From Branchiostoma lanceolatum (lineage: Eukaryota > Chordata > Leptocardii > Amphioxiformes > Branchiostomatidae), in NCBI RefSeq assembly GCF_035083965.1, contig NC_089731.1, positions 2,705,001 through 2,769,000 of the forward strand: a stretch of 64,000 nt of DNA. The letters are read 5' to 3'. Both the position numbers and the translations under genes were made by a program. Positions 1 through 64,000 of the stretch are shown piece after piece. The notes below the pieces were generated by a model. That model was not told the DNA's origin. It worked only from the letters and a program-made list of their open reading frames with translations, and made no database searches. Position 1 is the first letter of the stretch, and each line of letters opens with the position of its first letter.

Positions 1-366
1 ACAATACCGATAAACACATCGGAAAACAGCAGAAAACCGCTTTTCGACCATGTGATTACATTTTCCGTCCTACTTTTCTCGGCGGAATTGTAGCCCGTCG
101 ACCTGAGGGTGTCGGCCTACATACGAAATCGCAAAAAAACTCCGGTCCGAGACCTCAAGAAGCTAGTTCATGGATTAAACATGTGGGCAGTATGTCGAAG
201 TTGAGGGCCCCTTACATGTCTAGATGTCTTTTGTTTACATGTATGTCTCAGGGGCCTTCAACTTTAACATATTATCCACAATGCTTCTTGCTGTTCATGC
301 TTGAGCCTAATTGTAAACCCATATCCCATCAACAAAAATTAATATTCCTTCTGACTATTATTTGCT

Positions 367-663
367 AGCCAGTGCAATGGCCTTACGTGGGTAGAGTGTT
401 TGCCTTGCACACATTAGGTTGTGAGTTTGCCCCCCCACCGGGTCATACCAAAGACTCAAAATGATACATATGCATGCATGCTAGCTGCTTTCTCTGCTTA
501 GCACTCAGCATTTGGGAAAGAGTATGAAAGTTAAACACACACCACTAGCAGTGGACTAGCCCCCTGCTGTAGTGACCTGAACAAATGTGTGGCCCAAGGG
601 CTACAGAAAAGGAGATAGGCGCCACCCCTATGCGTCTTATCAAGACGTCTGGGATACTTTAAC
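367..663 (+). mobile_element. tRNA-derived SINE, family A, copy 1
   Basis: Pol III-type head with an A-box-like segment (tgggtagagtg near 398) and a damaged B-box-like segment (gtgagtttgcccc near 421). The body ends in ggcgccacccctatgcgtc and gacgtctgggatacttta. Nearly the same body occurs at 22303-22585 and, reversed, at 53030-53262, so this is a dispersed family. The copy sits about 250 bp upstream of the first recognisable exon of the partial gene at 914. Confidence 0.75.
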
Positions 664-913
664 TTACCGAGTAATATTTGCTAGAGATCCAGTAGAACAA
701 AGATCGTACCTTCATCAGATTCTATTCTCCATATCAAACTGGCACAAACTCTTAATTGTTGCCTATTTCTCTCTAAATCTTTTCTTTATTATAAAATATC
801 CATTGCAATCAACGTGCTTAGTACTGCTAAATGAGCTTCAACTGACATTAATTCTTAATTGAATTGAAAACACTGTCTTCATGTTCTTTTAATGTTATCC
901 TCTCTTCAATCAG

Positions 914-1811
914 AGTTCAGATTTCTACGACGAGCTGGAATACTTCAAGCGCATCAATGAAGAGATCAGCAGCCACTGCACCAGAACCATGGAGGAGCAC
1001 AAGAAAAAAACTAAACACAAGAAAAGGCAAAGGAAAAAGGAAACCCTGGTGATGCCGGCATCCAAGTGGAGTCCTGAGTTTGTGGTGGACTACACCTTCT
1101 GTTTCTACATAACACCAAAAAAGGTAAGGAATTTAAGGGCTGCAATCTTTCAAACTAACATTAGTAACAATGTAACATATCGAGAAGATATGTTACTAAT
1201 GTTAGTATGAAATCAATCACTGGATATTAGAGGTTCTTTTTTTCACAACCGGTAATTCTCAACTGCTGACGTAGCGGCGAGAAGCAGTACTCCAGTCAGA
1301 AGCTCTGAAGAAGGTGTCTGATAGAAACCGAAATGTCAGCAAGTAAGAAGCGACTGGTTGTCATGAAAAAGAAAACTCCAATCTTCTATGTTCTACCAAC
1401 CTGATGAAATTATTTTCCGAAAAAATCAATCACTGCTTAATAGATATAGTAGTCTAGATCTATGTTCATCACCTCTAGACTATGGCCTCTAATTTAGCTT
1501 TCCCGAAGTCTTATCATGATCAGTTAACATCACAACAATAACAAAATACCCACATTTAAAGAAAGTAGATCTCCATCAGTACCATAATTCTGATCTCTAG
1601 TTAGTTTCCTTTGTACAGTTACATGATTTGTTATTTCTTTAATTTGCAGACCATCACACTGGATGTTGTGATGAGGGGAGGAAGGAAATACACCAAGGAA
1701 GAGATGAGCTACGCGATAGTCGGTATAACTGAAAACCTTCAACGCATTCGCAAAGGACTACCGACTTATAATAGCAAGCATGATGCCAGGGTAGCTGGGA
1801 TTAAGATTTAA
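914..1811 (+). CDS. C-terminal two exons of an unrecognised protein (partial gene)
   Basis: Exon 914-1123 follows a cag acceptor and ends in aag|gtaagg. Exon 1650-1811 follows tttgcag and ends in TAA. Both are phase 0 and join to 123 residues. The first exon reads SSDFYDELEYFKRINEE, then a strongly basic stretch (KKKTKHKKRQRKK, a possible nuclear localisation or nucleic-acid contact), then WSPEFVVDYTFCFYITPKK. The second reads TITLDVVMRGG and ends GIKI. The codon pattern and splice signals look like a real gene. The 5' exons lie outside the window or were not found in 1-913. I do not recognise the family and assign no function. A poly(A) signal at 2477-2482 would close the transcript. Confidence 0.7.
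1155..1206. repeat. Short inverted repeat in the intron of the partial gene
   Basis: The arms ctaacattagtaac...atat and atatgttactaatgttag pair over about 18 bp, with an 8-nt insertion in the left arm and a short loop. It lies just inside the donor at 1124. Probably a mobile-element relic; no function is implied. Confidence 0.55.
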
Positions 1812-2500
1812 GTGGAACAGAAGCACTAGTGTAAGGAGCCATTCCTGGCCTATCCCCCGCCCCTGAGTAGCTCTCTAGATTTGGCCCAAGGAACAGTCAC
1901 AGATACTAGACAGGACCATCTTCATATGGCATGTGCTCTGTATTTTCTAGTCTGAACTGGTTCTATATGTGACCTCTCTTATTAATTACTGGATTGGTCT
2001 ATTCAGCCAGGAGGGGGCATCTACTCTACTATGGGCTCTTACACTAGCCTGGTCACCATTCTCCACAGGTGGGCCAGGAGTATTTTATACCGAGCCCAGT
2101 TTAGGTTTGCTGTGACCTATCCAGAAGTTGCTCTGATCTCTGCAACATTGTCATTGTCTGCCATCATGACTCTATTGACAGGTTCTGGATATCCAGGAAG
2201 ACGTAGTACTTCAGTGCAGCTTTTGGACAAGGAGCATGTTCTGGATACAACAGCTTGTATCTGGCAGCTGTCTTAAGTTTCTAGCCAGCCTTCCTAGCTA
2301 GTTATCGTCGCCCCTGGATCGCTGAAACCCCATAGAAAATTCCACGGTTTGTGGATTTAAAACCTCCTTGGTTTGTGCTAATGAACTGGGCAACACAGTT
2401 AGCACCAGAGAGATGGCAGCGAGCTCACAACCGTATCTATGGTTACCAGGCTACAGAAACACTAGATTAGAAGTTGAATAAAAAAGCTACTAGTATTCTA
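1812..2500 (+). other. Probable 3' UTR of the partial gene, with poly(A) signal
   Basis: No convincing exon follows the TAA at 1809-1811. A canonical AATAAA lies at 2477-2482, so the transcript probably ends near 2500. The frame at 2031-2276 lacks splice signals and homology that I can see, and is treated as UTR. Confidence 0.5.
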
Positions 2501-2994
2501 TTCTATATTAGGATAGGCTTGAATGGGTTATTTCTGTTCTGTGCAAAATTGTATGTATTGTGCATCTGTGAATAGTTTCAGCATGTGGGTTATTTCTATT
2601 TATTCATCTTTAGGGTAGTCCCTTCAGCTGACTCAGCAGCTGATTTCCAAGGGAGCCCTTACATACAGATAATAAATAAAGGTCATAAAATGATAATCAA
2701 ACATAGGAATAGTACAGAACAAACTCAATATAACAAACAATAGGTTATAACCTTCTCCCTGCTGCCTAACCCTGTAACCATTAGAAATTTTGTGCCAAAA
2801 GGCTATGATCAGGGAGAAGGTTACCAAGGCTGAGACTGTGCACAATAATCAAACAAAGGTCTTTAACCTGCCAATGTTCAATAGACATTCTGATACCTTC
2901 TTCATCAGAGTAAAACTGACGGTTTCTCATTTCCAAATTGCTGCTAGGTAGAACTGTAACAGTGGGGATCAACGTTCACTAACTGACCAGTCTA

Positions 2995-3120
2995 ACTTTT
3001 AGCCCAGTGGTTAGCATGTTGAATTCCCAAGCCGTGCAGATTGGGATCGGCGTGAGTTTGAATCCCGGGAGCGGCGTACTCGCCCCTTTGGGTTTACAGA
3101 ACAGTCAGAATCCAACCCAG
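2995..3120 (+). mobile_element. tRNA-like SINE head, family C
   Basis: The segment tagcccagtggttagcatg matches a pol III A box and gtgagtttgaatcccgg matches a B box, about 50 bp apart, as in a tRNA-derived SINE head. The sequence differs from families A and B in this window. It does not look like an intact tRNA gene: I could not fit acceptor-stem pairing or a CCA-ready end. Confidence 0.55.
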
Positions 3121-3753
3121 ATCTCTTTTTTTTATATTCGTAGCTGCATACTATAATTTCATTGTATTCTTTCGTCCTCCTATTTGCAGAGTGGACAAAA
3201 GGGACTAGGCAGCAATAATAGGTTTGCATACCAGGCTACGGTATTCACTTTCAGTGTTACATTTTTCTATGCTAAACTTTTCTATTATAAATAAAATGAA
3301 ATGAAATGCTCTGTTTTAAACTCCTGATGCAGCAATGCTACTGTTATTGTATCTGACCCTTACCTCTTCCCTCATGACCTCAATGAAAAGCGGCCTGCGT
3401 GCCGATTTGAGCTTATCATGAATAAACAAAGGTTCAAACAAACAAACAATAAACATACTGTTCTAGAGTAGTAGCATGGATGTAGAGAGATTGTTAATAG
3501 AGCTTTGCAACAGAACTGAGTCAGCTTACAGAAGTGATTTATGTGCCAGAGACTGTCATTCTCGTATAGCCTAGGGCTGTTTGCCATAGTCGGTGCTGTG
3601 GGGCTGTTGTGAATTAGGATTTTACCATGGTTAATACTGACTATAAATAGTTATTCATAAATCATTTTAGATCAGTGCTTTAAAGTTGTTAGATATTAGC
3701 AGTAGCTCAACTGTTATGCATGTAAGTTGCCATACATGTACATGTCGACATGT
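3121..3753. other. Gene-free stretch between SINE and LINE
   Basis: AT-rich, with scattered short frames only. No splice-flanked exon, RNA gene or clear repeat was recognised, apart from a short palindromic run (acatgtacatgt) just before the LINE. Confidence 0.5.
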
Positions 3754-6700
3754 ACATGTCGTGAGGGGTGTAGGGGGCTCTCAGTAGAGGTCTGTACCTC
3801 GGGTTTGCACACCGTACCATGGTTTTATACCGTGGGCTTGCACATCGTACCTTGGTCCGTTTCTTTGGTGCCTGTCTGCTGCACCCGACCGACCATCAGT
3901 AGGGTGGACAGGCACCACTGTACCTCACTCATCCCCTAAACTCTCACGTGCTGGCTCCAAGCGCCACACCCCGGTACACCGCTTCAGCAGGCGGGCAAAA
4001 CCACGTGAGGGGACCAGGACAAGGCCAGTCCTTAAAACCTACAGCTCTGTGATCGCCACAGCCGTCTTAGTCCGCTGAGCCACTGTGGAAGGATGCCGAG
4101 CCTAAAGAGTGCGGCTGGCTCCAACAGAAGTTGGTTGCGCGCACCAACCGTCACTATAAACCTACTGAGCGCAGGCGGGAAGGAAAGCCCTGCAGCGATG
4201 GAGAAGAGGCGAATTCGGCAGGTGTAGATGCACTGGGAGTCGCAGTCTCAACTCCGCATGTAGGCGGCTCGGACGTGATGGTCGTCTGCTTGCTGACCCG
4301 AGACAACAGCAGCATTCGGCAGCTGTCTGAGTGACCAAGCAGCCCTTATCAGGGACAGCGCTGCTTGCTCTAAACAGAGACGGACCTAGAAAAGGTGGTC
4401 CAAAAATCGCTTGTTTCGACCTAACCGGGTTGGCTCGCCGTGGCCAACGGTATCTCCACAAAGCGGCAAAACAAAAGGGAAGAAAACTACTAGTAGAACT
4501 ACTATGCTCAAAGTAGCATGCTGGAACGTACGCACAATGCAAGACTCTGAGGACAGCATGCAGAGACGCTCAGCTCTTGTTGCTAGAGAACTAGCCAGGC
4601 TTGACATTGACATAGCAGCAGTAAGTGAAGTTCGCTTTGCAGAGCAAGGTTGCCTGACGGAACATGGTGCGGGGTACACGCTCTACTGGTCTGGGAAAGG
4701 TAAAGATGAAAGACGCCTGTCTGGCGTGGGATTCATGATAAAGACTTCCATTGCCAAGAATCTCCAAAACCTCCCGGTCGGACATTCCGACCGCCTCATG
4801 TCCCTCCGACTACCGCTGCGTGGAGACAAGTTCGTCACCCTCATCAGTGCCTATGCACCTACACTTCAAGCAGATTCTCTAACAAAAGAGGCATTCTACT
4901 CAGAGCTGAGAAACCTCCTTCGTAAAGTTGACTTGACAGACAAAATTCTTGTCATGGGTGATTTTAACGCTAGAGTGGGCAGAGACTCAGATGTGTGGCC
5001 CGGGATACTTGGACGACATGGGGTGGGCAACTGTAACGATAACGGCCGACTCCTTCTGGAGCTGTGCGCAGAACAGGGCTTAAGCATCACAAACACCCTC
5101 TTTCAGCAAAAAGCACGGTTCAAGACGACATGGCGACACCCACGCTCCAAACATTGGCACCTTCTAGACTACATCCTGGTGCGCCAGAAGGATGTGCAAG
5201 ATGTACTACACACCCGTGTGATGCCTAGTGCAGACTGCTACACAGACCACAGGTTGGTGAGGGCTAAACTCCGACTGTGCACCAAACCACTTGTAAAGAG
5301 AAAGGGGCCTCAAGTAAAGAAGCTGCACGTCGGTAGGCTCATTGATCGCAAGTTAGAGTTCCAAACCAAACTGGATGAGCGCCTGAACGCCACCGCAAAT
5401 AGCAATGTTAACACATGTGGAGAGAACCCAGACCCAGAAACCCAATGGCAGAGGTTAAAACAAATCCTTCAGGACACAACAGTAGAAGTAGCGGGCTATG
5501 AAACCAGGAAGCATAGAGACTGGTTCGACGAGAGTGATGCCGAGATCCAAGACCTACTGCGGAAGAAACGCTCTTGCTACGAGAGAGTCCTTGCAAGGCC
5601 AGATGACCAGTCAGCCAAAACAGCCTACAGGAACTCGTGTCATACTGCTCGTAAAAAGCTGAGAGAATTGCAAGATAAATGGTGGACAGCTCTAGCAGAA
5701 GAGACTCAGAGTTACGCTGACACAGGAAACACCCGTGCATTCTATGAAGCACTACGAACAGTATTCGGCCCAACCCACCAGATACAAGCGCCCCTGCGCT
5801 CATCAGATGGCAGCAAGCTACTCACAGACAAGGAGTCCATACTACACCGCTGGACTGAGCACTATGGGAACCTGTTTGGAGACAAACACCAAGTGCAAGA
5901 AGAATCAATCAGGAAGATACCACAACAGGAGATAAAAACGGAGCTTGACATCCCTCCTTCTGAAGAAGAAGTGAAAGCAGCAATCGACAAGCTGAAATGC
6001 CACAAGGCTCCTGGAGTTGATGGTGTACCAGCGGAGGTGTACAAGCTGGGGGGCGACGCCCTGCTCACAGTTCTTACTGACTTGTTTCGGGACTGCTGGG
6101 AGAGAGGCATCGTACCACAGGATCTCCGTGATGCTGTCATCGTATCCCTGTACAAAAACAAGGGGGAAAAGTCTGCCTGCTCAAACTACAGGGGCATAAC
6201 ACTTCTGTCTATTGCTGGGAAGATCCTGGCTAGGGTCATCCTGGACCGACTCATCCCAACAGTTGCGGAGGAGAACCTACCAGAAAGCCAGTGTGGCTTT
6301 AGGGCGAATAGAGGCACAACAGACATGACTTTTGTCCTAAGACAAATCCAAGAGAAGTGTAGGGAGCAGAACATGGGACTATATGCTGCCTTTATAGATC
6401 TTACGAAGGCATTCGACACCGTCAGTCGCGATGGGATGTGGAGGATACTAGCAAGGCTTGGCTGCCCACCAAAACTCCTCCAAATCGTGCAGCAACTCCA
6501 CGAAGGACAAATGGGACAAGTCAAACACAAAGGTGATCTGTCAGATCCATTCCCCATTGAAAACGGCGTTAAGCAAGGATGCGTCCTGGCACCCACACTG
6601 TTTGCCATATTCTTTAGCATGATGTTAAGGGAAGCCAAGGAAGACCTCACAGAAGGAATCTACATCCGTTTCCGTACGGATGGGTGTGTTTTCAACCTCC

Positions 6701-7742
6701 GAAGACTCCTGGCCCGCACCAAAACCCTGGAAGCACTCATACTGGAACTGCTGTTTGCAGATGATTGTGCTCTCCTTGCCCACACGGAAGAAGCCCTTCA
6801 GAGAGCGGTCAACCGTTTTGCCGACGCGGCCAAGGCCTTTGGTCTCACCATAAGCCTAAAGAAAACAGAAGTGCTCCACCAGAAATCACCACATGGGACT
6901 TACCAGTCACCTTGCATAAGTATTGATGAGACACAGCTCAACACGGTAGAACATTTTACATATCTTGGGAGTGTTATTTCGAACGATGCTTCTGTTGCCA
7001 AAGACGTGGACAACCGACTCTCCAAAGCCAGCAGTGCATTTGGTCGCCTACAGAAGCGCGTGTGGAAGAGTCACTCTCTGCGCCTGGTAACCAAGATCCG
7101 GGTTTACAGAGCAGTGGTTGTCACTACCCTTCTCTACGGATCTGAAGCCTGGGTTCTGTACCGGAAACAAGTAAAGCTTCTGGAACGCTTCCATCAGCGA
7201 TGCCTTCGCTCCATCTTAGGCATCAAATGGCAAGACTACACAACCAACAACGAGGTGCTGAAGCGAGCCAACATCTCCAGCATGGAGGCCATGATCCTGT
7301 CAAGACAGCTTCGCTGGGCAGGTCACCTGTCACGCATGGACGATACCCGAATGCCTAAAACAGTTTTCTACGGCGAACTCTGCCAAGGTAAGAGAGACAG
7401 AGGTGCACCAAGGAAGCGCTTCAAAGATCAGCTGAAACAACACCTCAGAGTGGCTGACATCCCAGCAGCTAACTGGGAAAACAGTGCTGCACACCGTGCA
7501 AATTGGAGAACTCTTACCAAGCGGGGTGCAGAGAAATTCGAACTAGCCAGAAGGGAGCATGCAGAGGAGAGCCGAAGGAGGAGAAAGGCGGCTGCCCAGA
7601 ATCCACCAGCCCAGGCCCAGTTCATCTGCGAGAGATGCGGGCGAGCATGCCACTCCAGGATAGGACTGTTCAGCCATCAGAGGGCCTGCCCTTCCCACTA
7701 ATCCTCGACAACGGGGAATGAGCCAGAGAGAGAGACATGTCG
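3754..7742 (+). mobile_element. Near-complete APE-type non-LTR retrotransposon (LINE)
   Basis: Contains one uninterrupted endonuclease/reverse-transcriptase frame (4411-7701) with about 650 bp of GC-rich untranslated DNA in front. An 8-bp direct repeat acatgtcg occurs at 3754-3761 and at 7735-7742 and may be the target-site duplication. On that reading the element is about 3762-7734 and ends in a short GA-repeat tail, as many APE-type LINEs end in simple repeats. The boundaries are inferred from this one repeat. No separate ORF1 was recognised; a 67-codon frame at 4131-4334 is too weak to name. I do not assign a clade. Confidence 0.8.
4411..7701 (+). CDS. LINE endonuclease / reverse transcriptase polyprotein
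   Basis: A 1096-residue frame without stops. An internal Met at 4504 (residue 32) begins the usual endonuclease opening LKVACWNVRTMQD and may be the true start. The apurinic endonuclease domain spans about residues 32-290: GDFNARVG at 183-190, later LLDYILV and TDHRLV. The reverse transcriptase spans about 500-850: APGVDGVPAEVY, an AFIDLTKAFDTV palm motif, NGVKQGCVLAP and the catalytic FADD at 782-785. A thumb-like region carries RQLRWAGHLSRMDD. The C terminus has a C2HC finger (CERCGRAC...H...C) from residue 1073. It nicks DNA and reverse-transcribes its own RNA at the nick. All catalytic motifs are present and nothing is broken, so activity is possible; expression cannot be judged from sequence. 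Confidence 0.95.
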   Translation: MFRPNRVGSPWPTVSPQSGKTKGKKTTSRTTMLKVACWNVRTMQDSEDSMQRRSALVARELARLDIDIAAVSEVRFAEQGCLTEHGAGYTLYWSGKGKDERRLSGVGFMIKTSIAKNLQNLPVGHSDRLMSLRLPLRGDKFVTLISAYAPTLQADSLTKEAFYSELRNLLRKVDLTDKILVMGDFNARVGRDSDVWPGILGRHGVGNCNDNGRLLLELCAEQGLSITNTLFQQKARFKTTWRHPRSKHWHLLDYILVRQKDVQDVLHTRVMPSADCYTDHRLVRAKLRLCTKPLVKRKGPQVKKLHVGRLIDRKLEFQTKLDERLNATANSNVNTCGENPDPETQWQRLKQILQDTTVEVAGYETRKHRDWFDESDAEIQDLLRKKRSCYERVLARPDDQSAKTAYRNSCHTARKKLRELQDKWWTALAEETQSYADTGNTRAFYEALRTVFGPTHQIQAPLRSSDGSKLLTDKESILHRWTEHYGNLFGDKHQVQEESIRKIPQQEIKTELDIPPSEEEVKAAIDKLKCHKAPGVDGVPAEVYKLGGDALLTVLTDLFRDCWERGIVPQDLRDAVIVSLYKNKGEKSACSNYRGITLLSIAGKILARVILDRLIPTVAEENLPESQCGFRANRGTTDMTFVLRQIQEKCREQNMGLYAAFIDLTKAFDTVSRDGMWRILARLGCPPKLLQIVQQLHEGQMGQVKHKGDLSDPFPIENGVKQGCVLAPTLFAIFFSMMLREAKEDLTEGIYIRFRTDGCVFNLRRLLARTKTLEALILELLFADDCALLAHTEEALQRAVNRFADAAKAFGLTISLKKTEVLHQKSPHGTYQSPCISIDETQLNTVEHFTYLGSVISNDASVAKDVDNRLSKASSAFGRLQKRVWKSHSLRLVTKIRVYRAVVVTTLLYGSEAWVLYRKQVKLLERFHQRCLRSILGIKWQDYTTNNEVLKRANISSMEAMILSRQLRWAGHLSRMDDTRMPKTVFYGELCQGKRDRGAPRKRFKDQLKQHLRVADIPAANWENSAAHRANWRTLTKRGAEKFELARREHAEESRRRRKAAAQNPPAQAQFICERCGRACHSRIGLFSHQRACPSH

Positions 7743-9671
7743 TAAAATAAAGTTCTTCCTCTACGTCTTGTGACTTTTTTGTAACTTGACAAGAGCATGA
7801 GAACAGGGACAAGAAGTCAACAACAACCACATAAGAACTGCTAGAACAAGAAACAAGCTTCTCGACACTTCTTTCTTGTCTGTAAACGCCTATGTTGCTT
7901 CCCTACCTTGGCACGCGTTCCCGTTCCGTTAAGACGTCTGTGAAGACAACCTGGATGAGCGCGAAGTTCTAGTCCCACTCTCCTTGGCCTAGTCCCGCCC
8001 AGGAATGGATGACCCCAAGTTACCTTTGACCCCCTCGTTTCCAGGGTTGCTTCGATCTCATAACTACATGTATATCTGTTTAAAGTAAGGCCTGAAGATG
8101 AGGGATTCATATTTTCCGTTTAACGTCTTTATAGTAAAACAGTTATCTCCACAGATTTGTGTACATGTTTGTTTTATTATTTCTAACCGCTAGTCCAATC
8201 AAAGCCCTGGTCACGAGAGCGCCGGACTTGAGCATTACGCATGCGGACTGGAACGTAGGTAGAGACGAACTCCTCTTTATATTAGGGGTGTTTCTTTTTG
8301 TTTTCTTTCTTAAATCTCTGTGGAATAATATATACTTCAAAACATGTAAAAAATTCATAGTACAATTTAATATATTTAATATTTTTTATTTGTAAAATAT
8401 TCCATTTTTATCTATGCATGTATGGTTGTAACGATTTAGATTTAATATCTACCTTGCACTTTTCAAGATGTGGTGCAGTCCGCTTGCCTAGCCCTAATTT
8501 GCCGCCATATTGGAGAAAAGGTGTGTGGAAACAAATTTGTGTGTTTGCTTACTCCGATTTTTCTGCTCAGGAAAATATTTTTGATCCCGCAAATTTAGGT
8601 AACGATTCTCCAGGCATAGGAGAACTATATACTGTGCATATTTAGCGTCTAAATGTTTTTAAAATCTTGTTATTTAGTTGAAAACGCTCAGATCTGAAGT
8701 GTTGCATGTTACACGCATGAGGTCATGAGATCGGAATCTCCTGTCCCGGGATTTTCTACCTAAACTCTAAAGCTAACTAGAATATTAAGATAGTCGGCTT
8801 GGAGTGTCCGACATGTTAGATTTATGTTTAGTGGCGAACTGGGCACATGTGATTTTTCTTTGAAATATGCACATGGCGAAATACTCGTAAGAAATAAATC
8901 TTTGGGTGGATTATATGTGTAATACTTTTGGGGCGCCGTGAGGGGTTGGTACTACATGTTCTGTATCTATATAGCCGGTACAACCGGAGTTTTCTTATTA
9001 CCTTCTTTTTCCGTGGCACAGAAAATCTATGCTGGAAATAAACGACATACTCGTCCTCTCTTGAATCAAGCAGTCTAGTCACCCCGTGTGTATCGCATGA
9101 CATACATGTACTAGTTGTACCTGACCAATCATAATGTGACCCTACAAACACGTGACATCAGCAAAAAGCTGAATGCCTGGATAACTTGTGGTTATTACAT
9201 ATGTATTTTAAAGTTGTCGGCCCCTGGCAAATTATACCTAAAGACTGACCAGGGGCCTTTACCTTTGATTTGACACATTGCCCACAATGAATCATTACTG
9301 TGCATGAACTATCTTATTGGTCTTAAGTGCCAGGAACTTTATAGTCAAACATATTGCACTTGGGTAGATCTCTATAAACTAAAATTATAACATTTGGCTA
9401 GCCACAGATTGATTCTTATAATATTTCATACAGTATTCCTCTGCATTTAAGGTATATTGTTATGAATATTGTATTTTTATTGGTAGGTTATGTATTAGGT
9501 TAAGTTGCACATTGTAGAAATGAACTAAGTTATACTTAAGTATTTTAGTGAATCAGCTGCTACCAGCGAAAGTTGCCTCGGCTGACCCAGTGTAATGACT
9601 CACTTAATTGTTAATAAATACAAATACAAAACATTTGTTCCCTTAGTCGAACTCCACATCAACCAATCAGC
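7743..9671. promoter_or_regulatory. TDP-43 upstream region (5' UTR/promoter not resolved)
   Basis: No coding exon recognised. At about 8190-8265 there is a CCAAT-like motif (gtccaatcaaag) and, within 70 bp, an NRF1-like palindrome (cgcatgcgg) followed by acgtaggtag. This is a plausible promoter or 5' exon for TDP-43, about 1.4 kb upstream of its coding start. A GCCGCCATATTGG motif lies near 8500. All of this is inference; the transcription start cannot be placed. Confidence 0.25.
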
Positions 9672-12600
9672 ATGCAGTACGTGCGCGTGACAGACGACGA
9701 GAATGACGAGCCGATCGAGCTTCCGACGGAGGACGACGGCACGATGCTGCTGTCCACCATCATGGCGCAGTTTCCCGGCGCCTGTGGTCTGAAGTTCCGC
9801 AACCCGGAGACACAGACGATGCGCGGGATCCGCCTGGTGGATGGGATCCTCCACCCACCAGAGGGGGTCTGGGGATCGCATCTCTTCATCGTCGTCTTTC
9901 CTAAAGGTAAAGCCCTTGTTACGCATAGCCGGCTGACATGGCTACCAATCAAGTTTGGCAGTGAGTCAGAAGAAATCTGACCAGTTTTAGGTCCAGAGTA
10001 CTAGTCAAATTTGACTCCCAAACACACCCGCCAGAGGGGGTCTGGGGATCGCATCTCTTCATCGTCGTCTTCCCGAAAGGTAAAACAGACTGAGGTCCAG
10101 TCTTACTACTCTTTAGTTGAAACTTGCCTCCCAAATGCAACACACCTGCCCGAGGGTTCTGGAGATCACATATCTTCATCTTCCCGAAAGGTTAGATACT
10201 GTAAATTATCTTTTCTGGGGGAGGGGCTTGATAAACAGTTACTCAAAATTCAACCAACAGGATAAAATTTTGAAACAGACGTTTCAGACAGCATTCGCTG
10301 TCTTTCATCAGTGACTAAAGGGAAGAACTGGAGAACCAGGTCACTGAGGAAATACAGTGGATGCTGCCTGAAACATCTGTTTCAAAATTCTATCCAGTTG
10401 CTTGAGTAACTAACTTAGTAACTATTTTTGGCATATCTTAGTTTAATGTCTAACTAACCTACATCAGTGAGATCATCTTCGTTGTGAGAATCCTTTGAGT
10501 TAGCCTGAGTGACATCCTGTTTCAGTTCCAGGCTCTACCTTCACCAAACAGTCTTAGAAGTTAGATTGCTGCCATTCAAGTTGTCTGGAATAAATGTATC
10601 AGGCCAGATTCTAACCTAGCACGCTAATTGGTCCCGTCTGTCAAAGCTCCATAAGCAATCTCAGTATAGGGATCACCCGTCCCAGAAAGGACCAAACGAC
10701 ACTCGGGCTACCTTTTAGCCTGGTTTCGTTTATGTTTTTCATTGACAAACCTTTTTTCCTGTTTTGATTCCCTGAACAGACAACAAGAGAAAGATAGACG
10801 AGAGTCCAGAGAACAACTTGGTGAAACGACCGCGAGAGAAACTGAAGTGCAGCGACCTGATCGTGCTGGGTCTCCCCTGGAAAACCACAGAACAGGAGCT
10901 GAGAGAGTACATGGAACAGTACGGGGAGGTGCTGATGGTCCAGGTACAAACACAAACTACTCATGTAGTTACGTCTATATCTAACTTACAGCAAGTACAT
11001 AGTCATACCTGGGTCTTCCCTGGAAAACTACAGAACAGGAGCTGAGAGAGTACATGGAATAGTATTGGGAGGTGCAGATAATTCAGGTGCAAACAAAATC
11101 TTCTAACTCCTACTCCTCTAGTTACATCTATTTCTGACTAACTATAGACTCATACTTATAACTGGTCTGCCCTGGAAAACGACCAAACAGGAGCAGGGAG
11201 GAGTTAGTGTAAGGAGGTCCGATAAGGATTGTAGCTGCTTCTCTCTACCTCACATGGAACTGGAATGAAAGCAAAACATCTTCAGTTCAAATGTTTTTGT
11301 TTCCTACCCTATCACGTACATGTAATATGTTTATTTTATCAACACTTTCTTGAGGTAACCGGATGATGGTCAGGTAGTTATGGCACACTGTTGATGATAT
11401 TTGCTTTGCAGATAAAGAAAGACCCGAAGAGGGGGAACTCGAAAGGGTTCGGGTTCGTTCAGTTTGTGGACTACGAGGTTCTAGTTGTGTAGGGCGTCCA
11501 AAAGACGCATGGACGCAAAGGTAGCTAATACCCTGCTGCAAAGCTGTACTAGAGTAATGACTCACTGTTGATGTTTCCTTTGCAGATTAAGAAAGACCCG
11601 AAGACAGGGAACTCGAAAGGGTTCGGGTTCGTCAGGTTTGCGGAGTACGAGGTTCAGCTGAAGGTCATGACCCAGCGTCACATGATCGACGGACGCTGGT
11701 GCGACGTCAAGATTCCGCATTCCAAGGTTGGCGACTTCGAGGTGACTGACAGGGGAGGAGTTAAACAAACTCTGACTTAATCTTGCATCAAATTTTTCTG
11801 CTTAATAGAAACTGTTAAACTGAGCTATAAGTATTTGTTAAGAGAATTCTTATCTGGTTTGGCTGTCCATATTTTTATACAAATTTTAGAAATTCAGGGC
11901 AAATTCAGTGAAATGTGCCAGAAAGTATAAAGTTGTTTTCTTTCTCAAGTGCAAGATAGTCATTTCTGACACAGGATTTACCTACATACCTACCTCCATG
12001 TTTTTTTTTTAAAACCAGATAATGCAAATATACACACATTTTACACAGACGCACATTATTTCCAAAGACAATTACAATAATACGAGGGGTGATCAATAAG
12101 ACTAGTCCTCGGCCTCACCCAGGATTTACCTATCTTAAGTCTAGAAAAAATGTAGCCCAAAAACTTAAGTGAACTGAATGGACCACCCTAAAGAATCTAA
12201 AAGATAAATAAAAGTAGTGTTTGAGTTTGTTTAGGTACTTTTGTACAGGTACACCAGGTCCTGATGTTCAGGTTTTACAGGAACAGCTCCAGGGTTTAGG
12301 TACACAGTCATAGCAGGGTACTGTAAATCACTTTAATATGGCGGCAGGAAAATATAGTGGTTGGGGGAAAATGGAGTGGGTCACGGCACTTAATTTTAAC
12401 GGTGGGAACAAACATTACCATCTCAAATATCAGTGATCAAATATTAGTGATGATGAAATTTTAGCTGTTGACTAGTGGCCGTTCAATCAGCTAAAATTAA
12501 GTCACAGTTAACAAATCAATAATTACAGTAGTTAACAGTTTATATTTTGTCTTCAGTTCTAACCATGCTCCTGTGTCCCCCACAGGACGAGGGGGTGAAC

Positions 12601-13440
12601 ATGAATGCGCTGCTCTCCCGGAAGGTGTTCATCGGCCGCTGCACGGAGGACATGACGGCCGAGGAACTGCGCGCCTACTTCGCACAGTTCGGGGAAGTCA
12701 CCGACGTCTTCATCCCCAAGCCCTTCCGAGCGTTCGCCTTCGTGACGTTCCAGGATGGCGAGACGGCACAGAACCTGTGCGGAGAGGACCACATCATCAA
12801 GGGGGCCAGCGTGCACGTCAGCAACGCGGAGCCCAAGCACTACCAGCAGCAGATGATGCAGCAGCAGGGCAACTTCGGGCAGTCCGGCGGCCGCCAGAAC
12901 CGCGGCCAGCAGAACCAGGGCTACAACCAGTTCGGCAACCAGTTCGGAAACCAGTTCGGGTACCAGAACCAGCCCAACCAGGTCGGGTTTAACCAGATGG
13001 GGGGCAACTTCAAGGGGAACAGTCCAAACAACATGGGGGGGAACCAGCAAGGGATTCCGAATAACCTTGGCGCGCTGGCGGCCTCCATCGGGGGGTTCCA
13101 GATTAACCCAGCGATGGTGGCCGCCGCGCAGGCCGCGCTCGGACAGAGCTGGGGCATGATGGGAATGTTAGCCAACCAGGGTCAAGGTCAGCAGCAGCAG
13201 CAGCAGGGTCAAGGTCAGGGGCCTCAGCAGGGGAGCAATCAGAAAAGCCAGATGGGGGATTCGTCTCAAGGGGGGTATGGGAACCAGGGGGGTGCAAGTG
13301 GGTACACCAGCATTGGGTGGGGCGGGGGGAGCCAGAGTGGAGATGGGGCTAGTGGGGGGATGGGGACGACCCAGGGGGGTACGGGGTACGGGTACCAACA
13401 GGGGGGTATGAAAGATGGGCCGTCTGGGTGGGGGATGTGA
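9672..13440 (+). CDS. TARDBP: TDP-43 (TAR DNA-binding protein)
   Basis: Coding exons 9672-9906, 10780-10943, 11586-11726 and 12586-13440 join to 464 aa (human about 414). N-terminal domain 1-78 ([14 protein letters not shown]). Bipartite nuclear signal about 81-99 (KRK...KRPREK). RRM1 about 104-180 with LIVLGL and [11 protein letters not shown]2 about 193-263 with KVFIGRC and RAFAFVTF. The Gly/Gln/Asn-rich tail holds the conserved helical patch [18 protein letters not shown] from residue 353 and ends SGWGM, as in vertebrates. It binds UG-rich RNA in the nucleus and controls splicing and mRNA stability; the tail drives phase separation. The start was chosen by alignment of MQYVRVT to the vertebrate MSEYIRVT. 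The tail is longer than the human one and includes a short Gln run. The introns carry decayed copies of exons 1, 2 and 3 (separate entries), including a possible poison exon. Confidence 0.97.
10023..10193 (+). repeat. Two decayed copies of the TDP-43 exon 1 3' edge with donor
   Basis: The exon end ccagagggggtctggggatc through the donor (GT at 9907) recurs almost unchanged with GT at 10080, and again, more decayed, with GT at 10191. Intron sequence after the donor (ggtccag..., tgcctcccaaa) also recurs between the copies, so the duplicated unit spans exon and intron. The copies have no acceptor, so they are relics or possible alternative donors rather than exons. Confidence 0.85.
10230..10440. 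mobile_element. Foldback MITE, family M1, copy 1
   Basis: The ends gataaaattttgaaacag and ctgtttcaaaattctatcc are inverted copies, with inner arms cagacagcattcgctgtc and atgctgcctgaaac. The same element, more complete, is at 31165-31450; partial copies are at 58480-58680 and 63385-63500. No coding capacity: a non-autonomous element in TDP-43 intron 1. Confidence 0.7.
11009..11215 (+). repeat. Two decayed copies of the TDP-43 exon 2 3' edge
   Basis: Copy 1 (11009-11096) repeats the RRM1 segment encoding [17 protein letters not shown] with its donor (GT at 11087) but has an in-frame TAG at 11060-11062. Copy 2 (about 11158-11215) keeps only the ccctggaaaacgac...acaggag core. Intron sequence after the donor is also copied (actactcatgtagttac versus cctactcctctagttac). 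Confidence 0.85.
11412..11520 (+). pseudogene. Decayed duplicate of TDP-43 exon 3 with both splice sites and a stop (possible poison exon)
   Basis: It starts after a ctttgcag acceptor, as the real exon 3 does at 11586. The first 26 codons read [18 protein letters not shown] and onward in the correct phase, then TAG at 11490-11492. A donor-like aag|gtagct follows at 11521, giving a 109-nt exon that is not a multiple of three. The upstream intron (cactgttgatg...) is duplicated too. Splicing it in would truncate the protein inside RRM1. It may equally be a dead relic. Confidence 0.7.
12080..12535. other. Repeat-like tracts in TDP-43 intron 3
   Basis: Near 12083 the sequence acgaggggtgatcaataag resembles the terminus of a mariner-type element, but no partner end was found. 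At 12316-12532 a segment starting tactgtaaatcacttta and ending aattacagta looks like a small element with inverted ends. Both are tentative. Confidence 0.3.
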
Positions 13441-15455
13441 GGAGAGCTGTGTCGGGGTGTGGGAAGGGGTTTTGTACAGCGGTCAGTTTACCATTCATGT
13501 AAAAAATCAAGGTTCTTCTGAGAGGAAAGTTGGAGGAATGTTGTGCATGAATTGAAAGCTTCCATTTCTGTTTGTTGATGAGGTGAATTGGGGAAATTAT
13601 CTTTTTTTTTTCTTAGGTTTTTGTCTGTTTGAAAAATGCACATTTTTGTGCCATGTTTTCCTGCAAGTGGTGAGATGTCTTACTGTACCGTGATCGGGTC
13701 ATTTTTTTCTTGAGCATTGCTGTGTATGTTACGTACATATTGTGTGGTTCTGGCAAGTGGAATGTCCTGTTGTCCCCCATATGTGAGAGTGGAATGTTCC
13801 CATGCTCTACACGCTGCTTGGTGTTGTCTGTCGCGCTACAAGCAGTTCAGCAAATTCTGCTGGTCACAAACTGGCCCAGGTAAGGTGCTGCGTGATTGGC
13901 ATGTTACCATGGCAACGGCACGTTACCATGGAGACGCCTGTCTGGCTGTGAGAAGTGGTTAGAAAGAGTGTACAGAGTCTCCATTTAACACCTACATGTT
14001 CTGTTCTGTGTGAAGACTGAGTGGTGACAAGGAAAATTTGCTGTTTTCCAACTCCTGATTGTACATACAGAATATATCAACCCCCCTCGGGCCCTCCCCC
14101 AAATTGAGTATGAAACACAAAACAGAGCTTGTGTGTTCTGAGGATGTTTTCTGCTGTAAGGACGATTACTGTTAGTAGTGTTTTGGATGTTTTGGCAACA
14201 CCTTAGGGGCGGAGGCTATTGGTATTCACAATGTTCCTGTATGTTGTAAAGGGTCAGAAGTTGTGTGATGTCAGGATGTGTTCTGCCGATGTATGATTTT
14301 GATGTGAAATTCTTTAGAATGTTTCCTCTAAAAGGAAGAAAACCTACTCCACAAGACTGCATGGAAAACCTAGAGCGTGTGATGTGTGGATACATGTACC
14401 GTAGTATGATTTTGTCTTACAATTCCATGTATAACTATAAAATGCTGCCCCCCCCCCAAAAAAAACGAAAGAATTAGTGAACATTACTACATGTTATGAT
14501 ATGAAAGCACTTGTATGATGTGAGAATATTTTCAAGCTGTGTTAGTTTTCTGGATGTCTTAGTTGTATATACGTATACACACATGTATGTTAGAAGTATA
14601 CACTGTATGACTATGAGTATACGCTAGACGCTGGAAGTTCATGTTGGAACGCTGGGATGAGAGAGCCTGAGTGATTCTTCGTGAGCTGCGCTAGTCGGAA
14701 AGTGCCACAGTGAGAGAGAGTGACGCCATGATTGAAGTGTAGACCTGGTAGGCTGGAAGTCTATGTTGAACAGTCGGGGTGCAAGAGACTGAGTGAAGCG
14801 AGATTCGCATGTACGTTTGTCCCCAAGCGGATGCTTCTACTAGGAAACCGACACAACTGAGAGAGTGACATCGAAGTCTACGACTGAAGCACGACCGAGT
14901 ATTGACAGCAAGAAGTTTGCCAAGCATGAGTGATTCGTACATCAGACAGCTGAATGAAAAGAACGAAAAAGAAAAAAACCTGCAAGCTGGCAGAACAGAA
15001 AGTGTGTTATACGACTGGAAGAGAGTGGAACGCAGACTGAGGCAAGAGTGTGTAGTTTTGGTCAAAAGCGTTGCCAGGGTGATTGTTCGTCGACTGTTCC
15101 GGGTTCGCTGGGTGGGTGACTGAGTGACAGCGGATGAAGGCACGACTGTTGTCTGCTTAACTTTTCACCTCCAAAGTTTTGCCTTTATAGGTGGGGAGCA
15201 CCTGGTGGAAGCGACGCAATGACGCGGCAAGACACGCACAGGTAACGTGTGACTGCGGAGTGGCAGGCCTCACCTGTAGGCACGTGTGATAGACAGGTGT
15301 GCTATGCCTTCACCTGTACTGTAGGCAGGTGACTGGTAGGGTTGAAGTTGAATGCTGACTATATTTTTGTACCCAAATCTGTACGTTTTCGACACAGGAA
15401 CCAGTGATGTGAATCGCAGCGAATGTTGGAATAAAGTGATGGTCGTTATGCATAC
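13441..15455 (+). other. TDP-43 3' UTR
   Basis: About 2 kb follows the stop before a canonical poly(A) signal. No other gene is seen. Several GU-rich patches (gctgtgtatgtta near 13721, gcttgtgtgttctg near 14128, gttgtgtgatgtcaggatgtg near 14260) are the kind of sequence TDP-43 binds. In vertebrates TDP-43 autoregulates through its own 3' UTR, so similar feedback is possible here but unproven. Confidence 0.6.
15430..15435 (+). terminator. Poly(A) signal of TDP-43
   Basis: AATAAA followed 20-50 nt later by a T/GT-rich tract (cctttgtctttgtggtc, then tttttgtgtgtt), a standard animal polyadenylation arrangement. Confidence 0.75.
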
Positions 15456-16565
15456 CTTTGTCTTTGTGGTCTTTTCTTTTTTTGTGTGTTAAACTTTAGG
15501 ACACTTGTTTTCTTCCTTGAGGACACTTGTTTTCTTCCTTGAACTAGGTTCATGCCCTTTATATCTAAACATCGGCTAAGATATATACAAACATGGAAAC
15601 AAGACTGGAAGGAATAGTAGTTAGATGTAGGATTCTATCCTTTGAATATTTTCAGTTTTTCGAAAGCAGCAGTAATAAAAACAGTACCCCTTGTTTATAG
15701 AGGGTCTAAAAACGCTGGAACTGAGAAGCTGTACTGTTGAGAAAACCTGGCAGCTAAAGGGTTAACAATATGGTCAGAGACCAGAATGGGTCTGTTGGCC
15801 TTTTTTTAGTTGTTCCTCAAGCATTCAGATTACTATTTTAATTGGTGAATATGCCATACATTGACTTACGAAGTTTCTGACTTGATCAAGCCTGACTAAG
15901 AGCCCATTCGTGGTTACCTCAACAGAGGTTTTAAGACACCCGGCTTCCAAGTCAAATATAACGTAACAGGGCAAAGGTCACTGATGTAGGCATGTCCCTT
16001 TGGTCCACTTTGGGTCTTCTCGTGTTCTATAGCTTAGGCCATGTTGATTTGATTACATGTATATGGATGACATACACCGTGCGCGCATCAAGTTTTGTCC
16101 GTTTCCAAAAAAAAGAAGACTTTTGAATCATGCTATAAATCGCACAAAGCAGCTGCAAATTGAGCAAATGTATGCCGTAAATTGGAGAATGGATACTTAT
16201 TTCGTTGGATACCAAGGTCAATTCCAAAGTCAAAGAAGAAGATGTGAAAAGAAACTAGAAAGGCCGTCATTTGCCCCTGAGCAAATACAGCATGTTTCGC
16301 CCATACTCCTCCCCAGGCAAACAAACAAGGTTTTTGAGAACTTACACCTCCATGAGATATTTAGAGCTGTTGGTAATGTCCTATTTCATCCCGGTTCCTT
16401 AATTATGCAAATAAAGTTCTAATGAGTATGGTCTATTTTTTGATTGATGCGTACCTGACTTTGATTGGGGACGTAAAAGGCACTGGAATGAGAGGGATGA
16501 GCTCCGCCTTCCAATACTTTGCCCTACATAGCGGATAACAACCCACTACCTCTACAGACCCGAGA
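15456..16565. other. Intergenic, with short tandem and dispersed repeats
   Basis: A 24-bp unit (ggacacttgttttcttcctt...) is tandemly doubled at 15500-15545. At 15660-15765 lies a copy of a roughly 110-bp dispersed repeat (agggtctaaaaacgctgg ... cagctaaagggtta) that reappears inverted at 18905-19010, inside intron 1 of the first lectin. A 121-codon frame at 16057-16422 has no recognisable domain and no splice context; not called. Confidence 0.5.
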
Positions 16566-16569
16566 ATGG

Positions 16570-16930
16570 CTACGAGACTTTATTATTTTATTTATTCGTT
16601 CAGCATGTACATGCCAGGGTTGCCCAACTAGCTGGAGGCTATTACTAAGGGCGAGCCCATGTGCGGTCATAGGACGGTAGGTTTTGAACCACTCACACCG
16701 AGAAGGACCCCTTACTCTTTTCGATAAGTGCGGTGGGTTCTTTAACATGCTCGAGGTGTGGCTCTCCTCAAACACGGGACCTCCATTTAACCGAAGCTAG
16801 GTACTCATTTACACCTGAGTGAAGTGAGGAAAGTCGTGTTAAGTGCCTTTCCAAAGGGCATATCGGTGGTTTCGAACCCGGGACCTCTCGATTGTGGGCA
16901 AAACACCCTACCGATTGCGCCACACGATGC
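16570..16930 (-). mobile_element. tRNA-derived SINE, family B, copy 1 (reverse)
   Basis: On the minus strand the head carries an A-box-like cgcaatcggtagggtg and a B-box match ggttcgaaaccaccg. The body includes aagtcgtgttaagtgcc in plus orientation. It shares its head and middle with copies at 17560, 18118 and 55265. This copy has a longer tail (ggttttgaaccactc ... gtggctctcctcaaac) than the others. Confidence 0.75.
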
Positions 16931-17559
16931 TACGAGACTTCTTTTATATTTCTTCTTTATCAGACTGGATTCCGTAGAGGGTTGTTCAGACAGGGGCTGT
17001 GTATAGGGCCTTTGAGTACTACGTTAAATCTTCTGTAGTTTGGGGCCGAGTTGGACTATTTTTCTCGGAATCAATCGGGGCAATTTTGAACTTTTCATGT
17101 CATAATTCTCTGATGATGTTTTCTGATCAGGGAATGTTGCATGTAAAAAATACATGTAAACAGAAAAGTTCTACATATCTATCAATGTATTCTCCCTCCT
17201 GTACACCCAGTCCGCAAAACCACCAACCATCCCTTCTGAACGGTTTCCACGGATGTTCAGTTCAAAGGCAACTGAGGAGCATGCAATCAAAGTATGCTTG
17301 AGTTTCGGTGGGGACCCCTGACGTTTTTCGCAGTATTTGCAGCTTACTGGGAACGTTTTACTGCAAACATGGTAGTTGAAAATTAAATCATACACTACAT
17401 AGCTGACTTGACAAACTCAGAACATTAAAGGCAGAAAACGATGAAAACATTTCAAGCCGACGAAATCAAATTTCCGTCCTTTTCTACTACATTTCCCACT
17501 TCTCTTCCCACGCTCGTTTCTAGGTCTTCCACAACGGCTAGAATTTATAACAATAATAA

Positions 17560-17912
17560 TAATAATAATGGTTTATTGGTCAGAAATTACCCATGCAATG
17601 GCAGCCAGTGCTGAATTGCTGCAGGGTTTACAATCAGTCACATACTTAGTAATACACAACAGATACATATTTGCTCCACACTTGCACTTTGTGGAACTGT
17701 CGCAAGGGTCTGGGAGGCTGCCATTCGGCGCCAGCAAGTGACCTCAATACGATCTTCCCCAACCTAAGTCAGGTACCCATTCACACCTGGGTGGAGTGAG
17801 GAAAGTCGTGTAAAGTGCCTTTCCCAAGGGCACAACATCGGGGTATAGCAGTGGTTTCGAACCCGGGACCTCTCGGTTCTGGGCGAAACACCCTACCGAT
17901 TGCGCCACACGA
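17560..17912 (-). mobile_element. tRNA-derived SINE, family B, copy 2 (reverse)
   Basis: Same head as copy 1 (tcgaacccgggacctctcgg and accgattgcgccacacga in plus orientation). The tail ttattggtcagaaattacccatgc is preceded by an (aat)n run, as expected for the 3' end of a reversed SINE. Confidence 0.8.
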
Positions 17913-18117
17913 TTTATCAGATGAACGTATATATTGATGTTGCCTTCCGTGTATGCCATAAGATATGCTCAGTCGGACACGGGACTCCGCATGAACCTTC
18001 AGCCTTATTTGGTCATGCTGTGGTTAATCTTCCACTCCAGTTGGGTGGACTTTCTCACTGGAGGCTCGCTGTCTGGAAACTTTGCCCGGCTGTTACAGTG
18101 TTACACGGAAGTCAACA

Positions 18118-18475
18118 TTGTGGGGTCGTGTGGCTCAACGGCAGAGCGTTCGGCTCAGAACCAAGAGGTCCCGAGTTTGAATTCTGTCATGTCACCGATC
18201 TTCTGCCCTTGGGAAAGGCACTTTACACGACTTTCCTTACTCCACCCAGGTGTAAATGGGTACCTGACTTCGGTTGGGGAAGGTCGTATTGAGGTTACCT
18301 GGTGGCGCCGAATGGCAGCCGCCCAGACCCTTGCGACAATGCCACATGATGCAAGTGTGGATAAGATATGTATATGTATATGTTGTGTATTATGTGAAAC
18401 CTGTAAACCCTGCATCAATTCAGCGCTAGAAAGGCTGCCATTGCGGGTAATTTCTGAGCAATAAATTTTTTTTTT
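18118..18475 (+). mobile_element. tRNA-derived SINE, family B, copy 3 (forward)
   Basis: Forward copy. The head gtgtggctcaacggcagagcg (A-box region) is followed by ggtcccgagtttgaattc (B-box region), then the body gcactttacacgactttcc and the 3' part gcgctagaaaggctgcc ... gagcaataaa, ending in a T-run. Useful as the family reference copy in this window. Confidence 0.8.
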
Positions 18476-18736
18476 TTTAACAGAGTGGTTTGTACCAAAA
18501 CTCAATTCAAGGCATGTATACGAAGAACCAAAATATGACTAAACCAAAACATCACATCTATGATAATGGGCTTCCTGACTCAAAGGAAATATCCCTGATA
18601 TTTTTAGTTGCTGGTGTAAACAATGGACAGATGGCTGGGTGCGATAGGAAGTCAGGACGTGCAGACCTGTGCTTGTCAGGACTAGCTTTAGTCGAGACGG
18701 GCCTCCGTGGAAACCTGAGCATCAAAGGAACAAATC

Positions 18737-21534
18737 ATGAATGTCTCTGTGGTTGTTTTGGTTCTTGCTCTGCTGCAAGTGGTTGTAGGGGAGACGGCTC
18801 CCAACAACCCGGGCCCGAGGACAGAGCAGTGCGTGTGCAGCCCTGCCATCTACGTCGACTATGGAGACAAAAAGGGCGAGGAGGCGGACAGTAAAGTGGT
18901 CAGTCTGCTTAACCCTTTAGCTGTTAGGTTTTCTCACCAGTGCAGCTTCTCGATCTGTGCCAGCGTTTTTAGACCCTCTTAAATATGCGGGTACTACTTT
19001 GGCATTACTTTGTTTTGTTACTTTCCTTTCAATTAACCACACCATGTCATACATCAATGGAAAGCTTAGACCCTCTAGTTTTCAAAAAAAATAATTTAAA
19101 TGAAGCCTAGTATCAATATGAATGAATTACAAGGGCAACTACTAGCTATAGTGACTGGTCATCATTCTTGAACTGGAATTATGTTGTAGTGATTGGTCAT
19201 GTGTCAGCTTTCACATCGATACATTTTGAAGAATAGTACTTGTGCGTTTTGTAGTTTCTTGTTAGTCTCCCACAGAAAGAGCTCGCCCTCCACATTTTTC
19301 CAGAAACAGCAAATCAGATTACTACCTTTGCAAATAGACCACGGGCTACTCCATGACCTATGATTTTCCCCTCCAGCTGTACCAGCTTCGGACCCAGTTA
19401 ACTTTGCTGCAGGGGTCAATGGAGTCACTTCGGACCCAACAGGTAGGGTCATCCTTTGGCCAAGTTACAGTAAACACAGCTTCTGATATGATGCATGATA
19501 CTGTACTTCCATCTATTTTCGGGGAAAGTAATTTTGTGTTTAATACCTCTTTCTATTCTGTTTTCCATTGGGAAACATGACCAAAGGCATCTCCAGGGGT
19601 GTGTGGGGGTGGGGGTGGTCTTAAGCTTTCAGACTCTAAATCTCCAAAAATATTGAACGAAATACAAACAATGTAGTTACCGTTGCGGCCATTCTGGACC
19701 AAAGTTGCACAGCTTCTTCCTTATGATACTGTCAATCTTCAAATGTTCGCGGTGGTTTTATTTTCGCGGTGACTTCTATAACCGCAAAATCGTAACACCG
19801 CGCGAATATGCGTTTTGTATGTACTACAGAATTGATTTCAACCGCGAAATTCAAACACCGCGAAAATCTCCTTATCCCTCCAACCGCGAAGTAAAACCAT
19901 CGCGAAGTAAATACATTTACAGTATACTGTACAAAAGTTCCATCTACTTTAAGGGGAAGATTTTCTCTGATTTATGGCTGTTTTCGTTATGTTTTCCTTT
20001 GTGAAATATGATCTTGATATGATCAATGGTATCTCCGAATGGTCTAATGAGTGCAGCCTGTGACCCTCTTTAACTTCCGGCTATGGAGGAAGTGATGTTG
20101 TCGGTTCTGTTTGTGTATATGTGTGTGAAGAAACAGTATAAAGCTAGAAGATTTGAATGTTTGCTGATGACGTTTGATTGGTGGGTAAGTACCTATGAAG
20201 CGAAGTGACAATTATTAGATTTTAGGCACCTTAGTGGTATTTTTTGCTACTACAGCAAAAAAAAATGTTATTTCCATTTTCTGTACTGCGCAAATTTGCA
20301 TTGGAAGTGGTACTGTTCAAAATATAAAGATTACTTTATTGACAGTGACTTTCGAAAGGTCTTATACATCTATTAACACACAGAAGTAAACACATGTGAA
20401 AAGGTTTAGGTATCTATTATATCATGTAGGGTTTACTTTGCATGGTCTAAGAATATACGCACAGTACAGAATTTGTATAGATGTTAGCTAGCAATCTAAT
20501 CAGCTACAGACTACGACAATATTGATGTTGAAGAGATGTTTAACCCGTCTTGTATCCACTACAGGAAATTCTTATTGATGAGGTCAGTAACCTAACAGCG
20601 GAACTTCTTAAGAAAGGTGAGTCTTACTTACAACATCTAAGCCCAAGTATCTAAGCTCAAACTATCAAAAAAATATATTGATAGTCAAGTCAAGTCAAAG
20701 TTTACTGCACAACGATTGTAACAGGTACAATGTAAGGCAAAAATGAAATACTACTGGCTACTTATATCAAACTACTAAAAGCTATAGTTAGGTTCTATGC
20801 TATACAATGATTAGGTTCTATTCTGTACAATGCTGCATTTCAAACTACATGAAGGCACTATCTATATAATATTGTCAAAGGTAGATGATATCAACATGAG
20901 ATACAATACGGAGTCGTATATGTCAATTATACAATTACATGATAAGGAGATGAATGTCTTATATAATCAAATCGCTATTTCACGAATTCTTTTGATGATA
21001 AGTGCAAGTCACTACAAGTGAAAAATGGTGGAATCTTAAATCGTGGAATCTTAAATCGTAACCCACGCTTACACAGTTTCCACTCTGTCCACAGCCGAAC
21101 CGGAGAAACCCGTCTGTCCCGACGGTTATGTACAGTTCGAAGACAGGTGCTTCAACTTCTCTATCGAAAAGAAGACGTACACCGATGCCAGGTCCGCCTG
21201 TCAGGCTGCCGGCGGGCGTCTGGGTATGCCCAAGGACCAGTTAACAAACGATTTCCTAACCAACCAGATAGAAACCAGGTACTTCGCATTCAGTCGCTAT
21301 ATAGTCTGGTTCGGCCTGACAGACGAGGTCCGGGAGGGAACCTGGGTGTGGGAGGACGGGACGCCGCTCATCGGCTGGTCCGACTGGGCACAAGGAGAAC
21401 CGGACGATTTCTTTAATCAGGACTGTGTAGGTTTTGGGTCGAGATTCGGCCTCAAGTGGGAGGATGGTGGATGCTCCCTTGATACTTACTATGTGTGCGA
21501 AACAAAAGCTACCTTCCCTCCAGTTGATTACTAG
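18737..21534 (+). CDS. Secreted C-type lectin-domain protein 1
   Basis: Exons 18737-18898, 19377-19442, 20565-20616 and 21095-21534 join to 239 aa. Signal peptide about 1-19 (MNVSVVVLVLALLQVVVG). A Cys-containing N-terminal segment EQCVCSPAIYV is shared with the second lectin. Residues 55-93 (LYQLRTQLTLLQGSMESL ... DEVSNLTAELL) are a likely coiled coil for oligomerisation. The C-type lectin domain (about 101-231) has the family Cys spacing, WFGLTDE and GTWVWEDGTPL. The calcium/sugar site reads EPD with WED in place of WND, so it is neither the classical mannose (EPN) nor galactose (QPD) form and binding is uncertain. The first donor (gtg|gtcagt) is the weakest splice call. A partial copy of the last exon lies in its 3' UTR. 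Probably an extracellular recognition protein. Confidence 0.9.
19735..19925. mobile_element. Foldback MITE (cgcggtggttttatttcgcg type)
   Basis: The left end ttcgcggtggttttattttc and right end gaagtaaaaccatcgcgaag are inverted copies, with internal ccgcgaaa motifs in both orientations. No coding capacity. It lies in intron 2 of lectin 1. Confidence 0.65.
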
Positions 21535-22055
21535 AACACTAGTACTGATTGAGCTACACTAAATACAGGATTGAAAGTTGATACCAATAATCTGGGCAAT
21601 ATCGGTTGCTATGGAGCGAGGTCGATTGTTATGTCCTATTCTGCTGGGAGGTCATGTGACTGAAAATGTCTATTGTGGCAACCAAGATCTTATCAATCGC
21701 TGTTTATTTGATTAGTCAGTCATGATTAAGTCAGCAGTTCAGCAAGTTTTTGACTGGCATATCTATCAACTTAAGTTCGGTCGACATATTCTCCCAGTGG
21801 ATGCATATTGCGACATTGATACTTACTATGTATGCGAAGTAAAAGCTACATTTCCACCAGCCGATTGCTAGAACACTGGCCAGGAGCTACATTGAATGCA
21901 GAGTTGGAAGATAAACGTGGGACACCGATAAGGTGGATAATATCCGTTGTTTTGGAGCGAGGTCAGTTGTTATGTTCTCTTCGGCTTGGAGGTCAGGCCC
22001 AGAGAAAAATGCCTGGAGAAAAATGCTGTTTCATTTTACGGTCCTAAAATAAAAT
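21535..22055 (+). repeat. Lectin 1 3' UTR with a partial copy of the last exon end, and poly(A) signal
   Basis: At 21818-21875 the last 18 codons of lectin 1 recur (gatacttactatgtatgcga ... gattgctagaacact), including a stop. The flanking 3' UTR is also copied (ttggagcgaggtcagttgttatg at 21950 versus tggagcgaggtcgattgttatg at 21612). AATAAA at 22048-22053 closes the transcript. The upstream part of the copied domain is absent, so this is an exon-edge duplication, not a second gene. Confidence 0.8.
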
Positions 22056-22302
22056 AAAACAAGAATTGGTACGTAGGGATAATACATGTATTTGTTTTAG
22101 ATGTACGCCAAAGTTATCCAACAAATACAGGTTGAATAATGTAAAACTGAAATGCATGAGGACGCTGATTTTTTCCATATCATATTGAATTTTATGTTAA
22201 TGAATATATTCTAGATATTTGATAACATTGTGCTATTAAATATTTCATTCTTTCTCAAAAGACGAAGACAGTAATATCTGATACATAAGAAAACGTCCTG
22301 CT

Positions 22303-22585
22303 GGCACAATGTGCAATGACTTAATGGGTAGAGTGTTCACCTTGCAAACGGTAGGCCGTGAGTTCGATCCCCGGCCGGGTCATACAAAAATGGTACATAT
22401 ACACATATACTGCTTTCTCTGCTTAGCACTCATTTGGGAAAGAATAAGGAAGTTAAACACACATCACTACCAGTGGACCAGCCTCTTGCTGCAGTGACTT
22501 GCTCAAATGTGTGGCCCAAGGGCTACAGAAATGGAGATGGGCGCCACCCCTATGCGTCTTATCAAGACGTCTGGGATACTTTAAG
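22303..22585 (+). mobile_element. tRNA-derived SINE, family A, copy 2
   Basis: The best-preserved family A head: atgggtagagtgttcacc (A box) and gtgagttcgatccccggcc (B box). The body matches the copies at 367-663 and 53030-53262 and ends gacgtctgggatacttta. Confidence 0.85.
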
Positions 22586-22589
22586 TTTA

Positions 22590-23140
22590 ACTAGATGCAA
22601 ATGCAAATCATTCGAATTTAGATATCTATACTTTAAACTTTGTACTCGCTGGGCAAGCAGTGATGTAACAAATACTAGCAAATATTGGTTCTTACAGGTT
22701 GGTTCTTGGATGTCTTGAAATGGTTTTAGCTAATAAATGGATATTGGGAAGCAGACACATAGCCTGGAGTTCAGCCTTCTTAGCTTTAGTCCGCGACGTA
22801 CCCAAGCTCCGCTCCCCTCCAAGAGGCTGGACTCCAGGCTAGTGGAGACAAGCTCAAAAAGGATTAATGCCAGGCTATGCCAGCCAGCCTTGCAAGCAAA
22901 ATCCTGCCCCTCGTACTATGTTCTGTCCGATCTTTTAACGCGACGGACGGTGTTTTAAAATACAATATTTTTGTTTACAGCTAGACTAAAGAGAAACTAT
23001 AACACGTATAGCACTCGTGACAAAGGAATATAATCTATGATATTGGCATGCAGAAGAAGGAAATGATGGTTCAATCTCTTTCTAGATTGGTGTCTGTTGA
23101 TTCTAACCGAAAAACCTGAACGAATCAAGGTGAACTAGCA
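22590..23140. other. Intergenic between lectin 1 and epoxide hydrolase
   Basis: Contains a short inverted pair at about 22758-22842 (gcctggagttcagccttct versus ggctggactccaggctag). No coding exon seen. The hydrolase 3' UTR (minus strand) must enter this stretch; no clear poly(A) signal was found. Confidence 0.4.
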
Positions 23141-26100
23141 TTACTCCTCCAGCCAATCCCTGATGATTCCATTGACCACCGTAGGCTGGTCCTGCTGTAC
23201 GCAGTGGCTGGCTCCAGGCACCACCTTCAGAGTGAAGTCAGGTACAAACTTGCCCGTCCCTTCGGTCAGCCCCACCTCTAAGAACTCGTCCTGATCTCCC
23301 CAGATCTGCAGGGTGGGGCACGTCACTTTCGTGCCCTTGTAGCAGCGAGGCGGCATCTTCATCCCAGCGCGGTAGTAGTTGATGGCTACGTGACAAAAGA
23401 TGAGTATTGAGTATTGAGTTGATTGAGATACCCTTTAGCCCCTCTAGAGGGCTAATATTCCAGGGCTCATAAACACTACATGTACATCACAAAATACATA
23501 CATACACACATAGTTACATATATTTACATACAGATAAAAGCAGGTAGAATTGGAGAAAGGGATTGGTTGAGGTCAGAGGTCAGAAGCTAATTATGAAACA
23601 CATTTACATGGGCTGTTGTATTCTTGGTTTGGAAAAAGAGCATACAAGATACAAACTAACGAGGTATAGAGTGGGCAGGCAAGAAAACATATGGGGGCAG
23701 GGGGACTTCCGAGACCGAGAGGACTAGAAGAAACTATGCTTACGACTGACATGGCCTGACATGGACTAAGGCTTACCTGGGAAAAATATTACCTTGTGAC
23801 CAAATGTTAATTCATCTGAAACGGGCGGAGGGTTACTGGACGTCTCACGAAACTTAATGTGTATCTCGTGGCCTGTTAAATAAACGACTTAAATCTATTT
23901 TAAAACAGTAATTTGTGGTAGGGACTGCCGTCAAGACATATACTGGTCGGGACATTTCAACTGTGGCGTCGGCCCGGAGAAGGGATGCGTACTTTATTCG
24001 GGGTTTTGCATTTTACGTTTTAGGACCGCAAATTTGCCCAGAACTTTGCCCGAATCGGGGGTGCGTACTTTAATCGAGCAAATACGGTAATGATGTTTGT
24101 GCTCTAGAAATGGTTTGGGTTGAGAGCAGATATCCAAACCTATTGCAAAGCAACAGCAAACCAAACAGTGAAAAGGTGAGGTTTAAAGATAAGGGCCATT
24201 AGAAAAGTATGAGGACACCGATACCTGCTGACATGTTCACTCCGGGTCTGGCAAAAGTGTACTTGAAACCTTCGAAGTCCTCGTCTGTTATGGCGCCATG
24301 ACGTTTGCAGCTCATGAAGGCATTCACATACTGAAGGGTATACAGAGTTACATAAGAACTATGAATAGTCTGTGGAGCAAGGAATTGAAATGTGTTGTGT
24401 TATGGGGTCATATCTTTTAAACCAAATACATGTTTTATAAGTCAGATGGCATTGTCCCTTCTATTCATTAAAAATAACATTGACATTTCATTATAGTGTA
24501 TTTTTCAAATTCTTTTATCATACATGTACCTTGTATATAGCTGTTAACAGGAAAACATCAATAATAAAAAAGAGCTGGTGCAAACTCGAAACGCGGCTGT
24601 ATCGTGAGTGTAACTGGCTGCCTGTCTCCACAAAGTCAATGGCTTTAACAAAGATCCCTGGTAGCCATAGTAAATGGTTCAAGAAAATGTAACATGAAAT
24701 AATATAAACAAAAAACCATAATACACAAATTTGCCAAATCTCTTCGTGTACACTTACCTCAAAGTCCAAGGATTTCAAAAAGATCTCTGGTAGCCATGGC
24801 AGCTGAAATAAAAACATGTACCAGGACCGGCGGAGCTGTGAAAAGTGGGCGGTCATGTACTTCATGTAGAGGCCAGGGTGTGGGTTATTCATCACAATCA
24901 GCCTGTCCACAAGATCAGGGCGGTCGATGGCAACCCGCCAGGCGATTATGCCGCCCCAGTCGTGCGCCACCAGCGTGCAGGAGCTGTAGCCGAGAGCCTC
25001 GATCAACTCTCGCACGTCATTGGCCAGGTGGGCCAGACTGAAGTTGGGCCAGCCGCGGTAACCGAACGGTTGTGGGGACTCGGTCTCACCGTACCCACGC
25101 AGGTCGGGGGCGACAACACGGTAGGAGTTCCTATAAGGGCCAGGTGTAGGAAAATGTATGATGATGATGATCTTTAGCACAAAGACTCATTTGCGTTGGT
25201 ACACTCCATGATCAAATTTGATACTTTACTTCAACACAAGCAAATGTAGATCACCTCGAATTTTGAGTCGCTCATACGTCGACCTTCTTCAGGAGCGATT
25301 CAATTACTCCTTAAGGTCAGAGTGATTGAATCACTCCTGAAGACGGTCGACGAACGAGCGACTGGCTATTTGAGGTCAGCCACATTTGTTTGTGTTGAAG
25401 TATCAAAATTTATCACGATGATCTTTGCTTGCACGTTCTTGCCCATGTGGGTCTTGCCCATGTGGGCTAAATGCGGTAGTTTCATTATTACATGAAATAC
25501 TAATGTTTATGTAAATAATCATTACTTGAAGAGTTCCCAAACAGTGATATGATACTGTTATGATAATGCACTCCTAATATCATAGGGGATTGGTTGTATT
25601 GCTTTTGAAGACGGTTCTACTTTTTCACAACATTGGGGCCAAATGACCTGAGGCATACCGTTGTCATTGAGGTAGAATAGGCACTAATATTTCATGAAGG
25701 TATGAGGTCTCCGAACTCTTGTTTTGTATATGGGTCTGCCAGATTTTCCCAGGTCCTTCTGCTTGCAATGTTGTCGACACAGGATCCATTACAGGCTACG
25801 TAAACATTAACGTCCTGCTTAGTTCAACACATGGGAGTTTTTCCGCTTGGAAATGAAATACCGGTCCGGAGTATTTCGGAAATGAAATACCTGAACTCCT
25901 TGAGTTGATGTCGCCAGGAGTACCAGCACTCCGGGAAGCCGTGCAGACACAGCATGAGCGGCTTGTCCCTCTCCCCCGCCGCCACATAGTGGAACCTCAG
26001 CCCGCTGCTCTCCAGCCGCACGTACCCGTGTGTGCCCAGGTCCGGGTCGGCCAGACACTTCGGGCGGTCCGGGCGAACCTTGTAGCCGAAGAACGCTCCA

Positions 26101-26210
26101 GGCCCGTGCCTGATAACTCCGAGAACCATGTCAAAGAGAACCAAGGAACCGTAGAAACTTGCGATGGCCAAAGTGGTAACAGATTGGACGATATTTATAA
26201 AGAGACCCAT
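23141..26210 (-). CDS. Membrane-anchored epoxide hydrolase (EPHX4/EPHX3-type alpha/beta hydrolase)
   Basis: Minus-strand exons 26210-25891, 25130-24758, 24330-24225 and 23385-23141 join to 347 aa (vertebrate EPHX3/4 about 360). An N-terminal hydrophobic segment (about 10-34) should anchor it in a membrane. Oxyanion-hole HGFPE at 90-94; nucleophile Asp164 in HDWGG; charge-relay Asp299 in WGDQDEFLE; His327 in [11 protein letters not shown] lid tyrosine lies in INYYRAGM (about 271) and another in [14 protein letters not shown]. All residues needed to open epoxides to diols through a covalent ester are present. It lies between the two lectins on the opposite strand; no functional link is implied. 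A decayed copy of the exon 2 end lies in intron 2. Confidence 0.93.
24600..24695 (-). repeat. Decayed copy of the hydrolase exon 2 3' edge
   Basis: Read on the minus strand, [16 protein letters not shown] mirrors the exon 2 end [14 protein letters not shown] about 150 bp upstream. The donor is lost (gtgg agaca where the exon has gag|gtaag). It is in the same reading frame, but nothing suggests use. Confidence 0.75.
25219..25412. mobile_element. Foldback MITE in hydrolase intron 1
   Basis: The ends gatactttacttcaacacaa and ttgtgttgaagtatc are inverted, with internal inverted arms gtcgaccttcttcaggag / ctcctgaagacggtcgac. Non-coding element of about 190 bp. Confidence 0.7.
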
Positions 26211-27128
26211 GTTTCCTTGAAGGATGTACTCAGTAGAAACTTGCTGAAAGCTTGTGACGTGGCATTTGTTATTCGTCTTACTTAGACTATAATATGGTGG
26301 AGTGTTGTCAGTTTACAGTTTGTTTATATTGCAGAGAACGCTCTATTTGGAGAGAAGATAATCAGCTGATATAATCTATACAATGGAGGATCTTATTTGC
26401 ATCATGAATGAGAAAGATCTATAATACTTCGCTCAAAAAGGTTAACATCATTTCATTTGGCAAAGGTATCAGGTGGTTGATCTCCAGCGACATTGGTGAA
26501 TGTTGACATGAATTGCATTTGTGATATACAGCTGAAATACTAGTATGTAACGCTATAGATGCATTAACAACGCCTTGTTTGAGTATGTTTGAATGGTTAT
26601 AATACATCTGGGGTGAGTTCGATTTACCTACTGTACCAAGCTTCTCATGATAACAAAAGTTGGCTCCTGTACTGTTTAAGCAAACAGTTGAACAAAATAC
26701 CATCGTTCCGTTCTTTCTTTTATAGGTCATAACCTACCCACAACACAAATATCAAGGAAACCCATACGTAGCCTTTCAACTCATTTTCTTAAGAAACAAA
26801 CAAACAAGACCTCTGCTGTGGCAAATGAACATGTAATACCAGCAGAGTTGAGCCTCCAAGGATTCTAACCATGATAGAATACTTGAGGGCTACTACAGGC
26901 CATCTTGCTGCCCGTTCCCCTAACTGATCATGAGGTTAACTGTACACAATTCTTAACAATACGGCAGTATAGAGTTACCAGTCTTGAGCTGCAATGGCAC
27001 ACTCGGGACTGTACTTTCTTCGTCAACAACAAGGATATCAGGTATCATTTCCTTGTGAGACGACCGCGCTGTAGTTGGGACACGAATTTCAGTACTTCTT
27101 AAGTCCTATTGCACCTACAAGACAAACC
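26211..27128. other. Shared upstream region of the hydrolase (-) and lectin 2 (+)
   Basis: The two genes start divergently, 918 bp apart. No coding exon, repeat family or strong core-promoter motif was recognised. Confidence 0.35.
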
Positions 27129-28538
27129 ATGGGTGTGAATTTGGCGATCGTAACCGTTGCTTTGCTGATGATGACGTCCCAGGCGTCAGGGCAGCCGACC
27201 TGGGGCTGTTCCGCTCCGAAGACGGAGGAGAAGTGTGTGTGCAGCCCTGTCATCCATGTTCACAACTACGGGGACAAGCAGGGAGAAAACGACGAGACGG
27301 GAAACAGCCAGGTACTGAGTCTACTTGTGTGTGCGTGGTTAGCGGTATTAATTTGGGAAGAAACAGTTGTGGGTCTTTCAGAAACAGAAACATGATTAGG
27401 ACTGATTCACACCGCTGAAAATCCAGAAACTCTTTGCACTTAGAACAAGACGCTGTGAGCCGTCCGCGTGTTCTAATGATCGTTTTATCAAACAGACAAG
27501 TAGATTCCCTTGATACATTGGCATTGTTGAAGACTGCATTTACTGTACATGAAGTGTCTTTCCTATTGGCGACAGATGGGCGAATATAGCTCTCTATAAA
27601 AGGAAAGAAAATCCACTTTTTGTACCGCTGAGCGTAAAGCTGTGGTTCCTAATAATGAAAAGAGATACTGAATTTTATGTTAAAGTCTGTTTCATCACTT
27701 CCAGGACACTCGGATTAAAGAGTTGCAGGAGCAGGTTGTGAATCTGACAGGGGAACTCGCGGTCCTTAAACAAGGTGAGTCTCATATGCACAACATGATG
27801 TCTAAAACACAAGCCTTGCATTAACTGACTGAAAGCATCCAGATAGGTTAGTTTTGATAAGGTAGCACTTTGGAATATTTCACTACAAATAAATATAAGT
27901 TCCTTACAAACGTTCCTCAGGCGAAGACTAACCTATCACAGAAAATGCTGTATTCTTTTACTAGTGGTGTTCAAGAGGAACTAGATAAACAAAACAAAAA
28001 GCAAACACGTGCTGATGATTGAAGTATTACCTTTTTTCTAAAGCATTGCGATCGGAGACGACAGACTCTCCTTTAAATAAAACTGTCCATTTCTTCCCTT
28101 TGACATTGTACAGCTTTCCACGAGAAGCTCCCCTGTCCCAGCGGTTATCTACACTTCGAAGACAGGTGCTTCAGCTTCTCCACCGACATTAAGAACTACG
28201 CCGATGCCAGGTCCGCCTGTCAGGCTGCCGGCGGGCGTCTGGCTATGCCCAAGGATCAGGCAACAAACGACTTTCTGGTGAAACAACTGGCCGGATACCC
28301 CAGTAGCTACAGTGCCTGGTTCGGTCTGACACGTGACCAGGTGCAGGAGGGAACCTTTGTGTGGGAGGATGGGACGCCGCTCACCGGCTGGAGCAACTGG
28401 GCACCATGGCAACCTGACGATGCTGGCTCTCTCGGGGACTGCACTCATTGGGCAACAGCGTATGGCTACAAGTGGAACGATGCTCAATGCTCTAATAGTC
28501 AGCAGTACGTGTGTGAAGCTAGTGCAGCTGCACCCTAG
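27129..28538 (+). CDS. Secreted C-type lectin-domain protein 2
   Basis: Exons 27129-27311, 27705-27774 and 28114-28538 join to 225 aa. Signal peptide about 1-21 (MGVNLAIVTVALLMMTSQASG). The EEKCVCSPVIHV segment matches lectin 1. Exon 2 (IKELQEQVVNLTGELAVL) is a short coiled coil; the extra coiled-coil exon of lectin 1 is missing. The lectin domain (about 91-221) has ARSACQAAGGRLAMPKDQ, WFGLTRDQ and GTFVWEDGTPLTGW. The calcium site reads QPD and KWND, the classical galactose-type set, unlike lectin 1. Intron phases match lectin 1, so the two are tandem paralogues that now differ in predicted specificity. Poly(A) signal at 29059-29064. Confidence 0.93.
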
Positions 28539-30913
28539 GCAGACACATGGCACATAGAGCTGCCATGGCTATCAGTTACAGTGAGTACAATATTGCAAAC
28601 TTTGTGCGGAACAAGTTGGCACAATTTGGCCAGAATTTCAGGGGTGCATTGATCATGATGGTGTGTAGGCATTTGTGTGCATATGCTTGTGTTATGTTCA
28701 TTCTACTTTTGTATCTAGCTATACAGTCATCTGCAGGACTTAGTCATGTGCTAACAATCTCCAGAGGCGTATTCAGAGGGACGCTCTAACAACTCAGTTC
28801 ATTGACTGTAATTTTGATTTTCATGATTGGCTATCACATACATCTGGCTGTTCATAGTGTGTTCATTCTACTTTTGCACCAAGATATCCAAGTACATATG
28901 CAGTAATGTATTAGTAATCAAAGTATAATCTTAAATTCAACTTGTGTGTGTATCTGCAGTTTTGAATAATGATATAGTCAAAGTATAACATTAACAGGTT
29001 GGGTAAGACAGAAATGTTAAACATTTCATTGTGCGTGTAATGCTGGCTTGTGATTTCAAATAAAACCCCGTGTTGACGAGTAATGGTTTGTCGTCTTGTG
29101 CAGAAATTTTGTTAATTTTGTCCCCTTACCAAATTAGTATATTTTGCAAGTATAAAGCGATCTTTCCAATTCAATGTTAGCTTGACCACTGTGAGATACA
29201 TTAATGTAGCTGGGTAACATCTTTGTTGGTTTCGCATGTCTGGTAAACCACCGTATAGGCGTAATGCACATTTTGTGCAGTAGGTACGAGCAGGGATTGA
29301 AACCTTTTTGGTACAAGCTACTTAAGACTTGACAGAATGGCTCGATCCTTTCACACTGGGATGGACGCCTATGATCTTTGTGCTTGAGTATCCTCAAACT
29401 CAGGGCTTCCAGCTTTATGTTCCATCTAAGAGGACGTCCCTGACGAAGCTAGGCACTGATTTTCACGAGAGGAAATAGGTGTACAGTGCCATTCACAGGG
29501 GGCCTGCTAGGGATTCTAACCTAGAACGTTTGCATTCTTAATCATTGACACCAACCAGAATACTACCTTGCCACGTGACCAACTTGACATCCTAATATCA
29601 CCAAAGAGGCAGATGTCTCAGAAATGTAACAATTGGTTTCTTTAATCAAGAGACAGGCTCACGCACATAACATGATATACACATGAGTTCATGGTTATAT
29701 GATAGTATTGCACAAAGTCACAACACACGTACCACTGTGCTATAGTATAGGTGGAAGCTCTGGGCATTTAGGCAAATGTACAATCTACAAAACAACTTAC
29801 AATTACTGAAGCATAGAAATTCCATTCATAAAGACTGCCATGGTTGTTCTCAAGGCGTCTTTCTAGAAGTAGAGTCTTTGTTATTGGTAGAATACATGGG
29901 CTTTGTCTAAAAATCTTAGTTCTGTATCATTTTCGATACCTTAGTTTTATCCAACTCTTAAATGCAGAGCAGTAACGGTAAGCAAAAAAACAAACATTCT
30001 CGCTAGCCCTAGTGACTGACATTAGCTCTCGACATTTTCTATATATTATGAAGTATTTGATCCAATAGTTATCTAAGGTCCTGCATAGACCTAACCGAGT
30101 AAGCAACAGACCAATCCTACAGCCAAGCAAAATTCCATTCAACTGCAGAAAATAATGCAAAATGAAAGCTTGTTTGGGATCTTCTCTCTTATTGGCTGAA
30201 ATGCTGAAGTTGTTTGATGGCTGAGATTGGTCAAGTAACTTGCTCTAATTCCGCGCTCTTCAATCTAATCTATAATCTGACATGTGCTTATCGAACTGGA
30301 GAAGTCCTGACTTTGCCACAATTGTATCCGGCATTCATTCTACTGTTCCCTTTACTATTTGTACTGTGAGTCATACCCAAAGTACATCTTCTTGAACTAT
30401 GTAAAAACATCTCATCTGCAAGCAAAATCGACTACTGATAGAAAGTGTCATACATTCAAATTGATTCTGATTATATATAATAAGTATGATTCATGCTAGA
30501 ATCATAAATAAGTATTGCCTTGAATAGTTTCATGTTGCAAGTCTAAATGCCAACTTCTCGGTTCGTCGATTCTACCCTAAAAATTGCATATTAATCATTT
30601 GGTGCATTTGCCCATTTAGCGATCGAATAATTAGAGTTGCTGCATACATTTATGTACAACACATGACAGCAATAATCATACTGTATCTTAAAAACTGTGT
30701 TATCAATTACGTTAGCATTAGCTCCTTCCTCAATTACTTTTGCATCCGATACATACAATGGGCGAGCCAGACTCTGAAAGACTCTTAACAGAAAGTTTGT
30801 AAAAAAAAGGTCTGTCTGGCTATAGTTTTCCCTCATTTTTTCTCAAATCATCCTCTCAACTCACAGTCAAACTTCATTTTTAGAACAGACCAAACCCTGA
30901 GAGTATTTCGTAA
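28539..30913. other. Gene-poor intergenic region after lectin 2
   Basis: Lectin 2 3' UTR to a poly(A) signal at 29059-29064 (aataaa). At 29395-29585 a degenerate repeat (cagggcttccagctttatg ... gggattctaacctagaacg) resembles the tail of SINE family B. The rest is AT-rich, with no exon or RNA gene recognised. Confidence 0.45.
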
Positions 30914-31036
30914 GAGGTCATGTCAAGTCATGTCATGTCAAGGTCAAACAGGTCAAAGACATACAGGTCATGTCAAGGTCAAACAGGTCATATCAAGGTC
31001 ATACAGGTTATCTCAAGGTCATACAGGTAATGTCAA
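30914..31036 (+). repeat. Minisatellite of AGGTCA half-sites
   Basis: About seven degenerate 17-20-bp units of the form tcaaggtcaaacaggtca. The same repeat recurs at 33222-33466 in a WD40-gene intron. Each unit contains AGGTCA, often as TCAAGGTCA, the extended nuclear-receptor half-site. Confidence 0.8.
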
Positions 31037-31164
31037 CAATCTCACACGGTTTGTGGTTCGAATCCCAATTTGCACATCGCTGAAAGGGTTGGTAAGTCCA
31101 CATGTTCCCTGTGACATTTGTCAAAAGGCTGAGGACACCCTTGGGACAGTAATGAATGTGATGC

Positions 31165-31450
31165 GTTGATGAGGGTTAGACATCCAGGTAATAAGATATG
31201 CCAAAAATAGTTACTCATTGATGAGCAACTGGATAAAATTTTGAAACAGTCAAGACATTTCAGACAGCATCCGCTATCTTTCGTCAGTGACTAAGGAAAG
31301 ATCGGGCAGAATAGGTTTTATAGCGAGTTTTGCCATAAAACCTAGCTCTGCTAGATCTTTCCTTAGTCACTGACAAAAGATAGCATTCAATGCTGTCTGA
31401 AACGTCTGTTTCAAAATTTTATCCAGTTGCTTGAGTAACTATTTTTGGCG
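31165..31450. mobile_element. Foldback MITE, family M1, fullest copy
   Basis: Long inverted arms: gcaactggataaaattttga ... atctttcgtcagtgactaag facing cttagtcactgacaaaagat ... tcaaaattttatccagttgc. The central spacer is itself partly inverted (aggttttatagcgag / gccataaaacct). Copies at 10230, 58480 and 63385. Confidence 0.8.
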
Positions 31451-32150
31451 AATGGATGTGATGCTTGTTCGTATTCGTACAAAACGTCTGCTGTGTTTTG
31501 ACGGAAAAGGCAACAGATCCTTGTCTACAACTGGTTCTGTTGATAAAAATCCTAGGACAACGAAAAAAGAAAAGACGAATGTGAACACAAATAGAGGGAG
31601 ACCCATCATGAGCACACTTTTAGTACGTACCAGACATACAATCTTCCCTATCACTCTCTAAACAAAATCATTAATTTCAATAAAACATTACTAAAACATC
31701 ATGCCAGCTTTACAGCAAAGTTATCTTAAACAGTCTATTGATGCTGTTTTGCACCAATTTTACATAAACTGTACAAAAACTTGTCAGAAAAGTAGAAAGC
31801 TTAAAAATTGCAGCAGAGAATGTGACAAGTAACAAATACAGTAATATACAGAAGACTTTATATCATATTGAATTGCTTGCATCTCTGCTCTTTCTCCAAT
31901 CCTTTTTCTAAACTGCTACAGTTTAACTTTTGGGGCTTGGAGTATTTTGAACTAAGCTAGCCCCTGTGTCTCTCAAGCGACTTCTCACATAGTCTAAAAC
32001 AGCAGAAATAGATAACAACCATCCCCCTTAGTCTCCAGTCTTGTTTACTGTGAGTCATTCCTGCAGAGAACGAATGAGTGGAACACAAGGATTTGTCTGT
32101 AGGACGTCTGTAGAGCAAAAACAGAATCCACAGGATTGATTGGCTATGGA
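31451..32150. other. AT-rich intergenic, nothing recognised
   Basis: Frames at 31431-31661 on both strands lack domains and splice context. The 3' end of the WD40 gene (minus strand) should fall here or just upstream; no clear minus-strand poly(A) signal was found. Confidence 0.35.
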
Positions 32151-32540
32151 TCATGTGATCACAAAAGCAGGAAGCTTCCTGATTGGCCTGATGGGATCAC
32201 ATGTTCACACAGAACGATGCACAATGATTGGCTGAAGATCACATGACCATGCACCAGGATGCATCCTGATTGGCTGTAAATCACATGACCATGCACCAGT
32301 ATACATCCTGATTGGCTGTGAATCACATGACCAGGACACATCCTGATTGGCTACAACCTGGATGCATCCTGATAGGCTATAGATCACATGACCATGCACC
32401 ACTTCAGGATGCATTCAAAATGGCTGTGAATCACAGACTGTGAACCAAGACGCATCCTGATTGGCTGTGGATCACATGACTGTGCACCAGGAGGCATCCT
32501 GATTGGCTATAAATCACATGACAGTGCACCAGGAGGCATC
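32150..32540 (-). repeat. About nine-copy minisatellite with GATTGG/CCAAT motif at the 3' end of the WD40 gene
   Basis: The unit is about 41 bp: gcatcctgattggctgtgaatcacatgacc and a short variable part. Units start near 32186, 32222, 32264, 32305, 32338, 32367, 32450 and 32497. Every unit carries gattgg (inverted CCAAT) or a one-base variant. The first unit on the minus strand supplies the last codons and stop of the WD40 protein. Confidence 0.85.
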
Positions 32541-35500
32541 CTGTGCGAGCTGCGCGCTGCTATGCCGCCTCCGCCGCCCCATCTCGATGTCCTCCTTCCC
32601 GTCCTCTTCCTCATCGCTCTCGTCCTCGGAGTGTTCGACCGGCCCCGCGAACGTCTCCTCGTAGTGGGCAGCAATCACCTCTCTGGAAGAACAAGTGGAG
32701 GTTTCTTTTTATCAAGTCACAGTAAAGGCCCAAGGTACAGCATGGAGTTATTCATGAGGACAAGTACTATTGCTGTAGGGACTTATTCAATATGTAGAGT
32801 TTTTTTTTGGTAAATTTTGGTCACAGTAAGGCCCCAGACACATTCATGTGGACGGTTTTTAACATTAAGGTTGCAGTAAAGGCCTCTAGGGCAGCAGGGT
32901 ATCATTTGAGTGGAGGGTTTTTGAATGAAGCTACTGCAAAGGCAAAGAACCCTGCTGCCTTGAGAAACTCTAGCAGACATGGCCATTTTCAAAAAGGTAA
33001 ACCGATCTAGTACAACTATCAGTCTAGTACAATTATCAATCTAGTACAACTAACCTCTCAGTCGGCAGTGCCTGGTCCCAGACCAACAGTTCGCTCCCTC
33101 CCGTGACGAAGCGATGCCGGTTGGTGACTTTCGTGTGCGTCACACAGGTCAGTCTCCCCGCCTCGTCATCACACAGGGAAGCCAGGTACTCGCCACTGGG
33201 CAGGCTGCGCACTGAGGGGCAAGGTCATAAGGTCATATCAAGGTCAAACAGGTCAACTGAAGGTTAAAAGGCTAGTCTCCAGGCCTCGTCATCACACTAG
33301 GAAGCCAGGTACTCGCCACTGGGCAGGCTGCACAATGAGGGGTAAGGTCAAATAGGTCATGTCAAGGTCAAACAGGTCAAAGACATACAGGTCCTGTCAA
33401 GGTCGAGGTCATACAGGTTATCTGAAGGTCAAACAGGTCATGTCAAGGTCATGTCAAGATAAGCTATCCAGTTGAGTACTAGTGTTTCAAACGTACCATT
33501 GAGATATCCAATGCCAGTGTCCAGGTCGTAACCCGAGCTGACCAGCAGTGTTCCCTCCACAGCGACCATGCTGTCGGTGGACCCAAACCCTCGCAGGTGG
33601 TTCGGCAGCTTCTGCACCGTTCCTGCAAAACACAAGTTACAACAACACATGGTCAAGATACAACAACACAAGTTACAACAACACTAATCCCTAGCAGGCC
33701 CCAATGTTGTGATTTGGCAGCTTCTGCACTGTTCCTGCAAAACACAAGTTACAACAAGACTAGTCAGCACTTATTGAGAGTAGGGATGACCCAGTGTGCT
33801 TGGCTAAAACACACAAACTTGATGCTTGGCCGTCGACGAAAATCATTGCTTGAGGGACCACAAAGAAGAGGTTTGACTCAAAAGTTTTTGTTAAGATAAA
33901 TTGCACATTATTGTTTTTTACTTTCTATGGGTTTCGTGCAGATTATGGTGTATACGTTATTTAGTGACTGTTTGTTTGACTTATGTGCCATACAGTTTGT
34001 TTTTTCTTTTGTTTTCTGTTGGTTATATGAAAAATCAATAAAAACTGATGTAAAAAGAAAAAAGAAGTCTTAGAGGTCACTATGAACATTTTTGATTGAT
34101 ACATATCCGAACTGCCCAATGGAGAGCTTACCAGACTTCCAGTCCAGGACCTTGATGTTGGTTCCGTCGTCGCCGTAGTAAATCTTGTTGTTGGCGTACG
34201 CGAGCGAGAGGATAGGTCTCGCCTTCAGCGGGCCAGGAGGGTCGCATTTCACGCTCTCGTTCACGTAGACCACATGCAGGTTCTGCTCACGGATCTCCCA
34301 GACCTTCACAATGCCTTCCTCGCACACACTCACCACGTGGGTTCCTTCCCCCTGCAACATAGTTAACACATGTTAAACATACTACAAAGTCATGTAACAT
34401 GTACATAATCCTACACAAGCTTCAACTTACCACGTGGGTACAATCCCCCCTGTAACATAGTAACACAATCATTTGTACACCAGTCTTACACACACTCACC
34501 ACATGGATTCCTTTCACCTGTAATACAGTAACTTAGTTCAACACACTTACATACATGTACATGTACATACATCAGCCTCACACACACTTACAACATGGGT
34601 TCCCTCCACCTACAATTGCAACATAGTAACACATGTTAAACACACTAACATGTAAAATTTTTAATGTACATACCAGCCTTACACACATTTACCACATGGA
34701 TCCCTTCCACCTGTAATACAGTTGCACAGATCACAGGTGCACATGTGTTGTTTATTTGTTTGTTATAATATAAACCCTACTGACCTGTAGACATGTAACA
34801 GATGTGTTGTGTCCCCGGATGGACTGGACGTTACTTCTGCTCTCTGAATCCCAGACCTGAATCTTCCCGCCGTCTGAAACACAACAGGTCAACATGACGA
34901 TAAGAACACATAGTGGCAGGAAAGAACCTTCCATGAAGATGATCAAGTGAAGATGATCAAGACCCTTCAACAAATCAAAATCACTCCATAGATTTTCTAA
35001 TGAGTTTGCTCATTGGAAATTGCTTAGAACAGACCACTTCTGGGCACTACACTACATTAGTGGAGGATTGAAGATGACCATGACAGGAGATGGCAGTGAA
35101 CGTGAGATTTTGAATACTTGTGGGATGTATTTCAGAGAGAATTCAAAATGTTTCAGTCTGTGGAAAGCAGCTGTTGCTGTAAATGGACTTTGAGGCTGGT
35201 TTTGGACTATGCAATGATGTGAGCTAGAGGAGAATCTAGTAGGAAAGCTGAAATGCTCTCAATGGTGAAACAAGTAGTGAGAGTTCATCGGAACAATGGT
35301 TATACATGGCTGTGTAAGGCCTGTGTCCTTACCTGACCCTGACTCCAAATATGGCTATATAAGGCATGACCTGACTCCAAACATGACCATATAAGGTGTG
35401 TCCTTACCTGACCCTGAGATGATGAGTCCTTCCTCCTCGGAGTAACACAGACTCTGGACGGAGCTGTAGGTGTAGATGGACCTGAAGTCACAACCTGGGG

Positions 35501-38500
35501 AAACACAGGATAGAGTCAGTTACACATGTACACAAACTTACACACAGACACACATGATAACACACACACACATACATATACATGTACATACATAGATACA
35601 CACACACACACAGAACACACACTAAAACTCCAAACACATACGCACACACACACACAAACACTGTCAGACATGTTGTCTGCCTACGTGGGAAAAACAAGTA
35701 ATGCTGACATTGAATTCCTTGTTCTTACCTCTTCCAATGGACCACAGTCTGATGGAGCAGTCCGTGGAACCACTGATCACGAGCCTGTCTTTCTCCGACC
35801 AGTCAGAGAACAGATCGTACAGAAGACCTGCGAACAAGGAAGACTATCATTGTCAGACATTTCAAACTACGAAATAAAGGAATGACCTTTTCATTATCCT
35901 TTTGGCATAATCTATCTTTGTGAAACATATACCAGCTTTGCAAGTGAACAGTGGCAGCAGGTTACATCACAATTAAGCCCTGCGAAGTGTTCTTTTGATA
36001 CTTTACAATAGAACCTTCCTTGTGGCATTTTTACCTCTCACACCATCATTCTCTGGAGAGAACCCTAGCCCTTATAGTGAGACTTACTGAGGCGTCTGCT
36101 CTCGTCCAAACTTACAATCAAAAACAAACCAACCAACCAAACCACAATACCTCCTCCCTCACCCCTCTTCCTACAGTGAGACTTACTGAGGCGTCTGCTC
36201 TCGTCGGGTGACAGCAGTATGACGGAGGTGACCGTCCCCGTGTGCCTGCCCAGACTCCCCCACCCCCCACCCCTGCACCCCCACCCCCTACAGGTGACTT
36301 ACTGAGGCGTCTGCTCTCGTCGGGTGACAGCAGGATGACGGAGGTGACTGTCCCCGTGTGCCCGCCCAGACTGCGCTTCTCTGTCGCCTTCTTCATGTCC
36401 CACACCTTCACTGTCGTGTCTCGGCTGCAGTAAAACAGAAACAAAAATGTTATAGTGAAACAATATCAAATTCTACTGTAAATCTTTGCAGTACTTTTAC
36501 TTTTGCAGCACTTCTCCATTGTGAAATCACTGCAAATACGTATTTTTGTCCTACAGTATTGTTCATGACTGGGGTAGATTTTCTGACATAAACAACCCTG
36601 ATAATCCACCTAGTTGCAGTGTGAAGTAGAACCAGTTAGTATTGCCCTGAGGAAGGTGACAGACAGTCGACTGAAACATTGGCAGGTGATTATGTACTGG
36701 TTGTGTACAAAGAACTTTGTTATCTATTGAAAGGCTACTGCAGGACACTGACCTGCCGGTGACCAGCAGTGACAAAGGTTAAAGTTTACCACAGGATAAT
36801 GACCTGTTTCTGACAAGTAGTGACAAAGGGAAAAGGTTACTGTAGGACATTGACATGCCAGTGGTGAAAAAGTTTACCTTCTCCCTGCTGCCTAAGTCTG
36901 TAACCAATAGGGAATAGGGTGCCAAACAGCTACTTCAGAGTGCTAAAGGTTACTGCAGGACACTGACCTGCCAGTGACCAGCAGTGACAAAGGTGAAAGG
37001 TTACTGCAGAACACTGACCTGCCGGTGACCAGCAGTGACCCATCGGCGCTGACGGAGGTCACCACGTCCTCGTGACCCTTCAGCAGACTGACGGAGAATC
37101 GCATCCCGCGCCACATCTGCCGCTGGCGGGCCTGCTTCTTCTCTTCTGGCGTCTTCGGCTGTGGGGCATCTGGAAACAGCAATAAACAAACGACAATAAA
37201 TAGGTACTGAAGTAAATAACTTCTATATATCTGCCGCTGTCGGGCCTGCTTCTTCTCTTCGGGCGTCTTCGGCTGTGGGGCATCTGGAAACAGCATTAAA
37301 CAACAATAAACAAACAACAATAAACAGCTAACAGTAAAAGTTAAATAACAATCATAGCAAAAATTGTGGGGTTAATGTAGTAATGAAGCAAATGACTTTT
37401 ATATACCTGTCTGATGAAGACCAAAGATTCTTAGCAACTCACTGCAAGTACATGTAAATGGGAAACTCTTGGAAATATGTTCCTCCACTAACAATACATC
37501 GTATAGCACATGCATTGTGTGTATAGGGGTTCAGCTTCTGGAGAATTTCAATTTAAATTGGGCATTCTAAGGTTAATCAAGGGGGGAAATTACTGTTAGA
37601 TCACAGTTGAATACTGAGGCCACATCATCCTAGGATGCTCCAATCCCAGGGTAAGGGGGCACATGGTTAAAGCATGAGGGCACAGCACCTCTCTTCCTCT
37701 GTTTAGAAGCCAAGTGTACATTTGTATCCCCACTGTTGTACCTTGTGCTGCTGTTTTGGCTGTTTTCTGTGAGGGTGCTGCAGGCTCTGTGGGTGTGGCT
37801 GGGCCTGCTGTTGGGGTTGCCCCATCTGCGGCGGCAGGGGTGACCTTCTGAGCCTTGGCCGGCTGGGTCGTGCTGTCGGCTGTACCCTCAAGGTCAGCAT
37901 CACCCGCAGCCTCACTCTCAGTCTAAGGGGGAAAAACACCAGAGATTGATTTCTGGTAACCTGCTGACTCGATCTTTGACCTTCACCCTGCTGCTGCCTA
38001 ATCCAGTACAAATTTGCTGCCTTAAGGCTACTTCAGCAGACAATTTAACTGCTGTGTACCTGCACTTCTCTGCTCTGTGTCTCTTCCAGTCATCCCTTAA
38101 TCAAACAGACAGACAGACAGACAAACAAACATACAGTCAGTCCCTACCTGCACTTCTCCGTTCTGTGTTTCCTCCAGTTGTCTCTTCATCTCTACGGAGA
38201 CCTCCGCCTGGATGGTTTCCGTGGTTGACGACCGGCTGCAGCTCTCGGAGGTGAACAACATCACGTAAACAAACAAACAAACTGTTCCTGACCTTTACTT
38301 CTCCGTTCTGTGTTTCCTCCAGTTGTCTCTTCATCTCTACGGAGACCTCCGCCTGGATGGTTTCCGTGGTTGACGACCGGCTGCAGCTCTCGGAGGTGAA
38401 CAACATCACGTAAACAAACAAACAAACAAACTGTTCCGTACCTTTACTTCTCCGTTCTGTGTTTCCTCCAGTTGTCTCTTCATCTCTACGGAGACCTCCG

Positions 38501-41352
38501 CCTGGATGGTTTCCGTGGTTGACGACCGGCTGCAGCTCTCGGAGGTGAACAACATCACGTAAACAAACAAACAAACTGTTCCTGACCTTTACTTCTCCGT
38601 TCTGTGTTTCCTCCAGTTGTCTCTTCATCTCGACGGAGACCTCCGCCTGGATGGTTTCTGTGGTGGACGACCGGCTGCAGCTCTCGGAGGTGAACAGCAC
38701 ACAGACAAACAAACAAACAAACAAACTGTTCCGTACCTTTACTTCTCCGTTCTGTGTTTCCTCCAGTCATCCCTTCTTTAGACAGACAGACAGACAGACA
38801 AACAAACTGTTCCGTACCTGAACTTCTCTGTTCTGTGTTTCCTCCAGTCATCCCTTAATCAAACAAACACACAGACAAACAAACATACAGTCAGTCCATA
38901 CCTGCACTTCTCCATTCTGTGTTTCCTCCAGTTGTCTCTTCATCTCTACGGAGACCTCCGCCTGGATGGTTTCCGTGGTGGACGACCGGCTGCAGCTCTC
39001 GGAGGTGAACAGCACACAAACAAACAAACAAACAAACTGTTCCGTACCTTTACTTCTCCGTTCTGTGTTTCCTCCAGTTGTCTCTTCATCTCTACGGAGA
39101 CCTCCGCCTGGATGGTTTCCGTGGTGGACGACCGGCTGCAGCTCTCGGAGGTGAACAGCACGGCCTGCGACTCCTCCGGTCTGACCTTGGCGCTGTTCTT
39201 GGGCAGCTGGGCCAGCAGCTCGTGCAGCTTCTCTCGGAGCTCAAACCTCTTAGATACCTGCACAGGTGAGAGAAAATAATTCACACCTGGATCTCTCAGA
39301 TCTCACCTCTAAGCTACCTGCACAGGTTAGACAACAGGTAACATGTGATACCCCTGTCAGATCAAGGTGAGAGATGATGATTCACACAAGGAACACCTGG
39401 ATCTCTTGGATCACAAACCTCTTACTAAGATACTTACACAGGTGAAAGATAAGACTAGTTACACATTGGACAGGTGAGAAGTGTGACAGAACAGGTATTC
39501 AGACTGTAGACAGCAAATATAATAATGAAACAAAACAGACAAACCAGTGAGGACCAGAAATAATCCTAATCCATGCCAAGTTTGCACACTTACAGTTACA
39601 CTTTAGGTTACAGAAGTAAGAAAATGCTTCCAGAAAATTCCATGAAATATAGCATTTCGGAAAGAAAGAAAGGAGTGATCAATGATAATGATAGCAATTA
39701 TTTCTAAAGATGATAATAATCAATGATAATAGAAAGAATATCATTTGGTTTCAGTAAAAACAATTCATTTGAATGATTAAAAGAATGAATTCATGACTCA
39801 TCAATTGATTGATTGACTGAGAGGAGTGAACACTGGGATGACTCAACCAGGGACACCAGATTCTAGTAGCAGTAAGTACTGTATTTCAAAATCAATAACC
39901 TGCATCCTGTTCACCAGATCTGATAATGCTAGTACAATACACACATGCATATACACATGTTTAGATTCTGCTCTCTTTGCTATTACCAGGCTTTTTCTAT
40001 AGATCTGATTCTAAAGAGTGGAACAAGCTTAAGTGTGCTGCAACCCCATGCCCTGGCCAAGGGAGGGGGGCACCCCCCCCCCCCCCCTTACTAGTACCCT
40101 GGGGAACAGATCTTCTGACAAGCGTTAAATTCTGATTGACCAGAGATGCTCCTAAGTCATGACATGGGGCCACAGTCTTCATCTGTTGATCTGTGACAAT
40201 AACTTTACACCACAAGAAGCCTTAAAATGGCCCAATCTTAACCAGTACTTCTCTTCTCCCTTCCACACCATCCCTTTGAGCGCTCCGCTCCCTTGCAATT
40301 TTTTCCTACAAAAACCCTGCTATCATGTGTTTTTAGAAGTCAGCCAAGTCTACACACCACATTACCAGATGTTATGTTTAACTGTTGGTCTCCATCTGAG
40401 TAAGTATAAATAAATGCAGTGATGTCCAAGGTTAGGCATGGCTGATGTCACCGCAATGTAATCTCCAAGCAGATGTAAGAATCCGGCTCATTCTCTGCAT
40501 TCTACGTATGTTTTTTTCTCCAACTATACAATGCTAGAAAACAGTACTACATCTTGCAGGAACAGAGAATGCAATCCTGACTCCTGAATGCTTGCTGAAT
40601 AAACGAGTGCGCCGGATCCTTGCATCTGCTTGGAGATTAGGTGTAAGGTGTCCCCTGAGGACGACGCTAAATTGGGTTATGTGAGTAGAGTAGAGTAGAG
40701 TAGAATTTTCGGTCAGGTAGGACTGCTCCAGTTTAGACCGCTCTTAGAATGTGAGGTCAGACGTTACAGCAGCAGCGGAATGCAACCTTTGTCAGGATCT
40801 TATTCCATGACGTCGATTAAGATATATCTTTTTCGGCGTGTATGCAACGTTGCAGAGACCGGGGTGTAAGTGAATTAGGATCACTATCAGAGGGAATCAA
40901 ATCTTCCGAAATTTGAAGATAAATTTTCCCATCCCAGGACGCACAGACGTCGTTGTTTTGATGGATTGACCGGGAAATTATTCATGAAGCCCCTTCGCGG
41001 AAATCGTCAGAAACGTAATTACAAGTGACGCCAGAGTCCTGCTACCTCCCAGACGGGTTGGGAAAAATTTAAGGCTCTTTGGGCGACGTTAAAACGTTAC
41101 GACAGCCAGAATTTATAAATACAACTGCGACATGACCGCATCACAACCTTGGCGTTGGGCTGGGCGTCGGGCCCATGAAAGGGCGTACCCGCACGCCCTG
41201 TGGATATTTCAGGCCCGCAGAATCTCTAGAATCCCGAGACAAACCTTCGTTTCCTCGTCTTCGGTCAGATCTCGGTCCATCCGCTCCAGATTCTCGATTT
41301 GTCGCAGCTTTTTGCGGAGCTTGCGGATTTCCCCATCCAGACCCGTCGCCAT
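32514..41352 (-). CDS. Seven-bladed WD40 repeat protein with N-terminal coiled coil
   Basis: Twelve minus-strand coding exons: 41352-41245, 39257-39048, 37922-37742, 37169-37019, 36424-36303, 35827-35729, 35494-35408, 34873-34785, 34351-34132, 33622-33497, 33211-33055, 32682-32514. They total 1719 nt (572 aa) with every phase consistent. Residues 1-36 (IRKLRKKLRQIENLERMD) and 37-60 look helical/coiled. Residues 107-167 are a Pro/Ala/Thr-rich linker. Seven WD-type repeats span about 191-515: LKGHEDVVTSVS, GSRDTTVKVWD, SGSTDCSIRLWS, SGSDGGKIQVWD, GIVKVWE, NIKVLDW and LLVWDQ. The C-tail is acidic then basic (EDESDEEEDGKED, GRRRRH). Probably a scaffold. I do not recognise the family. The start lies in a TISU-like context. 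Almost every intron carries tandem copies of neighbouring exon edges. Confidence 0.88.
33006..33056 (-). repeat. Three short units abutting the WD40 exon 11 donor
   Basis: The unit agtctagtacaactatca is repeated about three times up to the donor at 33054. This is a micro-scale version of the donor-edge arrays elsewhere in the gene. Confidence 0.6.
33222..33466 (+). repeat. AGGTCA minisatellite, second block, with a copy of the WD40 exon 11 5' edge
   Basis: Between WD40 exons 10 and 11, aaggtcaaacaggtca-type units are interrupted at 33270-33345 by a copy of the exon 11 start and acceptor (gaagccaggtactcgccact ... caatgagggg). The units resume after it. One copied block therefore carries both exon edge and intron repeat. 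Confidence 0.8.
33708..33755 (-). repeat. Copy of the WD40 exon 10 5' edge with acceptor
   Basis: ggcagcttctgcactgttcc followed by tgcaaaacacaagttacaac repeats the exon 10 boundary at 33602-33640 with one or two changes. It includes the ttttgcag acceptor (minus strand). Confidence 0.8.
34425..34740 (-). repeat. Four decayed copies of the WD40 exon 9 5' edge with acceptor
   Basis: The boundary caccacgtgggttccttccc plus cctgcaacatagttaacac (34330-34365) recurs at about 34425, 34488, 34580 and 34679. The acceptor AG and flanking tract are recognisable in each copy (for example cacctgtaatacagtaac). Confidence 0.8.
35318..35400 (-). repeat. Copies of the WD40 exon 7 donor edge
   Basis: gtgtccttacctgaccctga (functional, 35398-35417) recurs at 35325-35345 and, shorter, near 35367. 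Each keeps the donor complement (tac|ctga). Confidence 0.7.
35520..35690. repeat. CA-rich simple repeat in WD40 intron 6
   Basis: Interrupted (ca)n tracts. The open frames through it on both strands are by-products of the dinucleotide repeat. Confidence 0.85.
36079..36290 (-). repeat. Two copies of the WD40 exon 5 3' edge with donor
   Basis: cttactgaggcgtctgctctcgtc occurs three times: functional at 36298, copies at 36182 and 36083. The 36182 copy extends about 80 bp into the exon (gacagcagtatgacggaggtgacc) nearly unchanged. A C-rich tract (caccccccacccctg...) separates copies. Confidence 0.85.
36735..37018 (-). repeat. About four copies of the WD40 exon 4 3' edge with donor
   Basis: gacctgccggtgaccagcagtgac (functional at 37016) recurs at 36961 (cctgccagtgaccagcagtg), 36764 (cctgccggtgaccagcagtg), and more weakly near 36802 and 36850. 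Each has flanking ggttactgcaggacactgac. Confidence 0.85.
37229..37283 (-). repeat. Copy of the WD40 exon 4 5' edge with acceptor
   Basis: Minus strand: tttccag followed by the codons for DAPQPKTPEEKKQARQRQ in the same phase as the functional exon start (37169). It then diverges. The flanking intron (cagcaataaacaaacgacaa / cagcattaaacaacaataaa) is copied too. Confidence 0.85.
38050..39016 (-). repeat. Tandem array of WD40 exon 2 3' edges (five long and three short copies) keeping the reading frame
   Basis: Besides functional exon 2 (39257-39048), long copies of its last ~38 codons plus donor lie at about 38899-39016, 38584-38702, 38440-38562, 38290-38412 and 38149-38272. Short copies lie near 38815, 38733 and 38057. 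Copies are separated by (caaa)n-type spacers. Each long copy stays open in the original frame and ends at a GT donor. Differences among them are mostly silent third-position changes. The likeliest in-frame acceptor is the weak ccgag|AGC inside each copy, giving a 96-nt (32-aa), phase 0-0 unit. Confidence 0.9.
39300..39455 (-). repeat. Two copies of the WD40 exon 2 5' edge with acceptor
   Basis: The boundary cctcttagatacctgcacagg (39247-39267) recurs near 39305 (cctctaagctacctgcacagg) and 39417 (cctcttactaagatacttacacagg), with copied flank (cacctggatctct). Exon 2 thus has arrays on both sides. Confidence 0.8.
40040..40090. repeat. Poly-C tract
   Basis: A run of about 17 C after ggagggggg in WD40 intron 1. 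Simple repeat; its length in the assembly may be unreliable. Confidence 0.7.
40458..40645. mobile_element. Foldback MITE with ~35-bp arms in WD40 intron 1
   Basis: taatctccaagcagatgtaa ... atccggctcattc faces gagtgcgccggatccttgca ... tctgcttggagatta, with inner arms ctctgcattc / gaatgc. About 188 bp, non-coding. Confidence 0.75.
41340..41352 (-). promoter_or_regulatory. TISU-like start context of the WD40 gene
   Basis: On the minus strand the start codon reads CAAGATGGCGAC, one mismatch from the TISU consensus SAASATGGCGGC, which doubles as a YY1 site and directs initiation on very short 5' UTRs. This suggests the transcript begins only a few nucleotides upstream. Confidence 0.6.
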
Positions 41353-41686
41353 CTTGGAATGCTCCACTGACTGATTGGGGTTATAAATAAAAACTCCCTT
41401 TAAAATCACCAGGTTGCATTCTTTACGTCAATTTTTGGTGTTATTATTTCATAAAATATTATGTAACATAGAAACATTTAGAATTTATAAGATAAAATGA
41501 CGTGAAACTAAAAGTTTATAGAAATGTTCGATTTCTCCCTCGACGATAGAGTGGGTACTTCCAGGTGAGGAAAATGGCCGCCAAGGTGTCGAACATCAGA
41601 CGATCTCAGGGTTGACTGCGATCTTCAAGACTTCTCCAGCCACAAGCGTCCTTAATGTCGGCGTATCTTGGCTCAAGAATATCAAC
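41353..41686. promoter_or_regulatory. Divergent promoter of the WD40 (-) and PLEKHM1-like (+) genes
   Basis: The two starts are 334 bp apart on opposite strands. Visible motifs: an inverted CCAAT (attgg, 41374-41378), ttataaata just after it, and a second YY1-like motif aaaatggccgcc at 41571. No TATA box at a clear distance from either gene. A shared promoter is inferred from spacing and motifs. Confidence 0.6.
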
Positions 41687-41690
41687 ATGA
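41574..41690 (+). CDS. Two short upstream ORFs of the PLEKHM1-like gene
   Basis: uORF1 at 41574-41615 (13 codons plus TGA) starts in a good context (gaaaATGG). uORF2 at 41655-41690 (11 codons plus TGA) overlaps the main start as ATGA at 41687. If transcription begins upstream of 41574 these should dampen translation of the main frame. If it begins downstream they are irrelevant. Confidence 0.4.
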
Positions 41691-44600
41691 ACTTCTTAAA
41701 AGGTAAGGAAAGTTACAAGGTGTTGACACGCTGTAATTGTGAGCGCTATGAGCGTTTTAAGTGTAACACCGACATCTTCGTTTTTGTCGTCTGTCAAAAG
41801 AACCGTGTGAATCTGAGTGGACAAGAGGTTCTAAACCTTTTTAAAACTCCTTAGGGTGCGGAAGGATATTTGTACCACATTCTCCCCTCATGCCCGTGGA
41901 ATATCTATTTTCTCCAAGTTGTATGAATTGATTATTATCACTATTTTTTTTAATGAACGTACCGCCTAGCGCGCGCCTGCTTCGGGAACGAAGGCAAGGC
42001 TGAACTTTGACCATACTCTACTAATGAAGGGGCCGACCATACTCTACTAATGAAGGGGCCATCGATGTCTACGCGTGCATTTTGTGTATTTTGTTGTCTT
42101 TTGACATCTTGCATCCTTGGCATCATAATACCATTTATAGTCTAATTGTTGTTGCTGTTTTCATTATTTAACGTCTATTATCACATAGCCAGATGGCCTC
42201 GACCAAACAGAAGCCTTCATTGCCCATGTGTTAACCTCCATAACACACCCGTGATCATCATTCCTTCCATTATGTAGAGGATAGCACACCCGTGATCATC
42301 ATTCCTCCCATTATGTAGAGGGGGAGGTTATCTTTTTGTTAACAATCGTAAAATGTTTATTTGTTCCCAAAAATGTTTACTATCTTAATATGTACAATAA
42401 ATCAAATCTTTTGTAAGCATATGACAATTAAGTGTTAATGACCTGCCTCTTCCTCGGTGTATATGGTGTCATAATGCCTAGCCATGTGCTATAACCACTG
42501 AATAAAATTTTATGAGGTGGTTATACCACATGGCCAGGCTTTATGACACCATATACACCGAGGAAGAGGCAGGTCATTAACATTATTATCATATATGTGT
42601 AATGTGTAATATATGTAGGATGACTGTATGTATTTAACATGGCTGTACTGTGCTGTATTTTGTTAGGATCAGGCCCCACAGAGGATGAGAAGGCGGAACA
42701 CAGAGTCATCAAACACACACTGAGCAGCCAGCTGTCCAGAACCATCAAAAGGGTTGGTATATGCAAATGATATAGAGTTGTATGATATAGTTGTACCTGG
42801 TTGTTCAAGATTCATAAACCACATTTAGTTTACTTTACTCTTAGTACCAGGCAGTACGAATTTTTAGTAGATAGTCAACGGTAGTCCTGTCATTTATTGG
42901 TCTGCACAATGTAGTTTTTTTTTGTCCTTATCCATTTCTAAAATCTTTTATTCTCAAGGACAGTGAAATTCTGTGCAGATAATATATTATCAAACTGAAC
43001 ATTGTATCAAAACATATTGAATGTGTTTATTTTACCTTAGTTGCAGCAGGAGCACATCGGATCAGACTCAGCAGTTCGAAGGTAATCTATTAAGTTTATA
43101 GCAGTTGTCATGATTTGATGAGACATTTCTTAGCTATATAGGGTTCAGGCTGTGGATGGAAGTACCAGATCTAGACATTTATTAATGAATCCAGATCTTT
43201 CAGTTGTTACTTTCAGTTCTTACAATCTTACAGAGACCCTTCATGACTTTCTAACTGACTAACGAAAAAAACATCATCAATGCCAAAATTCCATAGAAGG
43301 TGTCAAGATCGTCAACATCTTAACTTATTGTAAACTATTGCCAATGATGATATCACAGCTGCAGAACTGCCTGATTACTTATTATGATGTCATGTGTTGT
43401 ATCTAGCGGGGACCATGGCAACGCCATCTGTAACGTCCTGGAGGCCATCTTTCTCCACGGGCTCAAGGCCTCCTTTGCAACTAAGGTGACGGTTTCCTCA
43501 TCATCAGTAATACCTACAGCAGACTATATATCATGATCAAGTTTTTGCAGATGTTCGAGTGCATGGAAGACTGTCACATTTTTTTGAGCCTGGCTTTTAG
43601 GACCGCTACCGACACCATGGCCAAGCTGTCAAAGAAACATGGCAGTCACAAAACATGACATTCATATTCTAACCCAACATTTGCCATGAGATTATGGAGT
43701 TTAATTGTCTTAGCTGAATAGTTTTTGTTTGGAAGAATTACAAAGAATTGGATTTACCCATTCAAGTTTTCAACTGTACATGTGTGTATAACACCAGTGA
43801 GTCCATGACTGTCACTGATTTATTGTCTTTTTGTCTGCAGATTTCAGGGATGTTTGGTTCAGGGAAGGAGGAGAAAGGGCCTGTCATGGTAAGTACACAT
43901 GATGTTTAGTTCATAATACTATGAACTTGTCAAACAATTACATGGAGAAAAGAAAGACAATGAAAGAAATATGATGACAGCAAACTAAGGTGAATAAATA
44001 GAGCAAGATGGAAAATGTATTACAACTTCCAGATTATTTGCCACATTGTTATCCATCATGTTGAACATAATATGACAGTTTCAATTTCAAGCTGAAGTTT
44101 CACCTGATTTGTTTCTCAAAATTTCAATGTAAGATTTTTACCCTGCAGAGTTTCTGGCCCTTTGTGATGCACTTCACCCACAAGGACGTGGTTTCCCAGC
44201 TGAACCACCTCGCCCACATCACCACGGAGATCGGACAGTGCAGGGTGAGTTCTACATAGAACTGCATAGTACATAGTATCTTTACACATTAGCACACATG
44301 TATATATTACCAAAAATGATTTTTCTTGTTTTTTCTAGTTTTCTTGTTTTTACTTAATTCGTGGACAAATTTTCTTGAATGAAGAACTTCCATGAAAATG
44401 ATAAGAATAAATAAGAAAAGCACAAGGGACCATTCCAAGAATCTTGTCTTGTAAATTCTCACAACAAGAAACATTTTCTTATTTTTCTTAGATAAAGAAA
44501 TAATTTCTATAAAGGATTTTCTCTCATAAGAATTTTCTAGAAATTGAAGTTAAAAGTTCTTGTTTTTCTTGTATGGAGAATCTATTTCTTGCCATGTATA

Positions 44601-47600
44601 AGAACATACAAGAATTTTTTTCTCCCCTATCTTCTTTTTCTGGTAGTAAGAAAAAACAAGAATTCAAGATTATGAAAACAAGTAACAACTAGAATTTTAT
44701 TCTTGAGTGTTCTTTATTTTCGTATCAAGAAACCTTGAGAAAGAAATTCTTGATTTTCTTGGGATGTTTAAGAAAATAGAAGAATTTTCTTCTTGCCTTT
44801 CTTGGGGTATCCTGCTTAGAAAAAACAAGAATTTTCAAGATATTTAAGCTAGAAGACAAAGTTTGAGTCATAACTAGAATAATATTCTTGAATGTTCTTG
44901 ATTTTCGTATCAAGAACCTTTGAGAAAAAAATTCTTGCTTTTCTTGGGATGTTTAAGAAAATAGAAGAATTTTCTTCTTGCCTTTCTTGGGGTATCCTGC
45001 TTAGAAAAACAAGAATTTTCAAGATATTTAAACTAGAAGACAAAGTTTGAGTCATAACTAGAATAATATTCTTGAATGTTCTTGATTTTCGTATCAAGAA
45101 CCTTTGAGAAAAAAATTCTTGTTTTTCTTGGGATGTTTAAGAAAATAGAAGAATTTTCTTCTTGCCTTTCTTGAGGTATCCTGCTTAGAAAAACAAGAAT
45201 TTTCAAGATACAGTCAAACCTGCCCAAGGCGACCACCCGGCGGACCGAGCAAAAACGGTCGCGATGGACAGGTGGTCGCCATGAAGAGGATTCTACTCAC
45301 ATGTTTCCAGGTCGAGGTTTTCAAATACAGTACGTAAATGGATGGAAAATTATGTGAATTTAGACAGCATGACCCCCACCAGGTTCAATTCTGATTGACA
45401 GGAAGATCCTAAAAAAATTGCATTTTCCGTTATCGATGTAATAATTGTATACCGCTACATCGTGTACAAATTTTCGTCATAATTTTTACTACAAAACAAT
45501 GGTTGCCTCTAGCCTCCTTCGCAGACTTCCTAGAACGGCGGCATATGTCACCCCTCGGCTACACAACTCCCTCGGCTACATAACTCCCTTGTGTGCGAAC
45601 CCTCCCCCCCCCCCCCCCCCCCCCCCCCATACATATGCCGCCGTTCTAGGAAGTCTGCGAAGGAGGCTAGGTTGCCTCGATGATCTCGCAGCGCCCTCCC
45701 GCATTCACATCACCGAATTAAGTTTTAAGGACTAAGACAGATCCCAATAAAAAGCCTGCTGGTCCCAGCCTTTTTTGGGGGCGCCGACCGCTGGATGAAA
45801 AGGTCAAAAAGTTTTCGATCTGACAACTAAAGATGAAAACGGAACGGTGTAATTTCGTCGCGCCGCGCCGCCATTAGCTCTGTGCGACCGCATCGAAAGG
45901 TAAGTCAGTGCAGCAGAACGCACAGCGTCCAATAAAAGTTTGTGAGATTCATGGGAATAAAAAGAAAAGAAGAATTTCAATTTTCACCGATAACTAGAGT
46001 ATTCGTAAATGTTCATACACAAAAGCATCGTGTTTTAGAAAAGTCAGCGGTACGCCAAATCCGGGCCGCCCCAAATCCATGATGGCGTCGGGACCAAGGA
46101 ACAACATTTCTCGCCGATGTTTTGCCCACCGCGAAGTCATTTTTCGGCGGAATTTAGCAAGACATGGACACATCTTTGCTGAAAATACAAGAAATAGATA
46201 GTAATTTCTGTGAAATCTGCCTTTTGACGCCATGCACTACGTATTCGTTTTGAAAATTGAGTTTAAACGGAACTGAGTTCGCGTTAAACTATAAGATTAC
46301 GATAGGCACAACAACATCACAAACATTTGTCTTTAAAATGTTTATAGGGGGAACGTTTTATTAAAACACTTCATGGAGGAATCGATGCTATAACATTGCT
46401 ATTCCATATATTTTTGTCCTTATTTTTGTCCTTACAGTCTTGAAAACATTTCCTTGAAATCCGACAGCAAAATGGTCTAATGTCACCACACGCTTAAAAA
46501 TTAGGCGGCCGCCATGGGCAGGGATTGTGCTCTGTGCGGTCCCAATTCGTGGCGGTCGCGGTCGCGTTGGACGGGTGGTCGCCTTGGGCAGGCAGCTTAA
46601 TGCTTGTGCCTATGGGGAAAATTTTCGGGACCGAGAAAAAGCGGTCGCCATGGCCAGGTGGTCGCGTTGAAAAGGTGGTCGCCTAGGCAGGTTTGACTGT
46701 ATCTAAACTAGAAGACAAAGTTCGAGTCATAACTAGAATAATATTCTTGAATGTTCTTGATTTTCGTATCAAGAAACTTTGAGGAATGCATTTCTTGTTT
46801 TTCTTGATAATAAAACTTTAAGAAATACAAGAAATACTTTGAAATTCTTATTTGAACTCGTATAATATAATGGTTGTTTCCTGGCTAAGATGAGGCTATT
46901 GCAAGAAATAGAAGCCAAATTAAATTTTCTTTAAAAATCTTGATTGTTCTAGCAAATATCTGCATAAAATTTTGACCAATGGCAACACTTGCCATGTGAT
47001 CTTTTCCTAACTCCTGATTGGTGGTTTCAAATGCCACAGGCAGTTGACAGCAGGGCCAAAGCTCTGAGAAGTTTATGCCTTCAAGTGCTGTTCACTTCTA
47101 GTTCTATTTTGTATTAATTGAAGACTCAAGTCGGTTTCAAAGTCAAAACCCAGGTACAAGAGAACATATACAAGATGGGGATCATGGTCTGAGCCTGCAG
47201 CAGATGCCAAATTTTGCACGGAAACACTGGATAGCAGTATGGAAAAGGTAAGTGCCCCCCTCCCCACCCGACTGTATGAAAATCAGCTCAACTTTATTTA
47301 TCATATGAAAAAAAAAAGTCAAAGGGCCCCTGGATGGTTTAATCGTCAAAAGCATCAAGCATTAGAGATAATGATAAGTATAGCCTCTTTGGGTCCAACT
47401 CAAAACATCTTTTTGGCCGACGAATTAATAGATTTTAATCAAAAAGCGATCCGCACACATTGGAAGATTACATTCCACCTCTGAGGGGTGGACTATTTTA
47501 AACGTATTGTTTCTGGAAAACATATGGATAGGTTTAAGAATGATAAAACATATGATGTGTTTTGTGAAGAAATCAATTCAATTGGAACTTTCACATCTAG

Positions 47601-50600
47601 AAGCTGGAAGTTAGTTAGCTCAACTCAGAAAGTAAAAATGAATAACATAGTCTTCATTTTTTCCCCAGATGTTGGAAGATGCCAATGGGAATGCCAATGT
47701 CAACAGAAATGGGCTTGAAGGGTTTGGTTTCCATAGTCGAAGATGATCATCTGTTAACACTGCCAAGTCAGATGAGGCTGCTCTACACCACCTTCCAAGA
47801 TGATAAAGAATTATATATTATGAAATATATCATATGTAATAAATCATATAGCATGTTAATTACATAGCAGTTTGTAATCTTTATGTCCTTTCAGTTTCAG
47901 TAGGCTTTGTATCAAAATTAGTTTTGGTATTTGTACAACAATATTGTATATAATGTATATTATTATTATACCTATTATTTTTGAAATAATATACTGTAAA
48001 GCTTTGCCAATGTCATTTTTTATACCAGACTCCACAATTTACAGAAATATTAAGCCATCAACATGTCATTTTAACTGTAACTCTTGGAGTGAGATTCTTC
48101 TTGTAAGAACATCAGTCTTAAGAGTAAGAAAACATTTCTAGGTAGCAAGAATTGTGTTCTTGAAGTAAGAAAAGTATTCTTGTTGTAAGAAGATTAATCT
48201 TAGAAGTAAGCAAACATTTCTTGACAGCAAGAATTGTGCTCTTGGTGGAAAAAAAGTAGTCTTGGTGTAAGAATATTAATCTTAGAAGTAAGAAAAAAAT
48301 TCTTGGCAGCAAGAATTGTGCTCTTGATATAAGAAAAGTATTCTTGTTGTAAGAAGATTAATCTTAAAAGTAAGCAAACATTTCTTGACAGCAAGAATTG
48401 TGCTCTGGATGTAAGAAAAGTATTCTTGGTGTAAGAATATTAATCTTAGAAGTAAGAAAAAAATTCTTGGCAGCAAGAATTGTGCTCTTGATATAAGAAA
48501 AGTATTCTTGTTGTAAGAAGATTAATCTTAGAAGTAAGCAAACATTTCTTGGCAGCAAGAATTGTGCTCTTGATGTAAGAAAAATATTCTTGGTGTAAGA
48601 ATATTAATCTTTGAAGTAAGAATACATTTCTTGGTAGCAAGAATTCTGCTCTTGATGTAAGAAAAGCATTCTTCTTGTAAGAAGATCAATTATAGAAGTA
48701 AGAAAACATTTCTTGGTAGCAAGAATTCTGCTCTTGATATAAGAAAAGTATTATTGGTGTAAGAATATTAATCTTAGAAGTAAGCAAACATTTCTTGGTA
48801 GCAAGAATTGTGCTCTTGATATAAGAAAAAATATTCTTGGTGTAAGAATATTAATCTTAGAAGTAAGCAAACATTTCTTGGTAGCAAGAATTGTGCTCTT
48901 GATGTAAGAAGATTAATCTTAGAAGTAAGAAAACATTTCTTGGCAATAAACAATCTTTGCTCTTGATGCAAGAAAAGTATGCTTATTGTAAGAAGATCAA
49001 TCTTAGAAGTAAGAAAGTATTTTCTAGGCAGCAAGAATTATGTTCTTGAGGTGAGAAAAATATTCTTTGTATAAGAAGATCAGCTCTAGAGGTAAGAAAG
49101 TATTTCTAGGCGATAACAATTTTTGCCCCTGAAGCGAGAAAAGGATTCTTGATGTAAGAAGATGTAAGAAAACATTTCTCAGCAATAAGCATGTTTGGTC
49201 TTGAAGTGAGGAAAATATTCTTAGTGTAAGAACCTAAATCTTGAAAATAAGAAAGCAGTTCTAGGTATTAAGATTGCAGGTCTTAAGTAGAGAAATGCAT
49301 TCTTGTTATAAGAACAAAAAACTTGAAAAGAAGAAAGGATTTCTTGGCTGTAAGAATTTTGGTCTTGAAGTAAGAAAAGACGTGTTGGTATAAGAACCTA
49401 AATCTTAGAAATAAGAAAGTAGTTCTTGCTATCAAGAATTTTGGTCTTAAGAAGAGAAATGCATTCTTTTTGTAAGAACATAAAAGCTAGCAGTAAGAAA
49501 CCATTTCTAGGCAGTAAAGTTTTGGTCAAGAATACCAGCCTTTAAGTGAGAAATTAATTCTTAGTATAAGAACCTCACATCCATGTGTCTGAATCAAGAA
49601 TATACATAGAAAAAAATCTTACTGCAAGAATTACTTTCCGGCAGTAACCAAGGTCATTTTTATAAGAAAGATTTTCTTACTACAAGGAAAAGCTCAGTAA
49701 GTAAAAAATTGCTTAATTCGTGGACAAAACCTTTTTCTTGAATACAGACAAATTTGCTTGCATGAAGTAATATTTTTCTGTATGTAAGAAAAAACTAGAA
49801 TACAAGAAATTGCATTTTTGGTAGTGTACGCATGCACATTTCGCAAACAGGTTGCACGCACACACATATGATAATTACACAATAGTCATGCTCAGGCGGT
49901 GCACATATGCATTCACACACATACACACATGTGTGTGCATATATACAATACATAGACATCCATACACAAACACACAGAGTCACATACACTCATACACACA
50001 TGTACAAAATGCACACTCATACACTCACACACACACACACACACACACATACATGTATACAGTCACATACATCCACAGACATGCACACACACATATACAT
50101 GTACATAAACTTAGACATAAACACTCTCTCACAGACACATGCAAAGGTACACACATAGATGTACACACACTTGCGCACACACTCTCACATGCACACACAG
50201 TGTCACACACACACACACACACTTATGTGTTAGTAATGAGGTTCCTTAATTGTACATTTGTTTGTGTAGGCGTGGATCCGGCTTGCCCTAAACGATGGTT
50301 TGATGGAGAGTTATGCTGAAGCCATGCTGAGGGACAAGGACCTCCTCAGGTCTGTACCATACAATGTACTATACAATATGTTTTGTCATGTGACTTCAGT
50401 AGTGGGTCAAAGGTGCCTGGGAGTCTGTCCTGTATACTATTGTCTATCTATATCTGACAGTGTCTATTTACATTGTATATCATGTCTTTTCGCCATGCAA
50501 AGTGTTTGGAAAAAGCCTCACGAGTACATGTTATTCCTTCGTTTTCAGACATTTTGAAGTCATTGCACAAAATCTAAATGACTGCATGTGTATTAAGAAT

Positions 50601-53600
50601 CAAAATGAAAACATGACTTCTGTGCTCCCTGAAACTTGATGTACTGTAACAAAAAAGAGTCTGATTTTATTATCTTCCAGTATGGAATTGTTTCTTTTAA
50701 TCAACAACCAACATATTTATTAATCTATTTATATCAATTATGAATGATTGTGACACTATTAACAATAACAGTTCCTGACTTACCACCACATACATGTACA
50801 CATCACTCTAAGCTTCATTTCTATTATGAAGCGTGATAGACAGAAAAAGTACTGACTGTCATGATGTAATGTGTTTCCAAGGTCCCACTACAGATCTATT
50901 GCCTATCTTAGAGATGAGGAACACCCAACCATCATGAAGAACCATTTGCAAGGTTGGTCATCACATTGTTAGAAAACCAAGATTTGTTTCCACTATAATT
51001 ATTTCATAGGCAGAATCTGATACATTGGAACTGTTTGTCTTTGACTGGGTTCAGATTGATAGGAACCATTAACCCCACCTGTGCATGTTCTGATTGGTTG
51101 AAAGCTATTACTCGTGTTCTGATTGGTCATAACTGTTTGTCCCTGTATTCTTATTGGTTGGAACCATTTGATCCTGTGCGCTGATAGGTTGAAAATGATC
51201 ACACCTGTGTTCTGATTGGTCACAGCTGTTTGCTCCTGAGTGCTGATTGGTTCAATCTGATCATCCCTATATTATGATTGGTCAAACTTGTTTGAACCCA
51301 ATGGTCTGATTGGTCACAGCTATTTGCTCTTGTGTGCTGATTGGCTGAAACTGATCACAAACTGTTCTGATTGGTGGTGTTCCCAGGACTGGAGGGTTTC
51401 CAGTTCCAGCTGTCCTACAACTCCAGCGTGCTGAATGACTGGGGTGTGTCCTCTCTGACCTTGGCTGGGCTATGGTCTCCCCAGCAGGCACCTGAGGCCG
51501 TCACTCCAACCTCACCTGATGGTAAGTCTGGCTGATAATCTCCCCAGCAGGCTCCTGAAGCCGTCACACCAACCTCGCCTGATGGTGAGTCAATCCTGTA
51601 GCCTCCCCCCAGACTTCTTAGGCTTTTGTAGTACTCATACCATCTTCTTCTGGTGGATAGTCTGGCAGTTAGTCTTCCCCCAGGCTCCTGAGGGTGTTAC
51701 TCCAACCACCCCTGATGGTAAGTCAAGCCTGTAGCCTCCTCCAAGGCTTCTTAGGCTGTCATAGTACTCGATGGTAAGTATGGCTGATAGTCTCCCATCA
51801 GGCTCATCAGGTTGTACATCATCACATGCACCATCTTCTCCTGATGGTAAGTTTGGCAGTTAGTCTTGCCCCAGGCTCTTGAGGGTCTCAATCTGTCCTC
51901 TCCTTGGTAAGTCCAGAATAACCTCCTCACAGGCTTTGTAGGCTGCATGAGAAACTACTGTAGACATGTCATTGTTTTGTAAAATCCTATAATCCAAATG
52001 GCTCAGTAAATGTATCTAATACCAAAATGTTCTATTCTATCAAGTTGCCATGGAGGCCACCGAGGGCGATGACCCCACCCTGCCCTCACAGCAGGCAGCC
52101 AAGGAGGTCAGGCAGGTCAGGTCGACTCGCAAAGGTCAGAGGTCATCACGGAAGACAGTTGACATCCTGGATCCTGAGGGAGATCCAGATCCAGTGGAAT
52201 CCTCCATTACCATGGAAACAGGAGATACTTCTACGGAGCAAATTCTGTATGATGGCAAGAGAACCACGCCTGTGGAGAGCACCTCATCAGGTACGCAAGA
52301 AAAGGACACCAGTCAGGTTTTGTTGAGGAGTGCGGAGCCATCTTCTTATGACTCTGAGAACGCTGTCAAGGAAGTGGAAGCGGAAAATGAAGTGTCTTCA
52401 GGGGATTCTCAGGGCATTGGGAAGATGCAGGGAGTTTCAGCGTCTCTGCAGTCTCCAGACAATGTTCAGACATTGACGCCCAGTTCTCAGACCTTTGAGA
52501 ATGTAACAAATCATCAGACTCAAGTTTCAATGGATCCAACACCAGCAAGCAACTCAGTTGCCACTCCAAGCAGTGCTGTGTACCAAGCAGCAGGAACTGT
52601 GGAGAAAGTCGGTGGCTATACTGCAGACAATGAGGAAAACCTTCATCTCTCTAGGGGTGTGCAGAGCTCTGTGGAAACCCAGGTTGTTCAGCATACATTG
52701 CCAGCACAGTCCACTTTTTCTCTGCCTTTGCAAACGTCGGAGCAACCACAAGGAACACAGGAGAAAGAGACTAGGTCAGAAACCCTGACCTCTCAGGACA
52801 TGTTCTACGACATCTACAGCAGGAGCAGGACCGAGACAGAAGCTAGCATCACATCCCCGTCCTCCAATGACGAGGGAGAGAACACAGTAAACATAGCAGC
52901 ATATTCGCCAGCACAGCAGGCTTCACAACAACAAGAGCAAACTTCTGCTGAGAGCATGGAAAGGTATGAATCTTCTAGGACGGTGATATTCAGCAATTTA
53001 GAATTTAGAATAAAACTTAAGATCCTTCCCACTCCAATTGGTGTATAGCGGTGGTACCCATCTCTGTTTCTATAGCCCTTGGGTGTGTATTGGTGTGTGT
53101 TCAACCCCCCATACTCTTCCTGTAAGTGCTGAGTGCTAAGCAAAGAAAGCAGTATATGCACCGTCTTTGGCCATGGTATGACCTGACAGGTTTAAGACTG
53201 CAGCTTTCTGAATGAAAAACAAGTTCTCTATCCACTAGGCTTATAAAATTGCACTGGTCTTCAATGCTTGCTATGAATAAGTCCATACATGTAAGTCATA
53301 TGATATTAAACATCTCTTTTTGATATCCAAACTGTACATCTGGTTCCAGTGAGGAGAGTGTGGCAGGATACGGTAGCTATGGCAACAGCCTGGGGGTGCG
53401 ATCTGGTTGGTCGTCAGCCGGGACGAAGGACAGCATCCCTCCCGACCCCGGCAGACACAGGGCACCATCCTCGTCTAGAGGTACGGAACACTGCTTTTTT
53501 CAAATGTAGAAAGTTAGCGAATTTCGACAGCCCTAGATATCAACTTAATACATGATATACTATAAAGTTTGACACATTTCAAACATCCTGCTTGTAGTCT

Positions 53601-56600
53601 TGAGTTCTCTCCTAGTAGGTACTCTGCTGCTTTGTGTTAAAACTTATATGTAGTCGACATGTAAGCTTGTACCTACATGTACATTACCAACACACTATAT
53701 TATAAGCTGCCAGGGTTTTAGCATGTTGCACTGTTTTAATTTTTGAGATATACTCAATATTGTTTTTCACGGTGTATTCTCAAATATTGTTCCTGGTGTC
53801 ATATTGGCCCTAATTAATAATAACTTGTTCTAATACACTTATCTGTGTATGATTGTTGGAGCAATTGAAGCTCATCCTTGACTCCACTGTTGTTTTTTCT
53901 TCCAGGTAGCTTCGACTCGCTGCTGAAGAATTACTCGCCTCAGGGCAGCCTGGCCACAACCCCGGGCATGCAGGAAATACTGGAGACACTGGCTGGGCCT
54001 GACGCTGGACTGGAGTCACAACTGGAGCCACAGGTCTGTACTGTCTATTTACACACACGTGCACATGTACACACGCACAAACACACACACACACACCTAC
54101 ACACACACAAACACACACTCACAAACACACACACACTCCACACGTACACACGCACCGCGGGCATGATTCAGATCAGGACTAACAACACCGGTCTGTGTAC
54201 ATGTAGATGTAGAAACGTACCGATTTGTATTGTTCATAGACTCATTACACAGTAGTGCAGTAGATATTGGAAGCAATTTGATGATTTGTAGTATAGAACA
54301 AAGCAAACCGTTAGGTTTGAATTGTCCACCCAACTGAGTTTTTGTCAGTTTGCAGATTCTTTAAAACTAGAAATATCACATATTTAAGTTTTTAGCCTCT
54401 GATTGCTTTGCTCATTGTTTGTGTCTCTTTCTTTTGCAAAGTTTTCCTGCTTGATGAAGTCGATTTTGCTTCTGATCACCAATGACTGATGAACTGATCC
54501 CTGAAATCTGTTCCTTAGGAACCTGATAATAGCCATTTGGAAGAGAGTGATGAATTAGACAGAGAAGAGTTTGAGGTAATTCAATCATGCATGATGATAA
54601 ATGTAGCTCTATCAGCATGGAATACGTAACAATGAGCTTCCTTTTCATGTTGCTGTTATATCTTTGCATGCTTTCCCAGAGTTTGGAGTACTTTGAATTC
54701 TTATTTCTTGTCTTCCTATTTTACATTTGCATGCTTCTTTATCATATCAAGCTGCAACCACTCTTCATTATTACATTCTAACAGCTTTGTACTGCTTGTT
54801 TCCTTCTTTATTGAAGACTGCTAATCATTACAGTAACTATAACAGGATTGCATAGATTCAACCTCAACCTTTATAATAATATAGATAATGTAGCACAAAA
54901 ACTGAATATGTAATCCATAGAAAATCATAGACTGATAATATAATTTCAGGTTCTGCCACTGGGCTCTTCTGTCACCTCAGGCCATGCTGACCCTGTAAGT
55001 ATAATTATCATAATATACATTTACCTGACATCTTACCTGCTGTGCTACTTTACATCGATATACATCGTTTGTATGTTACCATTTTCCCTGTTTATAGACC
55101 AGGAGATTGAGGGCTTGAATCGCAGCTGTTGGTGTTCATTGGGCTTGGATGCAGCTGGAAAAGGTTGCAATTTTAATACATTAAAAAAATGTGCTGTACA
55201 TGGTGTCTGTCCGTGTAAACACCATAGGAGGGGTGGCTCTTTTCTCAGCTTTGCTGATGAAGATATTAATGTTTTTTTTATTGGTCAGAAATTACCAGCA
55301 ATGGCAGCCTTTCTAGCGCTGAATTTATGCAGGGTATTACAGCTTTCACACAATACACAACATATATAATATCTTATCCACACTTGCATTTTGTGGAACT
55401 GTCGCAAGGGTCTGGGAGGCTGCCATTTGGCGCCACCAGGTGACCTCAATATGACTTTCCCCAACCGAAGTCAGGTACTCATTTACAGCTGGGTGGAGTG
55501 AGGAAAGTCGTGTTAAGTGCCTTTCCCAAGGGCACAACATCGGTGACATGACAGGATTCAAACTCAGGTTCTGAGTCGAACGCTCTGCCGTTGCGCCACA
55601 TGACCCAGATGTGGTTTTTATTTTCCCAGAGAACGAAGGAGCTGATGGCCCAGCTGACGTCCATCGGCCGAGAGAAGGGACTCGACGTGCAGAACTTCAA
55701 GTGCAAGGAGTGTGAGAGGCAGATTGGACTCAGTAAGTAAAATTTTTCCTTAAATAAACACAAAGAAGGTTTTAAGTGTGCATTGTAACAAAGCTCTGTG
55801 AGTGCATTGCATCAGCTTAAAAAAAAGATCATCATTCTTAATGTCTCAAGCTGTACGCTTTGAGTTTAGGGGAAGAAGAAGAACTGCCTCACAAAATAGT
55901 TAAATGAATAAAAGACTCTTTGTACACAACCAAGTGCTTTATTCAACTAATGTTTCAGTGACTGCCTGTCTTCTTCCTCAGGGTAATTCTGACTGGTTCA
56001 CCTTGCACTGCAGCTAGATATGTCCCTGCAAAAATGACTTAACAGTCACTGTTCCTGTTATAGTTATTGATTTAAGTAATGTTTCCCTTTTACCCCAGTC
56101 TTTGGGAAATACCGAGTGTGTAACTACGACGGCTGCTACTACTGCGAGGAGTGCCACGTCAACGAGGAAGCCGTCATCCCTGCCCGCATCATCCTCAACT
56201 GGGACTTCAAGAAGCACAAGAGTGAGTGCAATGTGCTATAGGCACAGTCCTTAAAGAAGCACAAGGGTGAGCGCAAAGTGCTGCACATACAGTCCTCAAA
56301 ACTGGGACTATAAGAAGCAAAATGGTGAGTGCAAAGAGCTGTAGAATGATGCAGTCCTTAAAAATGGGACTACAGAAAGCACAATCAACTATGGTGAGTG
56401 CTCTGAGCTATAGATGTAGCCCTTAAAGAGCACAATGGTGAGCTCCCTGTGCTATAGACACAGTCCTTAAAACTGGGACTACAAGAAGCACAATGGTGAG
56501 CAATCTGAACGGTTAAACACAGTCCTTAACAGGATACTAGTATCCCGGTACAGTAAGGGAGTTTCTTCATTGACTTACCAGGCCAGACAAGTAAATTTAC

Positions 56601-59600
56601 TGCAGCGCCTCTCATGAAAATTAGAATGTACATGTATCAAGCAATTGGTACAATTTTATTCCTGATGTGCACAAACAGTGAACAGAATGTCTGATTGTCC
56701 ATTGTTGTGTCCAGTTGCCCACAGCACAAAGCTGTTCCTGCTACAAGTGGACGAGGAGCCGCTCATCAACCTGGAGGAGTGCAACCCCGACATCTACACC
56801 TACATCAAGGAGATGTCAGAGGTCAAGGTAAGATTTCAGAGGTCAAGGTTATGTTGTATATGTCAGTGGTGAATGATAGATGGCAGATATCAGTGTCAAG
56901 GGTCAAAGTAAGACAATAGAGGCCAAGATAAGGTGTCAGACATCAATGTCAGGTGTCAGAGATAAATGTAAGATGAGAGAAATCATGATGCCAGGGGTTA
57001 AAGGTAAAATATCAGTGAAGGTAAGACGTCAGAGGTCACACAATAGTCGAAGCCTGCATTAAGATCCTGGAAAAATCCTGAGGGTACAAGATAGTGACAT
57101 AGAACCTATATCTTTAGACGCTGCAGCTGTAACTGATTTACATATTGATTAAACTATTTAAAGGCGCATATGTTCATCTGTACATACAGTAAGGCCTTAC
57201 CACCTGCCCTTCTATACTTCCTCAGACCCTGCGTCTTCAGCTGAAGTATGTGAAGGCGTACCTGTTCACCTGTAACCAGTCAGTCGCTGAGGATCTCAGG
57301 AAAAGGTACAACTGAACATGACAGATTTTTAGGTCTATATTAAACAAACCACTTTCTGATAAAAATTATTCAAACTGTACAAAATGAGAGTCTCAGAATA
57401 TATATCTTAGAGTAGATAATAATTGATTTGAAAGTTTATAGAAAAAAATGAAATGCTAATCCTATCTGGTTGATAAATGTGTTGATACTGTAATTTCTGT
57501 CTCCCTGCTTTTTTTAAAAAAGTTTTAGAGATTACGTGAGTTCCAATGGAGTCCTGGAAGACTAGAATTGTTATGAACATTATTAAAACCTAAAGTATGT
57601 ATCACAAGTAAAATTATAATTGATACTTACCACATTGTAACCCTGCATGTACTTTTCCCTGTTGTTCCAGAGTCTGGCCCAAGGACTACATGTTGGACAG
57701 GATCCACCTGTACTCTGTTGTTGTAAGTTTTCAAAGACCTGTACATTGTACATACAAGTGACTGACAATTTGTACCCCATGACCCTCCATGTAAGATTGT
57801 CATACACATTTGTAATTGATGCAGAAAATTACAATTTACATGGAAAGGGTCAAAATCACATTAATTTTTTTGCACCAATTAAAGTAAGACAGAAATGGAG
57901 TGCCATCCACAGCCTGGAGCCTTTAGCCTATGTAAGAATGTGTAGTGTGTAGTGTTTGTATACAAAGTATATACAGAACTGCAGTACCATTTGTAACCAC
58001 CATGTGGAGCCTGTAAGTTTGTGTACGATGCCTGTACAGTGTGTATATGTACATGTATGTGTACACAGAACTGCAGTACCTTCGACAGCCATCAGGTGGA
58101 GCCTCTAACCTATGTAAGATGTCTGAGTGCAAAGTGCATACTGTACTATGTACAAAATGTACACAGAGATGCAGTACCTTTGACAGCCACTAGGTGGAGC
58201 TTCTAGTGTAAGAAGTACATGTATGTACAAAGTATACACAGAACTGCAGTACCTTCGACAGCCATCAGGTGGAGCATCTTGCCTATGTAAGAAGTCTGAG
58301 TGCAAAGTGCATACTGTACTATGTACAAAATGTACACAGAGATGCATTACCTTTGACAGCCACTAGGTAGAGCCTCTTGTGTAAGAACCACATGTATGTA
58401 CAAAGTATACACAGAACTGCAGTACCATTAACAGCCACTAGATGGAACCTGTAGCCTATGTAAGACATCCATTTGTTTTACGTTGATGAAGGTTAGACAT
58501 CCAGGTAATAAGATACGCCAAAATATATTACTCAAGCAACTGGATAAGATTTTGAAACAGTCAGACGTTTCAGGCAGTATCCACTGTCTTTCGTCAGTGA
58601 CTAACGATAGGACTGAGAACACCAGGTTTTATACCAAAACTCTGAATAGATATGTTAATGAGGTAAAGACAATTTAGGATGTCTTGAAGTAGTCTTCAAA
58701 AAGAAGATTAATTCAAGACAAAGTTTATGCCAATAGTTCAATTAGCTACTGTTGTTCTGTTTCCATTTGTTTTGTTCAGGACTTGCTGCAGGTGACGTCA
58801 GGGCAGCTGCAGCAGCACCTGAAGAAGGTTGTCAAACACGCCACCAAGCACGTCTACAAGTGCCAGGTGAGAATGCACTTAGTCTACTAACTTTAAAAAA
58901 CAAAAAACCTGATATTGGAAGTTGATTTTTCCATCCAAAAGCTGTCTTTTAAGGCCTACATCAACGTTTTGGAGCGAAATAAGCCATTGGCAGTGTAGAA
59001 TCCATCCTTGTTTTTTTTTCTGCCAAACCACTTGAAATCAATTGTTTGCTTAGTTGTTTCAAGCATTCTGCTTCGAGTTTGATCTGATTTACATTCTACT
59101 TATGTCTGAAGAAGTAAAGCAGGTAGAGTTGTAACCCTCTTCCCTAACTACCCTCCCTTCAGTTGTGCAGCCAGAAAGGGTTCCTATGTGAGGTCTGCAA
59201 CAGTCCTAACCCCATCTACCCATTTGAGACTGAGTCCACTGTCAGGGTAAGTACTGATCTGTCAGGGTGAGTGCACTCACAAGGCATGGTTTCTAGTGAT
59301 GTAGAAATATGTCTGTCACGTTATGTAGTGAGATACTGGCCATGGCAATGCACCCAATATTAATAATAGCGTGCATACGTAGTTCAGTGGATATAAAATA
59401 TTAGTGATCCTACCTCAGGATGAAGAGGTCGTGATTTGAATCCAGGCTGTGTTGCTCTCCCTAAAATACTGGAGAGAGTTTTAAGGACGGGATGTTAAGC
59501 TGTCCTCTGTTCACTGTACGGAAAGAACTAAGGGGGATTTCTCTGGCACAATCATCCTGTAAATACTGTACATATCATCTGCCTTCTCTGTCAAGACCAA

Positions 59601-60014
59601 TAGAAGAGTATGCCGGGTAGCTTAACCTCTTCATTGAGCTCATTGAGCTAAACTCGTTTAGGATCACTTTCAATTTTTCACCCTAAGTTGTAGCTCTGGG
59701 GTACAGACTCTAGCCTAACAGCGTGTTCCCAAAGTGTTCTTGGCAGTAGCATTCCAATCTTTAACTTAATCTGTAGAAGTAGTCATTATAAGCTGCCAGC
59801 TGCATGGTTGACAAAGAGAGACGAGCATCAAAGGTGGTAACAATGCGTTGTTTCTCCGTTGATTTTTCCGCAGTGCGATCGGTGTAAGGCTGTGTTCCAC
59901 GCGAAATGTCGTTCGGAAAACCGAGCGTGTCCGAAGTGCACCAGACGAGATCTGCGCAGGTCGCAGTTCCGCACCGTGGAGGACACGTCGCCAGACTTCA
60001 CTTTTCCCGTCTAG
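41687..60014 (+). CDS. PLEKHM1-like RUN and Rubicon-homology protein lacking PH domains
   Basis: Twenty-two exons total 2715 nt (904 aa), all phases consistent: 41687-41702, 42667-42752, 43041-43081, 43407-43485, 43841-43888, 44149-44244, 50270-50349, 50882-50952, 51387-51521, 52045-52963, 53350-53480, 53906-54033, 54519-54575, 54950-54994, 55630-55732, 56099-56221, 56715-56827, 57226-57305, 57671-57722, 58780-58866, 59163-59246, 59874-60014. RUN domain about 14-210 ([40 protein letters not shown]). Disordered Ser/Thr/Gln linker about 218-625. Rubicon-homology zinc domain about 640-890 ([53 protein letters not shown]). The closest family by both ends is PLEKHM1, a RAB7 effector tethering late endosomes and autophagosomes to lysosomes. 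No exon could encode the two PH domains. Residues 626-633 (EEFEVLPL) form a candidate LC3-interacting motif. Confidence 0.93.
42018..42320. repeat. Two short tandem doublets
   Basis: gaccatactctactaatgaa-type 27-bp unit doubled at about 42008-42060, and a 41-bp unit (cacacccgtgatcatcattc ... tatgtagag) doubled at about 42245-42320. Confidence 0.7.
42434..42581. mobile_element. Near-perfect 148-bp palindrome in intron 1 of the PLEKHM1-like gene
   Basis: gttaatgacctgcctcttcc at the left end is exactly reversed at the right end (ggaagaggcaggtcattaac). The arms run about 72 bp each with only a handful of mismatches, meeting at taaaatttta near 42505. It would form a long hairpin in RNA or DNA. 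Probably a MITE. Confidence 0.8.
44300..45210. repeat. TTCTTG/CAAGAA-rich minisatellite with ~184-bp unit, left part
   Basis: From about 44330 the intron becomes dense in ttcttg and caagaa. From 44700 a unit of about 184 bp (ttgattttcgtatcaagaac ... ggtatcctgcttagaaa ... agtcataactagaataatat) repeats two to three times. The array is split at 45210 by a DNA transposon and resumes at 46702. Confidence 0.85.
45211..46699. mobile_element. 1.49-kb non-autonomous DNA transposon, TA target duplication
   Basis: Terminal inverted repeats CAGTCAAACCTGCC ... and ... GGCAGGTTTGACTG, continued by subterminal ggtcgcc/ggcgacc motifs in both orientations. It is inserted in the 184-bp minisatellite: the uninterrupted unit reads ttcaagatatttaaactag, while here ttcaagaTA and TAtctaaactag flank the element, so TA was duplicated. 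TA plus CAGT ends fit the Tc1/mariner/pogo superfamily. No transposase frame is present. Confidence 0.85.
45510..45669. repeat. Nested palindrome with poly-C loop inside the transposon
   Basis: 38-bp perfect inverted arms (45510-45547 tagcctccttcgcagacttc ... and 45632-45669 its reverse complement) enclose a 25-base C run at about 45604-45628. Probably a second, later insertion or an inversion product. Confidence 0.8.
46702..46860. repeat. 184-bp-unit minisatellite, right part after the transposon
   Basis: Continues exactly where 45210 stopped (ctaaactagaagacaaagtt ... cgtatcaagaa), then decays. Confidence 0.8.
46861..48075. other. Intron 6 stretch of the PLEKHM1-like gene without recognised features
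   Basis: Frames at 47239-47484, 47488-47718 and 47679-47867 have no domain that I recognise, and no paired splice sites fit the gene's phase. AT-rich. Confidence 0.4.
48076..49800. repeat. 82-bp minisatellite rich in CAAGAA, with long degenerate right flank
   Basis: About 11 units of 82 bp at 48076-49060 (gtaagaaaacatttcttggc ... agcaagaattgtgctcttga ... gtattcttgttgtaagaaga), some with internal deletions. Decayed units run to about 49800. The regular open frames on the minus strand spaced every 82 bp are artefacts of the unit. Confidence 0.9.
49850..50225. repeat. CA-rich simple repeat before exon 7 of the PLEKHM1-like gene
   Basis: Interrupted (ca)n and (catgta)n tracts ending about 45 bp before the acceptor at 50269. 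The long frame across it is not a gene. Confidence 0.85.
51040..51386 (+). repeat. GATTGG minisatellite running up to the exon 9 acceptor
   Basis: About nine units of 35-42 bp, each with ctgattggt or a close variant (for example 51090, 51120, 51150, 51215, 51245, 51275, 51308, 51338, 51368). The last unit flows directly into the functional acceptor (ctgattggtggtgttcccag|). Alternating units share gtcacagctgtttgctcctg. Confidence 0.85.
51522..51950 (+). repeat. Donor ladder: copies of the exon 9 3' edge of the PLEKHM1-like gene
   Basis: The exon end caggcacctgaggccgtcac ... cctgatg|gtaagt (GT at 51522) is followed by about seven decaying copies. Good GT donors recur at 51585, 51718, 51774, 51847 and 51907 (gatg|gtgagt or gatg|gtaagt). 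Reading past the first donor meets TGA at 51533-51535, so downstream donors would give a truncated product. Confidence 0.88.
53030..53262 (-). mobile_element. tRNA-derived SINE, family A, copy 3 (reverse)
   Basis: Reverse complement of the family A body (ggtacccatctctgtttcta, agtgctgagtgctaagcaaa, ggtatgacctgacagg), with the head at the right end (tctatccactaggcttataa). The pol III boxes are decayed. It lies in intron 10 of the PLEKHM1-like gene. Confidence 0.75.
54044..54150. repeat. CA-rich simple repeat after exon 12
   Basis: Interrupted (ca)n directly downstream of the exon 12 donor at 54034. Confidence 0.8.
55265..55605 (-). mobile_element. tRNA-derived SINE, family B, copy 4 (reverse)
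   Basis: The tail ttattggtcagaaattacca and aggctgccatttggcgccac, body aagtcgtgttaagtgccttt and head gaacgctctgccgttgcgcc (minus-strand A box) match copies 1-3. It ends 24 bp before exon 15. Confidence 0.85.
56222..56530 (+). repeat. Donor ladder: copies of the exon 16 3' edge
   Basis: The boundary aactgggacttcaagaagca caaga|gtgagt (GT at 56222) is copied with GT donors at 56267, 56325, 56394, 56438 and 56496. The linking intron cagtccttaaa is also copied. Reading past the functional donor meets TAG at 56239-56241. Confidence 0.88.
56828..57050 (+). repeat. Short-unit array after the exon 17 donor
   Basis: The exon end tgtcagaggtcaag|gtaaga is followed by many decayed 20-35-bp echoes (ttcagaggtcaaggttatg, tcaagggtcaaagtaagaca, gaggccaagataagg, gtgaaggtaagacgtcagag). 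Several keep gtaag. Confidence 0.75.
57723..58475 (+). repeat. About 100-bp tandem repeat in intron 19
   Basis: About six units with core gaactgcagtaccttcgaca gccatcaggtggagcc ... cctatgtaag, alternating with tacatgtatgtacaaagtat. Many units end in tgtaag, a donor-like string. It begins within 200 bp of exon 19; direct derivation from that exon is not clear. Confidence 0.8.
58480..58680. mobile_element. Foldback MITE, family M1, copy 3
   Basis: gatgaaggttagacatccag and caactggataagattttgaa match the copy at 31165. The right arm is truncated. Confidence 0.7.
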
Positions 60015-61715
60015 CTCTGTGGATGTGATGACCACATACACAAATACAAGATAACTTTATTGGAAATCGAAGTGTTCCACTGAATTCAAACCAATGTACA
60101 ATGATTAAATCATTTAGGCTGGACAGCAAAATATCATCGGATATCATACCTATGACCCTAAATCTGACATATACAGCTGCACTAGGCTGGTACGACTCTG
60201 GTTAGTGTCATGTCTGCTCCAAATATCACAGCAAGGTTGTACATGACATTCTCTGAAGGCAGGGGCAAAAAAGCAGTAGTCTAGTGTGATTCCTCCTAGC
60301 AGCAACAGTACAGAAATATGGAAATCTACAGTAATTGGCAGGCAGCAGGGTTGATTTGCTTGCCTGGGGTCATCAGCGCTAGCCAGCCTGAGTACCTTCC
60401 TAGTCGGGCTTACATCTAACTTTAATCTAACAATGCCTCCAACAAATCGGCCCGGAACTGCTTGCATTGAAACTGCCTGATGTAACGTACATTATGTAAT
60501 GAGTCAGTTCTAGCAGAATGAAGCCTGTACTGATGTGTGATTGCACGCCCAACTGAACAGCTAGCCCGGATGCCACCCTACAGTCTTTGTTCTGACGGTT
60601 TTCAATGTTTGGCATAATGATATGCAGGATAGTATTTAGGTTGTTGCTGTAAACAACAAAGCAGATTCCTGACGGCAATAGCAGCATGTGCATATAGCAG
60701 TAGTCTACAATCTGAAGGACGAAGCGGTCGTGGAATCTTTAAGTTAGCAATCTGATTAACAGATCATAAAAAGACACAAGGTCGATTCAAGATTGTATTC
60801 AGATCCGTTTTAGCTGTGACTTTAACACCTCAGGAAGACAGAGCAAATTCCTGACTGTAATGGCCGTAAGTACATGCATGTACGTAGCAGTGATCTCCAA
60901 TCTTAAACATAATTCTGTTGATCGCGATGAGTCTTTCAGTTGGTAGTTTGAATGGGTCATTGACTAACTGAACAGATACAGTATCGGCTCCCGCTAGCTG
61001 TATATATTCAGCTTGAAAAAGCCGTGTGTCCTGTATGCAGATTCCTGAGGGCAATGGCAGCAGGTATATGTACATGTAGCAATGATCTGCAATCTAAAAG
61101 ACGAGACTGACGATCACGTAGAGTCTAAGCATTCTGATTAGGTCATTGCAAAAGGCAACGGAAAAGATGTAAGGTCGATTTTAGCTTGTTCAGATTAGTT
61201 TTAGCTGGAAGACGCTGTGACTCCAATACCCCTGCTTGCTGATTTATGGAGGCAATGGCAGCAGGTACATGTAATAGTAATCTACGTTCTGAAGGACAAA
61301 TCTCTCTCGTGGATTAATCTCAGCTGTCCGATTTTGTCATTGCAAAGAAGACAAGACACTGTCGATTTTAGCTTGTTAATATTCAAATCAGTTTTAGCTG
61401 GGAGACGCTGTGTCTCCAACACCTTTGTACGTAGGGGATGTAAGAAGTGGAAATGTTGTAATGTATTCGAAGCTCTCTTGAAATGTTAATTTTTCGTGAC
61501 AGCAAGAAAAGGGGTAGGGTTTGGGGACTTACAGAGTGCTTAACGTGATGGAGTTTTGTACATACAAGAATCTTATTGTTCACCAGACGTTGCAGATATC
61601 TGCCTAACATGATCATCGGCGTGAAAGGAAAAGCTGGTGCCCCAATTGGCTGTTGCATAATGATTTTAGAACTATGATATCCGTTCTGTTATGTGCAATA
61701 AAATTTTAAGTGATT
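60015..61715 (+). other. Probable 3' UTR/flank of the PLEKHM1-like gene with ~190-bp tandem repeat
   Basis: An ATTAAA variant lies at 60104-60109 and a canonical AATAAA at 61697-61702; either could end the transcript. Between them about four units of roughly 190 bp (starts near 60656, 60834, 61035, 61217) share ttcctgagggcaatggcagc, acatgtagcaatgatctgca and cgattttagcttg. If the distal signal is used, the array is transcribed. Confidence 0.55.
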
Positions 61716-63349
61716 TAAAGGCGCTACGAGTCGGGAATTATGTTTCAAAGAACCAAGCCTTGGTAAGGATGTATAGTTTTATTACCAAAAGAAGCAGATA
61801 TGTCGTTCTTGATGCCCTTGAAAGGACTTGGTGTCGCAGTTCAAAACAAAGATGTCTTGCATTTCCGCAAGTTCACGGCAGGGGGCGTCTCCATAGCTCC
61901 ATATGAACCAGCGAGAGGAAAGCGTTCAGATTTGTGTTGCCCATTTCATGAGGGCCTTTTCACCAGCTTCAATCGTGTTCCGAGATGTACCAGATAAGAC
62001 AGATGCAATGGATGGCCGACTGAATACAGAGCGCTACAGCCGCATCTTCTGAACGGAGCCACTTGTGACAAGCCGACTGACAAGCTACTAGTACTTGATA
62101 AAGGACCACTTGTGGTGCTTTCTTTGTGCAAAATGAATAGCCTTCCGTAACAGATGAAAACGATGTTATTACCGAGCGGCGGCATACGTCAGAAATTCTA
62201 TCGTATCTGTGCACTATTTTATTAAGAAAAACGACCTTATCCGTAAACAGATTGTAGGCTTACACGGTAGATTTTCTAAATGGTTTTTAAAGATACACCG
62301 GATACAGTGAGTTATAGTCCCATCTGATCGCGTACCATGTGGTGGATGGCAACAGCTTCAGCCCTCTGGACGAATCGCCCGATAAACAAAGACAGATAGG
62401 CGAAGACTGCAGCGCTGTACAGCTGGCGGACTGGGCAATTCTATTACATTCTCCTACGCATAGCCTCACCCGCGGCCTATACGATATACCTTGGGGAGGC
62501 TCTACTAAACCGGGATGATGTTTCCACTTTTGCGAGCGTGGCCTCTAACCAGCTGTCAACCAATCAGAGAATCGACTTTACCTAAAGAAAACATTTTAGC
62601 AATTCTCTGATTGGCTAACAGTTGGTTAGGGGCTAGTCTATGTAACGCAAACCCCGTTGTCCGAGGCAATAACGGGTGTTGGGCGGGCCTCTATAGTGAA
62701 ATTTAATCGAGTTAGTTAGAGGCCATGTCCATAAAAGTAGTATATTATACAGGCCGCGGGAGAGGCTCTGGGTAGGAGAAAGTTCTGTCGAGGTGTAAAT
62801 ATCGTCAATAATCCTTACTTCTTACTTCATAGAATTGATGTTTGACGATGGAGGAATACTGGTAGGAGTTCCCTGGCCTCACTCGTTGCATTGCAACTGC
62901 CTGTAACGACCGTGGAGTCCATGGAGCATATAATCCATGATAAGGCTTCTGTTATGGTTACGACACTGCAAGCCGATGTAGCCCCAAAGTTGTGTGTGTG
63001 TTGACATTTGCAAAGTAAGACCCATGTCCGAGTAGACACTAGAAATCGAGCAACTAGCTGCAAATGGCCCGCGAGGGTGCCAAATATCTCCTGACAGCTA
63101 GAGATTTGTGTAACACAGGCCAAGGAGACACCAGCTCGAGTGTCGGCTGTTGCCAAACGACGATGTCATAACATCCGGGACCTCAAGCATCAGTCTGACC
63201 GACGACGTATTCCCTGAAAGAGATTGATCGATTTGTGTGATGATTTGTCAATGGACGTTGAGGCATTTAATAAAGAAACGGTTCTAAGGAAACTGATTAT
63301 CTTAGGTTGACTTTTGGTTTGGGACACGTATCACTCGATTGCAAGGTAA
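61716..63349. other. 3' flank, no recognised gene
   Basis: Frames at 61800-61997 (+) and 62827-63156 (-) have no recognisable domain and no convincing splice context. A small foldback lies at 62540-62635: ccagctgtcaaccaatcagagaat faces attctctgattggctaacag. Confidence 0.4.
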
Positions 63350-63381
63350 TACCAAGGAGGTTAAATATAACCTCCTTGGTA
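63350..63381. repeat. Perfect 32-bp hairpin
   Basis: taccaaggaggtta, a 4-base loop, then taacctccttggta: 14 bp perfectly paired. It adjoins a partial M1 MITE, so it may mark an element junction. Confidence 0.75.
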
Positions 63382-63384
63382 ATA

Positions 63385-63500
63385 CTAATAGTTACTAAAG
63401 CAACCGGATAGATTTTGGAAACGGTCAGCCGTTTCAGAGAGTATCCACTACCTTTCGTCAATGACTTACGAGAATCCTCTTTCACAAAGTCTTAAGCAAA
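63385..63500. mobile_element. Foldback MITE, family M1, partial copy 4
   Basis: agttactaaagcaaccggat, cggtcagccgtttcagagag and cctttcgtcaatgacttacg match the left half of the copy at 31165. The right half is missing. Confidence 0.6.
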
Positions 63501-64000
63501 AACTATGAATTGATATGCAATCAAAGTGAACGTAGTAAACTAACGATTGACAATCATTGTTGATACATCCATACATTCAGAAGCGAAAGTACGTTAGAAG
63601 CGGCAAATAGTCCAAGGACGAATCCGATGAGAGATGCATCACAACTAACTTACTTCCCACGTCAGCCTCAGCTCCGGCTAGATCCAGGTAACCATGCGGA
63701 TGCTTCAGGCATTGAGCAGGTTTTGGCAAGACGGCATCAGCTTCTTAAAAAGCTGAAATCACTCCAAGAATGCCCGTCGATGTTTGGAGAGATTGAAGAC
63801 ATCCGTCTTAGAAATTGATGATCATGGCACCAACTGAATCTCCAAGAGTGCCTTTCGCACAGATTTTCTCTTGACATTGTGAAGGTGTGAGCGGATATGC
63901 GATTTGAGAGCTGATTCTTCAGCTGTAGTCAAAAGACACTTAGAATCTGCGTGAACTGGTGTGAAAGCCCGCTGGCGATGGTTTCCATGGTAACAACAGA
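63501..64000. other. Window end, no recognised gene
   Basis: A 63-codon frame at 63627-63818 reads RRHQLLKKLKSLQECPSMFG near its end. This looks amphipathic and could be part of a gene continuing outside the window, but no splice sites or homology support it. Confidence 0.3.

Follow-up and report, generated by a model that had tools for sequence, protein, structure and literature searches.

Fourteen of the 82 splice boundaries that we modeled in the window, a stretch of 64,000 nucleotides of Branchiostoma lanceolatum DNA, have clear local direct copies spanning the junction under a strict rule, and these boundaries lie in three of six genes. The exon-edge arrays are probably minisatellites of the "mirage" type, produced by local duplication at the DNA level and decaying unconstrained within introns. 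The original prediction that exon edges are tandemly copied into adjoining introns is partly confirmed as an observation, and its interpretation is partly supported.

Survey of exon boundaries

Coding models were built for six genes (47 exons); the final exon models were set by hand, with the automatic exon chain serving only as a guide. None of the six contains an internal stop, and Pfam and PDB matches back them. Rfam searches at the gathering threshold and tRNA scans gave no match. A boundary was called strictly when the aligned copy spans the junction with at least 4 nt on each side, relaxed from at least 6 nt, at which TDP-43 exon 1, whose copy includes only 5 intronic bases, was missed; simple-sequence repeat pairs (7 of 134) were removed by judgement. 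The strict set comprises 8 donors and 6 acceptors, distributed as 9 of 20 boundaries in the WD40 gene, 3 of 6 in TDP-43, and 2 of 40 in a RUN/Rubicon-homology (RUN/RH, PLEKHM1-like) gene. In an anchor test, 15 of the 82 boundaries score at least 20, the one beyond the strict set being RUN/RH exon 16. Under the tighter form of this test (at least 6 nt on each side), the only form to which that control applies, the 492 scores from shuffled flanks peaked at 17. About 18 copied boundaries in five genes had been predicted; 14 in three genes hold under the strict rule, three more (the RUN/RH exon 16 and exon 20 donors and the hydrolase exon 2 donor) are weak, and the lectin case was wrong.

In TDP-43 (plus strand), the three exon edges named in advance, those of exons 1–3, are all strict. 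The exon 1 donor array (9852–10192; boundary between 9906 and 9907) consists of a source exon edge at 9852–9911 and copies at 10025–10084 and 10143–10192, with 60 nt matched at a copy spacing of 173 nt. The exon 2 donor array (10866–11204; boundary between 10943 and 10944) has a period of 143, with copies at 11009–11142 and, partially, 11164–11204. At the exon 3 acceptor (11376–11655; boundary between 11585 and 11586), the copy (11376–11481) lies upstream of its source (11553–11655).

In the WD40 gene (all features on the minus strand), the nine predicted boundaries, those on both sides of exons 2 and 4 and at exons 5, 7, 9, 10, and 11, are likewise strict, and boundary arrays fill 2737 of 6748 intronic bases. 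The exon 2 donor array (38037–39161) is made of ~145-bp units, with a 294-bp period as well, and holds five near-full and three partial copies; its eight copied donors lie within 1 kb downstream of the real donor, and five of them score at least as high as the real one. The exon 2 acceptor array (39230–39452) has copies at 39292–39334 and 39402–39452, the AG of the latter now being AA. At exon 4, the donor array (36728–37039) has its nearest copy spaced at ~50 bp, and use of the copy at 36945–36988 is predicted to lengthen the exon by 51 nt, in frame; at the acceptor (37115–37330), use of the copy at 37229–37330 is predicted to lengthen it by 114 nt, likewise in frame. The remaining cases are the exon 5 donor array (36063–36372; copies at 36162–36256 and 36063–36106), the exon 7 donor (35304–35417; copy at 35304–35342), the exon 9 acceptor array (34318–34728; four copies upstream of the real acceptor), the exon 10 acceptor (33597–33765; copy at 33709–33760), and the exon 11 acceptor array (33151–33452), where the AG of the copy at 33274–33380 is now AT.

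In the RUN/RH gene (plus strand), exons 9, 16, 17, and 21 had been proposed, the last three being exons 15, 16, and 20 in our models; the first two are strict and the other two weak only. The exon 9 donor array (51476–51945) has a 63-bp unit and six aligned copies, five with GT, and the copies bear an upstream AG too. The exon 15 donor array (56192–56529) has a 45-bp unit and five copied donors, all five of which outscore the real donor, the lowest-scoring of the six. The weak exon 16 donor (56811–57038), outside the strict set, has a 20-bp unit (56811–56849) with degenerate copies, and the weak exon 20 donor (59235–59272) has one short copy at ~59250, visible in the sequence and below the threshold of both the anchor test and the copy alignment.

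Two further genes had been included in the original prediction. At hydrolase exon 2 (24628–24797, minus strand), the exon edge is indeed duplicated, weakly (83% identity over 41 nt at the donor), but the copy lacks the GT. In lectin 1 (21479–21995, plus strand), the end of the coding sequence and its 3' flank (21479–21654) are duplicated downstream at 21816–21995 with 75% identity; this repeat crosses the stop codon and contains no splice site, and we rejected it as a copied boundary.

Orientation, splice signals, and divergence of the copies

Copying at the 14 boundaries is recurrent, local, and adjacent to the source exon, as had been described, and the copies are in direct orientation (none of 16 local inverted-repeat pairs touches a boundary). 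They range from near-identical, with three WD40 exon 2 copies matching their exon side at 111 of 113 positions, to barely visible, as in an old RUN/RH exon 9 copy (25 of 35). The statement that the copied unit always includes the GT or AG was too strong: both letters are aligned in 44 of 48 copies, and the dinucleotide is intact in 40 of those 44.

Divergence from the source was measured over 15 arrays, with RUN/RH exon 20 and the hydrolase left out. It amounts to 90/1250 (7.2%) at codon positions 1 and 2, 94/625 (15.0%) at position 3, and 124/917 (13.5%) in the intron part; bootstrapping over arrays gives ratios to positions 1 and 2 of 2.1 (1.6–2.8) for position 3 and 1.85 (1.3–2.6) for the intron. 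These values come near the 1:2:2 proportions that a neutrally drifting copy of a constrained exon should show, but the fit is approximate because, without the WD40 exon 2 donor array, position 3 (20.4%) exceeds the intron (13.7%), with positions 1 and 2 at 8.9%. The codon-position test took the place of a copy-to-copy comparison in which divergence was lower on the exon side in 7 of the 9 arrays having at least two copies (the exceptions being RUN/RH exon 9 and the WD40 exon 4 donor), and in which the alignments overran the unit ends. Copies inside one array are not independent of each other.

Selection for the copies as alternative splice sites, decoys, or splicing enhancers could also be imagined. 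The 40 intact dinucleotides would fit such a role, as would the 19 of 39 scorable copied sites that score at least as high as the real site, and changes are rarer at the dinucleotides than across the remainder of the intron part (ratio 0.33 (0.08–0.73)). However, 4 of 88 dinucleotides changed against 6.3 expected at the 7.2% rate (a comparison of counts only), which roughly matches what the copy would show by drift alone if its source is constrained. Moreover, an in-frame, stop-free extension of the exon is predicted at just 2 of the 40 intact sites, with the other 38 giving none, which also weakens the earlier suggestion that copies could supply new exon lengths. We consider selection very improbable.

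It is more improbable still that the arrays are assembly artefacts, that is, collapsed or repeated haplotype segments. One mirage was apparently aberrantly assembled in an old draft genome, according to a passage of PMC3087553, but the copies here differ from their source and among themselves and carry their own indels, which argues against a simple assembly duplicate. Finally, for 12 of the 14 arrays the window holds no related sequence at a distance above 1 kb, which argues against a mobile element; the exceptions are the intronic side of the WD40 exon 11 array, which is kin to repeats near 30.9 kb, and a piece inside the WD40 exon 4 donor array.

Placement of repeats relative to boundaries

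Of 32 local repeat events, 14 cross a boundary, whereas 4.1 are expected under a looser null (P = 5.8e-6) and 5.3 under a stricter one (P = 1.1e-4), so that, as the original prediction held, junctions are crossed more often than random placement would give. In these tests, boundary events were required to reach at least 4 nt to either side of the junction and random placements at least 5, RUN/RH exon 16 and the hydrolase repeats counted as non-boundary, RUN/RH exon 20 was left out entirely, one wholly exonic repeat at 12924 was omitted, unit lengths were set by hand for three arrays (33151, 33597, and 36728), and the extent of the lectin repeat was limited to 300 under the stricter null. Among young events (at least 90% identity), 8 of 13 are at boundaries against 2.1 (P = 1.9e-4) or, under the stricter null, 2.6 (P = 8.3e-4), an excess that plain random duplication followed by survival does not predict and that stands against our preferred explanation.

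Two readings bear on this excess. In the weaker, generic minisatellites meet junctions by chance, and the conserved exonic source keeps a copy recognizable for longer. The lower divergence of the exon side overall (184/1875, 9.8%) than of the intron side is what such a visibility bias requires, but the excess among young events, where visibility should count little, speaks against it. Further, if boundary events are assumed to be twice as visible, P is still 0.0025 under the looser null and 0.02 under the stricter; under the looser null P rises to 0.034 at threefold and 0.13 at fourfold visibility, and under the stricter, for which visibility was tested up to a factor of 2, the excess would fade sooner. 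We regard this reading as possible, although rather unlikely. In the stronger reading, a paused polymerase, RNA–DNA hybrids, co-transcriptional splicing, or a sharp change in base composition would start duplications at junctions, in some genes at least. The excesses just described, including that under the stricter null with twofold visibility, favor such a process, as does a mild centering of the junction within the unit (Kolmogorov–Smirnov p = 0.04 against uniform, with extents entered by hand). But the edges of the units lie at varying distances from the splice site, with an exon share of 0.27–0.92 (mean 0.60), and the claim that units center on splice sites is at most weakly borne out.

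The distribution among genes and the per-base comparison both run counter to the stronger reading and fit the weaker one. Boundary events make up 12 of the 14 events in WD40 and TDP-43 and 2 of the 18 elsewhere, and without WD40 the excess is not significant (5 of 21 against 2.5, P = 0.083, or 3.0 under the stricter null, P = 0.17); the earlier claim of a window-wide pattern is not supported. Random intronic anchors had been named beforehand as the refuting comparison, and in raw form the refuting result is present, since adjacent copies occur at 432 of 1649 intronic anchors (26%) and at 15 of 82 boundaries (18%); in WD40 the values are 137 of 371 and 9 of 20. In our opinion, the higher intronic rate reflects the growth of arrays into introns and the large amount of sequence taken up by a few big intronic arrays. 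Weak arrays were removed as well in the reduced intron control. As these data also come from a single window, chosen for looking striking, we hold junction-directed mutation to be distinctly improbable.

Discussion

Mirage-type duplication thus remains our preferred explanation. A junction-crossing stretch of ~40–145 bp (20 bp in the weak RUN/RH exon 16 case) would be duplicated locally, roughly head to tail, by slippage, unequal exchange, or templated repair. That this happens in DNA rather than through spliced RNA follows from the presence of both intronic and exonic sequence in the copies. The unit nearest the exon would stay functional, as only that unit keeps the reading frame, from which we infer the site used. 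Extra units would sit in the intron and may multiply deeper into it, presumably tolerated because they are spliced out with it, and they would drift unconstrained while the exon retains its protein sequence. Several copies are spaced more widely than their matched length, as at TDP-43 exon 1, so not all can be clean tandems, and later insertions must be assumed.

In general, arrays of this kind, such as those at the WD40 exon 2 and RUN/RH exon 15 donors, lend themselves to studying splice-site choice in a natural setting, and the decay of the copies is a measurable clock with which to ask how frequently they turn into exons or introns. Should the junction excess extend across the genome, it would suggest a mutational mechanism linked to gene structure. 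A bolder view, which we think doubtful, is that in certain genes of this lineage junctions are true hot spots of tandem duplication, with exon-edge copying as the main source of intron growth and with the spliceosome routinely picking the outermost of several equally strong, near-identical sites.

Minisatellite-like duplications of intron–exon boundaries have been described in amphioxus as mirages, and the Adh precedent named in the original prediction is found in passages of PMC3087553 and PMC3902484. These passages lay out the anatomy of mirages in Adh3, the globins BflGb6 and BflGb9, and PGBD5; they report units of 10–72, 60 and 108, and 150–160 bp, effects on both 5' and 3' exon boundaries, AG or GT in many but not all copies, and normal mRNA splicing alongside haplotype length variation and somatic instability, and they propose that introns may be gained from mirages. 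As far as these passages describe them, mirages share with our arrays direct local repeats across exon–intron boundaries on donor and acceptor sides, splice signals in many copies, a real exon at the array end, and unit lengths of the same order. Unlike those mirages, the arrays here strike many boundaries of one gene, and their decay has been measured. Two other systems are related more distantly. In intron gain by tandem genomic duplication (AGGT duplication), local duplication also carries splice signals, but there exonic sequence is duplicated to yield a spliced intron, whereas our arrays place copies of existing boundaries into introns that are already there. Introners and other intron-making mobile elements likewise bring splice signals in a repeated unit, in contrast to which the units here are local. 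The arrays therefore look like a dense new set of an already described kind of repeat, the mirage, unusually dense in the WD40 gene.

Results

Exon edges and their splice sites were originally predicted to be copied in tandem into the adjoining introns, and this is mostly what we find. Self-comparison and a tandem-repeat search yielded 39 local direct-repeat clusters, of which 33 lie in gene spans (1 of these purely exonic) and 14 cross a splice boundary. With d for donor and a for acceptor, these boundary arrays fall at E1d, E2d, and E3a of TDP-43; at E2a, E2d, E4a, E4d, E5d, E7d, E9a, E10a, and E11a of a WD40 gene; and at E9d and E15d of a RUN plus Rubicon-homology (RUN/RH) gene. In flank shuffles (rule, at least 6 on each side), the top of 492 null scores was 17.

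Several of the individual cases first named fared differently. In the RUN/RH gene, formerly called PLEKHM1-like, exons 9 and 16 (our E9 and E15) are upheld, but exon 17 (E16) is a 20-bp repeat and exon 21 (E20) has one short copy only, both outside the 14; exons 16, 17, and 21 were matched to our numbering by coordinate. At hydrolase exon 2 the exon edge is indeed copied, but GT is absent from the copy, and at the last exon of lectin 1 the copied stretch crosses the stop codon. The copies of the RUN/RH E9 edge (51539–51945) carry an AG ∼28–45 nt ahead of the GT and are thus micro-exon-like. In the WD40 E2 array (38037–39161), the intronic part of each of the six aligned units includes a TTTG-rich run, and a two-unit period also fits (294 bp scores 1441; 145 bp scores 1355).

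The boundary counts rest on six genes modeled by hand, with 47 exons, 41 introns, and 82 boundaries: TDP-43 (+ strand, 4 exons), C-type lectins 1 and 2 (+, 4 and 3 exons), an alpha/beta hydrolase (−, 4 exons), the WD40 gene (−, 11 exons), and the RUN/RH gene (+, 21 exons). Human homologues helped the hand reading; confidence is lower for the small RUN/RH exons E1–E3 and for the precise donor positions of TDP-43 E3 and lectin 1 E1. All six models run from ATG to stop with GT-AG introns and internal stops absent, and Pfam domains were found accordingly (TDP-43_N and RRM, Lectin_C in both lectins, Abhydrolase, WD40, RUN, and the Rubicon homology domain, for which the Rubicon chain 6wcw, of solved structure, is a further match).

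Whether boundaries are favored depends on how repeats are counted. Per base, an adjacent copy is present at 15/82 boundaries versus 432/1649 intronic anchors (26%), with 8/252 in exon interiors and 111/1604 outside gene spans; the original prediction named an equal rate at random intronic anchors as the result that would refute it, and in raw form the counts show that result. We read this as arising because the arrays expand only into introns. In the WD40 gene alone the figures are 9/20 boundaries versus 137/371 intronic anchors, and 2737 of 6748 WD40 intron bases lie within boundary arrays, filler between copies included. With boundary arrays removed, the weak ones at RUN/RH E16 and E20 and hydrolase E2 among them, the intron rate is 238/1410 overall, 11/227 in WD40, and 0/94 in TDP-43; with five large intronic arrays also removed, it is 28/1190 overall. 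Intron 6 of the RUN/RH gene holds large arrays at 44585–45210 and 48094–49575 (units of ∼170–184 bp and 82 bp), and intron 18 holds one of ∼173-bp units at 57881–58465; no annotated boundary is crossed by them.

Counted once per event, 14/32 repeats cross a boundary, versus 4.1 expected if units are placed randomly outside exon interiors (looser null, P = 5.8e-6) or 5.3 if whole arrays are placed so that exons survive (stricter null, P = 1.1e-4); the window was chosen for its striking look, and these P values hold for it alone, with no extension to the genome. Among events of at least 90% identity with units of at least 20, the count is 8/13 versus 2.1 (looser, P = 1.9e-4) or 2.6 (stricter, P = 8.3e-4). 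Copies at boundaries could simply be easier to see. If they are assumed to stay visible twice as long, P for 14/32 is 0.0025 (looser null) or 0.02 (stricter null); with the looser null, threefold gives 0.034 and fourfold 0.13. None of 16 local inverted pairs, taken as a control, contacts a boundary.

The boundary-crossing events are concentrated in one gene: WD40 has 9/11, TDP-43 3/3, RUN/RH 2/12, lectin 1 0/4, and the hydrolase 0/2, and lectin 2 has no repeat events. With WD40 removed, 5/21 cross, versus 2.5 (looser, P = 0.083) or 3.0 (stricter, P = 0.17). A mutation process directed at junctions is possible, and more than this window would be needed to establish one.

Once copied, a coding exon that evolves neutrally should differ from its source twice as often at free positions as at constrained ones. 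In 15 arrays (the 14 boundary arrays plus RUN/RH E16), source and copies differ at 90/1250 first and second codon positions (7.2%), 94/625 third positions (15.0%), and 124/917 intronic positions (13.5%), counting aligned substitutions without indels, copies within one array being interdependent. These rates fit the expectation, and the copies therefore look unselected. Leaving out the array at the WD40 E2 donor gives rates of 8.9, 20.4, and 13.7% and loosens the fit. The splice dinucleotide is substituted in 4/88, and the survival of splice signals is about what drift of a copy predicts.

Both splice letters are aligned in 44 of 48 copies, and GT or AG is kept in 40. By a generic, hand-entered weight matrix, 19 of 39 copied sites score at least as well as the real site (one of the 40 was unscorable), and at RUN/RH E15 the real donor scores below each of its five copies. 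An in-frame, stop-free exon extension is possible at only 2/40 copied sites, both at WD40 E4. The exon-proximal site is predicted to be the one used because it alone keeps the protein, and we infer that site choice must rest on exon definition rather than on site strength.

Other repeats occur in the window. A 1103-aa open frame at 4390–7698 (+), with endonuclease/exonuclease and reverse transcriptase domains, is apparently an intact non-LTR retrotransposon. Near-palindromic stretches at 42419–42594, 31200–31449, 25209–25415, and 10250–10405 (156–250 bp, 73–89% self-complementary by inverted-repeat search) are perhaps small inverted-repeat transposons. The translated motif YASYQDVWDTL, at both 629 and 22551 (+), suggests a dispersed repeat.

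Discussion

Repeats of this kind have been described in amphioxus. PMC3087553 reports minisatellite-like duplications of intron-exon boundaries in globin genes, called "mirages" after the Adh3 report, with units of 150–160 bp and 10–72 bp and haplotypes of 6 and 3 units, and proposes intron gain from them. In lancelet PGBD5, splice sites are spanned by repeats of 60 and 108 bp according to PMC3902484, which also mentions troponin C, and intron gain by tandem duplication is the subject of a review (PMC3443670). No genome-wide survey of mirages appeared among the matches listed (titles and abstract starts, most subscription papers lying outside the search). The window holds a dense new set of an already published kind, mostly as predicted. 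Our analysis adds counts and a measurement of decay, and shows that roughly half of the copied sites match the real ones in score and that the boundary arrays are concentrated in a single gene.
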